DNA of 64,000 nucleotides from Rhytidiadelphus loreus (taxonomy: Eukaryota > Streptophyta > Bryopsida > Hypnales > Hylocomiaceae). Position numbers and translations under genes: made by a program. Positions within the stretch are counted from its first letter, which is position 1. Each line of letters begins with the position of its first letter. This document shows positions 1 through 64,000 of this stretch, piece after piece. Below the pieces are notes generated by a model. The model ran no database searches, was not told the origin of the DNA, and was given only the letters and a program-made list of their open reading frames with translations. The DNA lies in assembly GCA_947034895.1 (NCBI GenBank), contig OX344764.1:73761348-73825347 (forward strand). The letters are read 5' to 3'.

Positions 1-305
1 CCGGCCAGTTTTATCACACAAAAGACATGCAAGGAAGATAGAAACTTTTCCCTCTTACAGAATGTGGGAAACATCAACTTCTTTTCCTCATTGCATGTAT
101 GTGTAAGTGGGAAAATGATGGTAAAGTACGTCAAAGTAGGAATCTATATAAGTTTTTCCATGAGGAAACCTTTTTATTCAAAAAGCAGTTTGTATCAAGT
201 TTTACCTTCAGGGAATTGATTTGTAGTTTTCAATTTCTATAGGTACCAAAAGAATTTGAAAAGGTAAATGGTTTACAATGTGGTAAATTAAGTTAAGTTC
301 ACTAC

Positions 306-419
306 CAAGTAAACAACACGAGAATCCCAAAACGAATAGGCCACAAGGATTCGCCTCAAAGCAACTCGCCCGTTAGTCGAATCAATCCAGAGAACTGTTG
401 GAAAAGTGCGTCCCAAATC
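306..419 (-). CDS. Internal exon of a TBC-domain (Rab GTPase-activating) gene, partial
   Basis: On the minus strand an AG acceptor at 420-421 and a GT donor at 304-305 bound a 114-nt, 38-codon, phase-0 exon. It begins DLGRTFP, contains ALRRILVAYSF and ends DSRVVYL. This resembles the plant TBC stretch that carries the arginine finger of the IxxDxxRT motif and ends just before the YxQ glutamine finger; the Q would start the next exon, outside the window. TBC proteins stimulate GTP hydrolysis by Rab proteins in membrane traffic. The D and R are present. Only one exon is seen, so a degenerate fragment is possible. No upstream exon was found, so the remaining window could lie inside an intron of this gene, which is inference. 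Confidence 0.5.
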
Positions 420-1034
420 CTGGATCCACAAAAAATGCAAAATTTAAATCAAACAAAGCTGGCAAAGCACCAAGTGTATAAACTAATCATAGTGAGGATA
501 GCTCTATCTCACTAAAGAAAGACTCTGTCACTCTGATAGTAAAATTGGATAACATAGCTGAACTTAAAAAAATTATTTGGCACTTTTCCAGATTTCCATC
601 TAAAACCTCACATCTATACCTAGTTTATAGAGCATTGTGCTCTTCAATGTCACAATTTGGACCCAAAACGTAGAAACATCCCTCAATTATCACAAAACAT
701 AATTGCAAAACATTATAGGCGTAAAATATTGCTATAAAGAAGAATACTAAACAATTAACTAGAAAGAACTTACTCGCAGTTTGGGGTGGGAATTCAGCCA
801 AGGTTACCCTCACCAAAGCAAATTTCTGGAAGGACCTGCACACCCTATGATTGCTATTAAAGACTTGCCTTACACATGTTAAAGGAATATTAGTTGAAGA
901 GCACAAGTATAAAACCCTACTATCAATCTCATACTGGAACAATAGATATCAAGCCAAACAAACTCAATAAAAACAAGCAAAAAACACTAAATTAATCAAC
1001 CAAAAATAAGGGGAATTTTACAAACCATGAATTC
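420..1034. other. Non-coding or intronic stretch between the TBC exon and the Tnp2-like gene
   Basis: AT-rich sequence. The only open frame is 105 codons on the minus strand (625-942). It has a splice-donor-like site after AEFPPQT but no recognisable domain and a hydrophobic tail typical of translated AT-rich DNA. I do not call a gene. Confidence 0.4.
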
Positions 1035-2352
1035 TCAAACTATGTAGTGCTCTGCATCCCGAAGCCAGTAATCTCGTAAGCCATAAGCAATACTATATGC
1101 TTGTCCAATATGTACTGGACATTGAATTTTCATGAACTTGCATACAAGCTTCTCCAGAGGACGAATACAGGTGTAAGAATATGGAAACATGCGGTTGTTA
1201 AGTACAAGATTCATCCCAGTAATTTCGTCAACCTTGTCCACAAGCCTCCCATCAACCTCATCTTGCAAATGCAAATAGTAAATTGCAGAGAAAAAAACCC
1301 GAATTTCTCCACCAAACTCATGGCTGAAAAATTTCTTGATATTTGCCTTATATGGTGTTGCATCTGTAGCATCTCTTTCAACTACAACATCACAGTCGGG
1401 TCTGTACAGTTGCCTCTCCAACAAAACACACTTCACGTCTTTCATGAAAGGACTAAATTCATGCGAATTTGAGTCTCCAAGGATCCCATTGATCTTCAAA
1501 TACTCCAATACATATTTATGAAAGGCCACAGGCATTTTTTCTGGTTTGGTATCCTTTCGTCGAATCAAAATCCCTTTCAACGCAACCATCCTTGTGCAAG
1601 CATTTGGATTAATATTTTGCAAAAGGTCCCATATGTCGTATGCCTTACCAATAGTAGATACTTCAATGACACATTTTGAATGCCACAAATTGCAATAGAC
1701 ATCATCTGTCTCATCACGAAAAATGCCCTCTGGAACAACCAAGTGCTTGTGCACGAATAACATATTTCTTTGGTCCCCTGAAAGTCCATCTCCATCAATG
1801 CAAAGCTGCTTCCTAACAGTGGTGAAAATCTCCCGCGAATAATATTGTATGTATGACACTTCCATTGCCTTGTTGTTGGTAGAAATCTTATGAAATTTTG
1901 AAACCAACCTTTCATATGAATAACACCAGTAAATCTCACTAGGTCCAAAACGCATAATATCGTCAAGAATATGACCTGCACCTGCATATGAAAAGGAATT
2001 TCATTAATAATCAAAGCTCTTAGTCAAATATAATAAGCATTTAAAAATTCTAAATTACAATTGAATGCAAGGAAACTCACCAGCTACATGCTCTAAAGGG
2101 GCTCCATTTGGCTCATCCAATTCTTCAGATAGCACCCTCCAAGAATGGAACATTCCTCTAACCACCTTAATGTCTCGTGCCGACCAACCATGAATCCTTG
2201 TATGATTGAAGAAGTAGTGACTAATGTCTACCAAAAGAAGTCCCAATTGTTGTCTTTGAAATGAGATCCAACCATGAACTGCATTGAGAACATGTGGAAG
2301 AACCCATTGGACAAAGAGTTGATTCTCTTCGGCCATGTATGTTGGGTGCAAA
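1035..2352 (-). pseudogene. C-terminal part of a Tnp2/DUF4218-like transposase gene, cut by the CACTA insertion
   Basis: Two exons on the minus strand, 2352-2081 and 1981-1035, are separated by a 99-bp GT-AG intron (1982-2080); the splice joins HVAG to AGHILDDIMRFG in frame. Downstream lie the W-Y-ERL and NNK-E segments that characterise the C-terminal domain of Tnp2-superfamily transposases, and a later FPYSYTCIRP segment. The 5' part is at 56363-56655: joining the two sides with one AAA copy gives a continuous frame (NPLD then HPTYMAEENQ). This gene was the insertion target and is itself part of an older transposon. It ends at a stop at 1035. Transposase identity is by family resemblance; the exact superfamily is uncertain. 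Confidence 0.75.
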
Positions 2353-2383
2353 CACTACAAGAAAGTTGGGAAATATGTGACTG
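2353..2383 (+). repeat. CACTA left terminal inverted repeat
   Basis: Begins CACTACAAGAAA and continues to GTGACTG. About 27 of 31 positions match the inverted right terminus. Confidence 0.92.
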
Positions 2384-3345
2384 GCACATATGACTACGCG
2401 ACAGTCGTATTCGAGTTGCGCGACTAGTATACGACTGCAGGCCTTGCAGTCATATTAGTTGAGTCGTATAGTAGTCACGGGCGCTATTCCATTAGCACCA
2501 TCCAACAGAGGGCAGATGGAGGACGGATGATAGAAGCGATGATACATCCATTGGCCGTCAGTGAGGTGGACAAGGGCGTGTGCCCGACACACACCGTTTT
2601 CACGTAGATGTGGCAGGTGCTCATTCGCCGTAGTCAACCGGAGTGCCAGTCACGGCGCAGTCACTTTCTAGTCATGGTACGGATTTGAAGGGCCAATTGG
2701 CTTTTGACACGTGTCATGGTACGGAGGGTCATTAATGAGGCGTTTGGGGGTCTGTAGGGGTGTTATATGGTGTCCTGGAAGTCAACCAGGAGTGCCTTCC
2801 TAGTCATTTTACAATCATAGGGAAGTCGCTTGGAAGTCATGAGGGCAACACCACGACTGATGGACGTGCCACATCATTGACTGCTGAAGTCGCGGTACAG
2901 TCACGTTGTAGTCACTGCGCTGTATTGTTTAAATCGTTGTGCAGTTTCGCGGCAATCATCTTACTATGGAGGATATAAGAGTGACTGCACACTGCTGAAC
3001 TGCACAGTACTGTTGCAGACAGCCAATACGGTTCCCATTCAAGCATACTAAGCAATTTCTACATGCATACTGTAACACTAACACAGACAAAGTACTAATA
3101 CGGAGGCCCTTAGCGCATTAGACATACCCAAAGCATCATACTCAGAATTCAAAATGGAACTTGAGGGAAATAGTCATTAGAAACATGCAACCAAAACTCC
3201 AAAAGTTGTGAATTGGAGGCTAGTTTATAAGACAATTGTTCTGCTCCTGTGAACATAGTCCACCACTATCTTCCAGGCTACATCACAATGTATACTAACT
3301 AGAGGTGCCTGCCTCCCTTGCCTGCGGGAGTAGAAAAAAGGGGCT
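2384..3345. repeat. CACTA left subterminal region rich in GTGACT/AGTCAC and GCGACT motifs
   Basis: Repeated short motifs in both orientations (AGTCAC, AGTCGT, GCGACTG) are dense to about 2950. In En/Spm elements such subterminal motifs bind TnpA. They stop before the 3' end of the tnpA-like gene at 3346. Small open frames here are not supported as genes. Confidence 0.7.
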
Positions 3346-3612
3346 TCATGTGACCAGCTTCAAGTTCTTTTCCCCCCACATTGCGTTGGCACCCTTGACG
3401 TCCTGAATCATATATTGATCTCCTTTTTCGTTGGGGAACATCAAAGAGACACCCTCCTGCAAAACAAGGCGCACGTCCACCCTCCACCACCCCCTTGGGA
3501 TATCTTGTCCGTGGAATTGGTGTTCACCCGGCACACCGCTGATGGTTCCCAACGCCACTTTCTGCTTCACGGCCCTCGGATTCATGAGAAATACTTCGTC
3601 CTCGACCTTGAA
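3346..3612 (-). CDS. tnpA-like gene, exon 5 (terminal; DUF8039-like domain)
   Basis: The acceptor TTTGCAG precedes 3612. The 267-nt exon (88 codons plus stop) starts FKVEDEVFLMN and includes VALGTISG, HGQDIPRGWWRVDV and a terminal MWGEKNLKLVT. A GT(I/V)-x-P-G/W-V-V domain after a Transposase_24 region is common in plant CACTA second-ORF proteins. The stop codon (TGA) is about 1 kb from the element's left end. All five exons would give a protein of about 745 residues after the exon 3 correction. Confidence 0.65.
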   Translation of the reverse strand, partial: FKVEDEVFLMNPRAVKQKVALGTISGVPGEHQFHGQDIPRGWWRVDVRLVLQEGVSLMFPNEKGDQYMIQDVKGANAMWGEKNLKLVT

Positions 3613-3759
3613 CTGCAAAGAAAACCACATTAGCAATTTTTTAGAGTCCTGACCCATGTAGAGCAAAATCCAGCATCATTTTGCAAACGCCCCCCCTTGA
3701 AAGTCACTGGCACGTTACTCACTAGCAACTACATTGTGACCAGGGTTGTTATACCGGAC

Positions 3760-3832
3760 GGGTCGGAGTGATCGGACGGGACGGACGGACGGGCGAACCG
3801 GACCGGACAAACGGACGGTCCGGACACTTCGG
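3760..3832. promoter_or_regulatory. GGACGG cluster at left end of hAT-1
   Basis: About nine GGAC(G/C)-type boxes in 70 bp directly inside the terminal repeat, mirrored at 10546-10600. Probable transposase-binding subterminal repeats by analogy with other hAT elements. Confidence 0.55.
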
Positions 3833-3904
3833 ACACCATTCATTTTTGAAGCTATGGAAATTTTCCAAGTGAAAAGTCGCTTCCAGCGTGGCTGTCCACG
3901 TTGG

Positions 3905-4275
3905 AATCAGGGCGTGGACTTCTGGTCAGGGCGTGGACTTCTGGTCAGGGCCGGGACTTCTGGTCAAGGCGGGGACTTCTGGTCAGGGCGGGGACTTCTA
4001 GTCAGGGCGGGGACGTAGGGGCGGGGACTTCTAGTCAAGGCGGGGACTTCTGGTCAGGGCGAGGACTTCTGGTCAGGGCGGGGACTTCTGGTCAGGGCGA
4101 GGACTTCTGGTCAGGGCGGGGACTTCTGGTCAGGGCGGGGACTTCTGGTCAGGGCGGGGACTTCTTGTCAGGGCGGGGACGTAGGGGCAGGGACTTCTTG
4201 TCAGGGCGCGGACGTAGGGGCGGGGACTTCTTGTCAGGGCGGGGACATAGGGGCGGGGACTTCTTGTTAGGGCAC
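3905..4275 (+). repeat. 19-bp minisatellite in hAT-1
   Basis: Tandem copies of GGACTTCTGGTCAGGGCGG with point variants, about 17 units, several modified by an inserted GGGGACGTAGG-type block. Open frames through it on both strands come from the repeat and are not genes. Confidence 0.85.
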
Positions 4276-5827
4276 GGACATGAAGGAGGACAACAAAGGG
4301 GGGTTGAACTTCGGCTTCACATTTGAAATTGGCATGGGATTCCTCCTTCCTATGGAGAGGGGGAAACCATTAATGTAGTCAGCCTTTAATTTGAGCTTGG
4401 GGAATATTAACAAGTCAATGGCTGCATGAAGAGGTCCAACTACTTTTTTAGTTCAAAGACAATTCATGGAAGGATGTGGCTCCTTTCTTGTGCCTCACTT
4501 GGCCTTCTTGGCTTCCCCAAGGACTTGAGAACTAGTTCCCACCTATAAAAAAGTAGATTTCAGAAAGTGAAAATTAACTTGTACACTTGCCCAAAAAAAA
4601 ATGAATTGGATGCTAGAAGTTTTTGGATTTCTAATGGATGACAAGGTACACATTTAAAAAAATTCAAGTTGAAAGATGCATTTTTTAGTTCTCCAAATAG
4701 AAACTAAAAGGGTTTAGAGCTCAAAAAACAAATCAAACACAAGTTATATTTTGTAGACTTCTAATTCGATGGGTTTATTTTTGGTAATAGGGGCTACAAG
4801 GGTTTGGAATTCACATCATTAATGTATTACAATGTATTCAAATGTAGTTGAAGGGTTTATTTTTGAAAATAGAAGCTACAAGGATTTGGAAAGGAAACAA
4901 AATGCAAGTAGTTTGGAAGTAAGTTCAAAGCTTTAGTCTTGTTACTAGATGCTACAAGGGTTTGGATTTCAAATCAAATAGAAGTTATGTTTTGTTTAGT
5001 TATAGTTGAAGACTTGAAGGCTTTATGGTGTTGGTAAATTGTTGCTGCAAGTATTTAAAATTCAAATCAAATACAAGTTAAATGTTATGTACTTGTAGTT
5101 CAAGGGCTTCAAGTTGGAAGTACAGGTTATAAGGGTTTGGAAATCCCTTCAAAAACAAGTTTATAATGCCGCGGAGGTCCCACTCTAAACTTTGGTATGA
5201 ATTTAGTCATGAGATTCTTCCTTCCCATAAAGGAAGGAGAACCAATTAATGTAGTCAACCCTTAATTTGAGCACGGGGAATATCTTCAAGTCAATGGCTA
5301 CATTAAGAGGTCCAACCACTTTTTGAGTTCAAAGACAACGTATTGAAGCACGTCACTCCCTTCTTGAGGCCGGACTTCAATTTCTTGCCTTCATCAAGCA
5401 CTTGAGAAGTAGGACCCATGTAAAGTTGGAAACCAAAAAAAAATTAGAAAATGAAATTGAACTTCCAAACAAGAAGGACAAAATTTGTATGAAAAAAATC
5501 CCAAAGGGTTTGGAGTCCTAATGAAAGTCAAGGTACATATTTTTTTTAATTCGAGTTCAAGGGTTTATATTTTATTCTTCTAAAGAAAAGGTATTTGTGA
5601 TTTTGGATTTGAAGTTTACAAATCAAGCCATTACCAATGTATACTTCTCAAGGTTTTGGTTTAAGTCTTTGTTTTTTCAATACGAAGCTACAAGGTTTCA
5701 GATTTAAATCAAATACAAATTATAATGCTTTAAAATATGCTTGAAGGGTTTTTTTCCGGAAAAAAAGGCTACAAGGATTTAGGTCTTGAAGACTTTAACA
5801 ACAAATTCTTGTAATGGGAAAAATAAA

Positions 5828-6340
5828 AGGGGTGGGTATTGAAATGAAATACTAGTTAAGTAATTTTTTAATTCAAGGGCAATGGTTTATTTTGCATATG
5901 GGGATAGCAAAGCAATTTGGGTCTTTGGGAATGAAATGAAGCATTACCCAAATTGTTTATGATTTCAAATATTCAATCATTAGACATCACCCTTTAATTT
6001 GTGTAATGGGATCCTAAAACTCTAAACTCTAAAGTCTAGGACTTAGGAGGGGTGGGTATTGAAATGAAATACTAGTTAAGTGGTTTTTTAATTCAAGGGC
6101 AATGGTTTATTTTGCGTATGGGATAGCAAAGCGGTTTGGGTCTTTGGGAATGAAATGAAGCATTACCCAAATTGTTTACGATTTCAAATATTCAATCATT
6201 GGACTCCACCCTTTAATTTGTGTAATGGGATCCTAGAACTCTAAACTCTAAAGTCTAGGACTTAGGAGGGGTGGGTATTGAAATGAAATACTAGTTAAGT
6301 GATTTTTTAATTCATGGTCAACAATTTATTTAATTATTTT
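5828..6340 (+). repeat. About 220-bp direct repeat in hAT-1
   Basis: The block starting GGGGTGGGTATTGAAATG recurs at about 5829, 6049 and 6266; the third copy is partial. The first two copies differ at few positions, so the duplication is recent. Confidence 0.8.
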
Positions 6341-6465
6341 GGTCATGGAATCTTCAAACCCTTGGAGGGAGTTCAAAATTGGCTTGGAGGGAGTTCAAAA
6401 TTGGCTTGGAGGGAGTTGAAGGAGGGAGTTGAAGACTTGCTTTAAAATTGGAATTTTGAGTGGAC

Positions 6466-6612
6466 GTCCGCGCCCTGACGAGACGTCCACACCCTGTCTA
6501 GACGTCCACGCCCCTGTCCACACGTCCACGCCCATGTCCACACGTCCACGCCCCTGTCCACACGTCCACGCCCATGTCCACACGTCCACGCCCATGTCCA
6601 CACGTCTGCGCC
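6466..6612 (+). repeat. 20-bp minisatellite in hAT-1
   Basis: About seven tandem copies of CACGTCCACGCCCATGTCCA with few variants. The open frames across it are periodic Cys/His/Pro repeats and not genes. Confidence 0.85.
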
Positions 6613-7259
6613 CTGACCCTTGGAGGAAAAAATATGGAAGAATTCCATCTACCAACGATGGGGGGGAGTGAAATTGACCTTCAAATTTGAAATTGGCATG
6701 GGATTCTTCCTTCCCATGGAGAGAGGGAAAGTGGAAAACCAATTAATGTAGTTAGCCATTAATTTGAGCCCGGGGAATATCTTGAAGTCAATGGTTGTAT
6801 TAAGAGGTCCAACCACTTTTTGAGTTGAAAGACAATTCATGGAAGGATGTGTCTCCTTTCATGTGTCGCCTTGTCCTTCTTCGCTTCTCCAAGGACTTGA
6901 GAAATAGTCCCCACACCCAAAAAATGAGATTTCTAGAAAATTAAAACTAACTTGCACACTTTCAAGAAAACAAATATAATTAAATGCTAGAAGTTTTTGG
7001 ATTCGTAACGGAAAACAAGGTACACATTTTTTTAAATTCAAGTTGAAGACTTAAAGGATGAATTTTAGAGTTCTCCAAATAGAAACTAAAAGGGTTTGGA
7101 GTTCCCTAAAAAAATGAAACACAAGTTATATTTTGTAGAGTTCTAATACTTCTCAATTATTTTTGATAATTTGATCTACAAGGGTTTTGAATTCACATCA
7201 TTAATGTATTACAATGTATTCAAATGTAGTTTAAGGGTTATTTTTGAAAATAGAGGCTA

Positions 7260-10200
7260 CAAGGATTTGGAAAGGAAACAAAGTTTTGAAACTCGGGGGG
7301 ATCACTCCTTGTAATTTAAGGTATACACCTGAGTTAAGAGGGTATTTTATGTGGGGCTATCCTACCTTAATTATTGCATTTAAGATGACCGTATTTTTAC
7401 ATAAAAAGCTAAAAAGGGCATATTTCCAATACCCTATAGTTTTTATAAATTCATTCATGCAAGTTTTGAAATAGATCTATCTTACATATAAAATTTAAAT
7501 GACCAATTTCCTCCCACCCCCACCCTTCTTCACAAATTTTCTCTTCCATCTACTGCAACTATGTATGGGGTAGACATTGTGAAATTAACAATAATCAATT
7601 GAATTCAAGTGGCAATTTTTAACCCATAAAGGCCAATTGTCCATTGAATGAACAATTGAAACTTTGGGTAGGTCCCTATGAAGTCAATTTTGGTCAAATG
7701 TTCATAAAATTTTGACACAAGATGTGAACATGTATCTTCTTAGTGGAAATATAATTTCTTTCTGCTCTAAATTTTTTTGGTAGCCCTTGCAATTTGAGCA
7801 TCTTTGGGGCGTCTTTTGCAAAAAATCTCATCAACTATTGAAATTTGGCATTTATGTTACTAATAAAATATGGCATACAATTATCAAAAGTAATTTAGTT
7901 CTCAAATCACATTCTCAAAGGAGTCAAACTTTATTAGCTATGTTAGGGTGGCTTCAAGAAAAATAACCTTTTCTTCTAACCTCAAGCCCTATTATCTTGC
8001 AATATGTGAAGTCAAAGTTTTTGAAAATTTTCCCAAATATTCTAAATATTTGTCTCTAATTTTTAACCATTTGGATTCCAAATTAAAAAATATCTCATTG
8101 CACAAGAAATCATCAAAAAAAGACTAGTGTATTGCCAATGCATTTAACCTCTTTGCATTGCAAGTTGATTCAGATTTTTTATGAGTGAATCCAACATCAT
8201 ATATTTATGAATAGTCAAAATCCTCATTTTTGTGTAGACCAAATATTTTACTCTAAGAGGGCTTGAAGTTTGTTGATCCTAGTTTGCAAGAATGAAAATA
8301 AAGATTTTTTTTCTCACTTCAAACATTATAATCTTTCAATCCACATGGTCAAATGGGCTGAAATTGTTTCTACACGTTGTTATAACTACATAATACACTT
8401 TTATACAATTGGATTTTTTTCAAATAATTTTTTATTTTAGACAATGCATCAAAATTAGCAATTTTGGATTCTTCCTCTTCCAAAACACCCTCTAGTCTTT
8501 AGGGGTTAATAACATTGAACACTTTAGAATTCCTAATGAAACTATTCCATGAAAATCTCATTCAATATGAGTGTGATTAACACATAAGGTAGTTACACCC
8601 ATAACCGTCAAATTAAGCAATTCAACATAGTTGGAGGCACTTTTTTCTAGAAAAAATATTTTTTTAGTATTAGCAACTGAAAATCATGAATTTAAAAAAA
8701 AAATTAGAATTTTTGGATAAGGCATCTAATTTCTGTGAATTTTCAAAGTAGAACTCACTAAGGCACCCTAAACCACACTCTACTAAAGTTGCCTTGATTG
8801 TAGTTCCAAAATCTAAAAAAATTAGAGCCTACCAACCACAATTAAGAATTGGCACGGTTTCAAAGTACATTTGGAGACACTTTAAGGGAACTCTACTATC
8901 GAAGTATGGGTATACTAATGGTTATGGGCGTTGCTACCTTATGGCTTCAAAGCTTAGAGTTAAATGAACTATTAATTCTATCTTCATATTGTACAATTTT
9001 TAGTTTGTTGAACCCACTAAGGTAAATCTTCCTATTCATACAATGTGACAATTTTTCCACTTTTAGTTGATGTCTTACATTTACATTTAGTTTGTTTTTA
9101 TATATACACTACAAGTACCATGGCACAATTTTAGTGGACCGCCTTTCATCATAGATTTTCTTGAATATGTCCATTTTATCACCTATATGAAATTATTTGT
9201 CTACATCTATACTCATCATATTATGAAAAATTTGCATGACTTCTATTTGTCAAGGCTAACTTATTAATAAAAATTCCTATTATATGATGTTTTTACATAC
9301 CCTAATTTATATATATTAGAGTGTGTAGCATTTCATGAACCTTATAGTAGCTCTACAAATTATATAAAATTTGCCCCCTTTGAATTAAATGAACCCTATC
9401 TTTTAACTCACGTAGTTTTCTAAAAACCGTAAGTGTTCCCCCCGGGAATGGAACTCTTGAGTACTAATTTTAATTTATATACCTCATCATTCTCATGTGC
9501 GTTGTTGTACATCCTAGTGATTCTACCACAGTACCACTTCATATGCATATAAATATATAATGAACTCCCATTTCTACTCTCAAATGCAAAACATGATGAT
9601 ACATTATTGTTTAGATACATGATGACATGATGACACATTTTTGCTTAGAAGAGCATCAAGCATGTGTATTTCACGGTTGCTACAAATTTCATACATAAAG
9701 ATACGGACATATGGTGAAAATCTTGTAATATGCAATTTGGTCTTTCTTCCATCATGACAATTGTAATATTGTATGACTTCTGTGAATTTATGAATGTGTA
9801 GTAAACAAAGTAGCAAACAACTAATTATGTTTGAATTGATTTTCTAGAGTTTGATATACACAAAAAGCTTAGAATCATTCCGTTTTGATCAATGAGTCAA
9901 AAATTATGAGGATTTTCTGTTTGCGGGCAGTTTTGGATTTCCTGCTCTAAAATAAACTTTGACATCCTTTATCTTATCCAATTTTCAATATTTTTGGACA
10001 AAAATAAAATTATAGGATGTACATACATTATTACAACATTTCGACCATTGGAATTGTAAATTTTCAATTCCATATTTAAATTGTAAATAATTTAGTATTT
10101 TTAATCATTCTCTAGTACTACCTACTTACTATTTTTTTTCCTATATGTTGTACTATTCCAAATGATCTGAAATTTTTCAAGCATGTGGCCAACTTGTCTA

Positions 10201-10545
10201 GGAAAACAAATCCAAAGAAGCACCACCATTTAGGTCATTTTTTCATAGAAATGTGAGCTTGTGAAGTGCAGCTGCCCTGCTTTTCGCAGGGTCAAAAAAA
10301 TGATTTTAGTTAATTTCAAATTTTGAATGCTTATATCTTGCAATCCACCTGGTGGAAATGTCTGAAATTTTTACCACAAGTTTTTGATACTATATAATAC
10401 AACATCCTACGGTTAGATATGTCAAAAAAGTTTTTAATCAAAATTTTGGTAGTTGTACTAGAAATGACAGTTTTAGAGAGTTTTTGGTGAAAACATAGTG
10501 ACGGTCCTTTAAGCGTTAAAAAAAGTCAACTTTAGTGTTGACCAC
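7260..10545. other. AT-rich interior of hAT-1, no gene seen
   Basis: About 3.3 kb of AT-rich sequence with only short open frames and no recognisable motif. It ends at the right-hand GGACGG boxes. Confidence 0.6.
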
Positions 10546-10734
10546 ATCGGACGGGCGAGACCTCTATCGGACGGGCAAACCGGACGTCCGTCCGGTATGA
10601 CAACCTTGATTGTGACTCGCTACTTCAACCCAAAACTGCCGCACAACTGGCGCGTGACTTCAATTTCACTCAGACAATAAAAAAAACAAGAGAATCGGGA
10701 AGGCAGCCATGCTTTTTGGAGTGCTGGAGCTTAC

Positions 10735-10800
10735 CTTCTTTGGGTTGGCGTCCTTGTTCGCCACAGTCTTCACCCTCGTCGACGGCTTCTGCGTTCTGAC
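10735..10800 (-). CDS. tnpA-like gene, exon 4
   Basis: A 66-nt, 22-codon exon with an AG acceptor (TGTGTGTGCAG) and a GTAAGC donor. It encodes a basic stretch beginning VRTQKPSTRVKT. It is phase 0 on both sides and fits between exons 3 and 5. The intron that follows contains hAT-1. Confidence 0.6.
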
Positions 10801-10929
10801 CTGCACACACACACTAAACCCATCAAACATAAAACAAAGGGGCATGTGAGAGAGAGCACCTTCAAAATCTGGACACGAAGCCTCTCCTTGTTTGACATGC
10901 AATGAATAATGTCTTAGGGGGGCTATTAC

Positions 10930-11872
10930 CTTGCTTGGAGACTTTGCCGGCTTCTTCCCTTTCTTCTGCAAGGGATCCGGCCGTACTAACGGTACAGATT
11001 CCTCCACGTTGGATTCCACAACTTCATCACAAACTGTGGGCAGATCCGAGACAGCAGGAGGCAACGTTGGGACTTGTTGCGGCAGGTTTGCTGATTTTGG
11101 CTTTCCATCGTCCTCAGCGGTTGCCTCTTCCTCCTTAGCGGCGGCATTTTCCTCTTGCACCCCCACATTTCCCTTTGTAGCTGCCAAGTTCAACTCATCA
11201 ACATGGATTCCTTGGATCACAATAGTGGGTGATGCCTCGGTGGGAAGGCTAATTGCTGCGTCTACGATAGGATCGGCGCTTGCGTCTTGGGGAGGCTTCT
11301 CCACCTCCGTTGCAGCATCTGCGGCTGCGGCCACTTCTATACCCTCCGCAATGTCAAAGGCATATGCGGATCCATTGTTGACTCCCCGGGACCATGACTT
11401 CAGTTGTGGCGGGTGCCGGTTTAGCCGGCGGGCTTTTCCGTCCCTCCACTTTCCAGTGCAAAGGAATTGCCGCACCGTGCGTGGATGGCGGGTCCTTGAC
11501 GGATATTTCAGAGTCAGAAGAAAGCGTCACTTCCGCATGAGTGGCCGTGACAGTTGCAGGATTCAACGCTTTAGGCAGTGCACATGCGCAGGTTGCTGAG
11601 GCACCTTTTTGCAGCACTGAGGCAGCTCCGACAGGTACACCATCTGTAATGTTCTGAAGCACCCCTGCAGCGTGAAACCCTTGCTGACCACGGGATGATT
11701 GATGCTCTAGCGCGGAGTGAGTTATGGACGGGCTGCCGTCTTCCCCCTGTTTGGACTTCCACATGAACTCTTGAAACATGGACCTCATTTCTTCTATGGT
11801 TGCCATGATCTGCTCGAACTTCCCATGCACATTCTTCTTCAATGCATCAATTTGACATTGCAAACTAGACTC
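10930..11872 (-). pseudogene. tnpA-like gene, exon 3, with a 1-nt insertion
   Basis: The acceptor (GCGCAG) precedes 11872 and the donor (GTAATA) follows 10930. The exon starts ESSLQCQIDALKKN, a likely helical or coiled-coil segment, and continues as an Ala/Glu/Pro-rich low-complexity linker ending KSPSK. Its length is 943 nt, one more than a multiple of three. The frame changes once near 11385-11390 in a C/G run, from TTEVMVPG to VNNGSAYAF. Correcting one base would make it 314 codons in phase with both neighbours. The insertion is either real decay or an assembly error in the homopolymer. Confidence 0.65.
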
Positions 11873-12414
11873 CTGCGCAACTCCACCTTCAATATCAAAA
11901 TACACGGACCCCTAACAACATTGTCCCCGAATCACCAAGTGGAAGTGCCCTCGTAGTCGCGACAGAGTCACCAGTCACCATGCGATGACTCGTACGCGAC
12001 TGCACAACGACTTCTAAGCGATTGAATTATTACTTCATGGCGACTGAGACGCGACTTCATGGCGACTTTGGGATTAGTTCCCGGTGACTGTGATGTGACT
12101 TCACAACAACTTCTAAGCCATTGCGGGAATACTGCCCGGCAGTGCACCACTTGAATGGTTAAGGTCTACAAAGCATTGTGCATGGGACTGACTTACACAT
12201 TCCTCATAGCATGTATTCTTCTTGTTGTAGTTCACATTGACTAAATGCACCTAATATGTCTCAAGCTAACCAGAGTAAAGCAACTCATTCAGACTAAAAA
12301 AGCAGTGCATGGGGCAGATTTACACATAATACAGACACAGACATAACTCATACATAAATCAGACGTACCTTAAACAGAAGGAAGAATCACACTCAAACTC
12401 ACCCTCAGACTCAC
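11873..12414. other. tnpA intron, part left of hAT-2
   Basis: Native CACTA intron sequence. It contains CACTA-type boxes (AGTCGC, AGTCACC, GCGACTG, GTGACT) at about 11945-12130 and no coding exon. The matching right part of the intron is 33613-34388. Confidence 0.6.
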
Positions 12415-12429
12415 CCTCACATCAGGGTT

Positions 12430-12786
12430 GACAAGGCGTCCGGACGTCCAGCTGGACGTCCGGACATCCAAAGTCCGCGGACGCTGACCCCAGGACGTCT
12501 TTTGACATACCTAGCAGTAGATGGCGTCTGACCGCTGGACGGGCGGACGGCCGATTCTTCCGACGGTACAGGAGCGGACGCCCCGTCGGATCAGGAGCGG
12601 ACGGCCCGACGGAGGAGGAGCGGACTGGCGACCGGATGTCCATCCACCCGTCGGGGGCCCGTCCGCTTTGGACGGTGACCGTGCGATGTGACGGACGCCG
12701 ATTTTCCACCGTTCGATCTTGCCGTCCGCATGTGTGCCGTCCGATGCTCCCGTACGTGGATTCATGCCGTCCGACTGCATAAATAG
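12430..12786. promoter_or_regulatory. GGACG/CGTCC array and TATA-like box upstream of the first CKKY gene
   Basis: More than a dozen GGACG or CGTCC boxes in mixed orientation run from the hAT-2 left end to about 12775, followed at once by GCATAAATAG (12777-12786). The ATG is 167 bp downstream. The array probably serves both as transposase-binding subterminal DNA and as upstream promoter DNA. Confidence 0.6.
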
Positions 12787-12952
12787 CGGAGAGCACGGCT
12801 TATTTTGCCACAATCGTTTCCCTTGCGGAGTGGGTGATCTAGTGCCTAAGGCTCTGTGCGCCTCTTCCGTTTTGGTGTGCAAATGATTGTGATCGAACCC
12901 TAAATTGTTTCAAGTGTAAGTGCGAATCATTAATCATTTAAGCAAGCTTACC

Positions 12953-14053
12953 ATGCCTCGCGATAAGAAATCGAAGTCCAGTAAGAAGGGCAAATCCCAA
13001 GACATAAATTGGGATGATTGGGACAACCAAATGTGTGTAGCTGAACCGGGATGGGAAGAAGAACCCAAAAAAACTTGGGACTGCACGACGTGCAAGAAGT
13101 ACATCAAAATGACGCACCTCTCCAAAATATGGTCCAGAGAACGCGCAGAGGTGCAAGTTCGTCGTTGGGAAGGACAAATTTCCACATGCCAAAGCAAACA
13201 CTTTGTTCATCGATACGAGGAAGTAACACGTTCAGCTCAAATACGGGACTCCAAACCGAATTTAATGAACTATTCCAACATGAGCATGGTTTGGGCGGAG
13301 ATTGTACTCCACAAAGATGTAGATTGGCGCACAATTTACGGAAAAGATGTTACCCACTTGAATCGCAGTGATGCGGTACTTTATACCAGTTGGATTGGGC
13401 CGAGCGATTGCATGCCAGAGTGGTCTAATCAAGGCCAGTTTGGATTTCCACCGGTTGTATTGCCGGATGCAGAAGATGAATGGTCAGGTGATGATGATGA
13501 GAAAGACACTCCAACACCCGCGAGGATGGAAGAGAGGCACGAGCGTACAGAAGATCGGGAGGACATTCAATACCAACAAGAAATGCGAGAGGCAATGCAA
13601 AGAAGCCTAGAAGACCGTGGTCGACAATATGGCCATCATGGGGTGTACAGACCCGATCGTGGTGCATATGACTCGCAAGATACGCGAAGTATTTCACACT
13701 ACGATAATGACCCTCAAGGGGGGTATCACAGCTCAAGGACAAGCCACGGAACCACGCATCATTTTGAAGGTAATCAGGGAGGCTCCCAATACAACTTTAC
13801 GTCTACTGGAGGTGGTTCTCATGAACCTCAAGGAGGCCCTTCTTATGGCAGTTCAACTCAAGGAGCATCTACTCACAATGATTCAATTCCTCCTCCAACT
13901 TTTGGAGGTCCATACCAAGGACATTATGGACAAGCAAGTGGGCAAAACAAATATGGAGACGACTACTATGGCGGAGGACCATTTCTCAATATTTATAGGT
14001 CTAGTGGTACAGGCCCAAGCCAAAAAGATGACACCGAATCAGAATCTGAGTGA
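12953..14053 (+). CDS. hAT-2 cargo protein with CKKY domain and Gln/Gly/Tyr-rich tail
   Basis: 366 codons from ATG at 12953 (MPRDKKSKSSKKGK). The N-terminus is Lys/Ser-rich and nuclear-like. Residues about 47-124 form the CKKY domain: CKKYIKMTHLSKIW, later HFVHR, and SMVWAEIVLHKDVDW, with conserved Cys and His that could bind metal. The same domain order occurs in the protein at 25480-28767. An acidic patch (EWSGDDDEKD) follows, then a low-complexity tail rich in G, Q, H, S and Y, probably disordered. No catalytic motif is seen and the family is not recognised. It is preceded by a GGACG array and TATA-like box. The frame is intact, in contrast to the transposase genes nearby, which suggests it is either young or maintained. 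Confidence 0.75.
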   Translation: MPRDKKSKSSKKGKSQDINWDDWDNQMCVAEPGWEEEPKKTWDCTTCKKYIKMTHLSKIWSRERAEVQVRRWEGQISTCQSKHFVHRYEEVTRSAQIRDSKPNLMNYSNMSMVWAEIVLHKDVDWRTIYGKDVTHLNRSDAVLYTSWIGPSDCMPEWSNQGQFGFPPVVLPDAEDEWSGDDDEKDTPTPARMEERHERTEDREDIQYQQEMREAMQRSLEDRGRQYGHHGVYRPDRGAYDSQDTRSISHYDNDPQGGYHSSRTSHGTTHHFEGNQGGSQYNFTSTGGGSHEPQGGPSYGSSTQGASTHNDSIPPPTFGGPYQGHYGQASGQNKYGDDYYGGGPFLNIYRSSGTGPSQKDDTESESE

Positions 14054-15424
14054 AGTAGATTGGACTATTGGACATTTGTAAGATTGTAGTTGTTGTCTCA
14101 CAATACAATCAAGTGATTGTAAATTTGTAATCTCTTGCCACATAATATAGAAAGTGACAAGCACGGTACAAAGATGTTGGCTCTTAACAAATAGTATTTT
14201 CCTATTTGTAAATTATGAATAAAATATATTGTAATTAAGCCCTAAAGCCCTATGGATGTTTTTAGAAAAATGGATTTGTTCGGACCACTTCTACGGTATA
14301 TACCGTAGAAAAACATCAACATCAATTTCTGGGGGGAATTTAAATAAAGTATTTTGTACATAACTTATTTGAGAGCATGGCGCCACGGGGGGGACACTCT
14401 TCGTATTTTCTGGATACCACGTGCGGCGCTGGGGTATTTTTAGGGGGGGTATTTATTTATTTTTTTGAATTTTCAGGCCCCTATAATTACTTATAAACCC
14501 CCCTAGAGCCCATATTATCATGCCTATCTTTACTTATAATACGTACATAGGCTGAATTTATTGGAGGCTATTTTCTTTATAAAGAACAAAACTAATTTAA
14601 CAAGTAATGAGAATTAAAGTGACAAGATATGCCCTGTACACCCACAAGATTCAACTTTAAGGCAAAAAATGGATGTGTTTACATTAGAATGCATACTTGA
14701 AGACAAATACATGCACAAATGCTAAATAAAAGCAAGACATTACAAATGACAAAGTAATGAAAGAGTTTAATGTACAAAATGTATTAAAAAACACAAACAT
14801 TACAAATGAAAAAGTAATGAAAGAGTTTAATGTACTAAAGGTGTTAAAAAACACAACATTACAAATCATTTACAAGAACTATGGCAACAAGCTGCAGTTC
14901 TAAGCCATCCAACACATGTGAAAAAAAATTTAGAGTCTATGACACAAATGTCTACTTGTACATGAGACTCATAGTCACCCCAAACCAATTGGAGAAGTGA
15001 TCAGCTCCTTCACTCCTACAACCATGTTCTGCAAATCCACCAATCATCACATTCCAAGTGATTACACTGCACCCCATAAATCACAAGTCACAAGTCTGAT
15101 TGACAAAACCAGCAGCCTCTCAGAAAACAGTCATGCATCAAAAAAGATGCCACACTTCCAATACATGTGAACAAGTGCATCCCTCACACACAAATGTGAC
15201 TGAAGTCCTCCTTTCAGCTCTACTTTCAGCTCTACAAGGCCCCAAGATGTGCACATGCATTCAAAAAAATTGCATAAGGAATAGCATTTGGTTTAGGGCC
15301 AACCGGTTGCACTTGAAGAAGCACTTCAACTGGTTTGTGCCCACAGCCATGTTCAGCGACTCCACCAATCCTCACGGTCCATGCAATTCATGCGATCCTC
15401 CACAACTCATCCTTCACTTGTGCA
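14054..15424. other. 3' region of the CKKY gene and AT-rich spacer
   Basis: Downstream sequence is AT-rich. It includes an approximately 70-bp direct repeat at 14737-14870 (words AAAGTAATGAAAGAGTTTAATG and ACATTACAAATGA recur). The remaining open frames are short and not supported. Confidence 0.5.
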
Positions 15425-15697
15425 TCATCCACACTTGGAAGATCTGTCTTCGCCCGCAGCACGCAGGGGCAGCACATAAACATGTCCAGGCATGTCGCTG
15501 AAGGATTCCATCCTCTGCGGAACTCTGATTTGATCATCGTTGTCCCAGAATTCGAATGGCCATTCGAGCGCCGCTTTGTCCTCCAGACGCAGCCTCAAAG
15601 ACGCGTAGGTTTCATCGGCTGAAACCTTCACCTTGCTGTACAGAGTTGCAACACCGAAGTCTTCCTCCATCGTCCATAGCTTGATACAAGTCGCCAT
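15425..15697 (-). CDS. 90-residue hAT-2 cargo ORF, unknown
   Basis: The frame starts at ATG 15697 (MATCIKLWTMEED) and ends TGA at 15425. It contains ADETYASLRLRLEDK, EWPFEFWDNDD and HVYVLPL, a mixed charged/hydrophobic composition typical of a small folded domain, possibly ubiquitin-like, but I do not recognise the family. There is no GGACG array upstream. Instead the upstream 1 kb is an array of GATCGCGCAC words. An AG acceptor-like TTTGCAG lies just upstream, so this could be the last exon of a spliced gene. Confidence 0.5.
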   Translation of the reverse strand: MATCIKLWTMEEDFGVATLYSKVKVSADETYASLRLRLEDKAALEWPFEFWDNDDQIRVPQRMESFSDMPGHVYVLPLRAAGEDRSSKCG

Positions 15698-15939
15698 CTC
15701 GTTCAACAAGTACCGCTGCAAACAACCCTAAACCCAAACAACCCCTCCACAAGCAATAGCAAACACCTTCGTCACGCTGCCGTGCCGTGAACACGAGTCC
15801 GGAACAAATCGCAGGCATACAGAACCCCCGCCCGAAGATTCCCCAGCACCGTCGTGAACACACTAGCAGAAAACACACCCGCACAAACGAACACACGAAC
15901 AACACCCGCACTCCGTGACGCCGCTGACCTGAACACACC

Positions 15940-16680
15940 ACCACAATTGATCGCGCACAAACGAGCAAGCTAAAACAATCCCGAACACCATCCTCCACGC
16001 TGGTGAACCTTGCACACCCCAGCAGAACTGATCGCGCACCCCGCAAAAGCAAACCCCGCACCAGACAGAACTGATCGCGCACACCGCAAGAGCAAACCCC
16101 GCACCAGGCAGAACTGATCGCGCACCCCGCAAAAGCAAAACCCCGCACCAGGAATCGGTGATCGCGCACCCCGCAAAAGCAAACCCCGCGCCAGGAATCG
16201 GTGATCGCGCACCCCTCAAAAGCAAACCCCGCACCAGGAATCGAGAACACCTTTGTCACGCCGCTGACCCCAAAACAGAATTCCACAACTGATTGCGCAC
16301 AAACAACTGGTCGCGCACAAACAACTGATCGGGCACAAACAACTGATCGCGCACACACAAGCAAGCGCCCCCGCACAAGGAATCGCCGACCCCTTCGTTC
16401 ACCTCCTCACCCTAAGCCCACCACCAATCTGATCGCGCACCCACAACCAAGCGCATGCCATCCCCAAGAGCAGCCTCCACGGTTCAGCCGAAGAACTGAT
16501 CGCGCGAATCGGAAACACCATCTCCACGCTGCCGTCCCTCAACAAGCAGCAGAACTCATCGCGCGATTAACCCTAAACCGCACCCAGATTGCAAACAAAT
16601 TCGTGAACACACGCTGCCGTCACTCAAGAAGCTGGAGAACTCATCGCGTGATTAACCCTCAACCGCACCCAGATTTGCAA
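15940..16680. repeat. GATCGCGCAC-word array including a 43-bp tandem repeat
   Basis: At 16028-16250 a unit of 43 bp (CTGATCGCGCACCCCGCAAA plus 23 more) is repeated about five times, at 16028, 16071, 16114 and 16158 onward. The word TGATCGCGC recurs with looser spacing to about 16640. The long minus-strand open frame across it is a repeat artefact. Confidence 0.8.
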
Positions 16681-16739
16681 ACAAATTCGTGAACACACGC
16701 TGCCGCGCCTCCCTCCCAACCTCGAAATTATCGTTCGCG

Positions 16740-17822
16740 CCTAAACCCTAGCAGTAGTCGTTAAACTTAACAGACAGAACAGATGGAAACTACCCCATTC
16801 ATCGACTGACTACAAGATATGTTGTAGTTATACTTCAGATTTGTATAGTACCTGTATCTTACTAGTACTGTAGCATAACCATAACTGAACCTAGTAAATA
16901 GAATTCCTTGGATCCTATTCTTTGGCCCCTATTTTACATTTAAAAAATAATTAATGGACCATAATTTTCGGGTATCTATTTTACTTATAAAAGACATGTC
17001 ACTTTTTAAGTCCCCTTCTTTAAATGTAAAATCTTTATAAATTTTACCTATGATGAATTAAATCCACCCTATTTTTCGCCACAGGTCACTTTGTAAAGCG
17101 CGGGGAGTGTCCTCCCCTAGCATGGCGCCAAAATTTCAAAAATTTTGACCGCATGGATTGAAAGATATGGCATGATAAGCACTGCATTTGAAATTGAGAA
17201 CGCCTTTAATCTTAGGCAAAATTTCAGTAAAGAATTTTTTACAAATTAAAATCTGCAATTTCGGTTTAATTTACAAGACCACAACCCAATTATGCTTTGG
17301 AATTTTAATTTCATTTAGGGTTCTAGAATAATGAACGGAAAATTGATTCAAGGAGTTTGGCACTTAAGCTTCTCCTAAACAAAATCAACTTCGCAAAACA
17401 ACATATTGTATAATTGTATTATTTCAATACAAATGGTGTTGTTACTTTGTTGCCCCCCAATGAAAATTTGGGGGATTCTCTTGCATGTGCCATATACATT
17501 TACACGATAGATCATACAATTTAGCACACCACCTTGCCAACCTAGGTGGCTAGGTACCCAACAATCCAACATCAATGATACATCAAGAAGAAGAACTCCA
17601 AGTCTACATTTCTCATCCACCCAAAAAAGATGTTTTGTATTTAAATAGTTTGTGTTCCGAAAAATACAAAATGTTCAAAACGGAAAGCCAATTTCACATA
17701 TATTGGCATACATTGATGGTGTATATATAGTCTATAGTTAGCACACATAGTAACGTACATCCTCACTGATACATTTATCGATTACTTCTATAATCTATAG
17801 TACTATGTAGCACACTCATATA
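16740..17822. other. Spacer between the small ORF's upstream region and the kinase gene
   Basis: AT-rich, with no supported gene. It includes the 3' side of the minus-strand kinase gene. Confidence 0.5.
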
Positions 17823-19307
17823 TTAATATGAGTGACGGAAGTGGTCATCTGGAATAGGCCAATTGTAAGAATTAGTAAATCGTTGGATGATTTCGGAAAA
17901 ACTTCCGCGCTCCGCAATCACTGAATTGCAAAGGCGATCCAAGTAGAGGTGAAATACCCTTGCCAAATCGTGGTGGCTAAACCTCGTATGTCCTTCATTT
18001 TCACGATGAAGCGATGTGTAGGCCTCTGACATGCATAGTTTGTTGATCCGTTGAGCTATTCGACCAACGGCATATTCCTCTGATTTACGTGACAAAGTTG
18101 GAATCATTTCCACATCCGCATCTTTGCGGTGCATGTATGCAATTGAAGGGTCCACCCACCACCTTCGGTTCAAAGCTACATCCCGATCTGCCGCGGATGT
18201 GAACGTATACAATGACTTCATTGGTTCAGTACGAACCGTAGACATGCCCCAATCGCAAACTCCAATGTAAACACGTGATTCATCCTCAGGAAAGTGAAAC
18301 ATGATATTGTCAGGAGAAATATCATTGTGTAGATGACCCGCATTGTGGACTGCATTTATGATATGCACCAATGCCCATGCCAACTCGGTGCACTTCTTTC
18401 TCCATCGACCAAGACGGAAAGCTTGAATCACCTCTTCGGGCGTTGGTTGTGAATAAGACAATCGAATGGCAATGTTATCTGGATAATCATTATCGAGAAT
18501 CAACATTTGCCGCAATGTACCACCATTCCACCAATATGCATACCCTTCATTGTTTGTTGCATGGACAGTGGCAAACCGAATAACTCCGTCATGTGGAATC
18601 CTCACTGCCATTGATTCGTTTTGGTGCTCCAACTTCGCAAGTTGAGGACGAATCCGTTGTTGATGAGATATCTTTGCAGCAAATTCCCAAAATGACGGAA
18701 TCTCATGACATCCTTCAATTTGAACCCTGCGAATTGTTGCGTATCCGCCCTTCAAGATTTTGTCATCTTGTAGAATCACCCTTGCTGTGTCTGGTAGTGC
18801 TATGAGATGTCGTCGTCCACGTTGCAATTCTACATCTCCTTCATCCGAAGTCCACCAATCCAATGACCCTCGCCGATTGCGTCTCTTTGCAAACGGAGCG
18901 CAACGACGAACAAACAAGTCAGCTTTGAGAATGACTTGTTCAAAGCTTTCATCACTTGCACGGTGTTCCCTCCCGTATTTTTCTAGGATCACCTTCGCAT
19001 TCCACAATGCGTCTTGCACCCTGTTCTTTAGAAATTGTTGAAAGCCTTTCTTCTCCATTTCATGAATCCATTCTGGAACGTTTAGAGCATCCGTGAACTT
19101 CTGTGTCATATCCATCTTGAATTTGTCTACACATTCCTCTTGGTATCTCACATATTTAGTGTCAAGAGACACTGTAGTTTCCGCCTCATAAAACTTCACA
19201 ATGTATTCAATCAAGAATGCTTTGCAAGCATTGGAAGGAAGTTCACGTGCTGAGTCAATATCAGGCACCACATTCTTCCCCTTCGCCGCTCTCTTCGGTC
19301 TCGGCAT
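17823..19307 (-). CDS. hAT-2 cargo: protein-kinase-like protein
   Basis: 494 residues, uninterrupted, from ATG 19307 (MPRPKRAAKGK). Residues 1-170 are a charged helical N-terminal region. The kinase-like domain spans about 175-480: a Gly-loop-like LKGGYATIRRV (185-195), the ATP-site lysine in FAAKIS (K212), the catalytic loop HLHNDISPDNIMF (H327, N328, D329, N334) and DWG in place of DFG (D352). The catalytic Arg is Asn and the usual loop Lys is Ser, giving HND-I-S, reminiscent of fungal FunK1-like and other atypical kinases. Metal- and nucleotide-binding residues are kept, so activity is plausible but unproven. Upstream is a GGACGG array with a TATA box. Inside a DNA transposon, a kinase is unusual cargo. 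Confidence 0.8.
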   Translation of the reverse strand: MPRPKRAAKGKNVVPDIDSARELPSNACKAFLIEYIVKFYEAETTVSLDTKYVRYQEECVDKFKMDMTQKFTDALNVPEWIHEMEKKGFQQFLKNRVQDALWNAKVILEKYGREHRASDESFEQVILKADLFVRRCAPFAKRRNRRGSLDWWTSDEGDVELQRGRRHLIALPDTARVILQDDKILKGGYATIRRVQIEGCHEIPSFWEFAAKISHQQRIRPQLAKLEHQNESMAVRIPHDGVIRFATVHATNNEGYAYWWNGGTLRQMLILDNDYPDNIAIRLSYSQPTPEEVIQAFRLGRWRKKCTELAWALVHIINAVHNAGHLHNDISPDNIMFHFPEDESRVYIGVCDWGMSTVRTEPMKSLYTFTSAADRDVALNRRWWVDPSIAYMHRKDADVEMIPTLSRKSEEYAVGRIAQRINKLCMSEAYTSLHRENEGHTRFSHHDLARVFHLYLDRLCNSVIAERGSFSEIIQRFTNSYNWPIPDDHFRHSY

Positions 19308-19504
19308 CGTAGAAAGTATTAATTTTTAGTCCCAATTTAATTCATAAAAAATTACAGTGCACCAAGTACACATAAACTGGAAAAAACGGGCAAAATATAG
19401 GCCCCCAAAACCCAACTCCTACCTTCCCAACAAAAGGAGCCAATGGAGGATAAACCACCAAGCTCTCCGCTCTCTCTTGCAAAGCACAAGGGGGAAGGCA
19501 AAAG

Positions 19505-19822
19505 TGAGAGCGGACGGGCCGTCCGCACCGCCTTATATGAGGCGGACGGCCTCGAGGTCCGCACGAGCGGACGGACCCCAAAGCGGATGGCCAACGGTCC
19601 GCCTCGCTTCGGCCGTCCAATGAAACGGACGGATCGGCAGTCCGCTTCATCGGACGGCCAGAACAAACCGCCCAACCGGACGCCGAAATCGCGGACGGCG
19701 ATCAGCAGCTGGACGGCGACTCCGACACGCGGACGGCGGCTCCGACGAGCGGACGGGGGCTCCAACAGGCGGACAGCAGCGTGGGAACGGAGGACGGCGG
19801 GGTCCGCCTAAGCGGACGGGGG
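19505..19822 (-). promoter_or_regulatory. GGACGG array and TATA box upstream of the kinase gene
   Basis: About 15 GGACG boxes in 320 bp. On the minus strand TCATATAAGG (19540-19531) lies within the array, 224 bp before the ATG. Open frames across the array on both strands are artefacts. Confidence 0.6.
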
Positions 19823-21244
19823 TGGGATTTTGAAGTGCATCCCGCCCAAATTGATCATTACGGCCTTAGGGGTCTTTGAATCCTTGATGTCACCAACTGG
19901 CTGGCCCTCCGGTTCAATTTCATTTTTAATGTGGTTCCTTTGTGCCAATGGCGCTGGGATTTCATTTGATCTAAAAATTAAAAAATAAATAGAAAAAAGG
20001 ATGTGTGAATTTAGGAATTATCTAAAAGATTCACATATTTTTGTATGTTGTTTTTACGTGCATGCATTGAGTTTATAATTTTCTCTTATTTTCTAGGGAT
20101 GCAATTGAATTTCCTATGATATAAATTTTTAAATGAAATGAAGAATTGAACACATGGTAATTTAATTCTACTTATTTGAACTTCGAGAAAAAACTTAAAG
20201 CTTCCCATTGTCCAAATGAAGCTACGAGGTTTGTTTCTTGTATGTCAACACCTCATAAAATGGTCATTTCAAAACCAAAGACAAAAATTCTTTTAAATGG
20301 TATTTTACATGAAGGGGATATTAGGGGCTTGCAAAGGTTTTGATACTCTAGCATGAAAACGTGTGGAAGTAGATTTCTAGAAGTCTCCCCCCCCCCTCCC
20401 TTTGAGTTGAATGAATTTATTGATTTCCAATGTATTGATTTCCATTCTTTAAAGAATCATAAGGTGCCAAAATATTAGCGCCAATTATATCAAGTTAAAT
20501 TAATTCTAGTATGAAATTATAACTTGCTCAATCACTAGGGTGGGACAACGTGCTATGAAAATAGTGCATACACTTGTCTTCTTATAACCTCACAAGTTCA
20601 TGTGCACCCTACTAGGCATTCAAGCAAATTTTTAAAAGTCTAAACATCTACATGGTTAGGGAATGCAAGGACAAATGTTTCTTTCGTTGTGGATACTAAA
20701 AGGCCATGTTTTTTTTTCATACGTACAACACACTTTGAATGGCTTGGGCACTCAAACCTCTAAAAGATTTGATCCATTGGAAAATTAATCAACTTTGAAT
20801 ATTACATGAATTGGACCTTGGGAATTGTTTGCAATTCAATAACTCCTTTCCATTTTGTTATTAGTTCTATTTGGAATTTTGGGGGGCATATTTGTTTATC
20901 CAAAATCAAAGACAAAGGATTGTGATTGTCACCCCCATTTGGACAACGAAAGGCCTAAACCCTATACCCTAAACCCTAACAAGGGTTTGGAGGCATTGCA
21001 TTAGTCAAAATACTACCTTTGAGTCCGTGGATTGCCTTGACATTTATGAAAACCAAGTCAATGCTTCGAACATTGAAACATTCCTTCATCAATGAGCACC
21101 CGGTACTAGTACAACGTCTCTACATTCCCAAATGAAAGAATCCTATGCTTCTGGAAATCAGGAGAGGACTAGAGGACTCAAGAGGGTGAAAACAAGGCCC
21201 AAACTCCCCAAAGTGTGCTTGGGCGGACCTCGGGGAGGGAAGGG
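19823..21244. other. AT-rich spacer in hAT-2, no gene seen
   Basis: No credible coding region. It holds a short telomere-like run of CCCTAAACCCTAAC type near 20949-20985, common as an interstitial motif in plants. Confidence 0.5.
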
Positions 21245-24200
21245 TGTGGGCGCTTAATTACCCACCCTTGGTAATTAATCGGACACAACCAGGTTCTAGG
21301 GGTTAACTAAATTCTAACCTAACGGGTGACTAAACGTCGGTCCATTGTGCCTTCCAAGCAATGGATCTTCTTTTCTAAGTTCCTAGTTTCCGCGGGTGAC
21401 AATGGAGTTGTCCCCAATTGGCGAGGGAATAGTTCGGGCTAACCGTCCCCTAACGGCAACCTATGCGAACTACCACCGAATCTATCCTAATCTATGGGAA
21501 TCTGAGGCTAAATGACCTCCCCTAGGACTGAGGAGGGATTACCTAAGTCCCTTCCATGGTTTCTTGAGTTGATTGGGTCTCTTTCTAATCTAAGTTATCT
21601 TTTTCCCTAATTTAATTTTCTAATTTAATTTATCTAATTTACTTCCTAATTTAATCTTCTAATTTAATTTATCTAATTTATCTTCTAATTTAAATGATCT
21701 AATTTATCTTCTAATTTATCTTCTAATTTAAATGATCTAATTTATCTTCTAATTTATCTTCTAATTTAAATGATCTAATTTATCTTCTAATTTATCTTCT
21801 AATTTAAATGATCTAATTTATCTTCTAATTTAAATGATCTAATTTATCTTCTAATTTAAATGATCTAATTTATCTTCTAATTTAAATTATCTTTTTTTCC
21901 TAATCTATTTTCTAATCTAAATGATCTAATTTATCTTCTTGGTTGAGTTCTGACCTTAACGGCTACTAATTCCTAGTCCTATTGATAAACTTCTAGGTCT
22001 AAACTTAAAGCCCCCCCTTACTTCCTATCTACTAGTCGGAATTAATCACTAATTAACAGAGGTTAGCGTAAATTCAAGGAAAAGCGCAGGGGGTTAGTTT
22101 ATCGACCCACCTGATCGTTGTTTGTATGCGCGACCTTCGCCTCCATGCCTCCGGCCGCGTGCTCGTATTCCATGGTAGACACGTATTTTGAATCGGTCAA
22201 ATGCCTACGGCTTAGTCTTTTGCGAGGTAGTACACTCTAACGACCCTTAATAGTCCCTTTCCTTTTCTTTGTCTCCTCCTCTTTTACTCCCACACTATTC
22301 CTACCAAACTCTTAATGGAGCCTTACACTATGACGCTAACTTCTTACGAGCCTAACTACCCTCTTACGTTGTCATGTCCCGCGTCATTCTCATCCTTCCT
22401 CTAATGGTTGGAGAGGCCCTTTTGGGGATTCCCTTACGCCCCTAAGCCTACTTTACTATTTATCTTCTCTCTCCTTTCTCCCCTACTTAGTCATGTTCCT
22501 CTCTAATCTCGCTCCATTGTTTGTTTTGTCTTGTTGGAGGGATGTGAGAGCGTTCGGTTGCATGTGCAGGTCGGGCGTGCGAACGGCGACTTCTTTTCCT
22601 CCCCCCTCCCTTTGCTTGCTCTTGGGATTGATAAGCTTTTATTTTATACCCTCTAACTGGACCCCCAGTTTTCAGTCCTGTCGGGGTAAAAATCCAAAAA
22701 AAAAGGAGATTGGGGCCCCACAGGGCATCGTTCCGTTTGGTCTGGAGCAACCAGTTTGTGAGAGCAACTAGCTGTGAGAGCAACCAGCTGTTGTATCGGC
22801 ACTGGACTGCTGCTATACCGGCCTGCTGTACTGGCCTGTTGTACCGGCCGCTGGCCCGACTTGCTGTACCGGCCGTTGGACTGGCAGGCTGGCTGGGCTG
22901 GCTGGGCTCAAAATTCCTCACCCTCGGGTTCCCGTATGGGAACCCACTTACACAAAATTAAACTGGATGTCGTTCGTCTAGGGTCAAGGTCAAAGCTTCG
23001 CCGTGGGGGTTAAACTTGGATTTTGTGACTCTTAATCCCGCTACCTCGGGACGGGGAGGGCTGCTATTTCCCTACAACCTAGGACAATTCTTGGGGGCTA
23101 AACTTTGGCTTTTCCCAAGAAGATCTTGGGAACTAAACTTTGGAGCCAAAAAATGTATGGGGTGCAAAGCTTCGCCGTCAAATTGGTTTTGACACCAACT
23201 CTAAGACTTGGGATGCCCCTGGGTCCAAAGCTTCGCCGTCTAAGGCCTGTTTTGACACACATTCTAAGACTAGGGTAGTTTATAGGTTCAAAGCTTCGCC
23301 GCCTTAAGGGCAGTGGGGCCCACACACAAATAACACGGAAGGTTGACTACGGTTAGGACTGAATTACAAGGCAATCGTGTCCGCAAAGTAAGCATAAACA
23401 AGGCCCGACTTACATACTAAAGGCCCCCCAAAGCGGCATCGCCAAGGTACGGTGGGGGGTGACTTTAGGATTAGTACAAGGTACAACGAGGACACGCAAG
23501 CGTAAGTGAAACCCACTCAACCCACAACAAGGTACAAGGTAAGGTAGAAGGGCCCAAGGGGACCTTCGAAAGCTTGAAATAGAACAACAACGGAAGCCAA
23601 AAGTGCTCCAAAAACACCGTAGAGGTTTTTTGGCTTGAAACGCCAAAAATTCCAAGATAGCTTGGACCCACGGACCCAAAACAAGTATTGGGGGTGTTTT
23701 GGGAGAGAGAAGGGCCCCCTTTTATAGGTTTCCAAGGGCCTACTCCCCCCCTCGATGAGTAACCTCATCCATCCGGATTTTCATCCAACTTTGAGATTTT
23801 CACCTAATCTTGGGTTTTACGCTGGTCCTAGTTTCTAACTTTTGGAGTTTAGCTCGGAATTGCAAATGGATTGCGCCAATGGCTTCAGAATGCCATTTTT
23901 AGCCTAAGGAACCCCCAACCCCTATTTCTATCACAAAAAACCCCTCGGAAACTAGTGCCAACTGGAGCCAATTAAAAGGGTAAAAACCTAACTTTTGGGG
24001 TTTACCTCTTTTGGCTTGGGCAACTAGCTAGGGTTGTTGGGAAGCTCTAGGGAGTAAGAAAAGGCTCCTTGATGTCCTCGTTCCGACTTCGTACGCTCCC
24101 GGGACGCCGGTCAACCCCGCAAAGATCCTGCCGTAAATATTAATTGGGGGGATGTTGTCAGTTTCGGCTGCTTCCCGCTATTGGAACGCCATGAAATTTG

Positions 24201-24989
24201 TCGGGGCGCGTTATTAACATAAAAGATGCTAGTCTAATTTTTAGTGAGATTTTACCGCGGCCTGGGTATTTCCTATGAATTTCCCAACATGGCCTTTGGC
24301 GGTTGACCGCTCGGAAAAAGATCCTTTGGAGATCAGAAAAAACCGAGACTTTTTTGGGAACCTCTCATGGAGTCCCCCAAGCCACGTGCCAAGTCTTGGG
24401 CTATTCTGGCACACAGTTGGTGGCGAGGTGAAAACTGACTTTGGTTGAATCACCGGCAGTCAGGGAATCTTTCACATGTGAGGGAATCTTGGCGAATGGG
24501 TTTTGCCGTGGATGTCCCGACATGTTCCAGATCTGAGAACACTATCCGGCGGCTGTGGATTCCTCCATGCGGCCTGTCTGGGACAAGTGACACCTGCAAG
24601 CTAACAAATTGGATTTTCTAATGTTTCGTCGGTGGAATGGGGAAACTAGAACCTATCTTTGGAGATTTACGTGGGGACCTCCCCCACTCTCCTAAGACTT
24701 GATTTAGCCTATCATGGTCACATGTACTAGGGTTTTGGGCTATTTTGGATAAGTTCCCAGTAGCCCTATTGTTTCCCACTAATTATGGGTTCTAACCTAT
24801 ATACAAGTGGGTTTTATGGGTAATCTATGGGTAAAAGGCTATTTATGACCAAATGCTATACTGGTACGTGACATACCTATTTTGGTTCTACACTCTTTTT
24901 TGGGCTTTTTGTATTACTTTATGCCTTAATTTGTAATAAACTAAAAAAAAGAAAACAATGAGTCCCAAGTGACGAATTTGGGGCTCACA
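21245..24989 (-). mobile_element. Solo-LTR-like element 1 (3,745 bp), minus orientation, inside hAT-2
   Basis: On the minus strand it begins TGTGAGCCCC (24989) and ends GCGCCCACA (21245), giving TG...CA ends. The 5-bp duplication AAGGG is exact (21240-21244 and 24990-24994). It is a diverged inverted copy of 45608-49722. A TATA box, CCTATAAAAGGGGG, lies near 23715-23730 on the minus strand. No internal retrotransposon genes or second LTR are seen, so it is best read as a solo LTR. It inserted at the edge of the GGACGG array in front of the RING gene. Confidence 0.8.
21590..21945. repeat. AT-rich tandem repeat in LTR 1
   Basis: Tandem ATCTAATTTATCTTCTAATT-type units in irregular 25-40 bp periods. 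The inverted equivalent is at 48905-49390 in LTR 2. Confidence 0.85.
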
Positions 24990-24994
24990 AAGGG

Positions 24995-25250
24995 CGGACG
25001 GACCCGTCGGAGCAGGCGGACGGCGACTCCAACGGGCGGACGGCCTGTCGGAAATGCGGACAGAAGCGTCGGAATCGCGGACGGGGGGCAACAGGCGGAC
25101 GGCGGCGGCGGGAAGGCGGACGGCAGCGTCGGATTTGGAGACGGATGGGCCGTCCGATTGAGCGGACGTTCGGGTCCGCTTCGCATTGGTCAGGGGAGGT
25201 TCGGTGGCGGACGATCTTAGGTTTGGTTTCGGACGGCTATAAGGGCGGAC
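24995..25250 (+). promoter_or_regulatory. GGACGG array and TATA box upstream of the RING/CKKY gene
   Basis: About a dozen GGACG boxes; CTATAAGG (25237-25244) lies among the last boxes, 236 bp before the ATG at 25480. Confidence 0.6.
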
Positions 25251-25479
25251 GGCCTTCTTGTTTTTTCTCACTTCCCTCTCCTTCCTAGGACTCACAACCG
25301 TGTTGGATGTGCTACTGTTGCTTCATTGTGCCAGTTGCTCCTACATGGTGGAGAGGTGGGGTCATTCATCTTTCATTATTGGTTCACATACAAACATTCA
25401 TTGAAACTTGGGTGGATTGAAGATACATACTCTTGGTGACTATTTAAATTCAATTGGGGACAAGTTCAAGTTGACAACC

Positions 25480-28400
25480 ATGAGTGGTCAAGGCGTTGAA
25501 GGAAGTGGTGGGTTGACCGGCGGAGGTGACAATAGTAGGAGGCCTAAACCAAAGGGAACCGCCCATGAGCTCCACTATGAGATTTTAGATGATCCCAACA
25601 TCAAAGCAGAGGGTGGTTGGGAAGCGGAGGAAGCGGAATATTGGTCCTCCAAAACGTGCAAGAAGTATGTGAAGATGTACCACATCGACAAGTTGTGGCC
25701 TAGGGAGGCTCACATCATCCATACTCGTGGTTTTTGTTGCAAACCAGGGAATTGCAACAATGTGCACTTCATTCACCGAGCGCATGAAGTTTGGTGGGCC
25801 CTCTTCGGGGATAAAGCAATGTCCAAGGGGTATATAAACTACAGCTTGGCTTCTATGGTGTATGCAGAATTGATATTGGCACGCAAGGTGGATTGGAGCA
25901 CGTTTCCAACGACAACGAACGCTCCACGTGTGCTTGAATGTAATCGGAAAGATATTCCTGATTTGTACAATCCACAAGCAGGGCCAAGTGAGGCATTTAA
26001 ATCCAAAAGAGAGGTCAAACCAATGACAATGACTATGACCAAGGACGTGGAGGTCACAAGTTCGGCAATGCAATTGGCTTCAACACAAAACCGTACGGCA
26101 ATACAAGATTTCAAAGGCGAGCATGTGGAGGGAGACATATTTTTAACTCCTCCAACGGATTTGATATGCACACCAAATGGAACAACAATGGTGGAGCACG
26201 TGGCCCCATCCGCACCACATGAACGTCATGATGATGTCATTGAGGGAGAAGTTGCTAATGCGGGAATTGCCATTCAGAATCTTATAGACAGCAATGCTTT
26301 AAATCATTTGGCAAGTACTTCGAAGCAAAGTTTGCCGAAGACACCGAGCCCGACATTGAATCTAGGAGTTGAGGTGCATCCTTCACCTCATCATGGAGAA
26401 CAATCGGATGGCGTGCTGCCAAATGAGACCATTCTTGGCGGATTTATCGATTCCAAGTATCCACATTTGTCATCATTGAGGACATCAAAATGGCAAATTG
26501 TTCATCGGATGCCCTCGGTTGCATTATTAGAATCTTTGTGTAAAGGTTCACATTTGTGGCGGTCACACGAAGAACGTTTAAAGAACATGGAGCACACCAA
26601 CGAGGATGGCACGAGTAACGGAGGCGCGAAAACCCAAGATGAGCCTTCCGAGAGTCAATGGGCTGATTTTGTTTTGACCGCATCAAAATTGGCAGTTACG
26701 GCTCAATTTGTAGCAGAAGTCGCTCCAAGGCTGCAAGAAGTTGCAACGGATTTTTCCAAATTAGCGCCTGAATTGTTGAGTGGTGCCTTGGACTTCGTGA
26801 AGTTCAGCCAATCTATGACACCATTTCTCGACGAGCGTGTTACAGATTTGAAGGTTTTGAGTGAATACCAAGAGGAGATCAAGAAGTATAAGGGTATAGA
26901 TGTTGAGAATCTCAAGTTGGCGGCGGATGCTTCGAAATTGAAAGAGAAGCTAGAGACATTGGAGGCTCAATCAGATCGTCGCCATAATACATTGCTTTTC
27001 CAAAGGAAGTTTATTGAAGACTTGGAGTACGAAATTGTAGCATTGAAGAAGAAAATCCGAGAAGGTGAGGTGGTTGTTGAGAAGGGAAAGGAGAAAGTGG
27101 AGGACAGACTAGATGGCATTGAGGAAAACAACAATCCGGATTTGTTGTATTTGACCCCCATCGGTAATACTAATTCGACATTCCACGATGCTTCCATGCA
27201 AACGGAAAGCAATGAGGTCAAAGAATTGAAGCAAAAATTGAACGAGGTCACCGAAGAAAACACGCGTTTGGAGGCCGAGTTGAAACAATTGCAACGGATA
27301 GTGCAATTGGATGAATATATGCCGAAGGGCACTTTGGACTCTCGATGGTTGGCATGGGTGCAAAAACTCGAAGACAAACTGTCTGTAATATCACGAGCAA
27401 TGAAAGGGCTACTCAAATTGGCAATGAAGTCAGATGAAGAATGCGATAGCGTGGAGTCCTCTCTTTGGCGTTTGAAGAAGATGTTTGCCTTTGTGCCAAC
27501 GGGGTCTACCGAAATCACATATTGGGGAGACATGGATGCAATGTTCGAGCGTTTGAACCACACAAAGAAGGAAGAGGTGGCCTCCATTAATTGGGCCTTG
27601 GAACTAGAAGAAGGTTGGGTCCCTTATCCCACGCTTTCGGCACACATCAAGAAGAATGACAAGACAATGGTGCATGCTTGTGATCCTTCGGCCTTAATAT
27701 TGGAGGGTCATTGTAGCCTTTGTCGAGTTCATTTTGGGCCCAAGGGAGCCCTCACCATGGGCCAATGTCCTCACAATTTCCACGTCACATGCATCGTGAG
27801 AGCATCCCTTATTCGTTCGGTGTGCCCCGAGTGTCGTTCTCCCTTGCCTCCTAGGTTCTACGAAATGCTCGGGATCTCGGAAGCTATGCCCCCCAGCCAT
27901 GAATACAATCGATGGACCCTTCCGTTAGACCAAGCGCCATTCAAATTTCAAAATTATGCGCATTGGGGAAAAAGTCTAACGTGGGATTCGGTAAATTCTA
28001 CACATGGGCTATACGAATCATCGGAGGTGCCGATAGATTCCTTGGTGTGGATGACCCACGATCGAGAGGTGGAGTTGCGAGCTAGAGGTATTGCCAACGA
28101 GGAGGATCGAGAAGTGTTTTATCGTAGTATGGGGGGCCATTGGAGCATGCAACACCACAAATTCTTTCGATTTCCCGAAAAGGAAGTGAAGAAAGGACTA
28201 GATGGCAATTGGATAGAGGTGGAGCCTACACAAGAGTTTAATGAGAAATACGGGGATTACAATCACACTTTGCTAGGGAGGGCCCTGTTTTTATCAAAGT
28301 TGGAGGAAGCTGCACAAGTTCGTGCCTTTGTGGAACTAGATGGGCAATCAAGCACAAAAAATTCAATGGTGGAGGTGGCGGGGGCATTTGATAAGAGGAT

Positions 28401-28767
28401 GGGCGAAATCATAATGCATTGGAGGGCATTTTTAGTGGGGGGAGAAGAACCAAAGTGGTTTTTCATGAAAAATGATGATGACGTGGTCAACTTTTTGGTA
28501 GATAAAGTGGATGCTGCTTTGAGAGCGTTGAAGGCAGAAGACGTGGATTTGACTCCAAAACGGAAGAATAAACGGAAGATTGAAGACGAGGATGACTACT
28601 CTCCGGATACGAAACGACACTTTTCCGCAGTAGACATGGAAGCTGCGTCCAGGGGGCCTATGAGTGAGGGCAGTCTTGGTCCTCAAATACGCCGTGCAAG
28701 TGCAAGGCTGAAGGATAAAGACGGTTCGTCGCGTCTTTTTGAGGGAGGTAGCACGGATAATATATAG
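25480..28767 (+). CDS. hAT-2 cargo: CKKY-domain, coiled-coil, RING-H2 protein
   Basis: 1,095 codons from ATG 25480 (MSGQGVEGSGG). The CKKY domain is at about 60-140 (TCKKYVKMYHIDKLW, NNVHFIHRAHEV, ASMVYAELILARKVDW), paralogous to the protein at 12953. A variable linker follows, then a long coiled coil at about 430-620 with many Glu/Lys/Leu repeats. A RING-H2 finger lies at about 745-785, with Cys-x2-Cys (CSLC), then CPHNFHVTC and CPEC, spacing consistent with an E3 ubiquitin ligase. The region after the finger includes FRFPEKEVKKG and a helical segment. The C-terminus is basic and probably disordered. The frame is intact across 3.3 kb. E3 activity is inferred from the finger only. Earlier in-frame codons exist but no earlier ATG was preferred. 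Confidence 0.8.
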   Translation: MSGQGVEGSGGLTGGGDNSRRPKPKGTAHELHYEILDDPNIKAEGGWEAEEAEYWSSKTCKKYVKMYHIDKLWPREAHIIHTRGFCCKPGNCNNVHFIHRAHEVWWALFGDKAMSKGYINYSLASMVYAELILARKVDWSTFPTTTNAPRVLECNRKDIPDLYNPQAGPSEAFKSKREVKPMTMTMTKDVEVTSSAMQLASTQNRTAIQDFKGEHVEGDIFLTPPTDLICTPNGTTMVEHVAPSAPHERHDDVIEGEVANAGIAIQNLIDSNALNHLASTSKQSLPKTPSPTLNLGVEVHPSPHHGEQSDGVLPNETILGGFIDSKYPHLSSLRTSKWQIVHRMPSVALLESLCKGSHLWRSHEERLKNMEHTNEDGTSNGGAKTQDEPSESQWADFVLTASKLAVTAQFVAEVAPRLQEVATDFSKLAPELLSGALDFVKFSQSMTPFLDERVTDLKVLSEYQEEIKKYKGIDVENLKLAADASKLKEKLETLEAQSDRRHNTLLFQRKFIEDLEYEIVALKKKIREGEVVVEKGKEKVEDRLDGIEENNNPDLLYLTPIGNTNSTFHDASMQTESNEVKELKQKLNEVTEENTRLEAELKQLQRIVQLDEYMPKGTLDSRWLAWVQKLEDKLSVISRAMKGLLKLAMKSDEECDSVESSLWRLKKMFAFVPTGSTEITYWGDMDAMFERLNHTKKEEVASINWALELEEGWVPYPTLSAHIKKNDKTMVHACDPSALILEGHCSLCRVHFGPKGALTMGQCPHNFHVTCIVRASLIRSVCPECRSPLPPRFYEMLGISEAMPPSHEYNRWTLPLDQAPFKFQNYAHWGKSLTWDSVNSTHGLYESSEVPIDSLVWMTHDREVELRARGIANEEDREVFYRSMGGHWSMQHHKFFRFPEKEVKKGLDGNWIEVEPTQEFNEKYGDYNHTLLGRALFLSKLEEAAQVRAFVELDGQSSTKNSMVEVAGAFDKRMGEIIMHWRAFLVGGEEPKWFFMKNDDDVVNFLVDKVDAALRALKAEDVDLTPKRKNKRKIEDEDDYSPDTKRHFSAVDMEAASRGPMSEGSLGPQIRRASARLKDKDGSSRLFEGGSTDNI

Positions 28768-29109
28768 GGTAGTTACACCTTGTTTGTATTTCGATATGAC
28801 ATTATGGAGTGTTGTTAATTTTGAATCTCGAGAGGATTCAATACTATTAATTCACAACACTCATAGTATGCTATGAGTTGCTTTTCATTAATATAAAAAT
28901 ATGTGGGTTACTCAAATGTTTTTGAATTTACTCTCCTAAGTTTTTGATATTTTATGCGATATTTTTTTGTCAAGTATGATTTTGGACATGCCTATCTCTC
29001 AACATAATTTTATCTCATTAATTTCTGTATTCCTAAAATATCACGCATCTCTAAACTAAGTCCCTAAAATTAAAACTTGTAGAATTAATGAATTAGTCAA
29101 AATCCACCA

Positions 29110-29560
29110 GCCGCCCGCTAGTCCTAAAACCCGCCTACAATTTCGACGCTGCCATCCGCCTGTCGGAGCTCGCCGTCCGCGATTCCGTCGCTGCCGTCCG
29201 CTGTCCACGATTCTGTCGTTGTCGTCCGCCGTCCGCGATTCTGTTGCTGCCGTCCGCCGTCCGTGATTTCGTCGCTGCCGTCCGCCGTCCGCGATTCTGT
29301 TGCTGCCGTCCGCCGTCCGCGATTCTGTCGCTGCCGTCCGCCTGTCGGAGGTCGCCGTCCGCGATTCCGATGCTGCCGTCCGCTTGTCGCAGGTCGCCGT
29401 CCGTGCTTCCGACGTTGCCGTCCGCCTGTCGCAGGTCGCCGTCCGCGCTTCCGTCGCTGCCGTCCACATTTTTGTTCTCAGAACCGTTGGGGCTTTAGAA
29501 ATGTTTTAGTTTTTGCTACTCAACGGTCATGAGGAATGGGCCTGATCTGAAATCTATAAG
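29110..29560 (+). promoter_or_regulatory. CCGTCC array and TATA-like box upstream of the hAT-2 transposase
   Basis: About 20 CGTCC boxes spaced mostly 9-21 bp (CCGTCCGCGATTCTG-type units) between 29150 and 29466, then CTATAAG at 29554-29560, 235 bp before the ATG. Open frames through the array are artefacts. Confidence 0.58.
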
Positions 29561-29794
29561 TTCTTAGAATTTCAGACTAACAAGCACTCTTGAGAAACTA
29601 AACGCTAAGATTTCCAAGGGCTAGGAGCTGCACTTTATTTTGTGTCCCTTGCTTGATAATGCATAGTTCAGTGGACAGGGGGGCTTTGGTTTCCAAGGCT
29701 TCATTCACACATTGTTTCTAATATTTTTTACAAATCTTATCCAACGGTTACATTTTTAATTTGAATCCAATTTACGGAATTGGAGGTGATCACT

Positions 29795-32700
29795 ATGAGC
29801 AAGGATTGGTCTTCTTGGTATGGCTTCCCGGAGGTTGGTAAAGTGCAATGCCGGTTTTGCAACTTGGTGTTTGCTAAGAAAGTAAGCCGGTTGTTTAGCC
29901 ACTTAGGATACCAAGGCACATCGGGGGCTCGTGACAAAGGAATTAGCCTTTGCGCAAAAATGACATCTCAAGTTCGAGCTTTATTTTTGGGTTGCCAAGG
30001 GGCGATCCCACGAAGATCATCTCTGAACAATGTGGATGGCAGTGGCACACCTATGGCTATGCGGGAATGCGATAATTCAAATGGAAGAAACATGGCACGG
30101 TCTACACATTCCGACTCATGCACTGCACCGGAGGATTTGGATCCATTGTCTTCTGAAGTGAACCTCAGTATACAAAGATCAAGTGAGCGTGGTACTCCAC
30201 GGGGATCAAGCAGTAGGCCTCTGATTAGTCAGAAGCAAAGTAGTCTGGTGAATGGATTTGAAGAAGCAAATAAACGCAAGTTGAATGCGGTGTGGGCCAA
30301 TTTCTTTTATGCTGCAAACATACCATTTGCTGTTGCGAGGAACCCAGCATTCAAAGAAGCGGTGAAGCGAACCGCCGAGTTTCAACGGCCTTATATCCCA
30401 CCGTCTTATCACCACTTACGCCATAAATTGCTTGACCAAGCAAAGGCAGACATTGAGGTCAATCTCCGAAAGCGGACCGAACACAGCATTAGGAAGTTTG
30501 GAGCAACATTGTCTATTGATGGATGGACGTCGGTTACGAATCGGCCATTGATAAATGCCATGCTCGTGTCTTCTGCGGGTGAGCAATTCTTGGAAGCGGT
30601 GGATACGACAGGGCACGAAAAAAATGCAACATACTTGGCTGGCATACTTGAGAGCTTCATAGAACAAGTAGGCCCCAACAATGTGGTGCAGGTGAGTACA
30701 GATAATGCGTCAGTGAACCCTGCAGCATGGAATTTGATATCTAGTAAATATCCCCACATTTTTTTTCAAGGTTGTGTGGTGCACGCCCTCAATTTGTTGC
30801 TGAAAGATTGGAGGAATGAACAATGGATTGAAGAGGTTGTGGAAAATGCCCGTATCGTGGTGAAATTCTTCAAGAAGCGGCACATGCCACTTGCAATATT
30901 TCGGAAGTACTCACCGGAATATAATTTGTTGATGGCGGTGGAAACAAGGTTTGCCTCTAATTACAACATGATTGGGCGCATGTTGAAGGTCAATGGGAAG
31001 TTGCAACAAACAGTGACGGACCCACAATGGGATGAATACGCAAGGAAGTTTGGGCGGAACTCCAAATCCCGCAATGAATGTCGAATGGTGAAGAAGATAA
31101 TTTTGAGCGAGCATTTTTGGCGCCGTTGTCAGAATTTCAAGGACTTGTCGGCTCCCGTTGTAAATGGTCTACGTGACTTGGATGCAAAGAGGCCATGCAT
31201 GGGCAAGGTGCTGCACATAATGAGGAAATTAGAGAAACATGTCCTCTCTTTAGATAAACCGCCTTTTCGTTTATCCTCAAACCTTGCCATTCCACTAGTG
31301 CAACCGTATTATGCCCGACGGGAATTGGTGGAGACCGATCTACATTATGCAGGAGCTTTGTTGAACCCCTACCTTCTTGAAGACCAAGAGCTAGCCGACG
31401 ACCAAGATGCAATGGATGCATGCAAGCGTGTTCTAATGAAAATTTGCAAACAAGGGGAGTACGCCTCGGTCGTGAAAGAATTTGTAGCCTTCCGCCACAG
31501 GGAACCTCCATTTCACAACATGTTGAACCCGGACGAGCAACAATTGTCGGCGCACGCTTGGTGGGATTTTGAAGGTGCGTGTGAGAAGCTCATTGCTCCA
31601 ATTGCTAAGAGGATTTTGGCCCAACCGGTATCTTCGTCTTCATGTGAACGAAATTGGAGTAGCTATTCATTTGTTCACAACAAATTTCGAAACAAGTTGA
31701 AGCCACAGAGACCCAAGATTTGGTGTATGTGTACACCAATTCCAAAGTCCTTTCTGCATCAAAGGAAAACGATGAGAAGAAGTGGTACACCGAGAATGTG
31801 GAGTCGGAAGATTCTATGTCGGAGGACGAGCGTGATGAAGATGGTGAAGATGGTGATCCTCTATTCGATGACGAAGATGCTATGAATGATGACATCACCA
31901 ATTTGGATGATGAGCCGCTCCGGAGCCCAAATCGGAACAATGAAGAAGGGGATAGAAATGCGGAAGACATTTACAACTTTCCATTGGATGAGGACAATTG
32001 TGAATATGATGAAGGTGGCCCTTCTATAGCTAAATTTGTAGATGGAACCGGGTTGTTGACTAGCGAAAAGATTCTAGCCAATACGGAGGACACTCATGTG
32101 CAAATAGTGGAGGAAAATGAGGCAATGTTTGTCAATGATTGCATCCCCCAAACAGATGAAGTGATTCCAATTCTCGAGAGTCTACCCATGGCAATGGCAC
32201 TTGTAGAAGAAAATCCCGAAGTCAATGACATGGGAGAGTGTAGGGTGAAGTCTGACATGAATGTGGATAATACAAGTGTTGAATGTGTGGAATTACCATC
32301 GAATGTAGATGCACGTGTGACGGAGTTTGATCGCCCAATGCTAGTTTACAACGTCGAAGACTAGAAGCAAATTGTGCAAGATCTCCAATTACGACCACGT
32401 AGCGATCGTCCATCAGCACTACATACAAGAGGTAGTACAACTTTGAATGGTCCCGGAGGCTCAAGATTTGGGAAACAAGTTGAACAACATTTGACCAGTC
32501 CGACCGGAATGCACCTTTGTGTCAATCCAGATCCATTCAATTCATCATGGAGCAATGATGAGAAGGACGAGACATTGGCATCAATGTTTGGTCAACGTTC
32601 TGGCCAAACAAAACGTGATTCATTCAAATCGTCTGATGGAACATTGCAACAGATGATTGGAGCAAAGATACCCAATCAAGGAGGATCGCAAGTAAGACCA

Positions 32701-33081
32701 CCAACGGTGAAAGAGTCCCACAAAGCTCGAAATAAAAGATTAATGGAGGCTTTTGCAATTTCCCCATCAAAGAGACAAAGTCTTGGTAAAACCCCTCTTG
32801 ATGTATGTCAACCAATTTCAGCGAGGAAATTAAAACCGATTCATGGCCTTAAAGAAGGCATAGGAAAGTCTATACTAAGAGCCAAACAAGAGCAGAGGAA
32901 GGGCCGACCAACGAGGTCAGTTGCATCCAAGCAAGTACAAGGAGGGGCAATTGTACAATCTTTATCAGAGGATATGGAAAAGTCAGACAACGATGAAGAT
33001 GAAGATTCAGGATGGGATACTAGAGGTCATAGTAGCGGGGCAGAGGTGAAAGGAGATAGTGATTATCAGCCTTCGGGATGA
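29795..33081 (+). pseudogene. hAT transposase of hAT-2, frameshifted
   Basis: ATG at 29795. A BED-type zinc finger spans about residues 15-60 (CRFCNLVF, FSHLGY, CA). The hAT catalytic core follows: D242 in LSIDGWTSV, D303 in VSTDNASVN, the C-x2-H motif in CVVHALNLLLKDW, and the C-terminal dimerisation block with AHAWWDFEG and SSSCERNWSSYSF (C617). Close to 31700 the frame shifts by one: the reading frame that continues with DLVYVYTNSKVLS opens in another frame through 32361. A single TAG at 32362-32364 then separates a further acidic/basic tail to 33081. Transposase proper is therefore complete in domains but interrupted by one frameshift near its conserved end and one TAG. The catalytic acid E was not pinned down. 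Confidence 0.85.
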
Positions 33082-33084
33082 AAG

Positions 33085-33604
33085 GGATGTATAATTCATT
33101 ATTCAAGTGTTCATGATGAATTGTTACATGGATGCATGTAACGGCAATTTATTTTTTGAACCTATCATTGTAATGCACCTGAACTTAATGATGTTCAAAA
33201 TATCATCAAGGTTTTTTTGTTTCTAAATAGTCAAGCACTATTGACTGAAATTACATTGTGTGCATCATTTTCTGGATCAAGTATTACCTACAAAAATGTA
33301 ATAGTATAATGCATCAAATTTGGCTTCATGTACTGTAGTTTTATAGATGTCCGCCCGTCCGCGCCGTCCGCCGTCCGCGCCTTCCGTCCGCCGTCCGTGC
33401 GGACGCGTCCACCGTCCGCGCCTTTCGTCCGCCGTCCGCCGACCGCGCCGACCGCCCGTTCGCGACGTCCGAACGGCCGACGGATGCCGTTTGATGGACG
33501 CCGTCCACATCGTCCGCGCGTCCCAAAAATGTGGACGTCCGGACGTCCGGACGTCCGAAAAATGGACGTGATTTTGCCCCGGACGTTGAAATTCGTCAAC
33601 CCTG
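33085..33604. promoter_or_regulatory. hAT-2 right end with CGTCC subterminal array
   Basis: After an AT-rich 3' region the terminal 250 bp (33345-33590) has dense CCGTCCGC/GGACG boxes, mirroring the left terminus. It ends GTCAACCCTG at 33604. No gene. Confidence 0.65.
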
Positions 33605-33612
33605 CCTCACAT

Positions 33613-34388
33613 AACTCAGACTTGAACTACAATAATTTAGATTCACACATGGGGAGGACTCACATTTAATTGAAATTCATATATAACTCAAAGATAACTC
33701 GCTGGCATACCGAACATGTGCTTTAGGCAATGCATGTTCAGATTCAAGAAACACACCTACAAAGTCCTCGCAATTTAACCTTCGTAAAATAATGCGACTG
33801 CAGGATTACTTCCCGGTGACTCAGACGTGACTCCAAAGTAACTTCTCAGTGACAAACAATTACTAGCCGGCAGTAATCTACTGAAATGGTTAAGGGCCAA
33901 CTTTACTTACAACATCTGTACCCACTCGCGGTTGAGATTGGCTAAATGCACCTATTTGGTCCGTAGAAACAAGAGGAAAACAACTCACTTGTACTCACAT
34001 AGGGATAACTGGGATTCACATAACTCAGACTCAAAGATAATGAGGACTCATGTATAGCGTAGACTCTCACATAACTAAGATCAGAACTATAGAAACATCC
34101 CACTCAAAAGGCATATGGGCGGCCCAGCACATGTATGACGAACATACCACTTTGTGGGTTAGGCTCCCCACGCCGCTGCTCCGCACAACATCTGCAATGT
34201 CGGTAATTCCAGGGCTGGTGGACCGTCTTTCTCTCTGCACACAAGCACAGAAGGGAACCTCACATTGCAATTATGAGAAAGACAACCAAGACGTCAATAA
34301 TTCACTGCTAAAAATACAAGAACTTGCAAGAACTTACAAGAAATTGCAAAAAAGGGTAAGCAGATATTCTCTTCACAAGGAAGCTCAC
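33613..34388. other. tnpA intron, part right of hAT-2
   Basis: Native CACTA intron. It contains CACTA-type GCGACTG, GTGACT and AGTGAC boxes at about 33795-33855 and no supported exon. It joins 11873-12414 across hAT-2. Confidence 0.55.
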
Positions 34389-35681
34389 CAATGAGGCTTC
34401 CACTCCCGCTTTGCCTTTCCTGCCTACTGCACTGAGGCCCTTCACACCTTGACGTGCCACGACGATCTGGACGGACTTCTCTTTTTGGGAAGCCGTATTC
34501 CAATATTGAATTAGGCGTTCCCATTGGTCGGGATCGATGTGCATTGGGGGTTTGGAGTTCTCCTGGTCTGTGGAGGACAGCCACTTACTTTTCAACCGAG
34601 ACCTCTCTGATTTCATAAACTTCGTCACTGTCGTTTGGAAGGCAGCCATGCTCAAAGGGGACCCAATGTACTCGAACTCATTGTCCAAAAGCTCTCGCAA
34701 CTTCTGGAGAGTGTGAGGCTTATGCTTCGACCAATCCACGATGCTCATGTCCATGACTTTTGGAACAAAATTCCGCACCACTAGGTCCCACGCATTCTTC
34801 CCTGAGCAGCCAGGATCCACCTCGCCCCCCTCAAGCACTTCCACGAAGTTGGGTTTAGGGGGACCCGTCAAGGTCTCTTCTCTTCCAAACTCATAAGCTG
34901 TACGCTTCTTCCGCCGACTTGTGTGCTCAAATGTCTGCTCCACTGCATCGCATCCAATCTGGTAAGAGTGTCGTGCTAGCGCATTCCGCAGAGGTTGGCG
35001 GGGGGGTGGCAGCTTTGGCAGCCACTTTCCCGGCTGCCATTGCCATCCTGAATCCTCAGGCTCGTCAGGTGGGGGGGGTGGCTGCGAAGACGGCCTACGT
35101 GCAAGCAACTTCCTCGGTGACTTCAAGATAGGGGTAGGTTTTGGGCGCTTTGCCCTTCTGTCCACCAACGGCTCTGGTTCCTCCATGTCATTGTCACTGG
35201 AGTCGAACAATGCATCCTCTACAGCAGCGCACCAAACAGAAAGAGCGGTGAGCAAGACAAAGGCATCCATTTGGTTTAGAGGGGAGCGCGGAGTGGTTCC
35301 CGAATTGACCCCATACATCCATATTGCGCAAAACAAAGAAAACCCGTACTTGGGGTTGATCATAGGATGATTCTGCAAAAAATTGGGTATGCTGGGCACC
35401 GCCTCCAATTAACAACGCAAGCAAGTCTGGTTCTGGGACTCCCACTGCGGGTAAGGCAAATCGGGTCATGCTTCTTCCTCCTGAACTCAACACACCAATG
35501 CAGCCTTGACCCTAGCAACCTTGAAAGAAAGCGGGAGACAATTTTTACCTGCCGCACCGTCCTCCAACTTCGAAAGCCGCTCTACATGTGTATAAGCTAT
35601 AGCTAAGTGCGTCATACCTCTTGCAATGGCCTCTTCATTGGACTTCGTCGCCTCTGAGGAAGAATTGCGATCGCTGCTCAT
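34389..35681 (-). pseudogene. tnpA-like gene of the CACTA, exons 1-2 (Transposase_24/Ptta-En-Spm type)
   Basis: Exon 1 runs 35681-35549 from ATG (MSSDRNSSSE). After a GT-AG intron, exon 2 runs 35218-34389 (EDALFDSSDND onward). The two total 963 nt, exactly 321 codons. Exon 2 has a proline-rich basic segment, then a block containing VDWSKHKPHTLQKL and, near its end, WERLIQYWNTASQKEKS. That is the pattern of plant Ptta/En/Spm second-ORF proteins, which bind subterminal repeats and assist Tnp2. The exon 2 donor is GTGAGC at 34388. The next exon lies beyond hAT-2. This part is intact; the gene is called pseudo because exon 3 has a 1-nt insertion. Confidence 0.72.
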
Positions 35682-37343
35682 TTTGGACTTGTCACCTGCT
35701 GCTCCACAACTGCCGTGAGTGCGCGCGCTTCTCCCTTCTGCTCCGTCCTCGGAGGCCCTGTTGCCTGCTACTCCTACGCACAACCTTTTCACCTTTCTCT
35801 CGTCGATTTGGCCCCTCACACTCGCGCTTCTTCCCGGAGTCCTGATCGCTGCGCGATGCAGGTGGTTTAGGGTTCAGTAGGTTTAAGAATACAATGGCCG
35901 TATTGAAGAAGGAGCCGCACAAGCGCAAAGAAAATCAAAACAACCCAATTGCAGGGAGAAGACGAAATCATGAAAAAAAAATAAAACTGCTCGAGTTACG
36001 CTTGCCTCCTCAAGCTAGACTGCGAGAGAGACACACTTGAATTGCCCCGCCGCCACCGGTTCCACGTGGCCACCTTGTTGAGGAATGGGGTTTAAGGCAA
36101 TTCTTCACTGATTGCACTCCGACGCTACTTCCCCACGACTTCTTCCTCACTCACATGAAGTGACACAGAAGATAGACATTGGACGTCGTGACTTCTGCAC
36201 AACTCCAACACGACTGCACAGTGTCCAAGGCATATGGGCGGCGCATTTTTCAAAGCTCATAAACCGTTAACCCTACCGCGGCGGCTGCTTGTAGAGATCA
36301 ACGGGTTGCACCATGGCTGTGCACAGAAACACACGCGCAAGCCAAGCAAGAGAGACGACCAACTCTGCGGGCAGGGATGCGCGGCAGCGGTTGGGGAGCA
36401 CAAAATATTCTATTCAGGCGGAGCATGCGGCGTGGAGGACACAACGACATCGACCAACTTCAGTGCACCCACAAATGTAGGGACAATTGAATTACAAAGT
36501 AAGGTAAGGAGGAAACTCACGGTGCAAGTTGCGAGTTGAAAAGAGGCCCGAATTTTGCGTGAACTTCTGCCACATGCTTGTCCCGTGCTAGTTCATATTC
36601 TCCCTTCTGCGGTGGCGGAGACTCCATGCCGTGCCCTGAGCTTCGAGATGCTTGTCACCTGACCAGAATTTGCTGTCTACTTCCTTGTGCGTAGGTAAAC
36701 CAACGTTGTTGATCGGAGCAAAACAGCGTGGAAGACAGGCGCGGAGCTGCACGGAGGAAGAAGGTCATTGCCGGCATCTATAGTTTCAAAATCCAAAGCC
36801 TCATCTTCCCTTCCGTTCAGACCGCCACAAAAAGTGTGATTTGTTCCTCCTCAAGCAGGTGTGCATTCTTGATCACGACCAGGGAAAAGAGGAAGTGGGT
36901 TTGATTACATGACAGATTTGGCGGCTGACATTTAATTACGAGGTTATGCAATAACTCATGACTTGTCCACGACTGAAGGAAGTATTTATACGAGCTAGAT
37001 TTGCTCCTGATTTTGTTATGATCGCAAAGTGATAGCGTGACTCCTAACTCATGAAGCCTATATACGGTTCAGGGGGGACACCCTATATACGTCAATTCAC
37101 AGGATGCCTGTGTGTTGACTTCAGAGACTTAGTGAGGCCCCACGGCCGGACGTTAGACTACAGGCCCCATCCTCCCGAGTCCCGACGACTTGAGATAGTC
37201 ACGGGTAAGTCGCAGGCTTTGTCTACAGTGACTTCCTCGATACTTCATGGTGACTTCTCAAAGCTTCTTCGCGACTCGATAGTGACTTCCTCGCGACTTG
37301 ATGGTGACTTCTGAGGATTTTGAAGATGATGGACACTTGCAGG
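35682..37343. promoter_or_regulatory. Central non-coding region of the CACTA, left part
   Basis: This is the divergent upstream region between the tnpA-like and tnp2 genes. It has clusters of CACTA boxes at about 36110-36220 and 36955-37310 (repeated GTGACTTC, AGTGACTTCCTCG, GCGACTCG). Short ORFs (for example 36234-36539) have no recognisable domain. The right part is 50696-51211. Confidence 0.5.
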
Positions 37344-40261
37344 TGACGATCGAAGCTGCGACCGCCCCACCCTCTATTGCAGGGTGTGAAGACGCTAGAC
37401 ATAACTCGACATCTTTAAACCGTATTGTCCACACCCCCTTCCACATGAAACCACCTCCAGAAGTTCAGTCACTAAGTCTTCACGTAGTGTGTGCACAACC
37501 AAACGGCCACCCTAAATTCCCAACGGAGCTTGAAGTTAGCATGCGCCCCTCAGAAGTTAGTTACCAGCATGTCTTTGAGAAGTTAGAATTGGCAACTCCT
37601 GCTAGACTAGGTGCACTACCAGAGGCAGTCATGTCATTGGTATTACCCACAAGTCTTGGCTCCCTAGGTCGGGTCCCCCAAAAGTGTGTTTGAGGGATAC
37701 TATGTCTTTCGCCATATCTAAAAATTGTACCATGATAGGACACAATTTGTTGGCGGACACTTCTGTGCCAGAAGGCGGGTGTCGTACGCGTAATACTGTA
37801 GTAAGCGCTCTTAACCACAACAACGTGACAAGATGACACGGAATATCGTCCCAGGGAACCCCAGAGGGTGTTCTAAATTCCGTCTAATCCGGTTTATTGT
37901 AACTACTTCAATTTTCACTCCACAACCGGATTCTATCTCTATCCGGACTCTCTACCAGATCCAGATTATCCCAAACACCAGATCCGTAACTTACACACAC
38001 GGTTTTCGATACCTCTGTTTTACCTTCAGAGGGTCCTCACTGACTTTTTCGGAGGGGTAAGGACAACACCACTCCTTGTATCTCACTAACTCTAACTTCC
38101 TAATGACACGTATCCAAAGATCTTTTCGTCACAAACAAGGAACAGACTGGCTGACCCTCACAACTTCGGATTTTTCCAGAAGCAGGTCACTCAAAATACA
38201 ACCCGACTCCCCTTGCTACAACGACAAATACAAGACTTACCCGGAAACTGAGACGGGGTCTGTGAGCCTTCAAGTTGGCACTTGGAACTCTGAACTTATT
38301 TTTCGCGATTTTTAGTTAATTTTTGAGTGAAAAATAGGAAAAAACATATAAAAATACAATTATTGTGGGTTTTGGTAGAAGTCCCTACCAAAGAGGTGTG
38401 TCATGGCCTTGAATGCGTGAAACACGTAAGATGTTACATTTTCACTAATTTTAGGTCTTATTAGTAGAAATAAGTAGTTAAGTTAGTAATTCCGAGCGAT
38501 GTGAGAATTTGAGAGTTAACCAGTCCTAGTGTCTTGTTCATGTAATACAACAGCTATAAGTATACATGTAACAAACTGGTTAAAAGTTAGAGTCTAGTCA
38601 GAGTCAGTCCAAATCCAACTCGAAAGAGTTAGATTTATTGTTTGCAGGTAATTTTGAGAAATACAGTCATTCACATACCAAGATGGAGGAAATGATGATT
38701 GGAACATACAGAGAGGTGCTTTTCTAGGTCAAAGCATGCTAGGAGGTCAAATAGAAGCCCGATCATCCAAGATTCCCCTGGTATCAAGAATAATTTTTCC
38801 CCCGGGTGGAAATTATTAAAGAATTGCTAAAAATAGCATTCTTATTGGAGATTTGGTTTTGCCTTTAGTTGATGGACATCTTGTAGAAGATTGCCCAAAA
38901 GTTTCGGGATTTTACAAAACTCCACGATGACTCCATGGGAAGTCAACCGCTTAAAACTGCATTCGTAAATTCCTAGAAATTACCAATGTTGCGGTAAAAT
39001 CTCACTAAAAATTAGGATAGTGTTTTGTGTGCCAATAAAGAGCCCTGTCAAGTTTGAAGACATTCCGACATTCCCAACTACCAGAATTAGAACCGACAGC
39101 GAATTTTACAAAAATTTACCACTTGGCGGCGGGTTGACCGGCGAACCAGGAGCTAGCGGTGTCCGAAGGGAGCGTTTCAAGGGTCAATTCTTACTCCCAC
39201 GAATATTCTAAACCACCCGGGACCGACAGTTTCATCAAAAGACGCAAACTCCAAAAGTTAGCTTTTTAACTTTTGTTCTGAGTTACCGTGACTCAAATTT
39301 GCGCTTTAAAACGGCTGGAGAGGTAGGGGTAAGGGATCCTTTAGGCTAATTGGGGTCTTTTGAATGCGATGGCGCAGTTTGTTTTCAGTTTCAAGTTGTC
39401 CCTCAAAAGATAGAGAGGGTCAGCCCTTAGTTTGACTTTTAAAAGGTAATTTTTGATTAATCTGGGTTGATTTTGCAAATATCTCTTGTAAAATCGAAGA
39501 TTGGATTTGCCCAAGATACTTGTCTTGCGTAAGAAGCCATCTTTTGGACTAAAGAAAGCCAATTTAGAACTAACCCTAGATTAAAACACAAAATATCTTG
39601 GTTAATTAGGTAGGTTTTCAAAATATCTTTGGGAAAATCAAATATTTGATTTGGGAAAAGATTCTAAGGCCATTTAGGGCCTAGAAGGAACTCGCTTGAG
39701 AACCTTCCTTCCCATTAAACAAAGATTATTTTGAAAATACGTTTAGGTAGTTTAGCAAAATATCTAGATTGAAAGTAAAAGATAATTTACGAACAACTTA
39801 CCGGGGGGGGCCTGGAGCGAGTATATAAGGCCCTTCCTCGAGGTTGTTCGTGGCCCTCATTCTTTGTTTCATTCTTGTTGTTGCTCTTGTCGTGCTACCG
39901 ACACTTGTCGGAGCACTTTTTAAGCCAAGATTTGGCTATTTTCTTCTATTTTCTTCTATTCTCTTGTACTTTGAAGGTCCGGAGGGCCCCTTCAAAGCTT
40001 TGTTTTCTTTTCTTGTTGAATTTGGAGGCTTCAAGCCCCAAAACTTTGCTTTTCAAAGAGTTTAGGTGGAGGAAATCCCCTAACTCTAGTATTGTTTGTG
40101 TTAACTAACGTATTTCTTGAATTTGGAGGCTTCAAGCCCCGAAACTTTGACATTTTGGGAGTTGTGGGAGTAGTTCCCAAACTCTACTTTGATATTGTTG
40201 TTCTTTTGATACTAACCAACCATTTGTGTGAATTGAGAATAGTCTGTGAACTTAAAACTTT

Positions 40262-40925
40262 AAAGCGGCGAAGCTAGACTTTGCCAAAAGGTTTTGAGCA
40301 TCACTACGTGCCAAAACTCGTTGTATAACGGGTGTTTGGTTTGAATAGTTGCTAATGTTCGGTTAAACACTGTCATGTGTACCTCCTTTAGTGATTAAAC
40401 TTAAAACTTTGCTTTGAATTTTGGAAATTAGTTTTTAATGTTCGGTTAAACACTGTCATGTGTACCTCCTTTAAGAATTAAGTTTCAAAATACTAATTTG
40501 GATCCTTGGATCCTGGTTATTCTTGGGGTTGCTCCTACACGGCGGAGCTTTGACTTTGAAACCTGGAAACGGGTACTTGAAACTTTGATTTGACTGTTAA
40601 TTTCTGGGGTTGCTCCCGCACGGCGGAGCTTTGACTTTGAAACCTAGAAACGGGTACTTGAAACTTTGATTTGACTGTTAATTCCTGGGGTTGCTCCCGC
40701 ACGGCAGAGCTTTGACTTTGAAACCTGGAAACGGGTACTTAAAACTTTAATTTGTTTGTTACTCCCTGGGGTTGCTCCCACACGGCGAAGCTTTGACCTT
40801 ATCAGGTTAAAATTTACCTTTGTGAAAGATACTAATTCTTGAATTGTCCCACACAGCGAAGCTTTAACTTTTAAATTACCATTCAAAACTTAGAATTATC
40901 TCGGACGGCAAAGTTTTGGCTTAAA
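40262..40925 (+). repeat. CGGCGGAGCTTTGA repeats in LTR 3
   Basis: Three to four direct copies of an approximately 82-bp unit (GGGGTTGCTCC, then CGGCGGAGCTTTGAC, then GAAACCT and GGGTACTTGAAAC) plus degenerate single copies. Related CGGCGAAGCTTTGA words occur in LTR 2 at 47300-47610 and, inverted, in LTR 1 at 22990-23310. Confidence 0.8.
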
Positions 40926-42431
40926 AAACAAGAACCGTGGGATAAAGATTCTTTTTGAAACATATTTAAAGTTTAAGTGACATTGATTTATTTTTCTTTC
41001 ACGTTGGACATGTGGTGAAGGTACTTTTGCTTCTAACTCGCCACTTGTTGCTTTAAATTCGATCTAATTACTAATCTATCATTATTTGAATTCCATAAAA
41101 ATAGTGTTGCTTTGTTTCGCTTTCTTTCATTAGAATTAACAATCTTTTATTTTTTCTAAGTGTGATTTACTCAGGAAATTGCTGATATCCTTGTTGAAAG
41201 ATTTAATTTTTCTTTCAGAGAAATTTCTGTTCCTCAAAGTCCAGTGTTAGTCTCTTATTCAAAAATCCAGTAACCCGGGCCGTAGCAGCAGTCATAAGGC
41301 CAGGTTAACGAAGCAGGAGAACAGGATCGGGAACCCCAGGGGAACGCCGGCAGCATTATCAAACGGGGGTAGGACGACCTGAAGGCACGACGAGAAGGCG
41401 ACTGACAGACGGGGGCAGGACGACCCGAGGGCACGACGAGAAGGCGACTGACGGACGGAGAAGGCGGGACGAACGAAGGACCAGTCACGACGCGCCACGT
41501 GGAGCCCGAAATCGGCAGCGCAGAGGCACAGGGGGACTGAAGGTCGACTGGCAGTAAGGAAGGTGTCGGGGTGTGAGGAGCGTCGCAAGCAAGGCCTGTC
41601 GACAAACAGGGCCGGTTGAACCAAGGCTCGTCCAGACCAAAAACAACTGGCTCATCAAGCTCAGTTCTTAAAAACGGAAGGTAAGGCTAATCCAAAACTT
41701 TACACTTTTATTATTGATAGCTGGACACACACTCAAATTTCGAGTGTCTTTGGAAAATTTCCCAAAAGCTCTCATGCTCTTAATTATCCTTACAACACTA
41801 GATTGCCAAACTCCATAGCCAAAACTCAATCAACAACAACAACAAAATACCAACAATTGGAAGAAGGAGAAGAATAAGAAGGAAATAATTCAACACGTGA
41901 AGGAATTAACGGATTAAACAACTATTAAGGTAAGAATCTAACTATTCATCAACTAATTGTTTTGGCATTGTTTATTTGTTTTTATTCTTTTTACTATTCA
42001 TTTGGATTGTCGTTCATCCTTTTATTCTTTTTCCTATTCATTGATAGATTTGTTTTAGATTATTTAAGAATATTTTATTAGAATACTATTCATTCGGTTG
42101 GTTTTAGTTATTAATTAGGATTCCAAAGCCAAATTAGTTGTTTGTTTGTAGTTTGGGGAATTTGTTTTATTAGGCCTAATAAGCCAAAACAATAATAACA
42201 AACAACAACTAATATCTTGGAATATTTAATAAAATAACTATTAAAAATTGGCAATCGAATAAAACTACTATTCATTGAAAACTTAGGAAATATGAATTAA
42301 ATTTATCATTTAATTTAAATTCCTAAAATCAAAGGATTAGTTTTAATTTGCCAAAACTAACAAATTTGGACTTTTTAGATAGGTTTTAAAAAACAAGAAT
42401 ACTAAGATTTCTTCCAAATTCATGAAAGACA

Positions 42432-42503
42432 ATGGAGAATTTCGAGGAGACGATTATGATGGTGTTTTGCGATGATGGGACGATCGACATTCTCGACACC
42501 AAG
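42432..42503 (+). CDS. Short ATG exon with splice donor in LTR 3 (candidate leader exon)
   Basis: 24 codons (MENFEETIMM onward, ending DTK) directly followed by the donor-like GTATGA. The equivalent in LTR 2 is 21 codons. Candidate first coding exon of the parent element; see findings. Confidence 0.35.
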
Positions 42504-43663
42504 GTATGATTTCAAATTTTATCTTTTGTCTTTTCTTTTGCTTTCATTCTTTTAAAATTTAGATTAGAAAATTAAAAACTAACAAACTTAACCATTTAGA
42601 ATCCAATAGCTAGTAGAATTTAAATTGTTAGAAAACCTTTGAAAATTTATCTAAAATCGTAAAAAAGTAATAATTAGATTAACTTTGAATTAATTTGGAA
42701 AACGAAATAGTAATCTCATCCAAAAGAATCTCAAAAGGAATCTAATTTAATTTAGGAACTTGGGGAATATTAGAATAATTAGGGAAAGTCAAAACCTAAT
42801 TTGTCTACTTATTCTCTTGAAAATTATTAAAGGAAGGAATTCCATCCAACCAAGGGGAATTTTCATCCATTTAAAAGTCTTCACCTAAAAGTTCTAAATT
42901 CTTACTTTTTATCTTAACAAGAAGTTAATTAATCACTTTACTCATAAAAAACATAAAACCCTAAAAAATCACTAAATTTAGAATAATAACTTAGAATTAG
43001 GATTAATTAAAAAACAATTAGGAATATTCTCAAGGCACGACTAGGGAATCTTTTGAAAACATAATCTTTTAAAGAATCTTTTGAAGATTCTAAATCCACC
43101 TTTTACTTTTTAAATTACTTTAATTTGAAAAGATTAAAGGGTGGATGAAGTTTTGACCTAATTTTGGATGAAAAATCTTAAAATAGGTCAAAATTAGGTT
43201 TTCACTAAAAATTCCGTTAAATAACTTAATTAACCTTTGAACCCTGAAATTTAGATTTATTTTACATTATTTTGCTATTTTTAGTTGACGGATGAAGTTT
43301 TTAGGATAGAATTAGGTACGAATTTCATCCACACATAACTTTCATTAGGAATATCAGAATCCAACTTGCTTTACCATTTTGGAAAGGGCAAATTGTATTC
43401 TTTGATTTAGTTTAGGTAGAATTTTATTTTAGCTAGAAGTTTAAATTACAATTAACTAACCCTTAACAACCTTTATTTCTTAACTATTAGAGTGTTTTGA
43501 AGTACTTAAAGTAGGTAAAAATCAACATAACAAAGTGTCCATTGCTTGGAAGGCCAAAGAACACTACGTTTACATTTCACCCTTATAATTTGCTAACTTA
43601 TGCCGCTAGAACCTGTGTGCAACTTTCTGACTTAAGGGTGGAGTTAGAAACACTCACAGGGTC

Positions 43664-44280
43664 CAGTACTAGCAATCCAACTTGTGTTTGCAGATTGACG
43701 GAACTTTCCGGGTGAGTGGGGTTTTTCTACAGACGGTTGCTTATCTCCGCACGGAACCCTCCCTAGCCTTCCGGACCCGCACCCACACCACCAACGCCGG
43801 ACTCCGCACAACTTCCTACACCCGCTAAAACCGCTTCCCTGGACAACACACAGTTCACAGACCCGGGAAACCCTGAATCCGGACTCCTTACCACCTCTCT
43901 ACTCTTTAGCCACAACCTTCAAGCAAGCGCCCAAGCAACCTTAAAACTCCCAAGGAAAAGGAAACCAAGAATCCACAAAGAAAACTAAGGCAATGAGTAA
44001 AAAGACAATAAAAATGCAAACATATATTTACTGCTAAAAAATAAGGAATAGCAAGAAAAGGAATGAAGGACCACAAGCGGTCCCTTCCTTTTATAAGCAA
44101 AACAACATGCCGTAAAACCCGCGGAAAGTGCCACTAAACACCATCCTAAACTGCCCTAAAAGTCCGGGCGGATAAGTTTAACTAAAACTTACCCCTGAAA
44201 ATCCAGAATCCGGATTCTGACTGAGACCCGGAACTCCTAGTCTAACTAAAAGATAACTGAAAAACTATCAGTCTAACTAC
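43664..44280. other. 3' flank of the degenerate gene with TATA-like box
   Basis: Part of the TG...CA element. On the minus strand TTATAAAAGGAAGG (about 44083-44096) looks like a promoter. No further gene. Confidence 0.4.
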
Positions 44281-45607
44281 CTACTTTCCCTTCCGTTGTT
44301 TCTTCGAACTACTGTCAAATCCTAACTGTCCCCGGGTGCTGGTCTTGCCTTGGGGTGTACGGAGGGACGCCCGGGTGATGATCGATGTCTTCCGGACAGG
44401 GGGACTGTTAGAATCCGTCTCGTCCGTATGGACTAAAGACTGGTCCGCCTCCTCCAACGACTTCGGATCCTCCTCCACTTCTGCCTCCTCCGATATCTCA
44501 ATGGGATCCGGTATAGGCATAGGCATCGGTGGAGGTGGTTCGATATCCTCGAACTGCTCTGGATGCGTTCGTGCTGGATTCTGGACAAGGTTGATCCGGG
44601 CATCCAAACTGCTCCGGACCGGCATATCCTGTCCCAGAAATCCGGAAGAGTGCCCCCCTTGAGTAACGATGTTGATCAGTGATCCAAATTGACCTGTCCG
44701 TTTGATGGGCGAGATGGGAGGTTGCATTGCCGGAGTTGCGATGACATCCGGAACTTCCGGAAATCCCCCGAAGTCGAGAGGCTTGTTCGGATCCATGTCC
44801 GCCATCATGGACCGGAATTCCTTCAACGATGCCTCCATTCTGCCCGACATCTCCACCATTACCCGGACTATCTTTGTGTTGGTGAGGGTCGCGGACGTCT
44901 TCTGCATCTCATCGTACAGTGCCGCCTTGTGATAGAGGTCCGCTGGACTGACCATCCATTTCTGGAAGGTCTGGAACGCTTGATATGCCTTCTGCGTCGC
45001 CCCTTGAGACTATTGCAGCTCTCCTTCCGTCCAGGTCAGCTTCCCCTTGAGCGCGTCCCGTTCTGTCTTCAAGTTCCGGATTTCCGTCCTCATCTTGTTC
45101 CATTCCAACTCGGCCGGTAACGCCTTCAGCGCGTCCACCAGGTTTTCCGGTTCGCACTTCACGACTTCTGCGGACCGGAGTACAATCTCCGTAAGCCTGT
45201 CGTGGTAATCCTTCGCAGTCCGGATCCACTCTTCTCCGCACTCGAAGAAGCGTGGTCCTTCCCACTCCTGTTTATTCTGGGTGAGAAAGCGACCTGAGAA
45301 TTTACCTCTGGCTGCCGGAATCGTAGACTTCCGTCTTTTGCTTCCCGATGCCTGCTCCCGTTCCTCCTTCTCCCTCTGTGTGTGCTTCGGTTCTGGATCC
45401 GGCTTCTCTTCCTTGACTTCCGGCTTGGCTTCCTCCTCCTCCTCCTCCTCTATCTCCTACTCCTCCTCCGACTCCTGCGTCTCCTGCTCCTCCTCATCAA
45501 AGCAGTTGCATTGGAGCATGATAAGCCTGGTCTCATAATCCGTCGCCTCGTCTTCTATCAGCAGTTCCCGCTGTTGGTACAGGTGGAGGAGGTATGTGCT
45601 GAGCGGG
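44281..45607 (-). pseudogene. Degenerate unknown gene of the TG...CA element, 3' part
   Basis: Continues the frame from 49723 after removal of LTR 2. The translation has YLLHLYQQRELL, a Glu-rich low-complexity run, a basic KRRKS patch, a coiled-coil-like region and the acidic Pro-rich tail ending SSKKQRKGK. In-frame TAG codons are at 45457-45459 and 45010-45012. The whole gene would be 627 codons including stop (559 + 1,327 - 5 nt of duplicated TSD, divisible by three). It resembles gag-like or plant-mobile-domain-associated proteins in composition only; no family is claimed. Confidence 0.55.
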
Positions 45608-48450
45608 TGTGAGTCCCAAATTCGTCACTTGGGACTCATTTTTTTTTTTTTTTTTGTTTGTTACAAATTAAGGCATAAAGTACTACAAAAAGCCCAAAAA
45701 AGAGTGTAGAACCAAAATAGGTATGTCACGTACCAATATAGCATTTGGTCATAAATAGCCTTTTATCCATAGATTACCCATAAAACCCACTTGTATATAG
45801 GTTAGAACCCGTAAGGAGTGGGAAACAATAGGGCTACTGGGAACTTACCCAAAATAGCCCAAACCTAGCGCATGTGACCATGATAGGCTAAATTAGTCTT
45901 AGGAGAGTTAGGGGGGTCCCCACGTAAATCTCCAAAGATAGGTTCTAGTTTCTCCATTCCACCGACGAAACATTAGGAATCCAAATTGTTAGCTTGCAGG
46001 TGTTATTTGTCCCAGACAGGTCGCATGGAGGAATCCACAGCCGCCGGATAGTGTTCTCAGATCTGGAACATGTCGGGACATCCACGGCAAAACCCATTCG
46101 CCAAGATTCCCTCACATGTGAAAGATTCCCTGACTGCCAGTGATTCAACCAAAGTCAGTTTTCACCTCGCCACCAACTGTGTGCCAGAATAGCCCAAGAC
46201 TTGGCACGTGGCTTGGGGGACTCCATGAGAGGTTCCCCAAAAAGTCTCGGTTTTTTCTGATCTCCAAAGGATCTTTTTCCGAGCAGTCAACCGCCAAAGG
46301 CCACGTTGGGAAATTCATGGAAAATACCCAGGCCGCGGTAAAATCTCACTAAAAATTAGACTAGCATCTTTTATGTTAATAACGCGCCTCGACAAATTTC
46401 ATGGTGTTCCAATAGCGGGAAGCAGCCGAAACTGACAACATCCCCCCAATTAATAATTACGGGAGGATCTTTGCGAGGTTGACCGGCGTCCCGGGAGTGT
46501 ACGAAGTCGGAACGAAGACATCAAGGAGCCTTTTCTTACTCCCTAGAGCCTCCCCAACAACCCTAGCTAGTTACCCAAGCCAAAAGAGGTAAACCCCAAA
46601 AGTTAGGTTTTTACCCTTTTAATTGGTTCTAGTTGGCACTAGTTTCTGATGGGTTTTTTGTGATAGAAATAGGAGGTAGGGGATCCCTTAGGCTAAAAAT
46701 GGCATTCTGAAGCCATTGGCGCAATCCATTTGCAATTCCGAGCTAAACTCCAAAAGTTAGAGGTTAGGACCAACGTAAAACCCAAAATTAGGTGAAAATC
46801 TCAAATTTGGATGAAAATCCGGATGGATGAGGTTACTCGTCGAGGGGGGGAGTGGGCCCTTGGAAACCTATAAAAGGGGGCCCTTCTCTCTCCCAAAACA
46901 CCCCCAATACTTGTTTTGGGTCCGTGGGTCCAAGTTATCTTGGCATTTTTGGCATTTAGGCCAAAAAACCTCTACGGTGTTTTCGGAGCACTTTTGGCTC
47001 CCGTTGTTGTTCTATTTACAGCTTTTGAAGGTTCTTGGAGTCCTTCTCGTTCACTTGTACTTCGTGTGTCTTCTTTGAACATCTTTTGGTCACATTTAGA
47101 GAGTTCTTTGTAAAGTTGTCTTGTGTCGTGCATTAACCCCGGAGTAACTCCCCACCGTACCTTGGCGATGCTGCTTTGGGGGGCCTTTGGTGCATAAGTC
47201 CCTTAACGTTATTGTCTTGCGTGTACGTGTGCCTTGGAAGTAAGTTCTAACCATAGTAAACCCCTTTTTTGTTGTTGACAAGTGGACCCACCCTTCGGGG
47301 GACGGCGAAGCTTTGACCCTGTGACCCCTTAGTCCTAAAGAGTGTGTTAAAACGAGTCCTAGACGGCGGAGCTTTGAACCCCAACCCATTGCAAAGTCCT
47401 AAAGTCGGTGTTAAAACCGATTCTACGGCGAAGCTTTGGACCCCGATAGGTCTAAGTTCCAAAGTTTAGTTCCCAAGACTTTCTTGGGAAAAATTAAAGT
47501 TTAGCTCCCAAGATACCCCTAGGTGGTAGAAAGGCGGAAGAAACCCCCCGCCATAAGATAGCTTGGTCAACATCCAAGTTCTTTCCCCAACAGCGAAGCT
47601 TTGACTTCAAACACATCAAAATTAGTCTAACTTTTGTTTTACCTTGACCATAATCAGTAATGTCCAGTTTAGTTTTTAGTTAAGTGGGTTCCCATACGGG
47701 AACCCGAGGTTAGGGAGGGAGTGTAAAAACCAGGGCCAGCCAACCAGGACCCCAGCCAACGGACCCTAGCAGCGGGCGACCCAGCCAGTGGCCAATCCAG
47801 TCAGCCGGGCGACCCAGCCAGCGGGCAACCCAGCAGTGGGCGACCCAGCAGTGGGCACCCAGATAGCGGGCGACCCAACAGTGGGCACCCAAACAGCGTT
47901 CAGAAAGGGGGGGGTTGGCCAGGGCTTTGGGTAGTTGGGCCAGGGCTTGGGGGGGTTGGTCCAAGGGTTTCGGGGAGGTAGAGAGAAAAAAAGAAAAGAT
48001 CAAAACAAAACATACATCCAAGGGGGGGGGGGGGGAAGAGAAAGACAAGCTCCATGCGGCGCCCTGCAAACCACATCCTCAACCTCTCAAACTAAACCTC
48101 ACACAATGATGACAAAATTAGGAAGGGGGTAGTTATAGGAGAGGAAGAAGGGAGAGACGATAAATAGTGTTGCGTCATAGGATTAGGTAGGAAATCTCAA
48201 AAGCTTCTTACAACCATTAGGAAAGAGATTAGGATGACACCAAAATGACGACGTAAGAGAATAGGTGACTCTTCCATTAGATTAGCGTCATATGGTGTAA
48301 GGTCTCATTTAAGGGGTTGGTAGGAATAGTTTTGAAGTAAAAGAAAAAGAGATAAGGAGAAAGGAAGGGACCATTAAGGGTCTTTAGAGTGTACTACTTC
48401 GCCAAGGACTAAGCCGTAGGCATTTTACTACTTCAACATACGTGTCGACT

Positions 48451-48513
48451 ATGGAATACGAGCACGCGGCCGGAGGTATGGAGGAAAAGGTCGCGCATGC
48501 CAACATCGATCAG
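48451..48513 (+). CDS. Short ATG exon with splice donor in LTR 2 (candidate leader exon)
   Basis: 21 codons beginning MEYEHAAGGM and ending IDQ, immediately followed by GTGAGT. In LTR 1 (minus strand, about 22173-22112) the same MEYEHAAGGM frame is kept with several substitutions and a GTGGGT donor-like site. Confidence 0.4.
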
Positions 48514-48904
48514 GTGAGTCAGTAAATTAATCCCCAGTGCTTTTCTTTTAATTTGTGCTAAATTCTGTTAAGTAGTGATTAATGTCGATTAGGAAATAGG
48601 AATTAGGGTGGACCTTAAGTTTCGACATAGAAGTTTATCGATAGGGCTAGAAGGATCTAAACCCCTTTCATACATAGAAGTTGACCGTAAAAGCAGCCAA
48701 ATTAGAGTAGGATAGGATAGGAATTAGATTACAAAACAAGGTAGAACAGGATAGGATAGGACTAGGGATTAGTAACCGTTAGGGTCAAAATTCAACCAAG
48801 AAGTTAAACATTAGATGAGGACAAAATAATCCAATTAGGAGTTAAGGTTAAAGTAGCAAATCAAAATTACCTTAGGTGATAAAGACGTAGGGTCAAGGGT
48901 AGAA

Positions 48905-49390
48905 CGTAAAAAGATAAATTAAATTAGAAGATTAAATTAGATTAGAAGATTAAATTAGGAAAAAAGATAGATTAGATTAGAAGATTAAATTAAATTAGGG
49001 GATAAATTAGATAAAAGATAAATTAGATTAGAAAATTAAATTAGGAAAAGAGGATAAATTAAATTAGGAAAAAAGATAAATTAAATTAGGGAAAAGATAA
49101 ATTAGATTAGAAAATTAAATTAAGGAAGAGGATAAATTAAATTAGAAAAAAAGATAAATTAAATTAGAAAATCAAATTAAGAAAGAGGATAAATTAAATT
49201 AGGAAAAAAGATAAATTAAATTAGGGAAAAGAAAAATTAGATTAGAAAATTAAATTAAGAAAGAGGATAAATTAAATTAGGAAAAAAGATAAATTAAATT
49301 AGAAAATCAAATTAAGAAAGAGGATAAATTAAATTAGGAAAAAAAGATAAACTAAATTAGGGAAAAAGATAACTTAGATTAGGAAAAAAC
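48905..49390. repeat. AT-rich tandem repeat in LTR 2
   Basis: AAATTAAATTAGAAGAT and AGATAAATTAAATTAGG-type units in irregular periods, inverted counterpart of 21590-21945. Confidence 0.85.
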
Positions 49391-49722
49391 CCAATCAACT
49401 TAGGAAACCATGGAAGGGACTTAGGTAATCCCTCCTCAGCCTTAGGAAAGGTCAATTAGCCTCAGATTCCCATAGATTAGGATAGATTCGGTGGTAGTTC
49501 GCATAGGTTGCCGTTAGGGGACGGTTAGCCCGAACTATTCCCTCGCCAATTGGGGGCAATTCCATTGTCACCAGCGGAAACTAGGAACTTAGTAAAGAAG
49601 ATCCATTGCTTGGAAGGCACAATGGACCTATGCTTAGTCACCCGTTAGGTTAGAATTTAGTTAACTCCTAGAACCTGGTTGTGTCCGATTAATTACCAAG
49701 GGTGGGTAATTAAGCGCCCACA

Positions 49723-50281
49723 ACGGGTTCGGCTTGTTCTTCGCCAAGTTTCCGGTGCAGCGCCCCACTACGCTCGCCACGATCCGGCCCCAGTTCACGA
49801 CCCGGTCCTGAAACGCCCCAAAGATCGTGTTGGCCATGGTTACCGTAACCCGGGAACTCTTGTCCGGGTATAGAATTGGAAGTAGGAACCGGAGCAATCG
49901 CCTGTGCCTCTCGTCCCGGCAGTCCTTGATCGCGCAGCCCTCCTTCGCGTGTGGTGGGTTCACGAACTTGTGTTGGTGGTACTGGTCCGTCCGGGCAGCG
50001 AATCCGCTTCCGGTTTGGGAGAACCCTTACACCTCCGCCCACAACTCCTCCGTCCACTGGTCCGGATGCCCACGTATGGTCTGGTCGTACTGGTTCGGAG
50101 CACCTGCTGCCAACTCCCGGAGCACCTGGTCACTCTGGACGTTCCAGGGTTTCTTCAGCAGACCTGCACACCCTAAGACAATCAAGTCGTCCTCTAACTG
50201 CCGCAAGTGCAGCGGATCTTCCGGATATACCGGACTAATCTTCCGGGCCGGTACTATATACCATGTACTAACCCCTGCCAT
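49723..50281 (-). pseudogene. Degenerate unknown gene of the TG...CA element, 5' part
   Basis: ATG at 50281 (MAGVSTWYIVPARK), then HLRQLEDDLIVLG, DQWTEELWAEV, a TAA at 50037-50039, and on in the same frame to FLLPILYPDKSS, FQDRVVNWGRIVAS and KNKPNP, where LTR 2 interrupts it. It is helical in composition. The family is not recognised; it may be a gag-like or TE-associated protein. A TATA box lies about 115 bp upstream. Confidence 0.55.
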
Positions 50282-50383
50282 CCGTCTCACCTCTCCTATC
50301 GCCGTAACCCTAACTCACCACACTTTCTCTCACAATCAACCAGATGCGGAGCAATTGAAAGAGGGCGAGAAATGAGGAGGAGC

Positions 50384-50396
50384 TAGGTTTATATAG
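50384..50396 (-). promoter_or_regulatory. TATA box of the degenerate gene
   Basis: Minus strand TTCTATATAAACC about 105-115 bp before ATG 50281, normal spacing for a plant core promoter. Confidence 0.5.
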
Positions 50397-50695
50397 AATT
50401 CCTGCGCCCAACGTTCACTGTAACGGGAATGCAGGCTACGGAACGCTGTAACGTATCCCTAGTCTACCGCCGCAAGCTACTGAATTTAATGCCTGCGTTC
50501 CGGCTCCTGAATTCGTCCACCCGGATGTCAAGTTCCGTCATGCTTCCGTACTGGTTCCGGAACGAAGTCTAAACTAATTCTAAGTATTTATTTGTTTCCG
50601 CTAGTCTATGCCTAAACTAATTTTTTTCAATTTTGATCTATTTTAATTTTTCTTAGTCTATTAAGGTCCGTACTAAGCTATTACAGATTCCGACA

Positions 50696-51211
50696 GCAGG
50701 CTGGAGGAATCTGTTAGCACCACTGCAACGTTTGCAGCTCCATGCTAGGAGGAGGAAATCTCTATGGCTGCTTTGTTTCAAAAGCGCATATTAAATAAAA
50801 AAGGGACGGTACTACTGTCTATGTTTTGTTTCATGTTCACTCTACTAGTCTACTACCCCTACAATATCGTGCCTAAAGCGCGTGTGCTGTCCCTCATCCA
50901 GACCCGGCACATGTACGTGTAGTATGGAAGTCAGCTACTTAGGATGCACTTGAGACCCGAGCATGCGCCCACTGCCTCCCCTCCCCTTTGAATTTGGTTG
51001 ACAACGCCACGACTTGCCGGGGACCCATCCCCAGTCATGACCGATTCATTTTCAAGTCACTCAAAAGTCACGTAAGAGTTCCGCATAGGGCTGTCACTAC
51101 AATCGCACTTCAAACTTGTTGCCTGTGCCATGGCATACTTATTTGTGAGGTGGTTTTCTTATCTGTGCCCATGCATTCAATTCAGGGCAGCTATTGGATT
51201 TGGAGTTCCTT
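50696..51211. promoter_or_regulatory. Central non-coding region of the CACTA, right part, upstream of tnp2
   Basis: Contains CACTA boxes (ACGACTT, CAGTCATGAC, AAGTCACTC, AAAGTCACG) at 51008-51075 ahead of the tnp2 ATG. No clear TATA box was identified. Confidence 0.45.
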
Positions 51212-53362
51212 ATGGAGGATCCAATTATGCCAGCAATACTTCCATGCAGTGATAGGCAGCGGCAGCGGCTACGGGTTGATAGGATGTGGAGTAGAGAGCT
51301 TCGTCGGGCTTCCGAGCACCACTTGAAGAGGTTGGCTTGCCCATGCAACAGATGCCGTGGAGGAAGGAAGTTACTTATTCGTAACGTGAAAGAGCACCTC
51401 CTCCGAAATGGTAGACATCCAAGTTGTCGAATTTGGAGAGGTCCAGGTGACAAGGACTCTTCGGACGAAGAATGGGAGCGCGAATTTTGGGGACCAACGG
51501 CGGCAGAAGCGGTTGGGGTTGATGCAAATGTGGACACTGCAGGCATGATCGAACAAGATTTGGAGCATGAGGATGTAATCACAGATGCTGCCGACCAAGT
51601 GCGTCGTGAGGTGACCGATGCCTTTGCCATTGCGGACTCTGTCCATGCAGATTGTTTGGGAGTGGATGTGGAGGACACAGCGGAGGCAGAGGAGTGCAGG
51701 GACGACACCAACCCGCCTACAATGGGTGTACCCATCAGGGTTGTCTTGTCTGACATATTTTTGAGTTTTGGCGTCGTGTATGACGTCTAACGTCGCATGT
51801 CGCGTGTCACGAAGTGTCGAGTTTACTAGACATGTTGTCGAGTAGGGCCATTTTCATAGGCAAAAAAACTTTGAAATCTCACTATAATTATGAACCTGAA
51901 TTTAAAATGTTATGTGTATTTATTAAATTGAGACACTTTATAAGAATGAGACCTGAATATGTCAAAATCGTAAACAAAGGAGGATTTTTTTTAAAGTCAA
52001 CTTGACGTTTGGTCAACTTGACGTCGCGCGGGCTCTACTAGACGTCGCGCAACGTCTGTCTGTCGCGGTGTTGCGGTGTCGCAATGTACAACCCTGGTAC
52101 CCATCGATGGAGCTGAGGCCAACGAAGACACGAATGGCCAAGCACTGGAGGATTCCATGCAGCATTTATACGAAGGCGCCCGATCCAGCAAGATTGGAGC
52201 CACAGTGTTGCTCATGAATCTCTGTACGGTTCATGGGGTGAGCAACAACTGTGCAAATGAGTTGTTCAGTCTCTTGCACCTACACCTTCTTCCGCAGAAC
52301 AACACATTGCCGAGAACGTACCATGCAGCAAAGACCTTAACAGCAAAATTGGGTCTCACTTACAACACCATCCATGCTTGCGAGAAAGGGTGCGTGCTGT
52401 TTCGCGATGAGCATGCGGAAGCCGTACGTTGCCCTAAGTGTGGAGGACATCGATACAAAGACGAAGAGCGACGGGCTCTACCACTCAAAGTATTGCGTCA
52501 TTTCCCCATCATTCCCCGACTGAAACGAATGTTCAGGAGTCCTAACATCTCCAAGTTAATAGTGTGGCATGCAGAGAACTACAGTGATTGTGTGGGCGGG
52601 GACGGCCTTGTCCGGCATCCATGTGATTCGAAGGCGTGGCGTCACTTCCACGAGAATGTTGACCCCACCTTCCAAAATGATCCCCGAAACACTCACTTTG
52701 CATTGGCAGCAGATGGAGTGAACCCGTTCAAGCAAAATAGGTCGTCTTGGTCCACTTGGCCAGTTGTGCTGTTGAATTACAATATCCCTCTGTGGTTGAC
52801 TACAAAGAAGTTTTTCCTCCTTTTGGCCTTGTTGATTCCAGGTAAAGAGTCCGTGACGTTGGAAACCTTCAATGTGTACCTCGCGCCCCTCGTGGACGAG
52901 TTGCTGGAGTTATGGGAAGGTGTTCCTGCATACGATGTGATGAAGGATGTAGGATCCAGATCATTTCAGCTATGGGCCATGCTGTTGTGGACTATCCATG
53001 ACTTTCCAGGCTACGGCACAGTCGGAGGGTTTTCACATCAAGGTTACGCGGCATGTCCTTGGTGTGGTGTGGACCTCGGCGCCGAGCACTCCGTGGAGTT
53101 GGGCAAACAAACGCATGCCGGGACCATGCGATGGTTGCCCGAAGATCATCCATATAGATCAGCTGCAATGAAGGACCACTTTGACGGTGAAATGGAAACT
53201 AGGCCTAAACCACATGAAGTCACAGTGGAGGAACAAATAGAGCACGCCAGGAACTGCGAGGCGTGGAGAGCAGCAGGACATAGAGATGGTACAATCGGGG
53301 ACCCTTCAAAGGTGCACGGCGTGAAGCGACTGAGCGATCTTCACAAATTGCCCTACTGGCAG
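51212..53362 (+). pseudogene. tnp2 transposase of the CACTA, exon 1 (interrupted by hAT-3)
   Basis: ATG at 51212 (MEDPIMPAILPCSD). Without hAT-3 and one TSD copy the exon is 1,782 nt, exactly 594 codons. The N-terminal segment HLKRLACPCNRC and VKEHLLRNG matches the transposase-associated domain. From about 52350 the Transposase_21 (tnp2) core is clear: TYNTIHACEKGC, CPKCGGHRY, LKVLRHFPIIPRLKR, TWPVVLLNYNIP, LLALLIPG and FPGYGTVGG. Tnp2/TNPD cuts the CACTA ends together with TnpA. The exon ends at a GTGAGT donor at 53363. hAT-3 introduces a stop at 51788-51790. Confidence 0.88.
51736..52096. mobile_element. hAT-3: 361-bp hAT MITE in tnp2 exon 1
   Basis: The ends are CAGGGTTGTC and, on the right, TACAACCCTG, with an exact 8-bp duplication GTACCCAT (51728-51735 and 52097-52104). 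It is AT-rich in the middle, with GACGTC and GTCGCG words inside the ends. No coding. Removal rejoins TMGVPI to DGAEANEDTN in frame. Confidence 0.9.
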
Positions 53363-53634
53363 GTGAGTGCAACTGCTCTTTGAACTCCTTCAGCCATGAA
53401 GGCGACTTATAGGTGATTTTCAATCTATTGTCCCAGTGTCTTGGTAGTCACATCAGAGTAGTACGGAAGTGTCGGCTTATTCTCGCAGTGACTTGTGAGT
53501 GACTTTTGCCAGTGCTAGCGGAGGCTCCATTTTCCGGATTCGGTCTTGTATGTGGAATAAGTGCCTCATGTTGTTTGAACTTGTAAATAATGAAGTGTTG
53601 TTACTGACCCACTACACGCTTTTTACCTCTGCAG

Positions 53635-54522
53635 AAGCTTCTGATTCGGTACACCTTGGACGTCATGCACTGTGAAATGAATCTATCCAAGAACTTTTTG
53701 AAAACAATAACAGGGAAGAAGGATACTGTGAAAGTGAGAAGAGATTTGCATAGACATCTTTGGCTGACCCCAAATCCCCATAACCCAAGAAAGATGCTAA
53801 AGCCTCGAGCTCCGTATGTTATGCTAGATCACGAATTTGAGAAGTTTGCAAGGTGTCTGGAGGCCTTGAAGGCACCATCCGGCTATTCCTCAGACCTGGG
53901 CAAGTGCATTCGGAAAAAGAACTTTGGCGGTCTAAAGTCGCACGATTACCATGTGTTGATGCAACAGGTGCTGCCATTGGCACTTCGAGGGCTGATGCAG
54001 CCTGGGCCACGATTGGCTGTCATGAGAATGTGCAAGGTGTTCCGACGCTTGTGCACAAAGGTTTACAACCCAGCACTTGGACTTTGCATCATTGGAGTTT
54101 GATGTTGCGGAAAGCATGGCATTGCTGGAGATAGAATTTCCGCCTTCTTTTTTTGACATAATGACCCACCTCCCCTATCATCTAGCGAAGGAACTTGACC
54201 TTTGTGGACCTGTAAGCGCCCGTTGGATGTATCCGGTAGAACGTTACATGAAGGTCTTGAAAAACCACATGAAGAACATGGCCCGACCCGAAGCGTGTAT
54301 GGCGGAGGGGTACTTGAAAGAAGAGTGCCTCAGCTTCATCACGGAGTACTTGCAACGGTTTGAGCCCACACAGAGATGTGTTTGGGACGAAGATGAAGAA
54401 TATGGTGACGCCGAGGAAGTGCTGCAAGGCGCCGGAAGGCCATATGTGATGAGCCCCGAGCTTTGAGATGTCGCTCACTAGTATGTGCTGACAAACATGT
54501 CCCTTATGGAGGATCTGAACGC
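53635..54522 (+). pseudogene. tnp2 exon 2 (core end and DUF4218-like domain), frameshifted
   Basis: Intron 1 (53363-53634) has a GTGAGT donor and CTCTGCAG acceptor. The exon starts KLLIRYTLDVMHCEMNL. The frame slips by +1 near 54073-54077 (KVYNPA to LDFASLEF). It then contains IEFPPSFFDIMTHLPYH and SARWMYPVERYMKVLKN with EACMAEGY, the DUF4218 signature. Stops TGA at 54464 and TAG at 54479 follow in frame, before YVLTNMSLMEDLN and a GTAAGT donor at 54523. The length, 888 nt, is one too many for the phase expected from exon 3, consistent with a single 1-nt insertion. Confidence 0.82.
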
Positions 54523-54879
54523 GTAAGTCCTTGATGCATCCTAAAACCGCCGGCTAGGTCCCCCAAATTTCGCAACAGTTGTTATCGCCCCCTTCGTACA
54601 TTTGTGCGGCTCTGGGGCAGTGGCTGTTGGTTCCCCACTGTTGGTGACAAGTTGTGTCAGAGTCGTAGGAAAGTGACTTCCCAGTCACTTGTCAGTCACT
54701 TACCAGTCGTACACCACTAACTTTTCAACTTCCACGTAACTGGGTGTAGTAAAATTTTAGTCACTCTAGTCTTGGAGCCCTCGAAATGTTCCTCAAGTGT
54801 TTTATTGTTCTCGACTTTTTTCTGTACCTCCTTACCATCTGCAGACGGGCCATTGAGCGTGTTTGGTATGTTTCTGCAG

Positions 54880-55609
54880 GAAATGGCAAACCGAAGTTGA
54901 GCAAGATCCGTCTACTACAGCATTAGCAGAGTGGATTATGAATACCGTGGGTGAGTCTCAGTTGAATCTCCAGAACCCAGACGACATGGATCGCCTCTTG
55001 TTAAGCAAGAAGCCATTCCGAAAGGCCACTCGATATACACGGATCTTGGCATTTGGTAACCGGTTCCGGGTAGATGACGACACCTCTGCTCGAATGGTGA
55101 GCTACAACAGTGGCATCGCATCGGTGTTTTCATTGCCCGCAGAAAGTGATTCGGATGCATCAGTTCCATATGTAGGTGTTCTCCAAGACATATTCCTCTT
55201 GGATTACGGAGCATTGCAAACGTCCGTCATCCTACTGCGATGTGAGTGGGTGAAGCCCTTCGACAATCGTGGGAATCCAACATACATCCGAGATGACGAC
55301 GGCTTCTTGGTTGTCAACTTCCGCCACAAACTCCCTCACTTGTCGGAGCCCTTCATCTTTCCTAGCCAGGCGACGCAGGGTTTTTTCTCAGATGTTGTCG
55401 ATAGACCAGGTTGGAAAGTTGTCTTACGCAAAGAAGCAAGAGCAAAGCGGGAAGTGGTTGACACCGCAGACGCCTTCATTAGCACCACAGTGGACAGCGT
55501 GGGATTAGCAACACCCAGGCAACTTCCTCGACCAGTGCAAAGTGTGAACTTAGTGGGCGCTATAGAGTTGTCTGTAGAAGACAACTTATTAGCACAAGGA
55601 GCATACTAG
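54880..55609 (+). CDS. tnp2 exon 3 (DUF4216-like domain)
   Basis: The TTTCTGCAG acceptor puts the exon start at 54880 in phase with exon 2. It contains TRYTRILAFGNRF, YVGVLQDIFLLDYG, VILLRCEWV, and IRDDDGFLVVNF then GWKVVLRKE, the DUF4216 pattern found at the C-terminus of plant tnp2 proteins. The stop TAG is at 55607-55609, about 750 bp from the right end. A corrected gene would encode about 832 residues. Confidence 0.82.
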
Positions 55610-55639
55610 TGTCATAGTTCCATAGACAACTAGCACATA

Positions 55640-56331
55640 GTATCGCTTAGTCATTACTGAGTGACAATGGAGTCGCGTACAGTCGTATAGCAGTCACGTA
55701 TTATGTATGACTCCGAGCCTACTCTATGGGCCCATTTTGAACTTGCTGAACTATATTTCGAGATCTCCTTTAAGCCTTGGCATTGGCTTCTGCCTCCCTT
55801 CATTGTGACCCCTGAAATGTCCACTATGCACTTGCTCCAGCACAATTTTGAGGCGCAGCCGCTTTACAGTAATTACGTGAATGCGGTATCTCAGTGAGTG
55901 AATGATCTCTCTTCGCCCCTCATAGAACTCCACCTTTTGTAGGTGCAGCTCCCATGAGATCTCTAATCCTTTCTTTGTGGCCCCTCTCTTTGGTAGAATC
56001 CTACATTGCGTGCCAATCACGATGAAGTCACAGTACAGTGTTCGTCAAGTCACGGAAAAGTCGCTCACAAGTCACCGAAAGTGACTCCCTGTGACTACCG
56101 CATAGTCGTCCCCGACTGTGCCAATCCACCTGCTGACTGTCGTGCCACATCAGCACGTTTTCATCGCTCCCTACAGCAGTCGCGGATGAAACGTTACCCC
56201 TTTGCTGCAGTTCATGTCGTAGTCACGAGCGCGACTGCTCCACAACTCGGCCCTTGTGCATAAAATGAGACGATGCAATTAGGGAGGTGCTAGTCGCGCG
56301 GCAGTCGCATTTTTCCTGCAGTCACATATTG
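55640..56331. repeat. CACTA right subterminal region rich in AGTCAC/GCGACT motifs
   Basis: Clusters of AGTCGC, AGTCAC, AAGTCAC and GTGACT occur around 55660-55700, 56020-56120 and 56215-56340, matching the left subterminal motif set. This supports both arms belonging to one element. Confidence 0.7.
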
Positions 56332-56362
56332 CAGTCACATATTTGGCAGTTTTCTTGTAGTG
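56332..56362 (-). repeat. CACTA right terminal inverted repeat
   Basis: On the plus strand it ends TTTCTTGTAGTG, the inverted partner of the left end, directly followed by the AAA duplication. Confidence 0.92.
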
Positions 56363-56655
56363 AAATCAAGAGGATTATTTGGCCATCTCCCTTGCCTCAA
56401 CTCATAAGGCCGTGCCCTAGAAACCGCCAAACATGTATGTTTCACCTCTTCCATATTCACTCCAACTTCCTTCATTTCAGAAAATAATTTTGAAATATAG
56501 TTTTTGAAGAGGTTCAAACTCGTGATGTGCATAACATCAAAAACTAGGTCCAAACTGATGTCAAAATCGTATAAATGGAACAACCTCCACAAAACAGATT
56601 CTCCTGAAATACCTCCTTCTTGCAATATCAAGTCTTTTGTTGGGGCGAATGTACA
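56363..56655 (-). pseudogene. Middle part of the same Tnp2-like gene, right of the CACTA
   Basis: The frame is open from just after a TAG at 56656-56658 to the CACTA end. It contains GISGES, FDISLDLVFDVMH, LFKNYISKL and RPYELRQGRWPNNP, matching the D-x-M-H core and following helices of Tnp2-like transposases. No convincing N-terminal exons were found further right on the minus strand, so the gene is truncated or its 5' part lies behind another insertion or the stop. Translation through the junction runs into the transposon terminus and stops inside it. Confidence 0.7.
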
Positions 56656-56941
56656 CTAGGGTGTTCCATTTTTGGCGGCTTAATAGTCCTTTTTGGAACT
56701 CCAAGAAGCCCGTTGCCTACAGCAAAGGTGACGGAACAAGGAACCGGGAGCCGATATTGGGGTCTGGGTCGACCGTTGATTCAAACAGATCTATCGGCTA
56801 GGGTTTGGATGTCCTGTTCGGAATTTGCCCTCTCGGGTTTTGTTTTTTCTCCTTGCGCCGCTCAACTTCCATCATGTGAAGTCCTGTTTCTGGTTCTGTT
56901 TTTGGACGCTTGCATTGGTTTCCTGTTCATGCTAGTTGATC

Positions 56942-58527
56942 ATGGCTACTCTAGGTCAGAACAGAAGGACCAAGATTAAGTTAGAGGGATCTCCTTTAGG
57001 GCGTTCGAAGCAAGGGTATAGCGCTCCAATGTACGCACAAGCGCCTGACCTTTTTCCTCTTAGCAACTCTAGATCATACAGTCGGAAGGAGTTTCACGAG
57101 AAGTATGGGTTGAATTGTGCTGGCATTAATCCCAAGCACTTGAAACAGCCAGACGATTATATGGAAGAAGACCTTTTAGCATATTTAGGTCCTGTAGTGA
57201 ACAAAAATGGACACCGATATATGTTTTTGAGGGATGAAGAGACTGTGAAGAAGTTAGAAAGTTTGTGGATGCAGATTCATCAAAAACATTGTTTGTTGTC
57301 ATCACGGTTAATCTCGTTGGGCATGGCCAGAGGCTTCTACTGCCAAGAGAAAAAAAATTGCAACTTGAATTGGGCCGCCTACGCTGAGTGGACAAACACT
57401 GAACAACTAAGGCGGTGACAAAAGCGGATGAAGCAAGGGAGGGTGTCGGAAGAGTCTTGTTTTTCAGACGATGAAGATTGCTACTTGCCCGGTGAAGATG
57501 GCAGTTCTACTGGGTTGAAAACATTAAGTCAGCTGGACAGTCCTTCGCGGGAGGAGAGCGTTTCAGGAGATCGTCTTGGTTACGAGGGTTTTGGAGGTCC
57601 CGGTGCAGTGTTGGCAGCTCTTCAGTCTTGGAAGATCTACGGAGGGTTAATCAGCGAGGAGCATGGGAGGAAGGTACAATCCCTAACTCGAGAGAGACAA
57701 GCCCAACAAGATTACACCGTAGCAAACGCACGGGCCAAGGGTCAGATGGAATTTTGTTTAGAAAAGTTGTCTGATGCACTTGGGAAACTTGAATCCCTGG
57801 AGGGATTGAAAGAGACTGAAGTCAAAAAGATTTCTGAGAGCGGTTTAGATTTAGGGTGCGAGAGTACTTTACTAGATTCGTTGACGCAGGAGATTGATGG
57901 CCAAAAGAAAATTGTGGCTTTTTGTGAGACTTGGGCAAGTGATGGCCAATGCGGTTATGTGAAAGTGAAGGCAACGGAGTCCGGAGTCCAAGCTAGAGTG
58001 ATTTGCTTAGAAGAAGAAGTGTTACAGCTTGACCGGCACGAAGCGGCAATAAAGATTTGCATTAGCCGACTAGAATCAGGGTCTAAATTGTTCCGGTCAG
58101 TGCCGCCACAACCGATTTCGACTGTCCTTGTTCCCAGTTCGGCCGAATGGTTTGAGGTGCAAGGTTGTGTTTATTGCGGCTTAGGATTTGACCCCGTGTG
58201 GGCCATTGTTTTCGCAAGTTGCAAATGTGCATACCACCCGATCTGTTGTAGGTATCACTTCCAAGAGTTCACAAGCTGCATTTCAGGGAAGTGCAAAAAA
58301 GAGATGCACCAGGAGTGGTGGGCAGCTCAAGGGATTGTGAAGCCAGGATCAATGATATTGAAATCTGGATTGCCAAAGATGAAGCCAAGACCAGCCACAA
58401 TTACTGGTCTGTTGAACTCCCAACCTTGTTTAGAGATGTGCATTACAAAGTTATTTGGGGATTGCAATGTATTCAATCATTTAAGTCACAATTTGGATAT
58501 GAAATTGAGCTGGGTAGGGTCTTGTAA
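56942..58527 (+). pseudogene. Coiled-coil/zinc-finger protein gene, degenerate
   Basis: ATG at 56942 (MATLGQNRRTKIK). The frame runs with a single TGA at 57416-57418 to about 58325, where it shifts by one into a frame ending at 58527 (ARINDIEIWIAKDEA, then WSVELPTLFRD). Residues about 240-390 form a Glu/Lys/Leu-rich coiled coil. A Cys/His finger follows: CVYCGLGF, then CKCAYHPICC, and CKKEMHQEWWAAQGI. The order coiled coil, then C-x2-C...C-x-[CH]-x2-H-x2-C finger, then a GI-ending helix parallels the hAT-2 RING protein (PRFYEMLGI). It has no CKKY domain that I can align. It probably belongs to the older TE flanking the CACTA. Confidence 0.6.
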
Positions 58528-58540
58528 GCCAAAACTGTAA

Positions 58541-59138
58541 TCCTTGTTAGCAATGAACAACGGTTTTATCTCGCTTTGTTGGTGTTTGTAGTAGATTCGG
58601 GCAGCTTTTGGTTTGGGTCTCCTTGTTTTCTTGGCCAATCAGTAGGTTCAATGAGCTCATGCTTTGTTCCTTTAGGATTTAGGGTTTTGGGAAGGGGTCC
58701 ATTAATCATTTATTTATTTTATATGAATCAATCGGAATATGATCGTGTACTTGGGTAAATGGGTGCAACATGAGTATTGTACAACGCATTAGTCCATTCT
58801 GAGATCCTAGTAGTGCTGTTTAGTCCGTGCGAGAGGAGGATTGACTAGTTCGAAGAACCAGAATTCCCAAACTAGTCCATTTTGGTGCTAAATACTAGAT
58901 TTTACTTAGCAACGATTCCATAGAACTGTCTCAAAATCCTTTTCAGTACTTAGCAATTACATAGTATGTGACGTAGAACTGTAGAAGTGGCCACGAGTGC
59001 TTGGAGAGTAAATAATCCTACAAGTTTACTATAATAAGAGTCCATTTTGTAATTACAAGTGAAGTGTTGTACATGTCACTGTACAATTGTGCTTAGGGTG
59101 TTTAGACTCTCACATTTGAGTGATTTTTTGGACTGTAG
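58541..59138. other. Intron-like spacer
   Basis: AT-rich. It ends in a pyrimidine tract and CTGTAG acceptor at 59138 before the next open frame. Confidence 0.4.
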
Positions 59139-59875
59139 AAGTCCCTGAAAGTCCCACTGCAAGCCAGGGGGAAGATGACCAGGTGACTGAAGGACTCAGT
59201 CTAGGTGAAAAGTCCATTGAAGGTCCTACATCTTGCACATCAGCACGTACTATATGTACTACGGACTTCGGAAACACTTCTGATGTACCTATACGCTCCA
59301 ACCTGAGTCCATCAAGACCTCCAAAGTCCACAGGTATACAAGGGTCACCTACAAGCATGGGACCAGATGAGCGCTCAGGAGTGCCTACAGAGATTTCACC
59401 ACAAGTACAGAGCATGTCGGAAACTGACCGAGTATACGGTTTAGGCCCACAGTCAATTCTCCTCGGATCTCATATGAGAGGCAATTCAAAGGGCAAGAAT
59501 TCACGATCCAAGAGTGACCGGGCAGTCACTAGGGTGGAGCCAGAAGACCTTGTTCCCGTAGGTGGCGATTTCAGTGATGAGGATCACAATGAAGATGGGC
59601 AGCAACTTGAAGAAACAGTGGGCGATGATCAAGCTTCAGAGAGTGACGATGAAGAGGGAGAAGAGTATAACGAGGAATCAGCTGAAGACGAGGCCAAGGT
59701 GGATGATATGGCCAAGAGAAAGTCAAAGAAAAGTAGCAGAGGCGGAACTAAGAGGAAGAACAATGCTCATGTGAGGGCGACTGTGGGGGCAAATTCTAAG
59801 CGGAAGAAGGTGCCTGTTGAAGCCCGGAAGTCCACGGCGTCCAACACTCGGGCAGCTAGCAAGAGCGCCAAATGA
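59139..59875 (+). CDS. Probable terminal exon encoding a disordered acidic/basic tail
   Basis: Open from an acceptor-like CTGTAG to TGA at 59875. It is Ser/Pro-rich at first, then acidic (SDDEEGEEYNEES) and finally Lys/Arg-rich (KRKSKKSSRGG, SKRKKV), a nuclear-localisation-like tail. No domain. It could be the last exon of the preceding zinc-finger gene. The hAT-2 RING protein also ends in a charged, basic tail. Confidence 0.45.
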
Positions 59876-61165
59876 CCAGATCATCCCATTGTTGTGAGCA
59901 AATCATGCCTTTTGCAGAGTTTTAGGGTCCAAGTTTGATTGCAACACTTTGATTTTGAAGTAGGGTTTAGGAATGTAGGTTTAGAGTTTGAACTCCATAA
60001 TGTGTTTAGGTGAAGTAGTTAGCAGCTGCACTTGATACAGGCATGAAACCATCATCTCAGTGAATAATTGGAACTTGATGTTTGTTCATTTCCAGATCAG
60101 CTGAGGGTAAGCAGTGCCTTCCATTGCCAAAGCTGCGAAGTTAGTATTTAAGGTATGAATCTGAATTTTAGATTAGCTCTGTGTTTAGGTGTGCAAATTG
60201 GTTCTTTGTAGTTATGGGGTCTTCAGTTGGCACCCCAATTTGTTATAGGATGTGCAAGGGTGCAAGTGCTGAAGTTTTGCAATTGGATTTCCGTTTGTGA
60301 ATGCAAGAGATTTCATGCATTAATCCCGATTTTGCAGAGGGCCTTACGTGCAAGCAAGTCCTCCTTTATAATTACAGCATATGGTCTTCCACAAACGCCC
60401 AGCAGCACTGCACCGGGACTTAAATTGATTGGCATTCCAATTTTAGGGTGCAAATGAGTCGCTATAAATTAGAGATTCCCGTAAGGATTTTTGGCCGGAA
60501 CGTTACCTTAGTTCTTTTGGTACTTTAGGGTGTGTATGAGAATTAATAGAGATCAATGTCAAACAATGGACAGACTAGTTTGCAATATAAATCTATTTCC
60601 ATTCCGTATGGTCTTCAGCTGTAATCCTTTTTAAATGGGGTTATAAATGTGGAATTGCATGCATAAGTAGTGAAAATTTGCGTGGACTTGAAACATTTCT
60701 GATTGTGCACTTATTGTAAACTGCTGTACATGGAGATTGGTCATGAGCGACATATAAGGACCTTTATGGAGTACAATTATCTATTTAGTACAACTGTGCA
60801 CTCTGCCTTGCCAACATTCCTTCAACACTACACTGTACTTCAGTAAATAATTGCATGTAGGCAATCATCGGCATTTCTGACACAACAGCAGGTAATGCTT
60901 GATGCTTAGACAATGATCCATGTCCATGGATATTCTGGCAGTCTGGCACGAGTTGTTGAACGTTAAAGAAGCTAACGCTGCTGGAGGTAATGAATGCAGT
61001 TAAGCTGCGGAGCTTCGTGATTTATAGATTCCAATATACTCAGTGAACAACACAATCCAGATTTGCTTGGATAGGGCTCCTCTTATGTGCCCACATGAAG
61101 TTTAATGTATAAATCTAGTGTCAATTCGAGTTATTTATCTCAGTATTAGGATCATAATATTTGTT
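59876..61165. other. Non-coding stretch, nothing recognised
   Basis: No supported gene. The 76-codon open frame at 60227 lacks any motif. Confidence 0.5.
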
Positions 61166-61566
61166 CATTTTATGAATTTCATTCCTAATCCTATATTAGT
61201 GGGCAGAGGGGCCACAGTTGAAGTAGTATATTTTTTTGGACAACTCCTCTTGTGTTAAATAATTAGCACTTGGGGGAGTGAATAAGTGATGCTTCAAACA
61301 TTTTATGAATTTCATTCCTAACCCTATATTAGTGGGCAGAGGGGCCACAGTTGAAGTAGTATAATTTTTTGGACAACTCCTCTTGTGTTAAATAATTAGC
61401 ACTTGGGGGAGTGAATAAGTGATGCTTCAAACATTTTATGAATTTCATTCCTAACCCTATATTAGTGGGCAGAGGGGCCACAGTTGAAGTAGTATATTTT
61501 TTTGGACAACTCCTCTTGTGTTAAATAATTAGCACTTGGGGGAGTGAATAAGTGATGCTTCAAACA
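61166..61566 (+). repeat. 133-bp tandem repeat, three copies
   Basis: Near-identical units starting CATTTTATGAATTTCATTCC at about 61166, 61299 and 61432, with only a few differences, implying recent amplification. Confidence 0.9.
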
Positions 61567-62189
61567 TGTCATTTTAATTTTAATTTTGAGGCAAAATGAA
61601 TTTTTATATGTATTGGTGCGAGAGTACTTTAGGATAAATGTCTTCAAAGAAATGCTGACTTCAAAGTCAATGTGTTTCTAAATTACAGAGGCCTAGCACA
61701 TAGACCCTTGACCCTAAACAACCCCAGAGAAGGACCAATTCCGGGTTATGACAAGAATAAATAGCAATCCATCTGAATCCATTAACCACAAGAAGCCATA
61801 ACTCCAAATAGAACAGGGTTCAATTTTGGGAGGCCAGGCTGTGGGCTAGCTTCATGACTGAGATGGAGGCGGGAAGCATCGACCTTTCTGCGATTTTATT
61901 TGGATAGCCTCCAATGCTACTGCCCCATATAATGGCTAACAATTACTAAGCTGTCTTGAAATTAATTAACTAGTTTGACAGACAGAACAAACATTTGAGG
62001 CAAAAAAATGGAGGAGACAAGGTAGGAAATTCTTGTGTCATTTATAAAGCAAAATTGCAACTGCATTTTCACAGTGCATTGTAAAGCTGTACAACTGCTT
62101 ATGGTGGATTTAGGGTTGCATGAAAGTGCCAAAACGAAAATAAGACACACTAGTGTCTTTGAAAGCAAGCCTACACTGAAATTGGGGTA
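61567..62189. other. Non-coding stretch, nothing recognised
   Basis: AT-rich; only short open frames. Confidence 0.5.
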
Positions 62190-62214
62190 ATGCCTAATGC
62201 AACGCCTAAAGCCT

Positions 62215-62312
62215 ACTGCCTTGCGGGGAAATATGCAACATTCCTACTGCCTTGGGGGGAAATATGCAACATCCCTACTACCTTGGGGGGAATATGCAAC
62301 ATCCGCATTGGT
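62215..62312 (+). repeat. Approximately 31-bp tandem repeat, three copies
   Basis: CTTGGGGGGAAATATGCAAC-type units with small variants, just downstream of the minus-strand gene. Confidence 0.75.
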
Positions 62313-62372
62313 ATGAACATCTGCGTTGGTATCAAAATTCCACATACTTGGCCGATATGTCATATTCTGCCA

Positions 62373-62795
62373 CTATTCTTCAGAAGGCGGCTGCTCAACC
62401 TCTTCAAGCGTGTTGTCTTCACCACCACGTTCCGTCCGATGAACGTTGGAGTCGGGGAAGTACTCATATGAGAGCACCCATCGTCGGCTACCGCCTTCTG
62501 ACTCTACCTCGGAATACTCCCTGTATCCAAAACAATCATCCTCCATCAGGTCATCCATCGGGTCATCGTCTCCAAATTGCCCATAGAACGGTACACCAAC
62601 ACTATGCTCCATCTGCCTGAACTCCCGGTTTGCAGCCACTGTCCACAGCACATCCTCACCATGTCCGTGCGTGAGAAGAGCTCTCACGTGTGAATCCTCA
62701 AAGTAAGGAACTTTCCCCTTTCGGCTCTCCACTACCTCATCGACACTTGCCAAGTATTCTTGCAAAGCAGACTTGGACTGTGGGAGGAGAGACAT
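62373..62795 (-). CDS. 140-residue protein of unknown function
   Basis: ATG at 62795 (MSLLPQSKSALQEYL). It is acidic in the second half (GDDDPMDDLMEDD, EVESEGG) with a Glu-rich end. A minus-strand TATA box, CGTATAAAGA, lies at 63000-62991, about 195 bp upstream. No family is recognised. It is intact and has its own promoter, so it may be a real small gene or a TE accessory gene. Confidence 0.5.
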   Translation of the reverse strand: MSLLPQSKSALQEYLASVDEVVESRKGKVPYFEDSHVRALLTHGHGEDVLWTVAANREFRQMEHSVGVPFYGQFGDDDPMDDLMEDDCFGYREYSEVESEGGSRRWVLSYEYFPDSNVHRTERGGEDNTLEEVEQPPSEE

Positions 62796-63393
62796 CCTAA
62801 GGACTGCCTTCGACTGGACCAAGCGGTTTAGGACTAAATCAGACTGCCTCAAACTGGAGCGACCACTATGCTACATCCTAACGACTGCCTCGGACTGCAG
62901 TGAGCACTATGCATCTAAATAAGACTACCTTGGACTTAAGAGCAGGGGTTAAGAAGAGGGTTTAGGATAGGGTGAAGCTGAAATCCCAGCTCTTTATACG
63001 TCATAAACCGCTTGGTTTACCTGCATCATGAGTACCAAAATTAAATGGGTTTAGATCACAATTACACTTGAAAACAATGATGCAAACACCTAAACCATCA
63101 AACATCAGCACTGGTTTCAAATTCTGAATTGAGGCAATAATAGCTATTATGTTCATCAAGAATCCGAGACCCAGCTAATGATTATGAAGTACTCACCTCC
63201 GGTCATGAGTTGGAGAACACCCTTGATGGCAAGGGAAAGACAAGTTACTTTGCATTGATGCAAAGGCCCCAATCGGGCACACAGGGACTTGAACCATGAT
63301 GGCATCCAGTTCATGCGTGCCCCCCCCCCCTCCACCTACGCACCCCCCCCAAACCAAAAACAAAATTGTACTGTGCAGATGTAATTGGAGTCT
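62796..63393. other. Promoter and spacer of the small gene
   Basis: TATA box at about 62991-63000 (minus). Poly-C tracts at 63320-63355. Otherwise nothing seen. Confidence 0.45.
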
Positions 63394-63972
63394 TTAATCC
63401 TCTTCCAGATTCAAACTCACAAGCACAGTCATGATTTTGGTCCTTACCTCCTCCACCAACTTGAAAACCATGTCATTGCCAGTAACCCGATGGTCTTTTG
63501 GAGGCATAATGAACTTCACTGCACGAATGTGTGCAGCATGCATATAGACAATGTTGGAATTCCGCAATAGCACATAAGAACTCTCCGAAGATCCCCACAC
63601 CTAATAGTAATGTCCGGCCACGACAAGATCTCCTTGCTAAAATTCAGTGCCCCACTTACAAGTAAAAGCAGCCTTAGCTGGGTGCAAAGGCTTCGTAACT
63701 CGGATGAGCCAGAAATCTTGCCCTTCGCTATTGCCTGCTGCAGCATTGACAGCAAAGTTGTCACCAATATCGAGGGTGGCAGCCATTAGCTCTCCATCGT
63801 CTCCCCATTGCCAAACGCCATCCCAACTCTCAACCATTGCACGTCTTACAAATTCAGTGTCACCTGGTTGCAAGAACTTTGGTTCCCACTCTCCTGTCCA
63901 ATGCAAATTCACACATCTTGCCCAATCGTTGTCAATGCAAAATGCACAGAAACAAGCCAATGGCTTCACCAT
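63394..63972 (-). pseudogene. KWG-type TE-associated protein fragment with two TAG stops, runs off the window
   Basis: One frame from the window edge (first Met at 63972, frame open to the edge) contains LHWTGEWEPKFL, AVNAAAGNSEGQDFWL, FTCKWGTEF, and after stops VWGSSESSYVLL, IVYMHAAHIRAVKFIMPP. I know this pattern (a KWG motif followed by YY-x-WG and YVLL) from unnamed transposon-associated proteins of bryophytes and lycophytes, by memory of the pattern only. TAG codons lie at 63637-63639 and 63601-63603; the second is where a Gln is usual. It is probably a decayed copy. Confidence 0.6.
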
Positions 63973-64000
63973 TATCTGGGTAATTTGGTTTTTATTTGTT

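Follow-up and report, generated by a model that had tools for sequence, protein, structure and literature searches.

A high-copy hAT transposon in the moss Rhytidiadelphus loreus with kinase-like and RING-H2 genes and CGGACG arrays at its ends and before its genes

The stretch of DNA analysed here (64,000 bp of the Rhytidiadelphus loreus genome, referred to as the window) contains one copy, now decayed, of a hAT DNA transposon present in high numbers, in which gene1, a kinase-like gene, a RING-H2 gene and the transposase gene move as a four-gene unit. What is new is that clusters of the motif CGGACG lie at both ends of the element and directly before each of its four genes. Members of the hAT superfamily, such as Ac, Tam3, Tol2 and hobo, are in textbook form one-gene elements, and we found no report of a matching element in the open-licence PubMed Central literature. 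A term search of a review of how plant elements capture genes (PMC13317346) finds none of the words hAT, kinase, bryophyte and moss.

Results

The element spans positions 12423–33604 on the forward strand and is bounded by the terminal inverted repeat CAGGGTTGAC at 12423–12432 (forward) and 33595–33604 (reverse), with the 8-bp target-site duplication CCTCACAT at 12415–12422 and 33605–33612. CAGGGTTGAC occurs exactly twice in the 64-kb window, at the element ends, and two matches were seen in 2 of 100 shuffles. The CCTCACAT 8-mer has seven matches in the window, two of them flanking the element exactly; since it is not rare by itself, it is the position that counts as evidence. The exact 8-bp duplication and matching termini claimed in a preliminary description of this DNA are thus both present. 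Among 14 copies with both ends read (window copy included) the duplication is exact in ten, and a matching duplication is absent in four. Leaving the window copy aside, CAGGGTTGAC stands at both ends in 11 of these 13 copies, and the remaining two have one mismatch in it at one or both ends.

Two later insertions lie inside the window copy. One of 2,733 bp (14386–17118), flanked by AGCATGGCGCCA at 14374–14385 and 17119–17130, is absent from all four copies compared; the other, of 3,745 bp (21245–24989), has ends of the form TG...CA and a 5-bp duplication, AAGGG, is absent from three of three copies compared, and has an inverted copy at 45608–49722 in the window. The span given earlier holds; subtracting both insertions from its 21 kb leaves ∼14.7 kb for the element proper, and the label "giant" is not supported.

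The transposase gene (29795–33081, forward strand) consists of a catalytic core at 29795–31711 and, downstream of it, an acidic tail that is read in a different frame and runs to 33081. It matches DUF659 (7.5e-37) and Dimer_Tnp_hAT (5.5e-8), both above Pfam's cut-off, and has a BED finger match below it (zf-BED, E 0.069). The assignment to hAT made earlier is borne out by these domains. The gene is not intact in the window copy, where the reading frame changes near 31711 and is interrupted by a TAG at 32362–32364. We considered that the frame change was private to the window copy and dropped this idea, as an identical 706-aa frame is found in four of the at least 64 scored hAT places. Residues D242 and D303, presumably catalytic acidic residues of the hAT triad, are invariant among 15 aligned sequences, and CERNWS is found in the window copy. 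In relatives the tail is long (∼400 residues), acidic and serine-rich, and the motif EV[KP]GDxDY occurs in nine of ten tailed relatives (14 of 17 matches examined).

The protein-kinase-like gene (17823–19307, reverse strand) encodes 494 aa, of which the N-terminal ∼165 are helical in the structural model. Its match to Pkinase (PF00069; 1.3e-5) is below Pfam's cut-off; a domain scan at E up to 1 returned only Pkinase, APH, Pkinase_fungal and APP_E2, and an alpha-kinase domain was not found. Residues K212, E231, D329, N334 and D352, presumably the catalytic Lys, Glu, Asp, Asn and Asp of eukaryotic protein kinases, are invariant in 18 of 18 aligned sequences, and the loop pattern is present in 44 of 62 matches; among the 18 without it, many do not reach the length of the query. 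The model has a pLDDT of 80.6, and the 50 Foldseek matches listed for it are all kinases or phosphotransferases (best E 4.5e-8), albeit with rmsd values of 9–11 Å. Searched as a profile against the PDB, the kinase family gave a single match, FUS3, at E 9e-4.

The RING-H2 protein (25480–28767, forward strand; 1095 aa) has an N-terminal domain shared with gene1, a coiled coil, a RING and a C-terminal region, and from its sequence is a putative ubiquitin ligase. The zf-RING_2 match (2.5e-4) is below cut-off, and the eight C3H2C3 zinc ligands are invariant in this protein and seven of seven relatives. Its model (pLDDT 40.4) is useless for fold. Gene1 (12953–14053, forward strand; 366 aa) has the shared domain at its N-terminus and a low-complexity tail; in a two-sequence comparison the two domains are 36% identical over 145 aa (E 2e-21). 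The kinase-like gene, the RING-H2 protein and the domain common to two proteins had all been recognised in the preliminary description, and each of these identifications stands. A further frame at 57419–58540, considered as kin of the RING protein, is unrelated. Rfam at gathering scores gave no match in the window, and NCBIfam gave sub-threshold matches only.

Relatives were collected in three sensitivity-limited protein-database searches, for the kinase, the RING protein and the transposase. Those of the kinase are 27–76% identical and include the moss Ceratodon, those of the RING protein are 36–54% identical, and active-site and zinc residues, respectively, are kept in those aligned. No kinase relatives were found in viral_contigs (with the kinase or its alignment) or genome_contigs (kinase alignment), and no RING relatives in viral_contigs (RING alignment). 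The RING relative P0063 and the hAT relative P0072 are both from contigs of 17,649 bp, and RING and hAT genes are probably on one contig in this other source. For kinase and hAT relatives there is a single case of equal-sized contigs (6,480 bp), which is weak evidence, and for kinase and RING relatives there is none. Within the kinase list three equal-size coincidences were seen against 0.18 expected; the calculation therefore understates chance, and the 17,649-bp case serves as support only.

Copies were scored across the 407-Mb genome, with all place counts being lower bounds that include the window: at least 112 for gene1, 87 for the kinase, 64 for the transposase and 42 for the RING protein. 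Among the matches listed, a correctly oriented partner lies no more than 30 kb away at 86 of the 112 gene1 places and no partner lies within that distance at 26, and there are no order violations in the 42 places with two or more partners. When gene1 positions were shifted by 1.0, −1.3 and 2.0 Mb, partners were present at 0, 1 and 1 of 112. The hAT gene lies behind RING in nine of nine other RING copies fetched, and the kinase and gene1 lie in front of it in all eight for which that side was fetched, gene1 being represented by its last 136 residues only in the copy at C4:62.64 Mb; for the ninth (C1:41.27 Mb) the kinase and gene1 are present by scored places. The gene set recurs, which was the check proposed in the preliminary description, and its order is the same at all 42 places with several partners; neither copies of the element without these genes nor the genes at unrelated loci were encountered, the set being present in nine of nine RING copies. 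Ka/Ks between copies, proposed earlier as a check, neither supports nor refutes a module: omega is neutral for all four genes (0.87–1.27), so that no selection is evident from dN/dS among copies of this genome, and as the transposase core is equally neutral (0.89) this is uninformative on passenger status.

Five blocks hold 67 of the 68 CGGACG sites of the element: a left subterminal array (12437–12773; 12 sites), arrays upstream of the kinase (19511–19818; 11 sites), RING (24995–25251; 11 sites) and transposase genes (29174–29445; 16 sites in 21- and 28-bp units), and a right subterminal array (33356–33585; 17 sites). The left block doubles as the block upstream of gene1, from which it is separated by 185–516 bp, and the distance from array to start codon is 185–621 bp for each array in the window copy. 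Random placement gives the three internal clusters with p 0.00027, and other copies also carry arrays upstream of all four genes. Because the end motif also fronts each gene, this arrangement suggests that the element is self-regulating as a single unit.

At C1:502647–513571 lies another, distant hAT element, with an exact duplication GTCCAACC and the same layout built from a different motif. Whereas the arrays described above have the motif CGGACGGC, those of the second family have AGTCGCC, with four blocks taking in 22 of the 23 sites in the two stretches: one block at either end of the element and one upstream of each of its two genes. In this second-family copy a kinase is not recognisable, the gene with the N-terminal domain has no RING pattern, and the transposase frame is broken.

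Discussion

The element shares with the hAT superfamily an 8-bp duplication, short ends starting CAG, DUF659 and Dimer_Tnp_hAT domains and subterminal repeats, and differs in its three extra genes, its ∼14.7-kb length, the arrays before every gene and, in relatives, the ∼400-residue transposase tail. Starship giant transposons are likewise DNA elements bearing cargo, but are mobilised by a tyrosine-recombinase captain; no such domain was found in scans of 6 and of 8 frames, and we see instead a hAT transposase, terminal repeats and 8-bp duplications. VANDAL elements have a Mutator-like transposase and are not known to carry a kinase or a RING protein, whereas the domain scan finds hAT domains and not a Mutator-like transposase here. 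Common to both are accessory genes beside the transposase and noncoding tandem motif arrays whose motif varies between related elements (PMC5735166, PMC10398659); in the VANDAL/VANC system an encoded protein binds the motif and removes methylation, and for the arrays here binding is a prediction. The fungal IS3EU DNA transposons carry transposase, TET/JBP and alpha-kinase genes (PMC12730594), and thus also keep a kinase gene whose place in the gene order is conserved, but theirs is an alpha-kinase with another transposase superfamily and ours matches PF00069. The same paper describes hAT7 elements of Puccinia, which likewise join a hAT with a chromatin-related accessory enzyme, though with 7-bp duplications, a TET/JBP dioxygenase and a fungal host.

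We lean towards a reading in which the four genes form a self-contained, selfish unit whose arrays are bound by an element-encoded protein and act as one regulon, with the kinase and RING protein acting on element proteins or a host silencing factor. The array-binding protein would be either the transposase or one that carries the N-terminal domain common to gene1 and the RING protein, and its binding would couple end recognition with expression of all four genes. The kinase may modify the element's own proteins, most likely the transposase at its long tail, which is acidic and rich in serine. The RING protein may ubiquitinate either the transposase, as dosage control, or an element-bound host silencing factor. 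These targets are inferred; transposase and host silencing are the probable points of action of the two proteins.

A different and somewhat doubtful account has the arrays as targets of an anti-silencing factor, with gene1 or the RING protein binding them through the shared domain and, together with the kinase, removing silent chromatin, and with the transposase not the main binder. It draws on the short, noncoding tandem-repeat motifs targeted by VANC, which differ between related elements (PMC5735166, PMC10398659). The two hAT families here similarly share a layout with the motif changed, and one domain is common to two element proteins. Yet the element is a hAT and not Mutator-like, and in hAT elements subterminal arrays are expected from transposase binding alone.

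An origin of the kinase, RING protein and gene1 by capture from the host, with the three travelling as passengers that have no role in transposition, we regard as improbable, even though omega is neutral among copies, the second-family copy has no kinase match, and Ceratodon is named among the kinase matches and not among the hAT matches, most matches being nameless. The neutrality extends to the transposase core, and the fixed order, the array upstream of each gene, the active-site and zinc residues kept in the aligned relatives of the kinase and RING protein, and the probable RING and hAT pairing on one contig elsewhere all argue for more than passenger status. It is very improbable that the element is a composite of once separate hAT elements with the internal arrays as relict subterminal regions: these arrays do resemble the element ends, but, even with one mismatch allowed, none of them has CAGGGTTGAC next to it in the window copy (internal near-matches being only at 24110 and 30713), they are placed at 185–621 bp before start codons, and the layout is repeated in the second family.

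Carried further, the reading as one self-regulating four-gene unit would describe, tentatively, a hAT lineage with a complete signalling cassette (kinase, RING ligase and shared targeting domain) addressed by the arrays to its own promoters and ends, switching its own chromatin on and dosing its transposase, with motif and reader having changed together between families; it would be a counterpart of VANC acting through phosphorylation and ubiquitin. A high-copy hAT with its own kinase, RING protein and a common motif at ends and genes would make self-dosage control directly testable, and such a family would do the same for escape from plant silencing outside the Mutator-like VANDAL elements. 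The difference in motif between the two families, CGGACG against AGTCGCC, provides a ready test of specificity.

Ends, genes and later insertions

By its ends, duplication and transposase, the element is a hAT transposon. Exact copies of CAGGGTTGAC lie at 12423 (forward strand) and 33595–33604 (reverse strand), and CCTCACAT borders both ends; the inverted termini and exact 8-bp duplication of the preliminary description are thus present. The ends also enclose the 21-kb span it gave, but two later insertions contribute to that length, and 14,687 bp remain once both insertions and their duplications are removed. The copy on contig C5 of the same genome (48066731–48081524) is 14,794 bp long.

Insertion 1 (14386–17118) is absent from all four copies compared, and the 12-bp repeat on both its flanks is single at the empty site in one copy (genomic stretch L019). 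It has imperfect inverted ends (CGGGGGGGACACTC / AGGGGAGGACACTC), internal tandem repeats, and a 100-aa frame (15425–15727, reverse strand) that is protein-like in appearance and matched no Pfam family. Insertion 2 (21245–24989) starts with TG, ends with CA, is flanked by the 5-bp duplication AAGGG and is absent from all three copies compared; an inverted copy lies at 45608–49722. The two are inverted copies of one TG...CA repeat, long and solo-LTR-like, each with an AT-rich tandem array; by eye, the flanking duplication at 45608–49722 matches at four of five letters.

The element ends enclose four long reading frames in which no introns are evident: gene1 (12953–14053, forward, 366 aa), a kinase (17823–19307, reverse, 494 aa), a RING-H2 protein (25480–28767, forward, 1095 aa) and the hAT transposase (from 29795, forward). 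Gene1 and the RING protein have a common N-terminal domain (36% identity over 145 aa) with no Pfam match at cut-off. At least three cargo genes had been described as intact. Gene1, kinase and RING are long frames; the window transposase is broken, with one frame matching relatives to ∼31711, another to ∼33072, and a TAG at 32362–32364. The database relatives P0071–P0073 are single frames of 1,080–1,123 aa ending in an acidic tail with EVKGDxDY. Among the 64 hAT places scored in the genome, a 1,105-aa open frame occurs at 21 and a 706-aa frame at four, including the window.

Recurrence of the gene set

The genome searched, in which the window corresponds to C4:73761348–73825347, comprises 407,041,205 bp in 489 contigs; the places scored, window included, are the best candidates only and thus lower bounds: at least 42 for RING, 87 for the kinase, 64 for hAT and 112 for gene1. 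The other 41 RING places are 95–98% identical to the window RING. A hAT gene lies behind RING in all nine other RING copies fetched. All eight that cover the opposite side have kinase and gene1 in front of RING, gene1 being represented in one of them by its last 136 residues alone; in the ninth, the coordinates of scored places put both in front. Among the kinase places listed, coordinates place a divergent kinase within 15 kb upstream at 27 or more of the 42 RING places (24 at 2.41–2.64 kb), and three of the remaining 15 have a kinase in fetched sequence. Counting from gene1 among the partners listed, a correctly oriented partner lies within 30 kb at no fewer than 86 of 112 places (26 have none), with two or more partners at ≥42 and all three at ≥18; there are no violations of order and one partner in the wrong orientation. 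Shifted gene1 positions gave a partner at 0, 1 and 1 of 112.

An exact 8-bp duplication flanks 10 of the 14 copies with both ends read (the window, C5:48.07, C3:7.84, C1:41.26, C1:0.51, C3:19.71, C1:24.27, C1:18.41, C5:0.84 and C3:43.66); the other four (C2:71.16, C3:43.80, C2:61.52 and C4:72.14) have none. One end was not found within the fetched stretch in four further copies (C5:46.02, C5:50.08, C3:20.06 and C4:62.64). The recurrence proposed in the preliminary description is therefore borne out in gene set, order and duplications, and the gene set is the element.

Contig C3 holds at least 30 of the 87 kinase places and at least 24 of the 64 hAT places, and, among the gene1 places scored, 17 of the 18 whose identity is ≤92%. 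It could be an old, low-recombination chromosome.

Motif arrays

Of 37 CGGACGGC sites in the window, 36 lie inside the element. Its core, CGGACG, has 68 sites in the element and 21 in the rest of the window. Those of the element are clustered at the left end and upstream of gene1 (12), before the kinase (11), before RING (11), before the transposase (16, in 21- and 28-bp units) and at the right end (17); the one site outside these clusters is within the transposase gene, at 31530. The chance of three clusters falling in three different 700-bp upstream regions is 0.00027. Start codons follow 185–355 bp downstream of array ends. By eye, TATAAATA- or TATAAG-like words (CATAAATAGC, CATATAAGGC, CTATAAGGGC, CTATAAGTTC) occur in or after the arrays.

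In other copies, the 700 bp upstream hold 11–15 sites for RING (8/8 with the full stretch; the ninth, with 206 bp only, has none), 6–16 for hAT (9/9), 10–14 for the kinase (7/7) and 10–18 for gene1 (7/7), but these copies are closely related and so are not independent evidence of constraint. No CGGACG was found in the first 528–1,000 bases scanned of their genes. Outside the element, GC-rich tandem arrays or clusters at 3755–4279, 6464–6606 and 10548–10589, some with CGGACG or GGACGTCC, are possibly ends of other hAT relatives.

A second hAT family

Adjoining one copy of the first element is a second hAT element (C1:502647–513571, 10,925 bp) with ends CAGGGTTGTT and CAGGGTTGTC and exact duplication GTCCAACC, the best among the end pairs searched for matching 8-bp flanks (the ends agree at 9 of 10 letters; next best, 7). 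Its broken transposase is 37% identical to that of the window and 43–49% to the hAT relatives P0079 and P0081. The shared N-terminal domain occurs in one of its genes, of which two pieces were read, neither with a RING pattern; the element has no kinase match. Its motif is AGTCGCC, with 23 sites in two stretches (C1:498500–517999), 22 of them inside the element: seven at the left end, five before the N-domain gene, two before the transposase and eight at the right end. This count is descriptive, because the motif was chosen after tandem repeats were seen there. AGTCGCC also precedes a divergent RING gene that keeps its RING pattern in genomic stretch L011 (8/8 sites at 3362–3687) and an N-domain frame in L016 (4/10 sites at 7193–7350). 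It is thus the array layout, rather than the motif, that is conserved.

Frames at window 44281–45009 and in stretch L035 (570–2498, reverse strand), whose C-terminal parts are very similar by eye, evidently belong to another repeat family near both elements. CACTA-type remains lie at 51149–55609 (Transposase_21, 1.1e-60; DUF4216; Transpos_assoc, below cut-off), and frames 57419–58540 and 59120–59875 may be further genes of that element.

Selection and relatives in other sources

The proposed Ka/Ks comparison, run on disjoint pairs of copies (window included) against a context-matched expectation, gave omega of 1.27 for gene1 (8 copies), 1.02 for the kinase (9), 0.87 for RING (10) and 0.89 for the transposase core (10). 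No z lies beyond 1 for any gene; thus the sampled copies differ neutrally, transposase and cargo alike.

Long-term conservation is visible in the relatives: 62 kinase matches (27–76% identity), seven RING matches (36–54% over the alignment) and 17 hAT matches (22–73%). K212, E231, D329, N334 and D352 are invariant across 18 aligned kinases (the window and 17 of the 62), and the kinase active site is predicted to be intact. The loop pattern fits 44 of the 62; many of the other 18 are shorter than the query, and P0005, P0008, P0035 and P0050 are full-length without a fit. Sources named for the kinase matches include Ceratodon purpureus (P0022 and P0035), so that a bryophyte origin of the window is plausible. 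P0035 is a cluster of 126 sequences, a sign that this kinase may have been greatly amplified in a moss; its named member, KC19_VG055000, is on the V sex chromosome, judging by locus tag.

A single contig is listed for P0063 (RING) and a single one for P0072 (hAT), both 17,649 bp long, making RING–hAT linkage in another source probable; the 6,480 bp that is the longest contig of both P0056 (kinase) and P0082 (hAT) is suggestive of kinase–hAT linkage. By chance, 0.00016 coincidences would be expected among contigs of ≥15 kb and 0.0068 among those of ≥6 kb, values that understate chance (within the kinase list, 3 were seen versus 0.18 expected).

Known systems and a possible mechanism

PMC12730594 describes two kinds of fungal DNA transposon that, like this element, have accessory enzymes: IS3EU, with alpha-kinase and TET/JBP genes, and hAT7, with TET/JBP. 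Searches of the open-licence literature turned up no hAT carrying both a protein kinase and a RING protein, nor any with common arrays before every gene.

The element is one mobile unit of four genes with common arrays. The arrays are putative binding sites of a protein that the element itself encodes. One obvious candidate is the transposase, given that subterminal repeats are bound by hAT transposases. Proteins with the shared domain are alternative candidates, by analogy with VANC, the anti-silencing system of VANDAL elements, whose targets, as described in PMC5735166 and PMC10398659, are short tandem-repeated motifs in noncoding regions that vary between related elements. The first candidate substrate of the kinase would be the acidic transposase tail, which spans 254–467 residues in 10 tailed hAT relatives, nine with the C-terminal motif (14 of 17 matches examined). 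For the RING protein, possible roles are dosage control of the transposase or removal of a host repressor.
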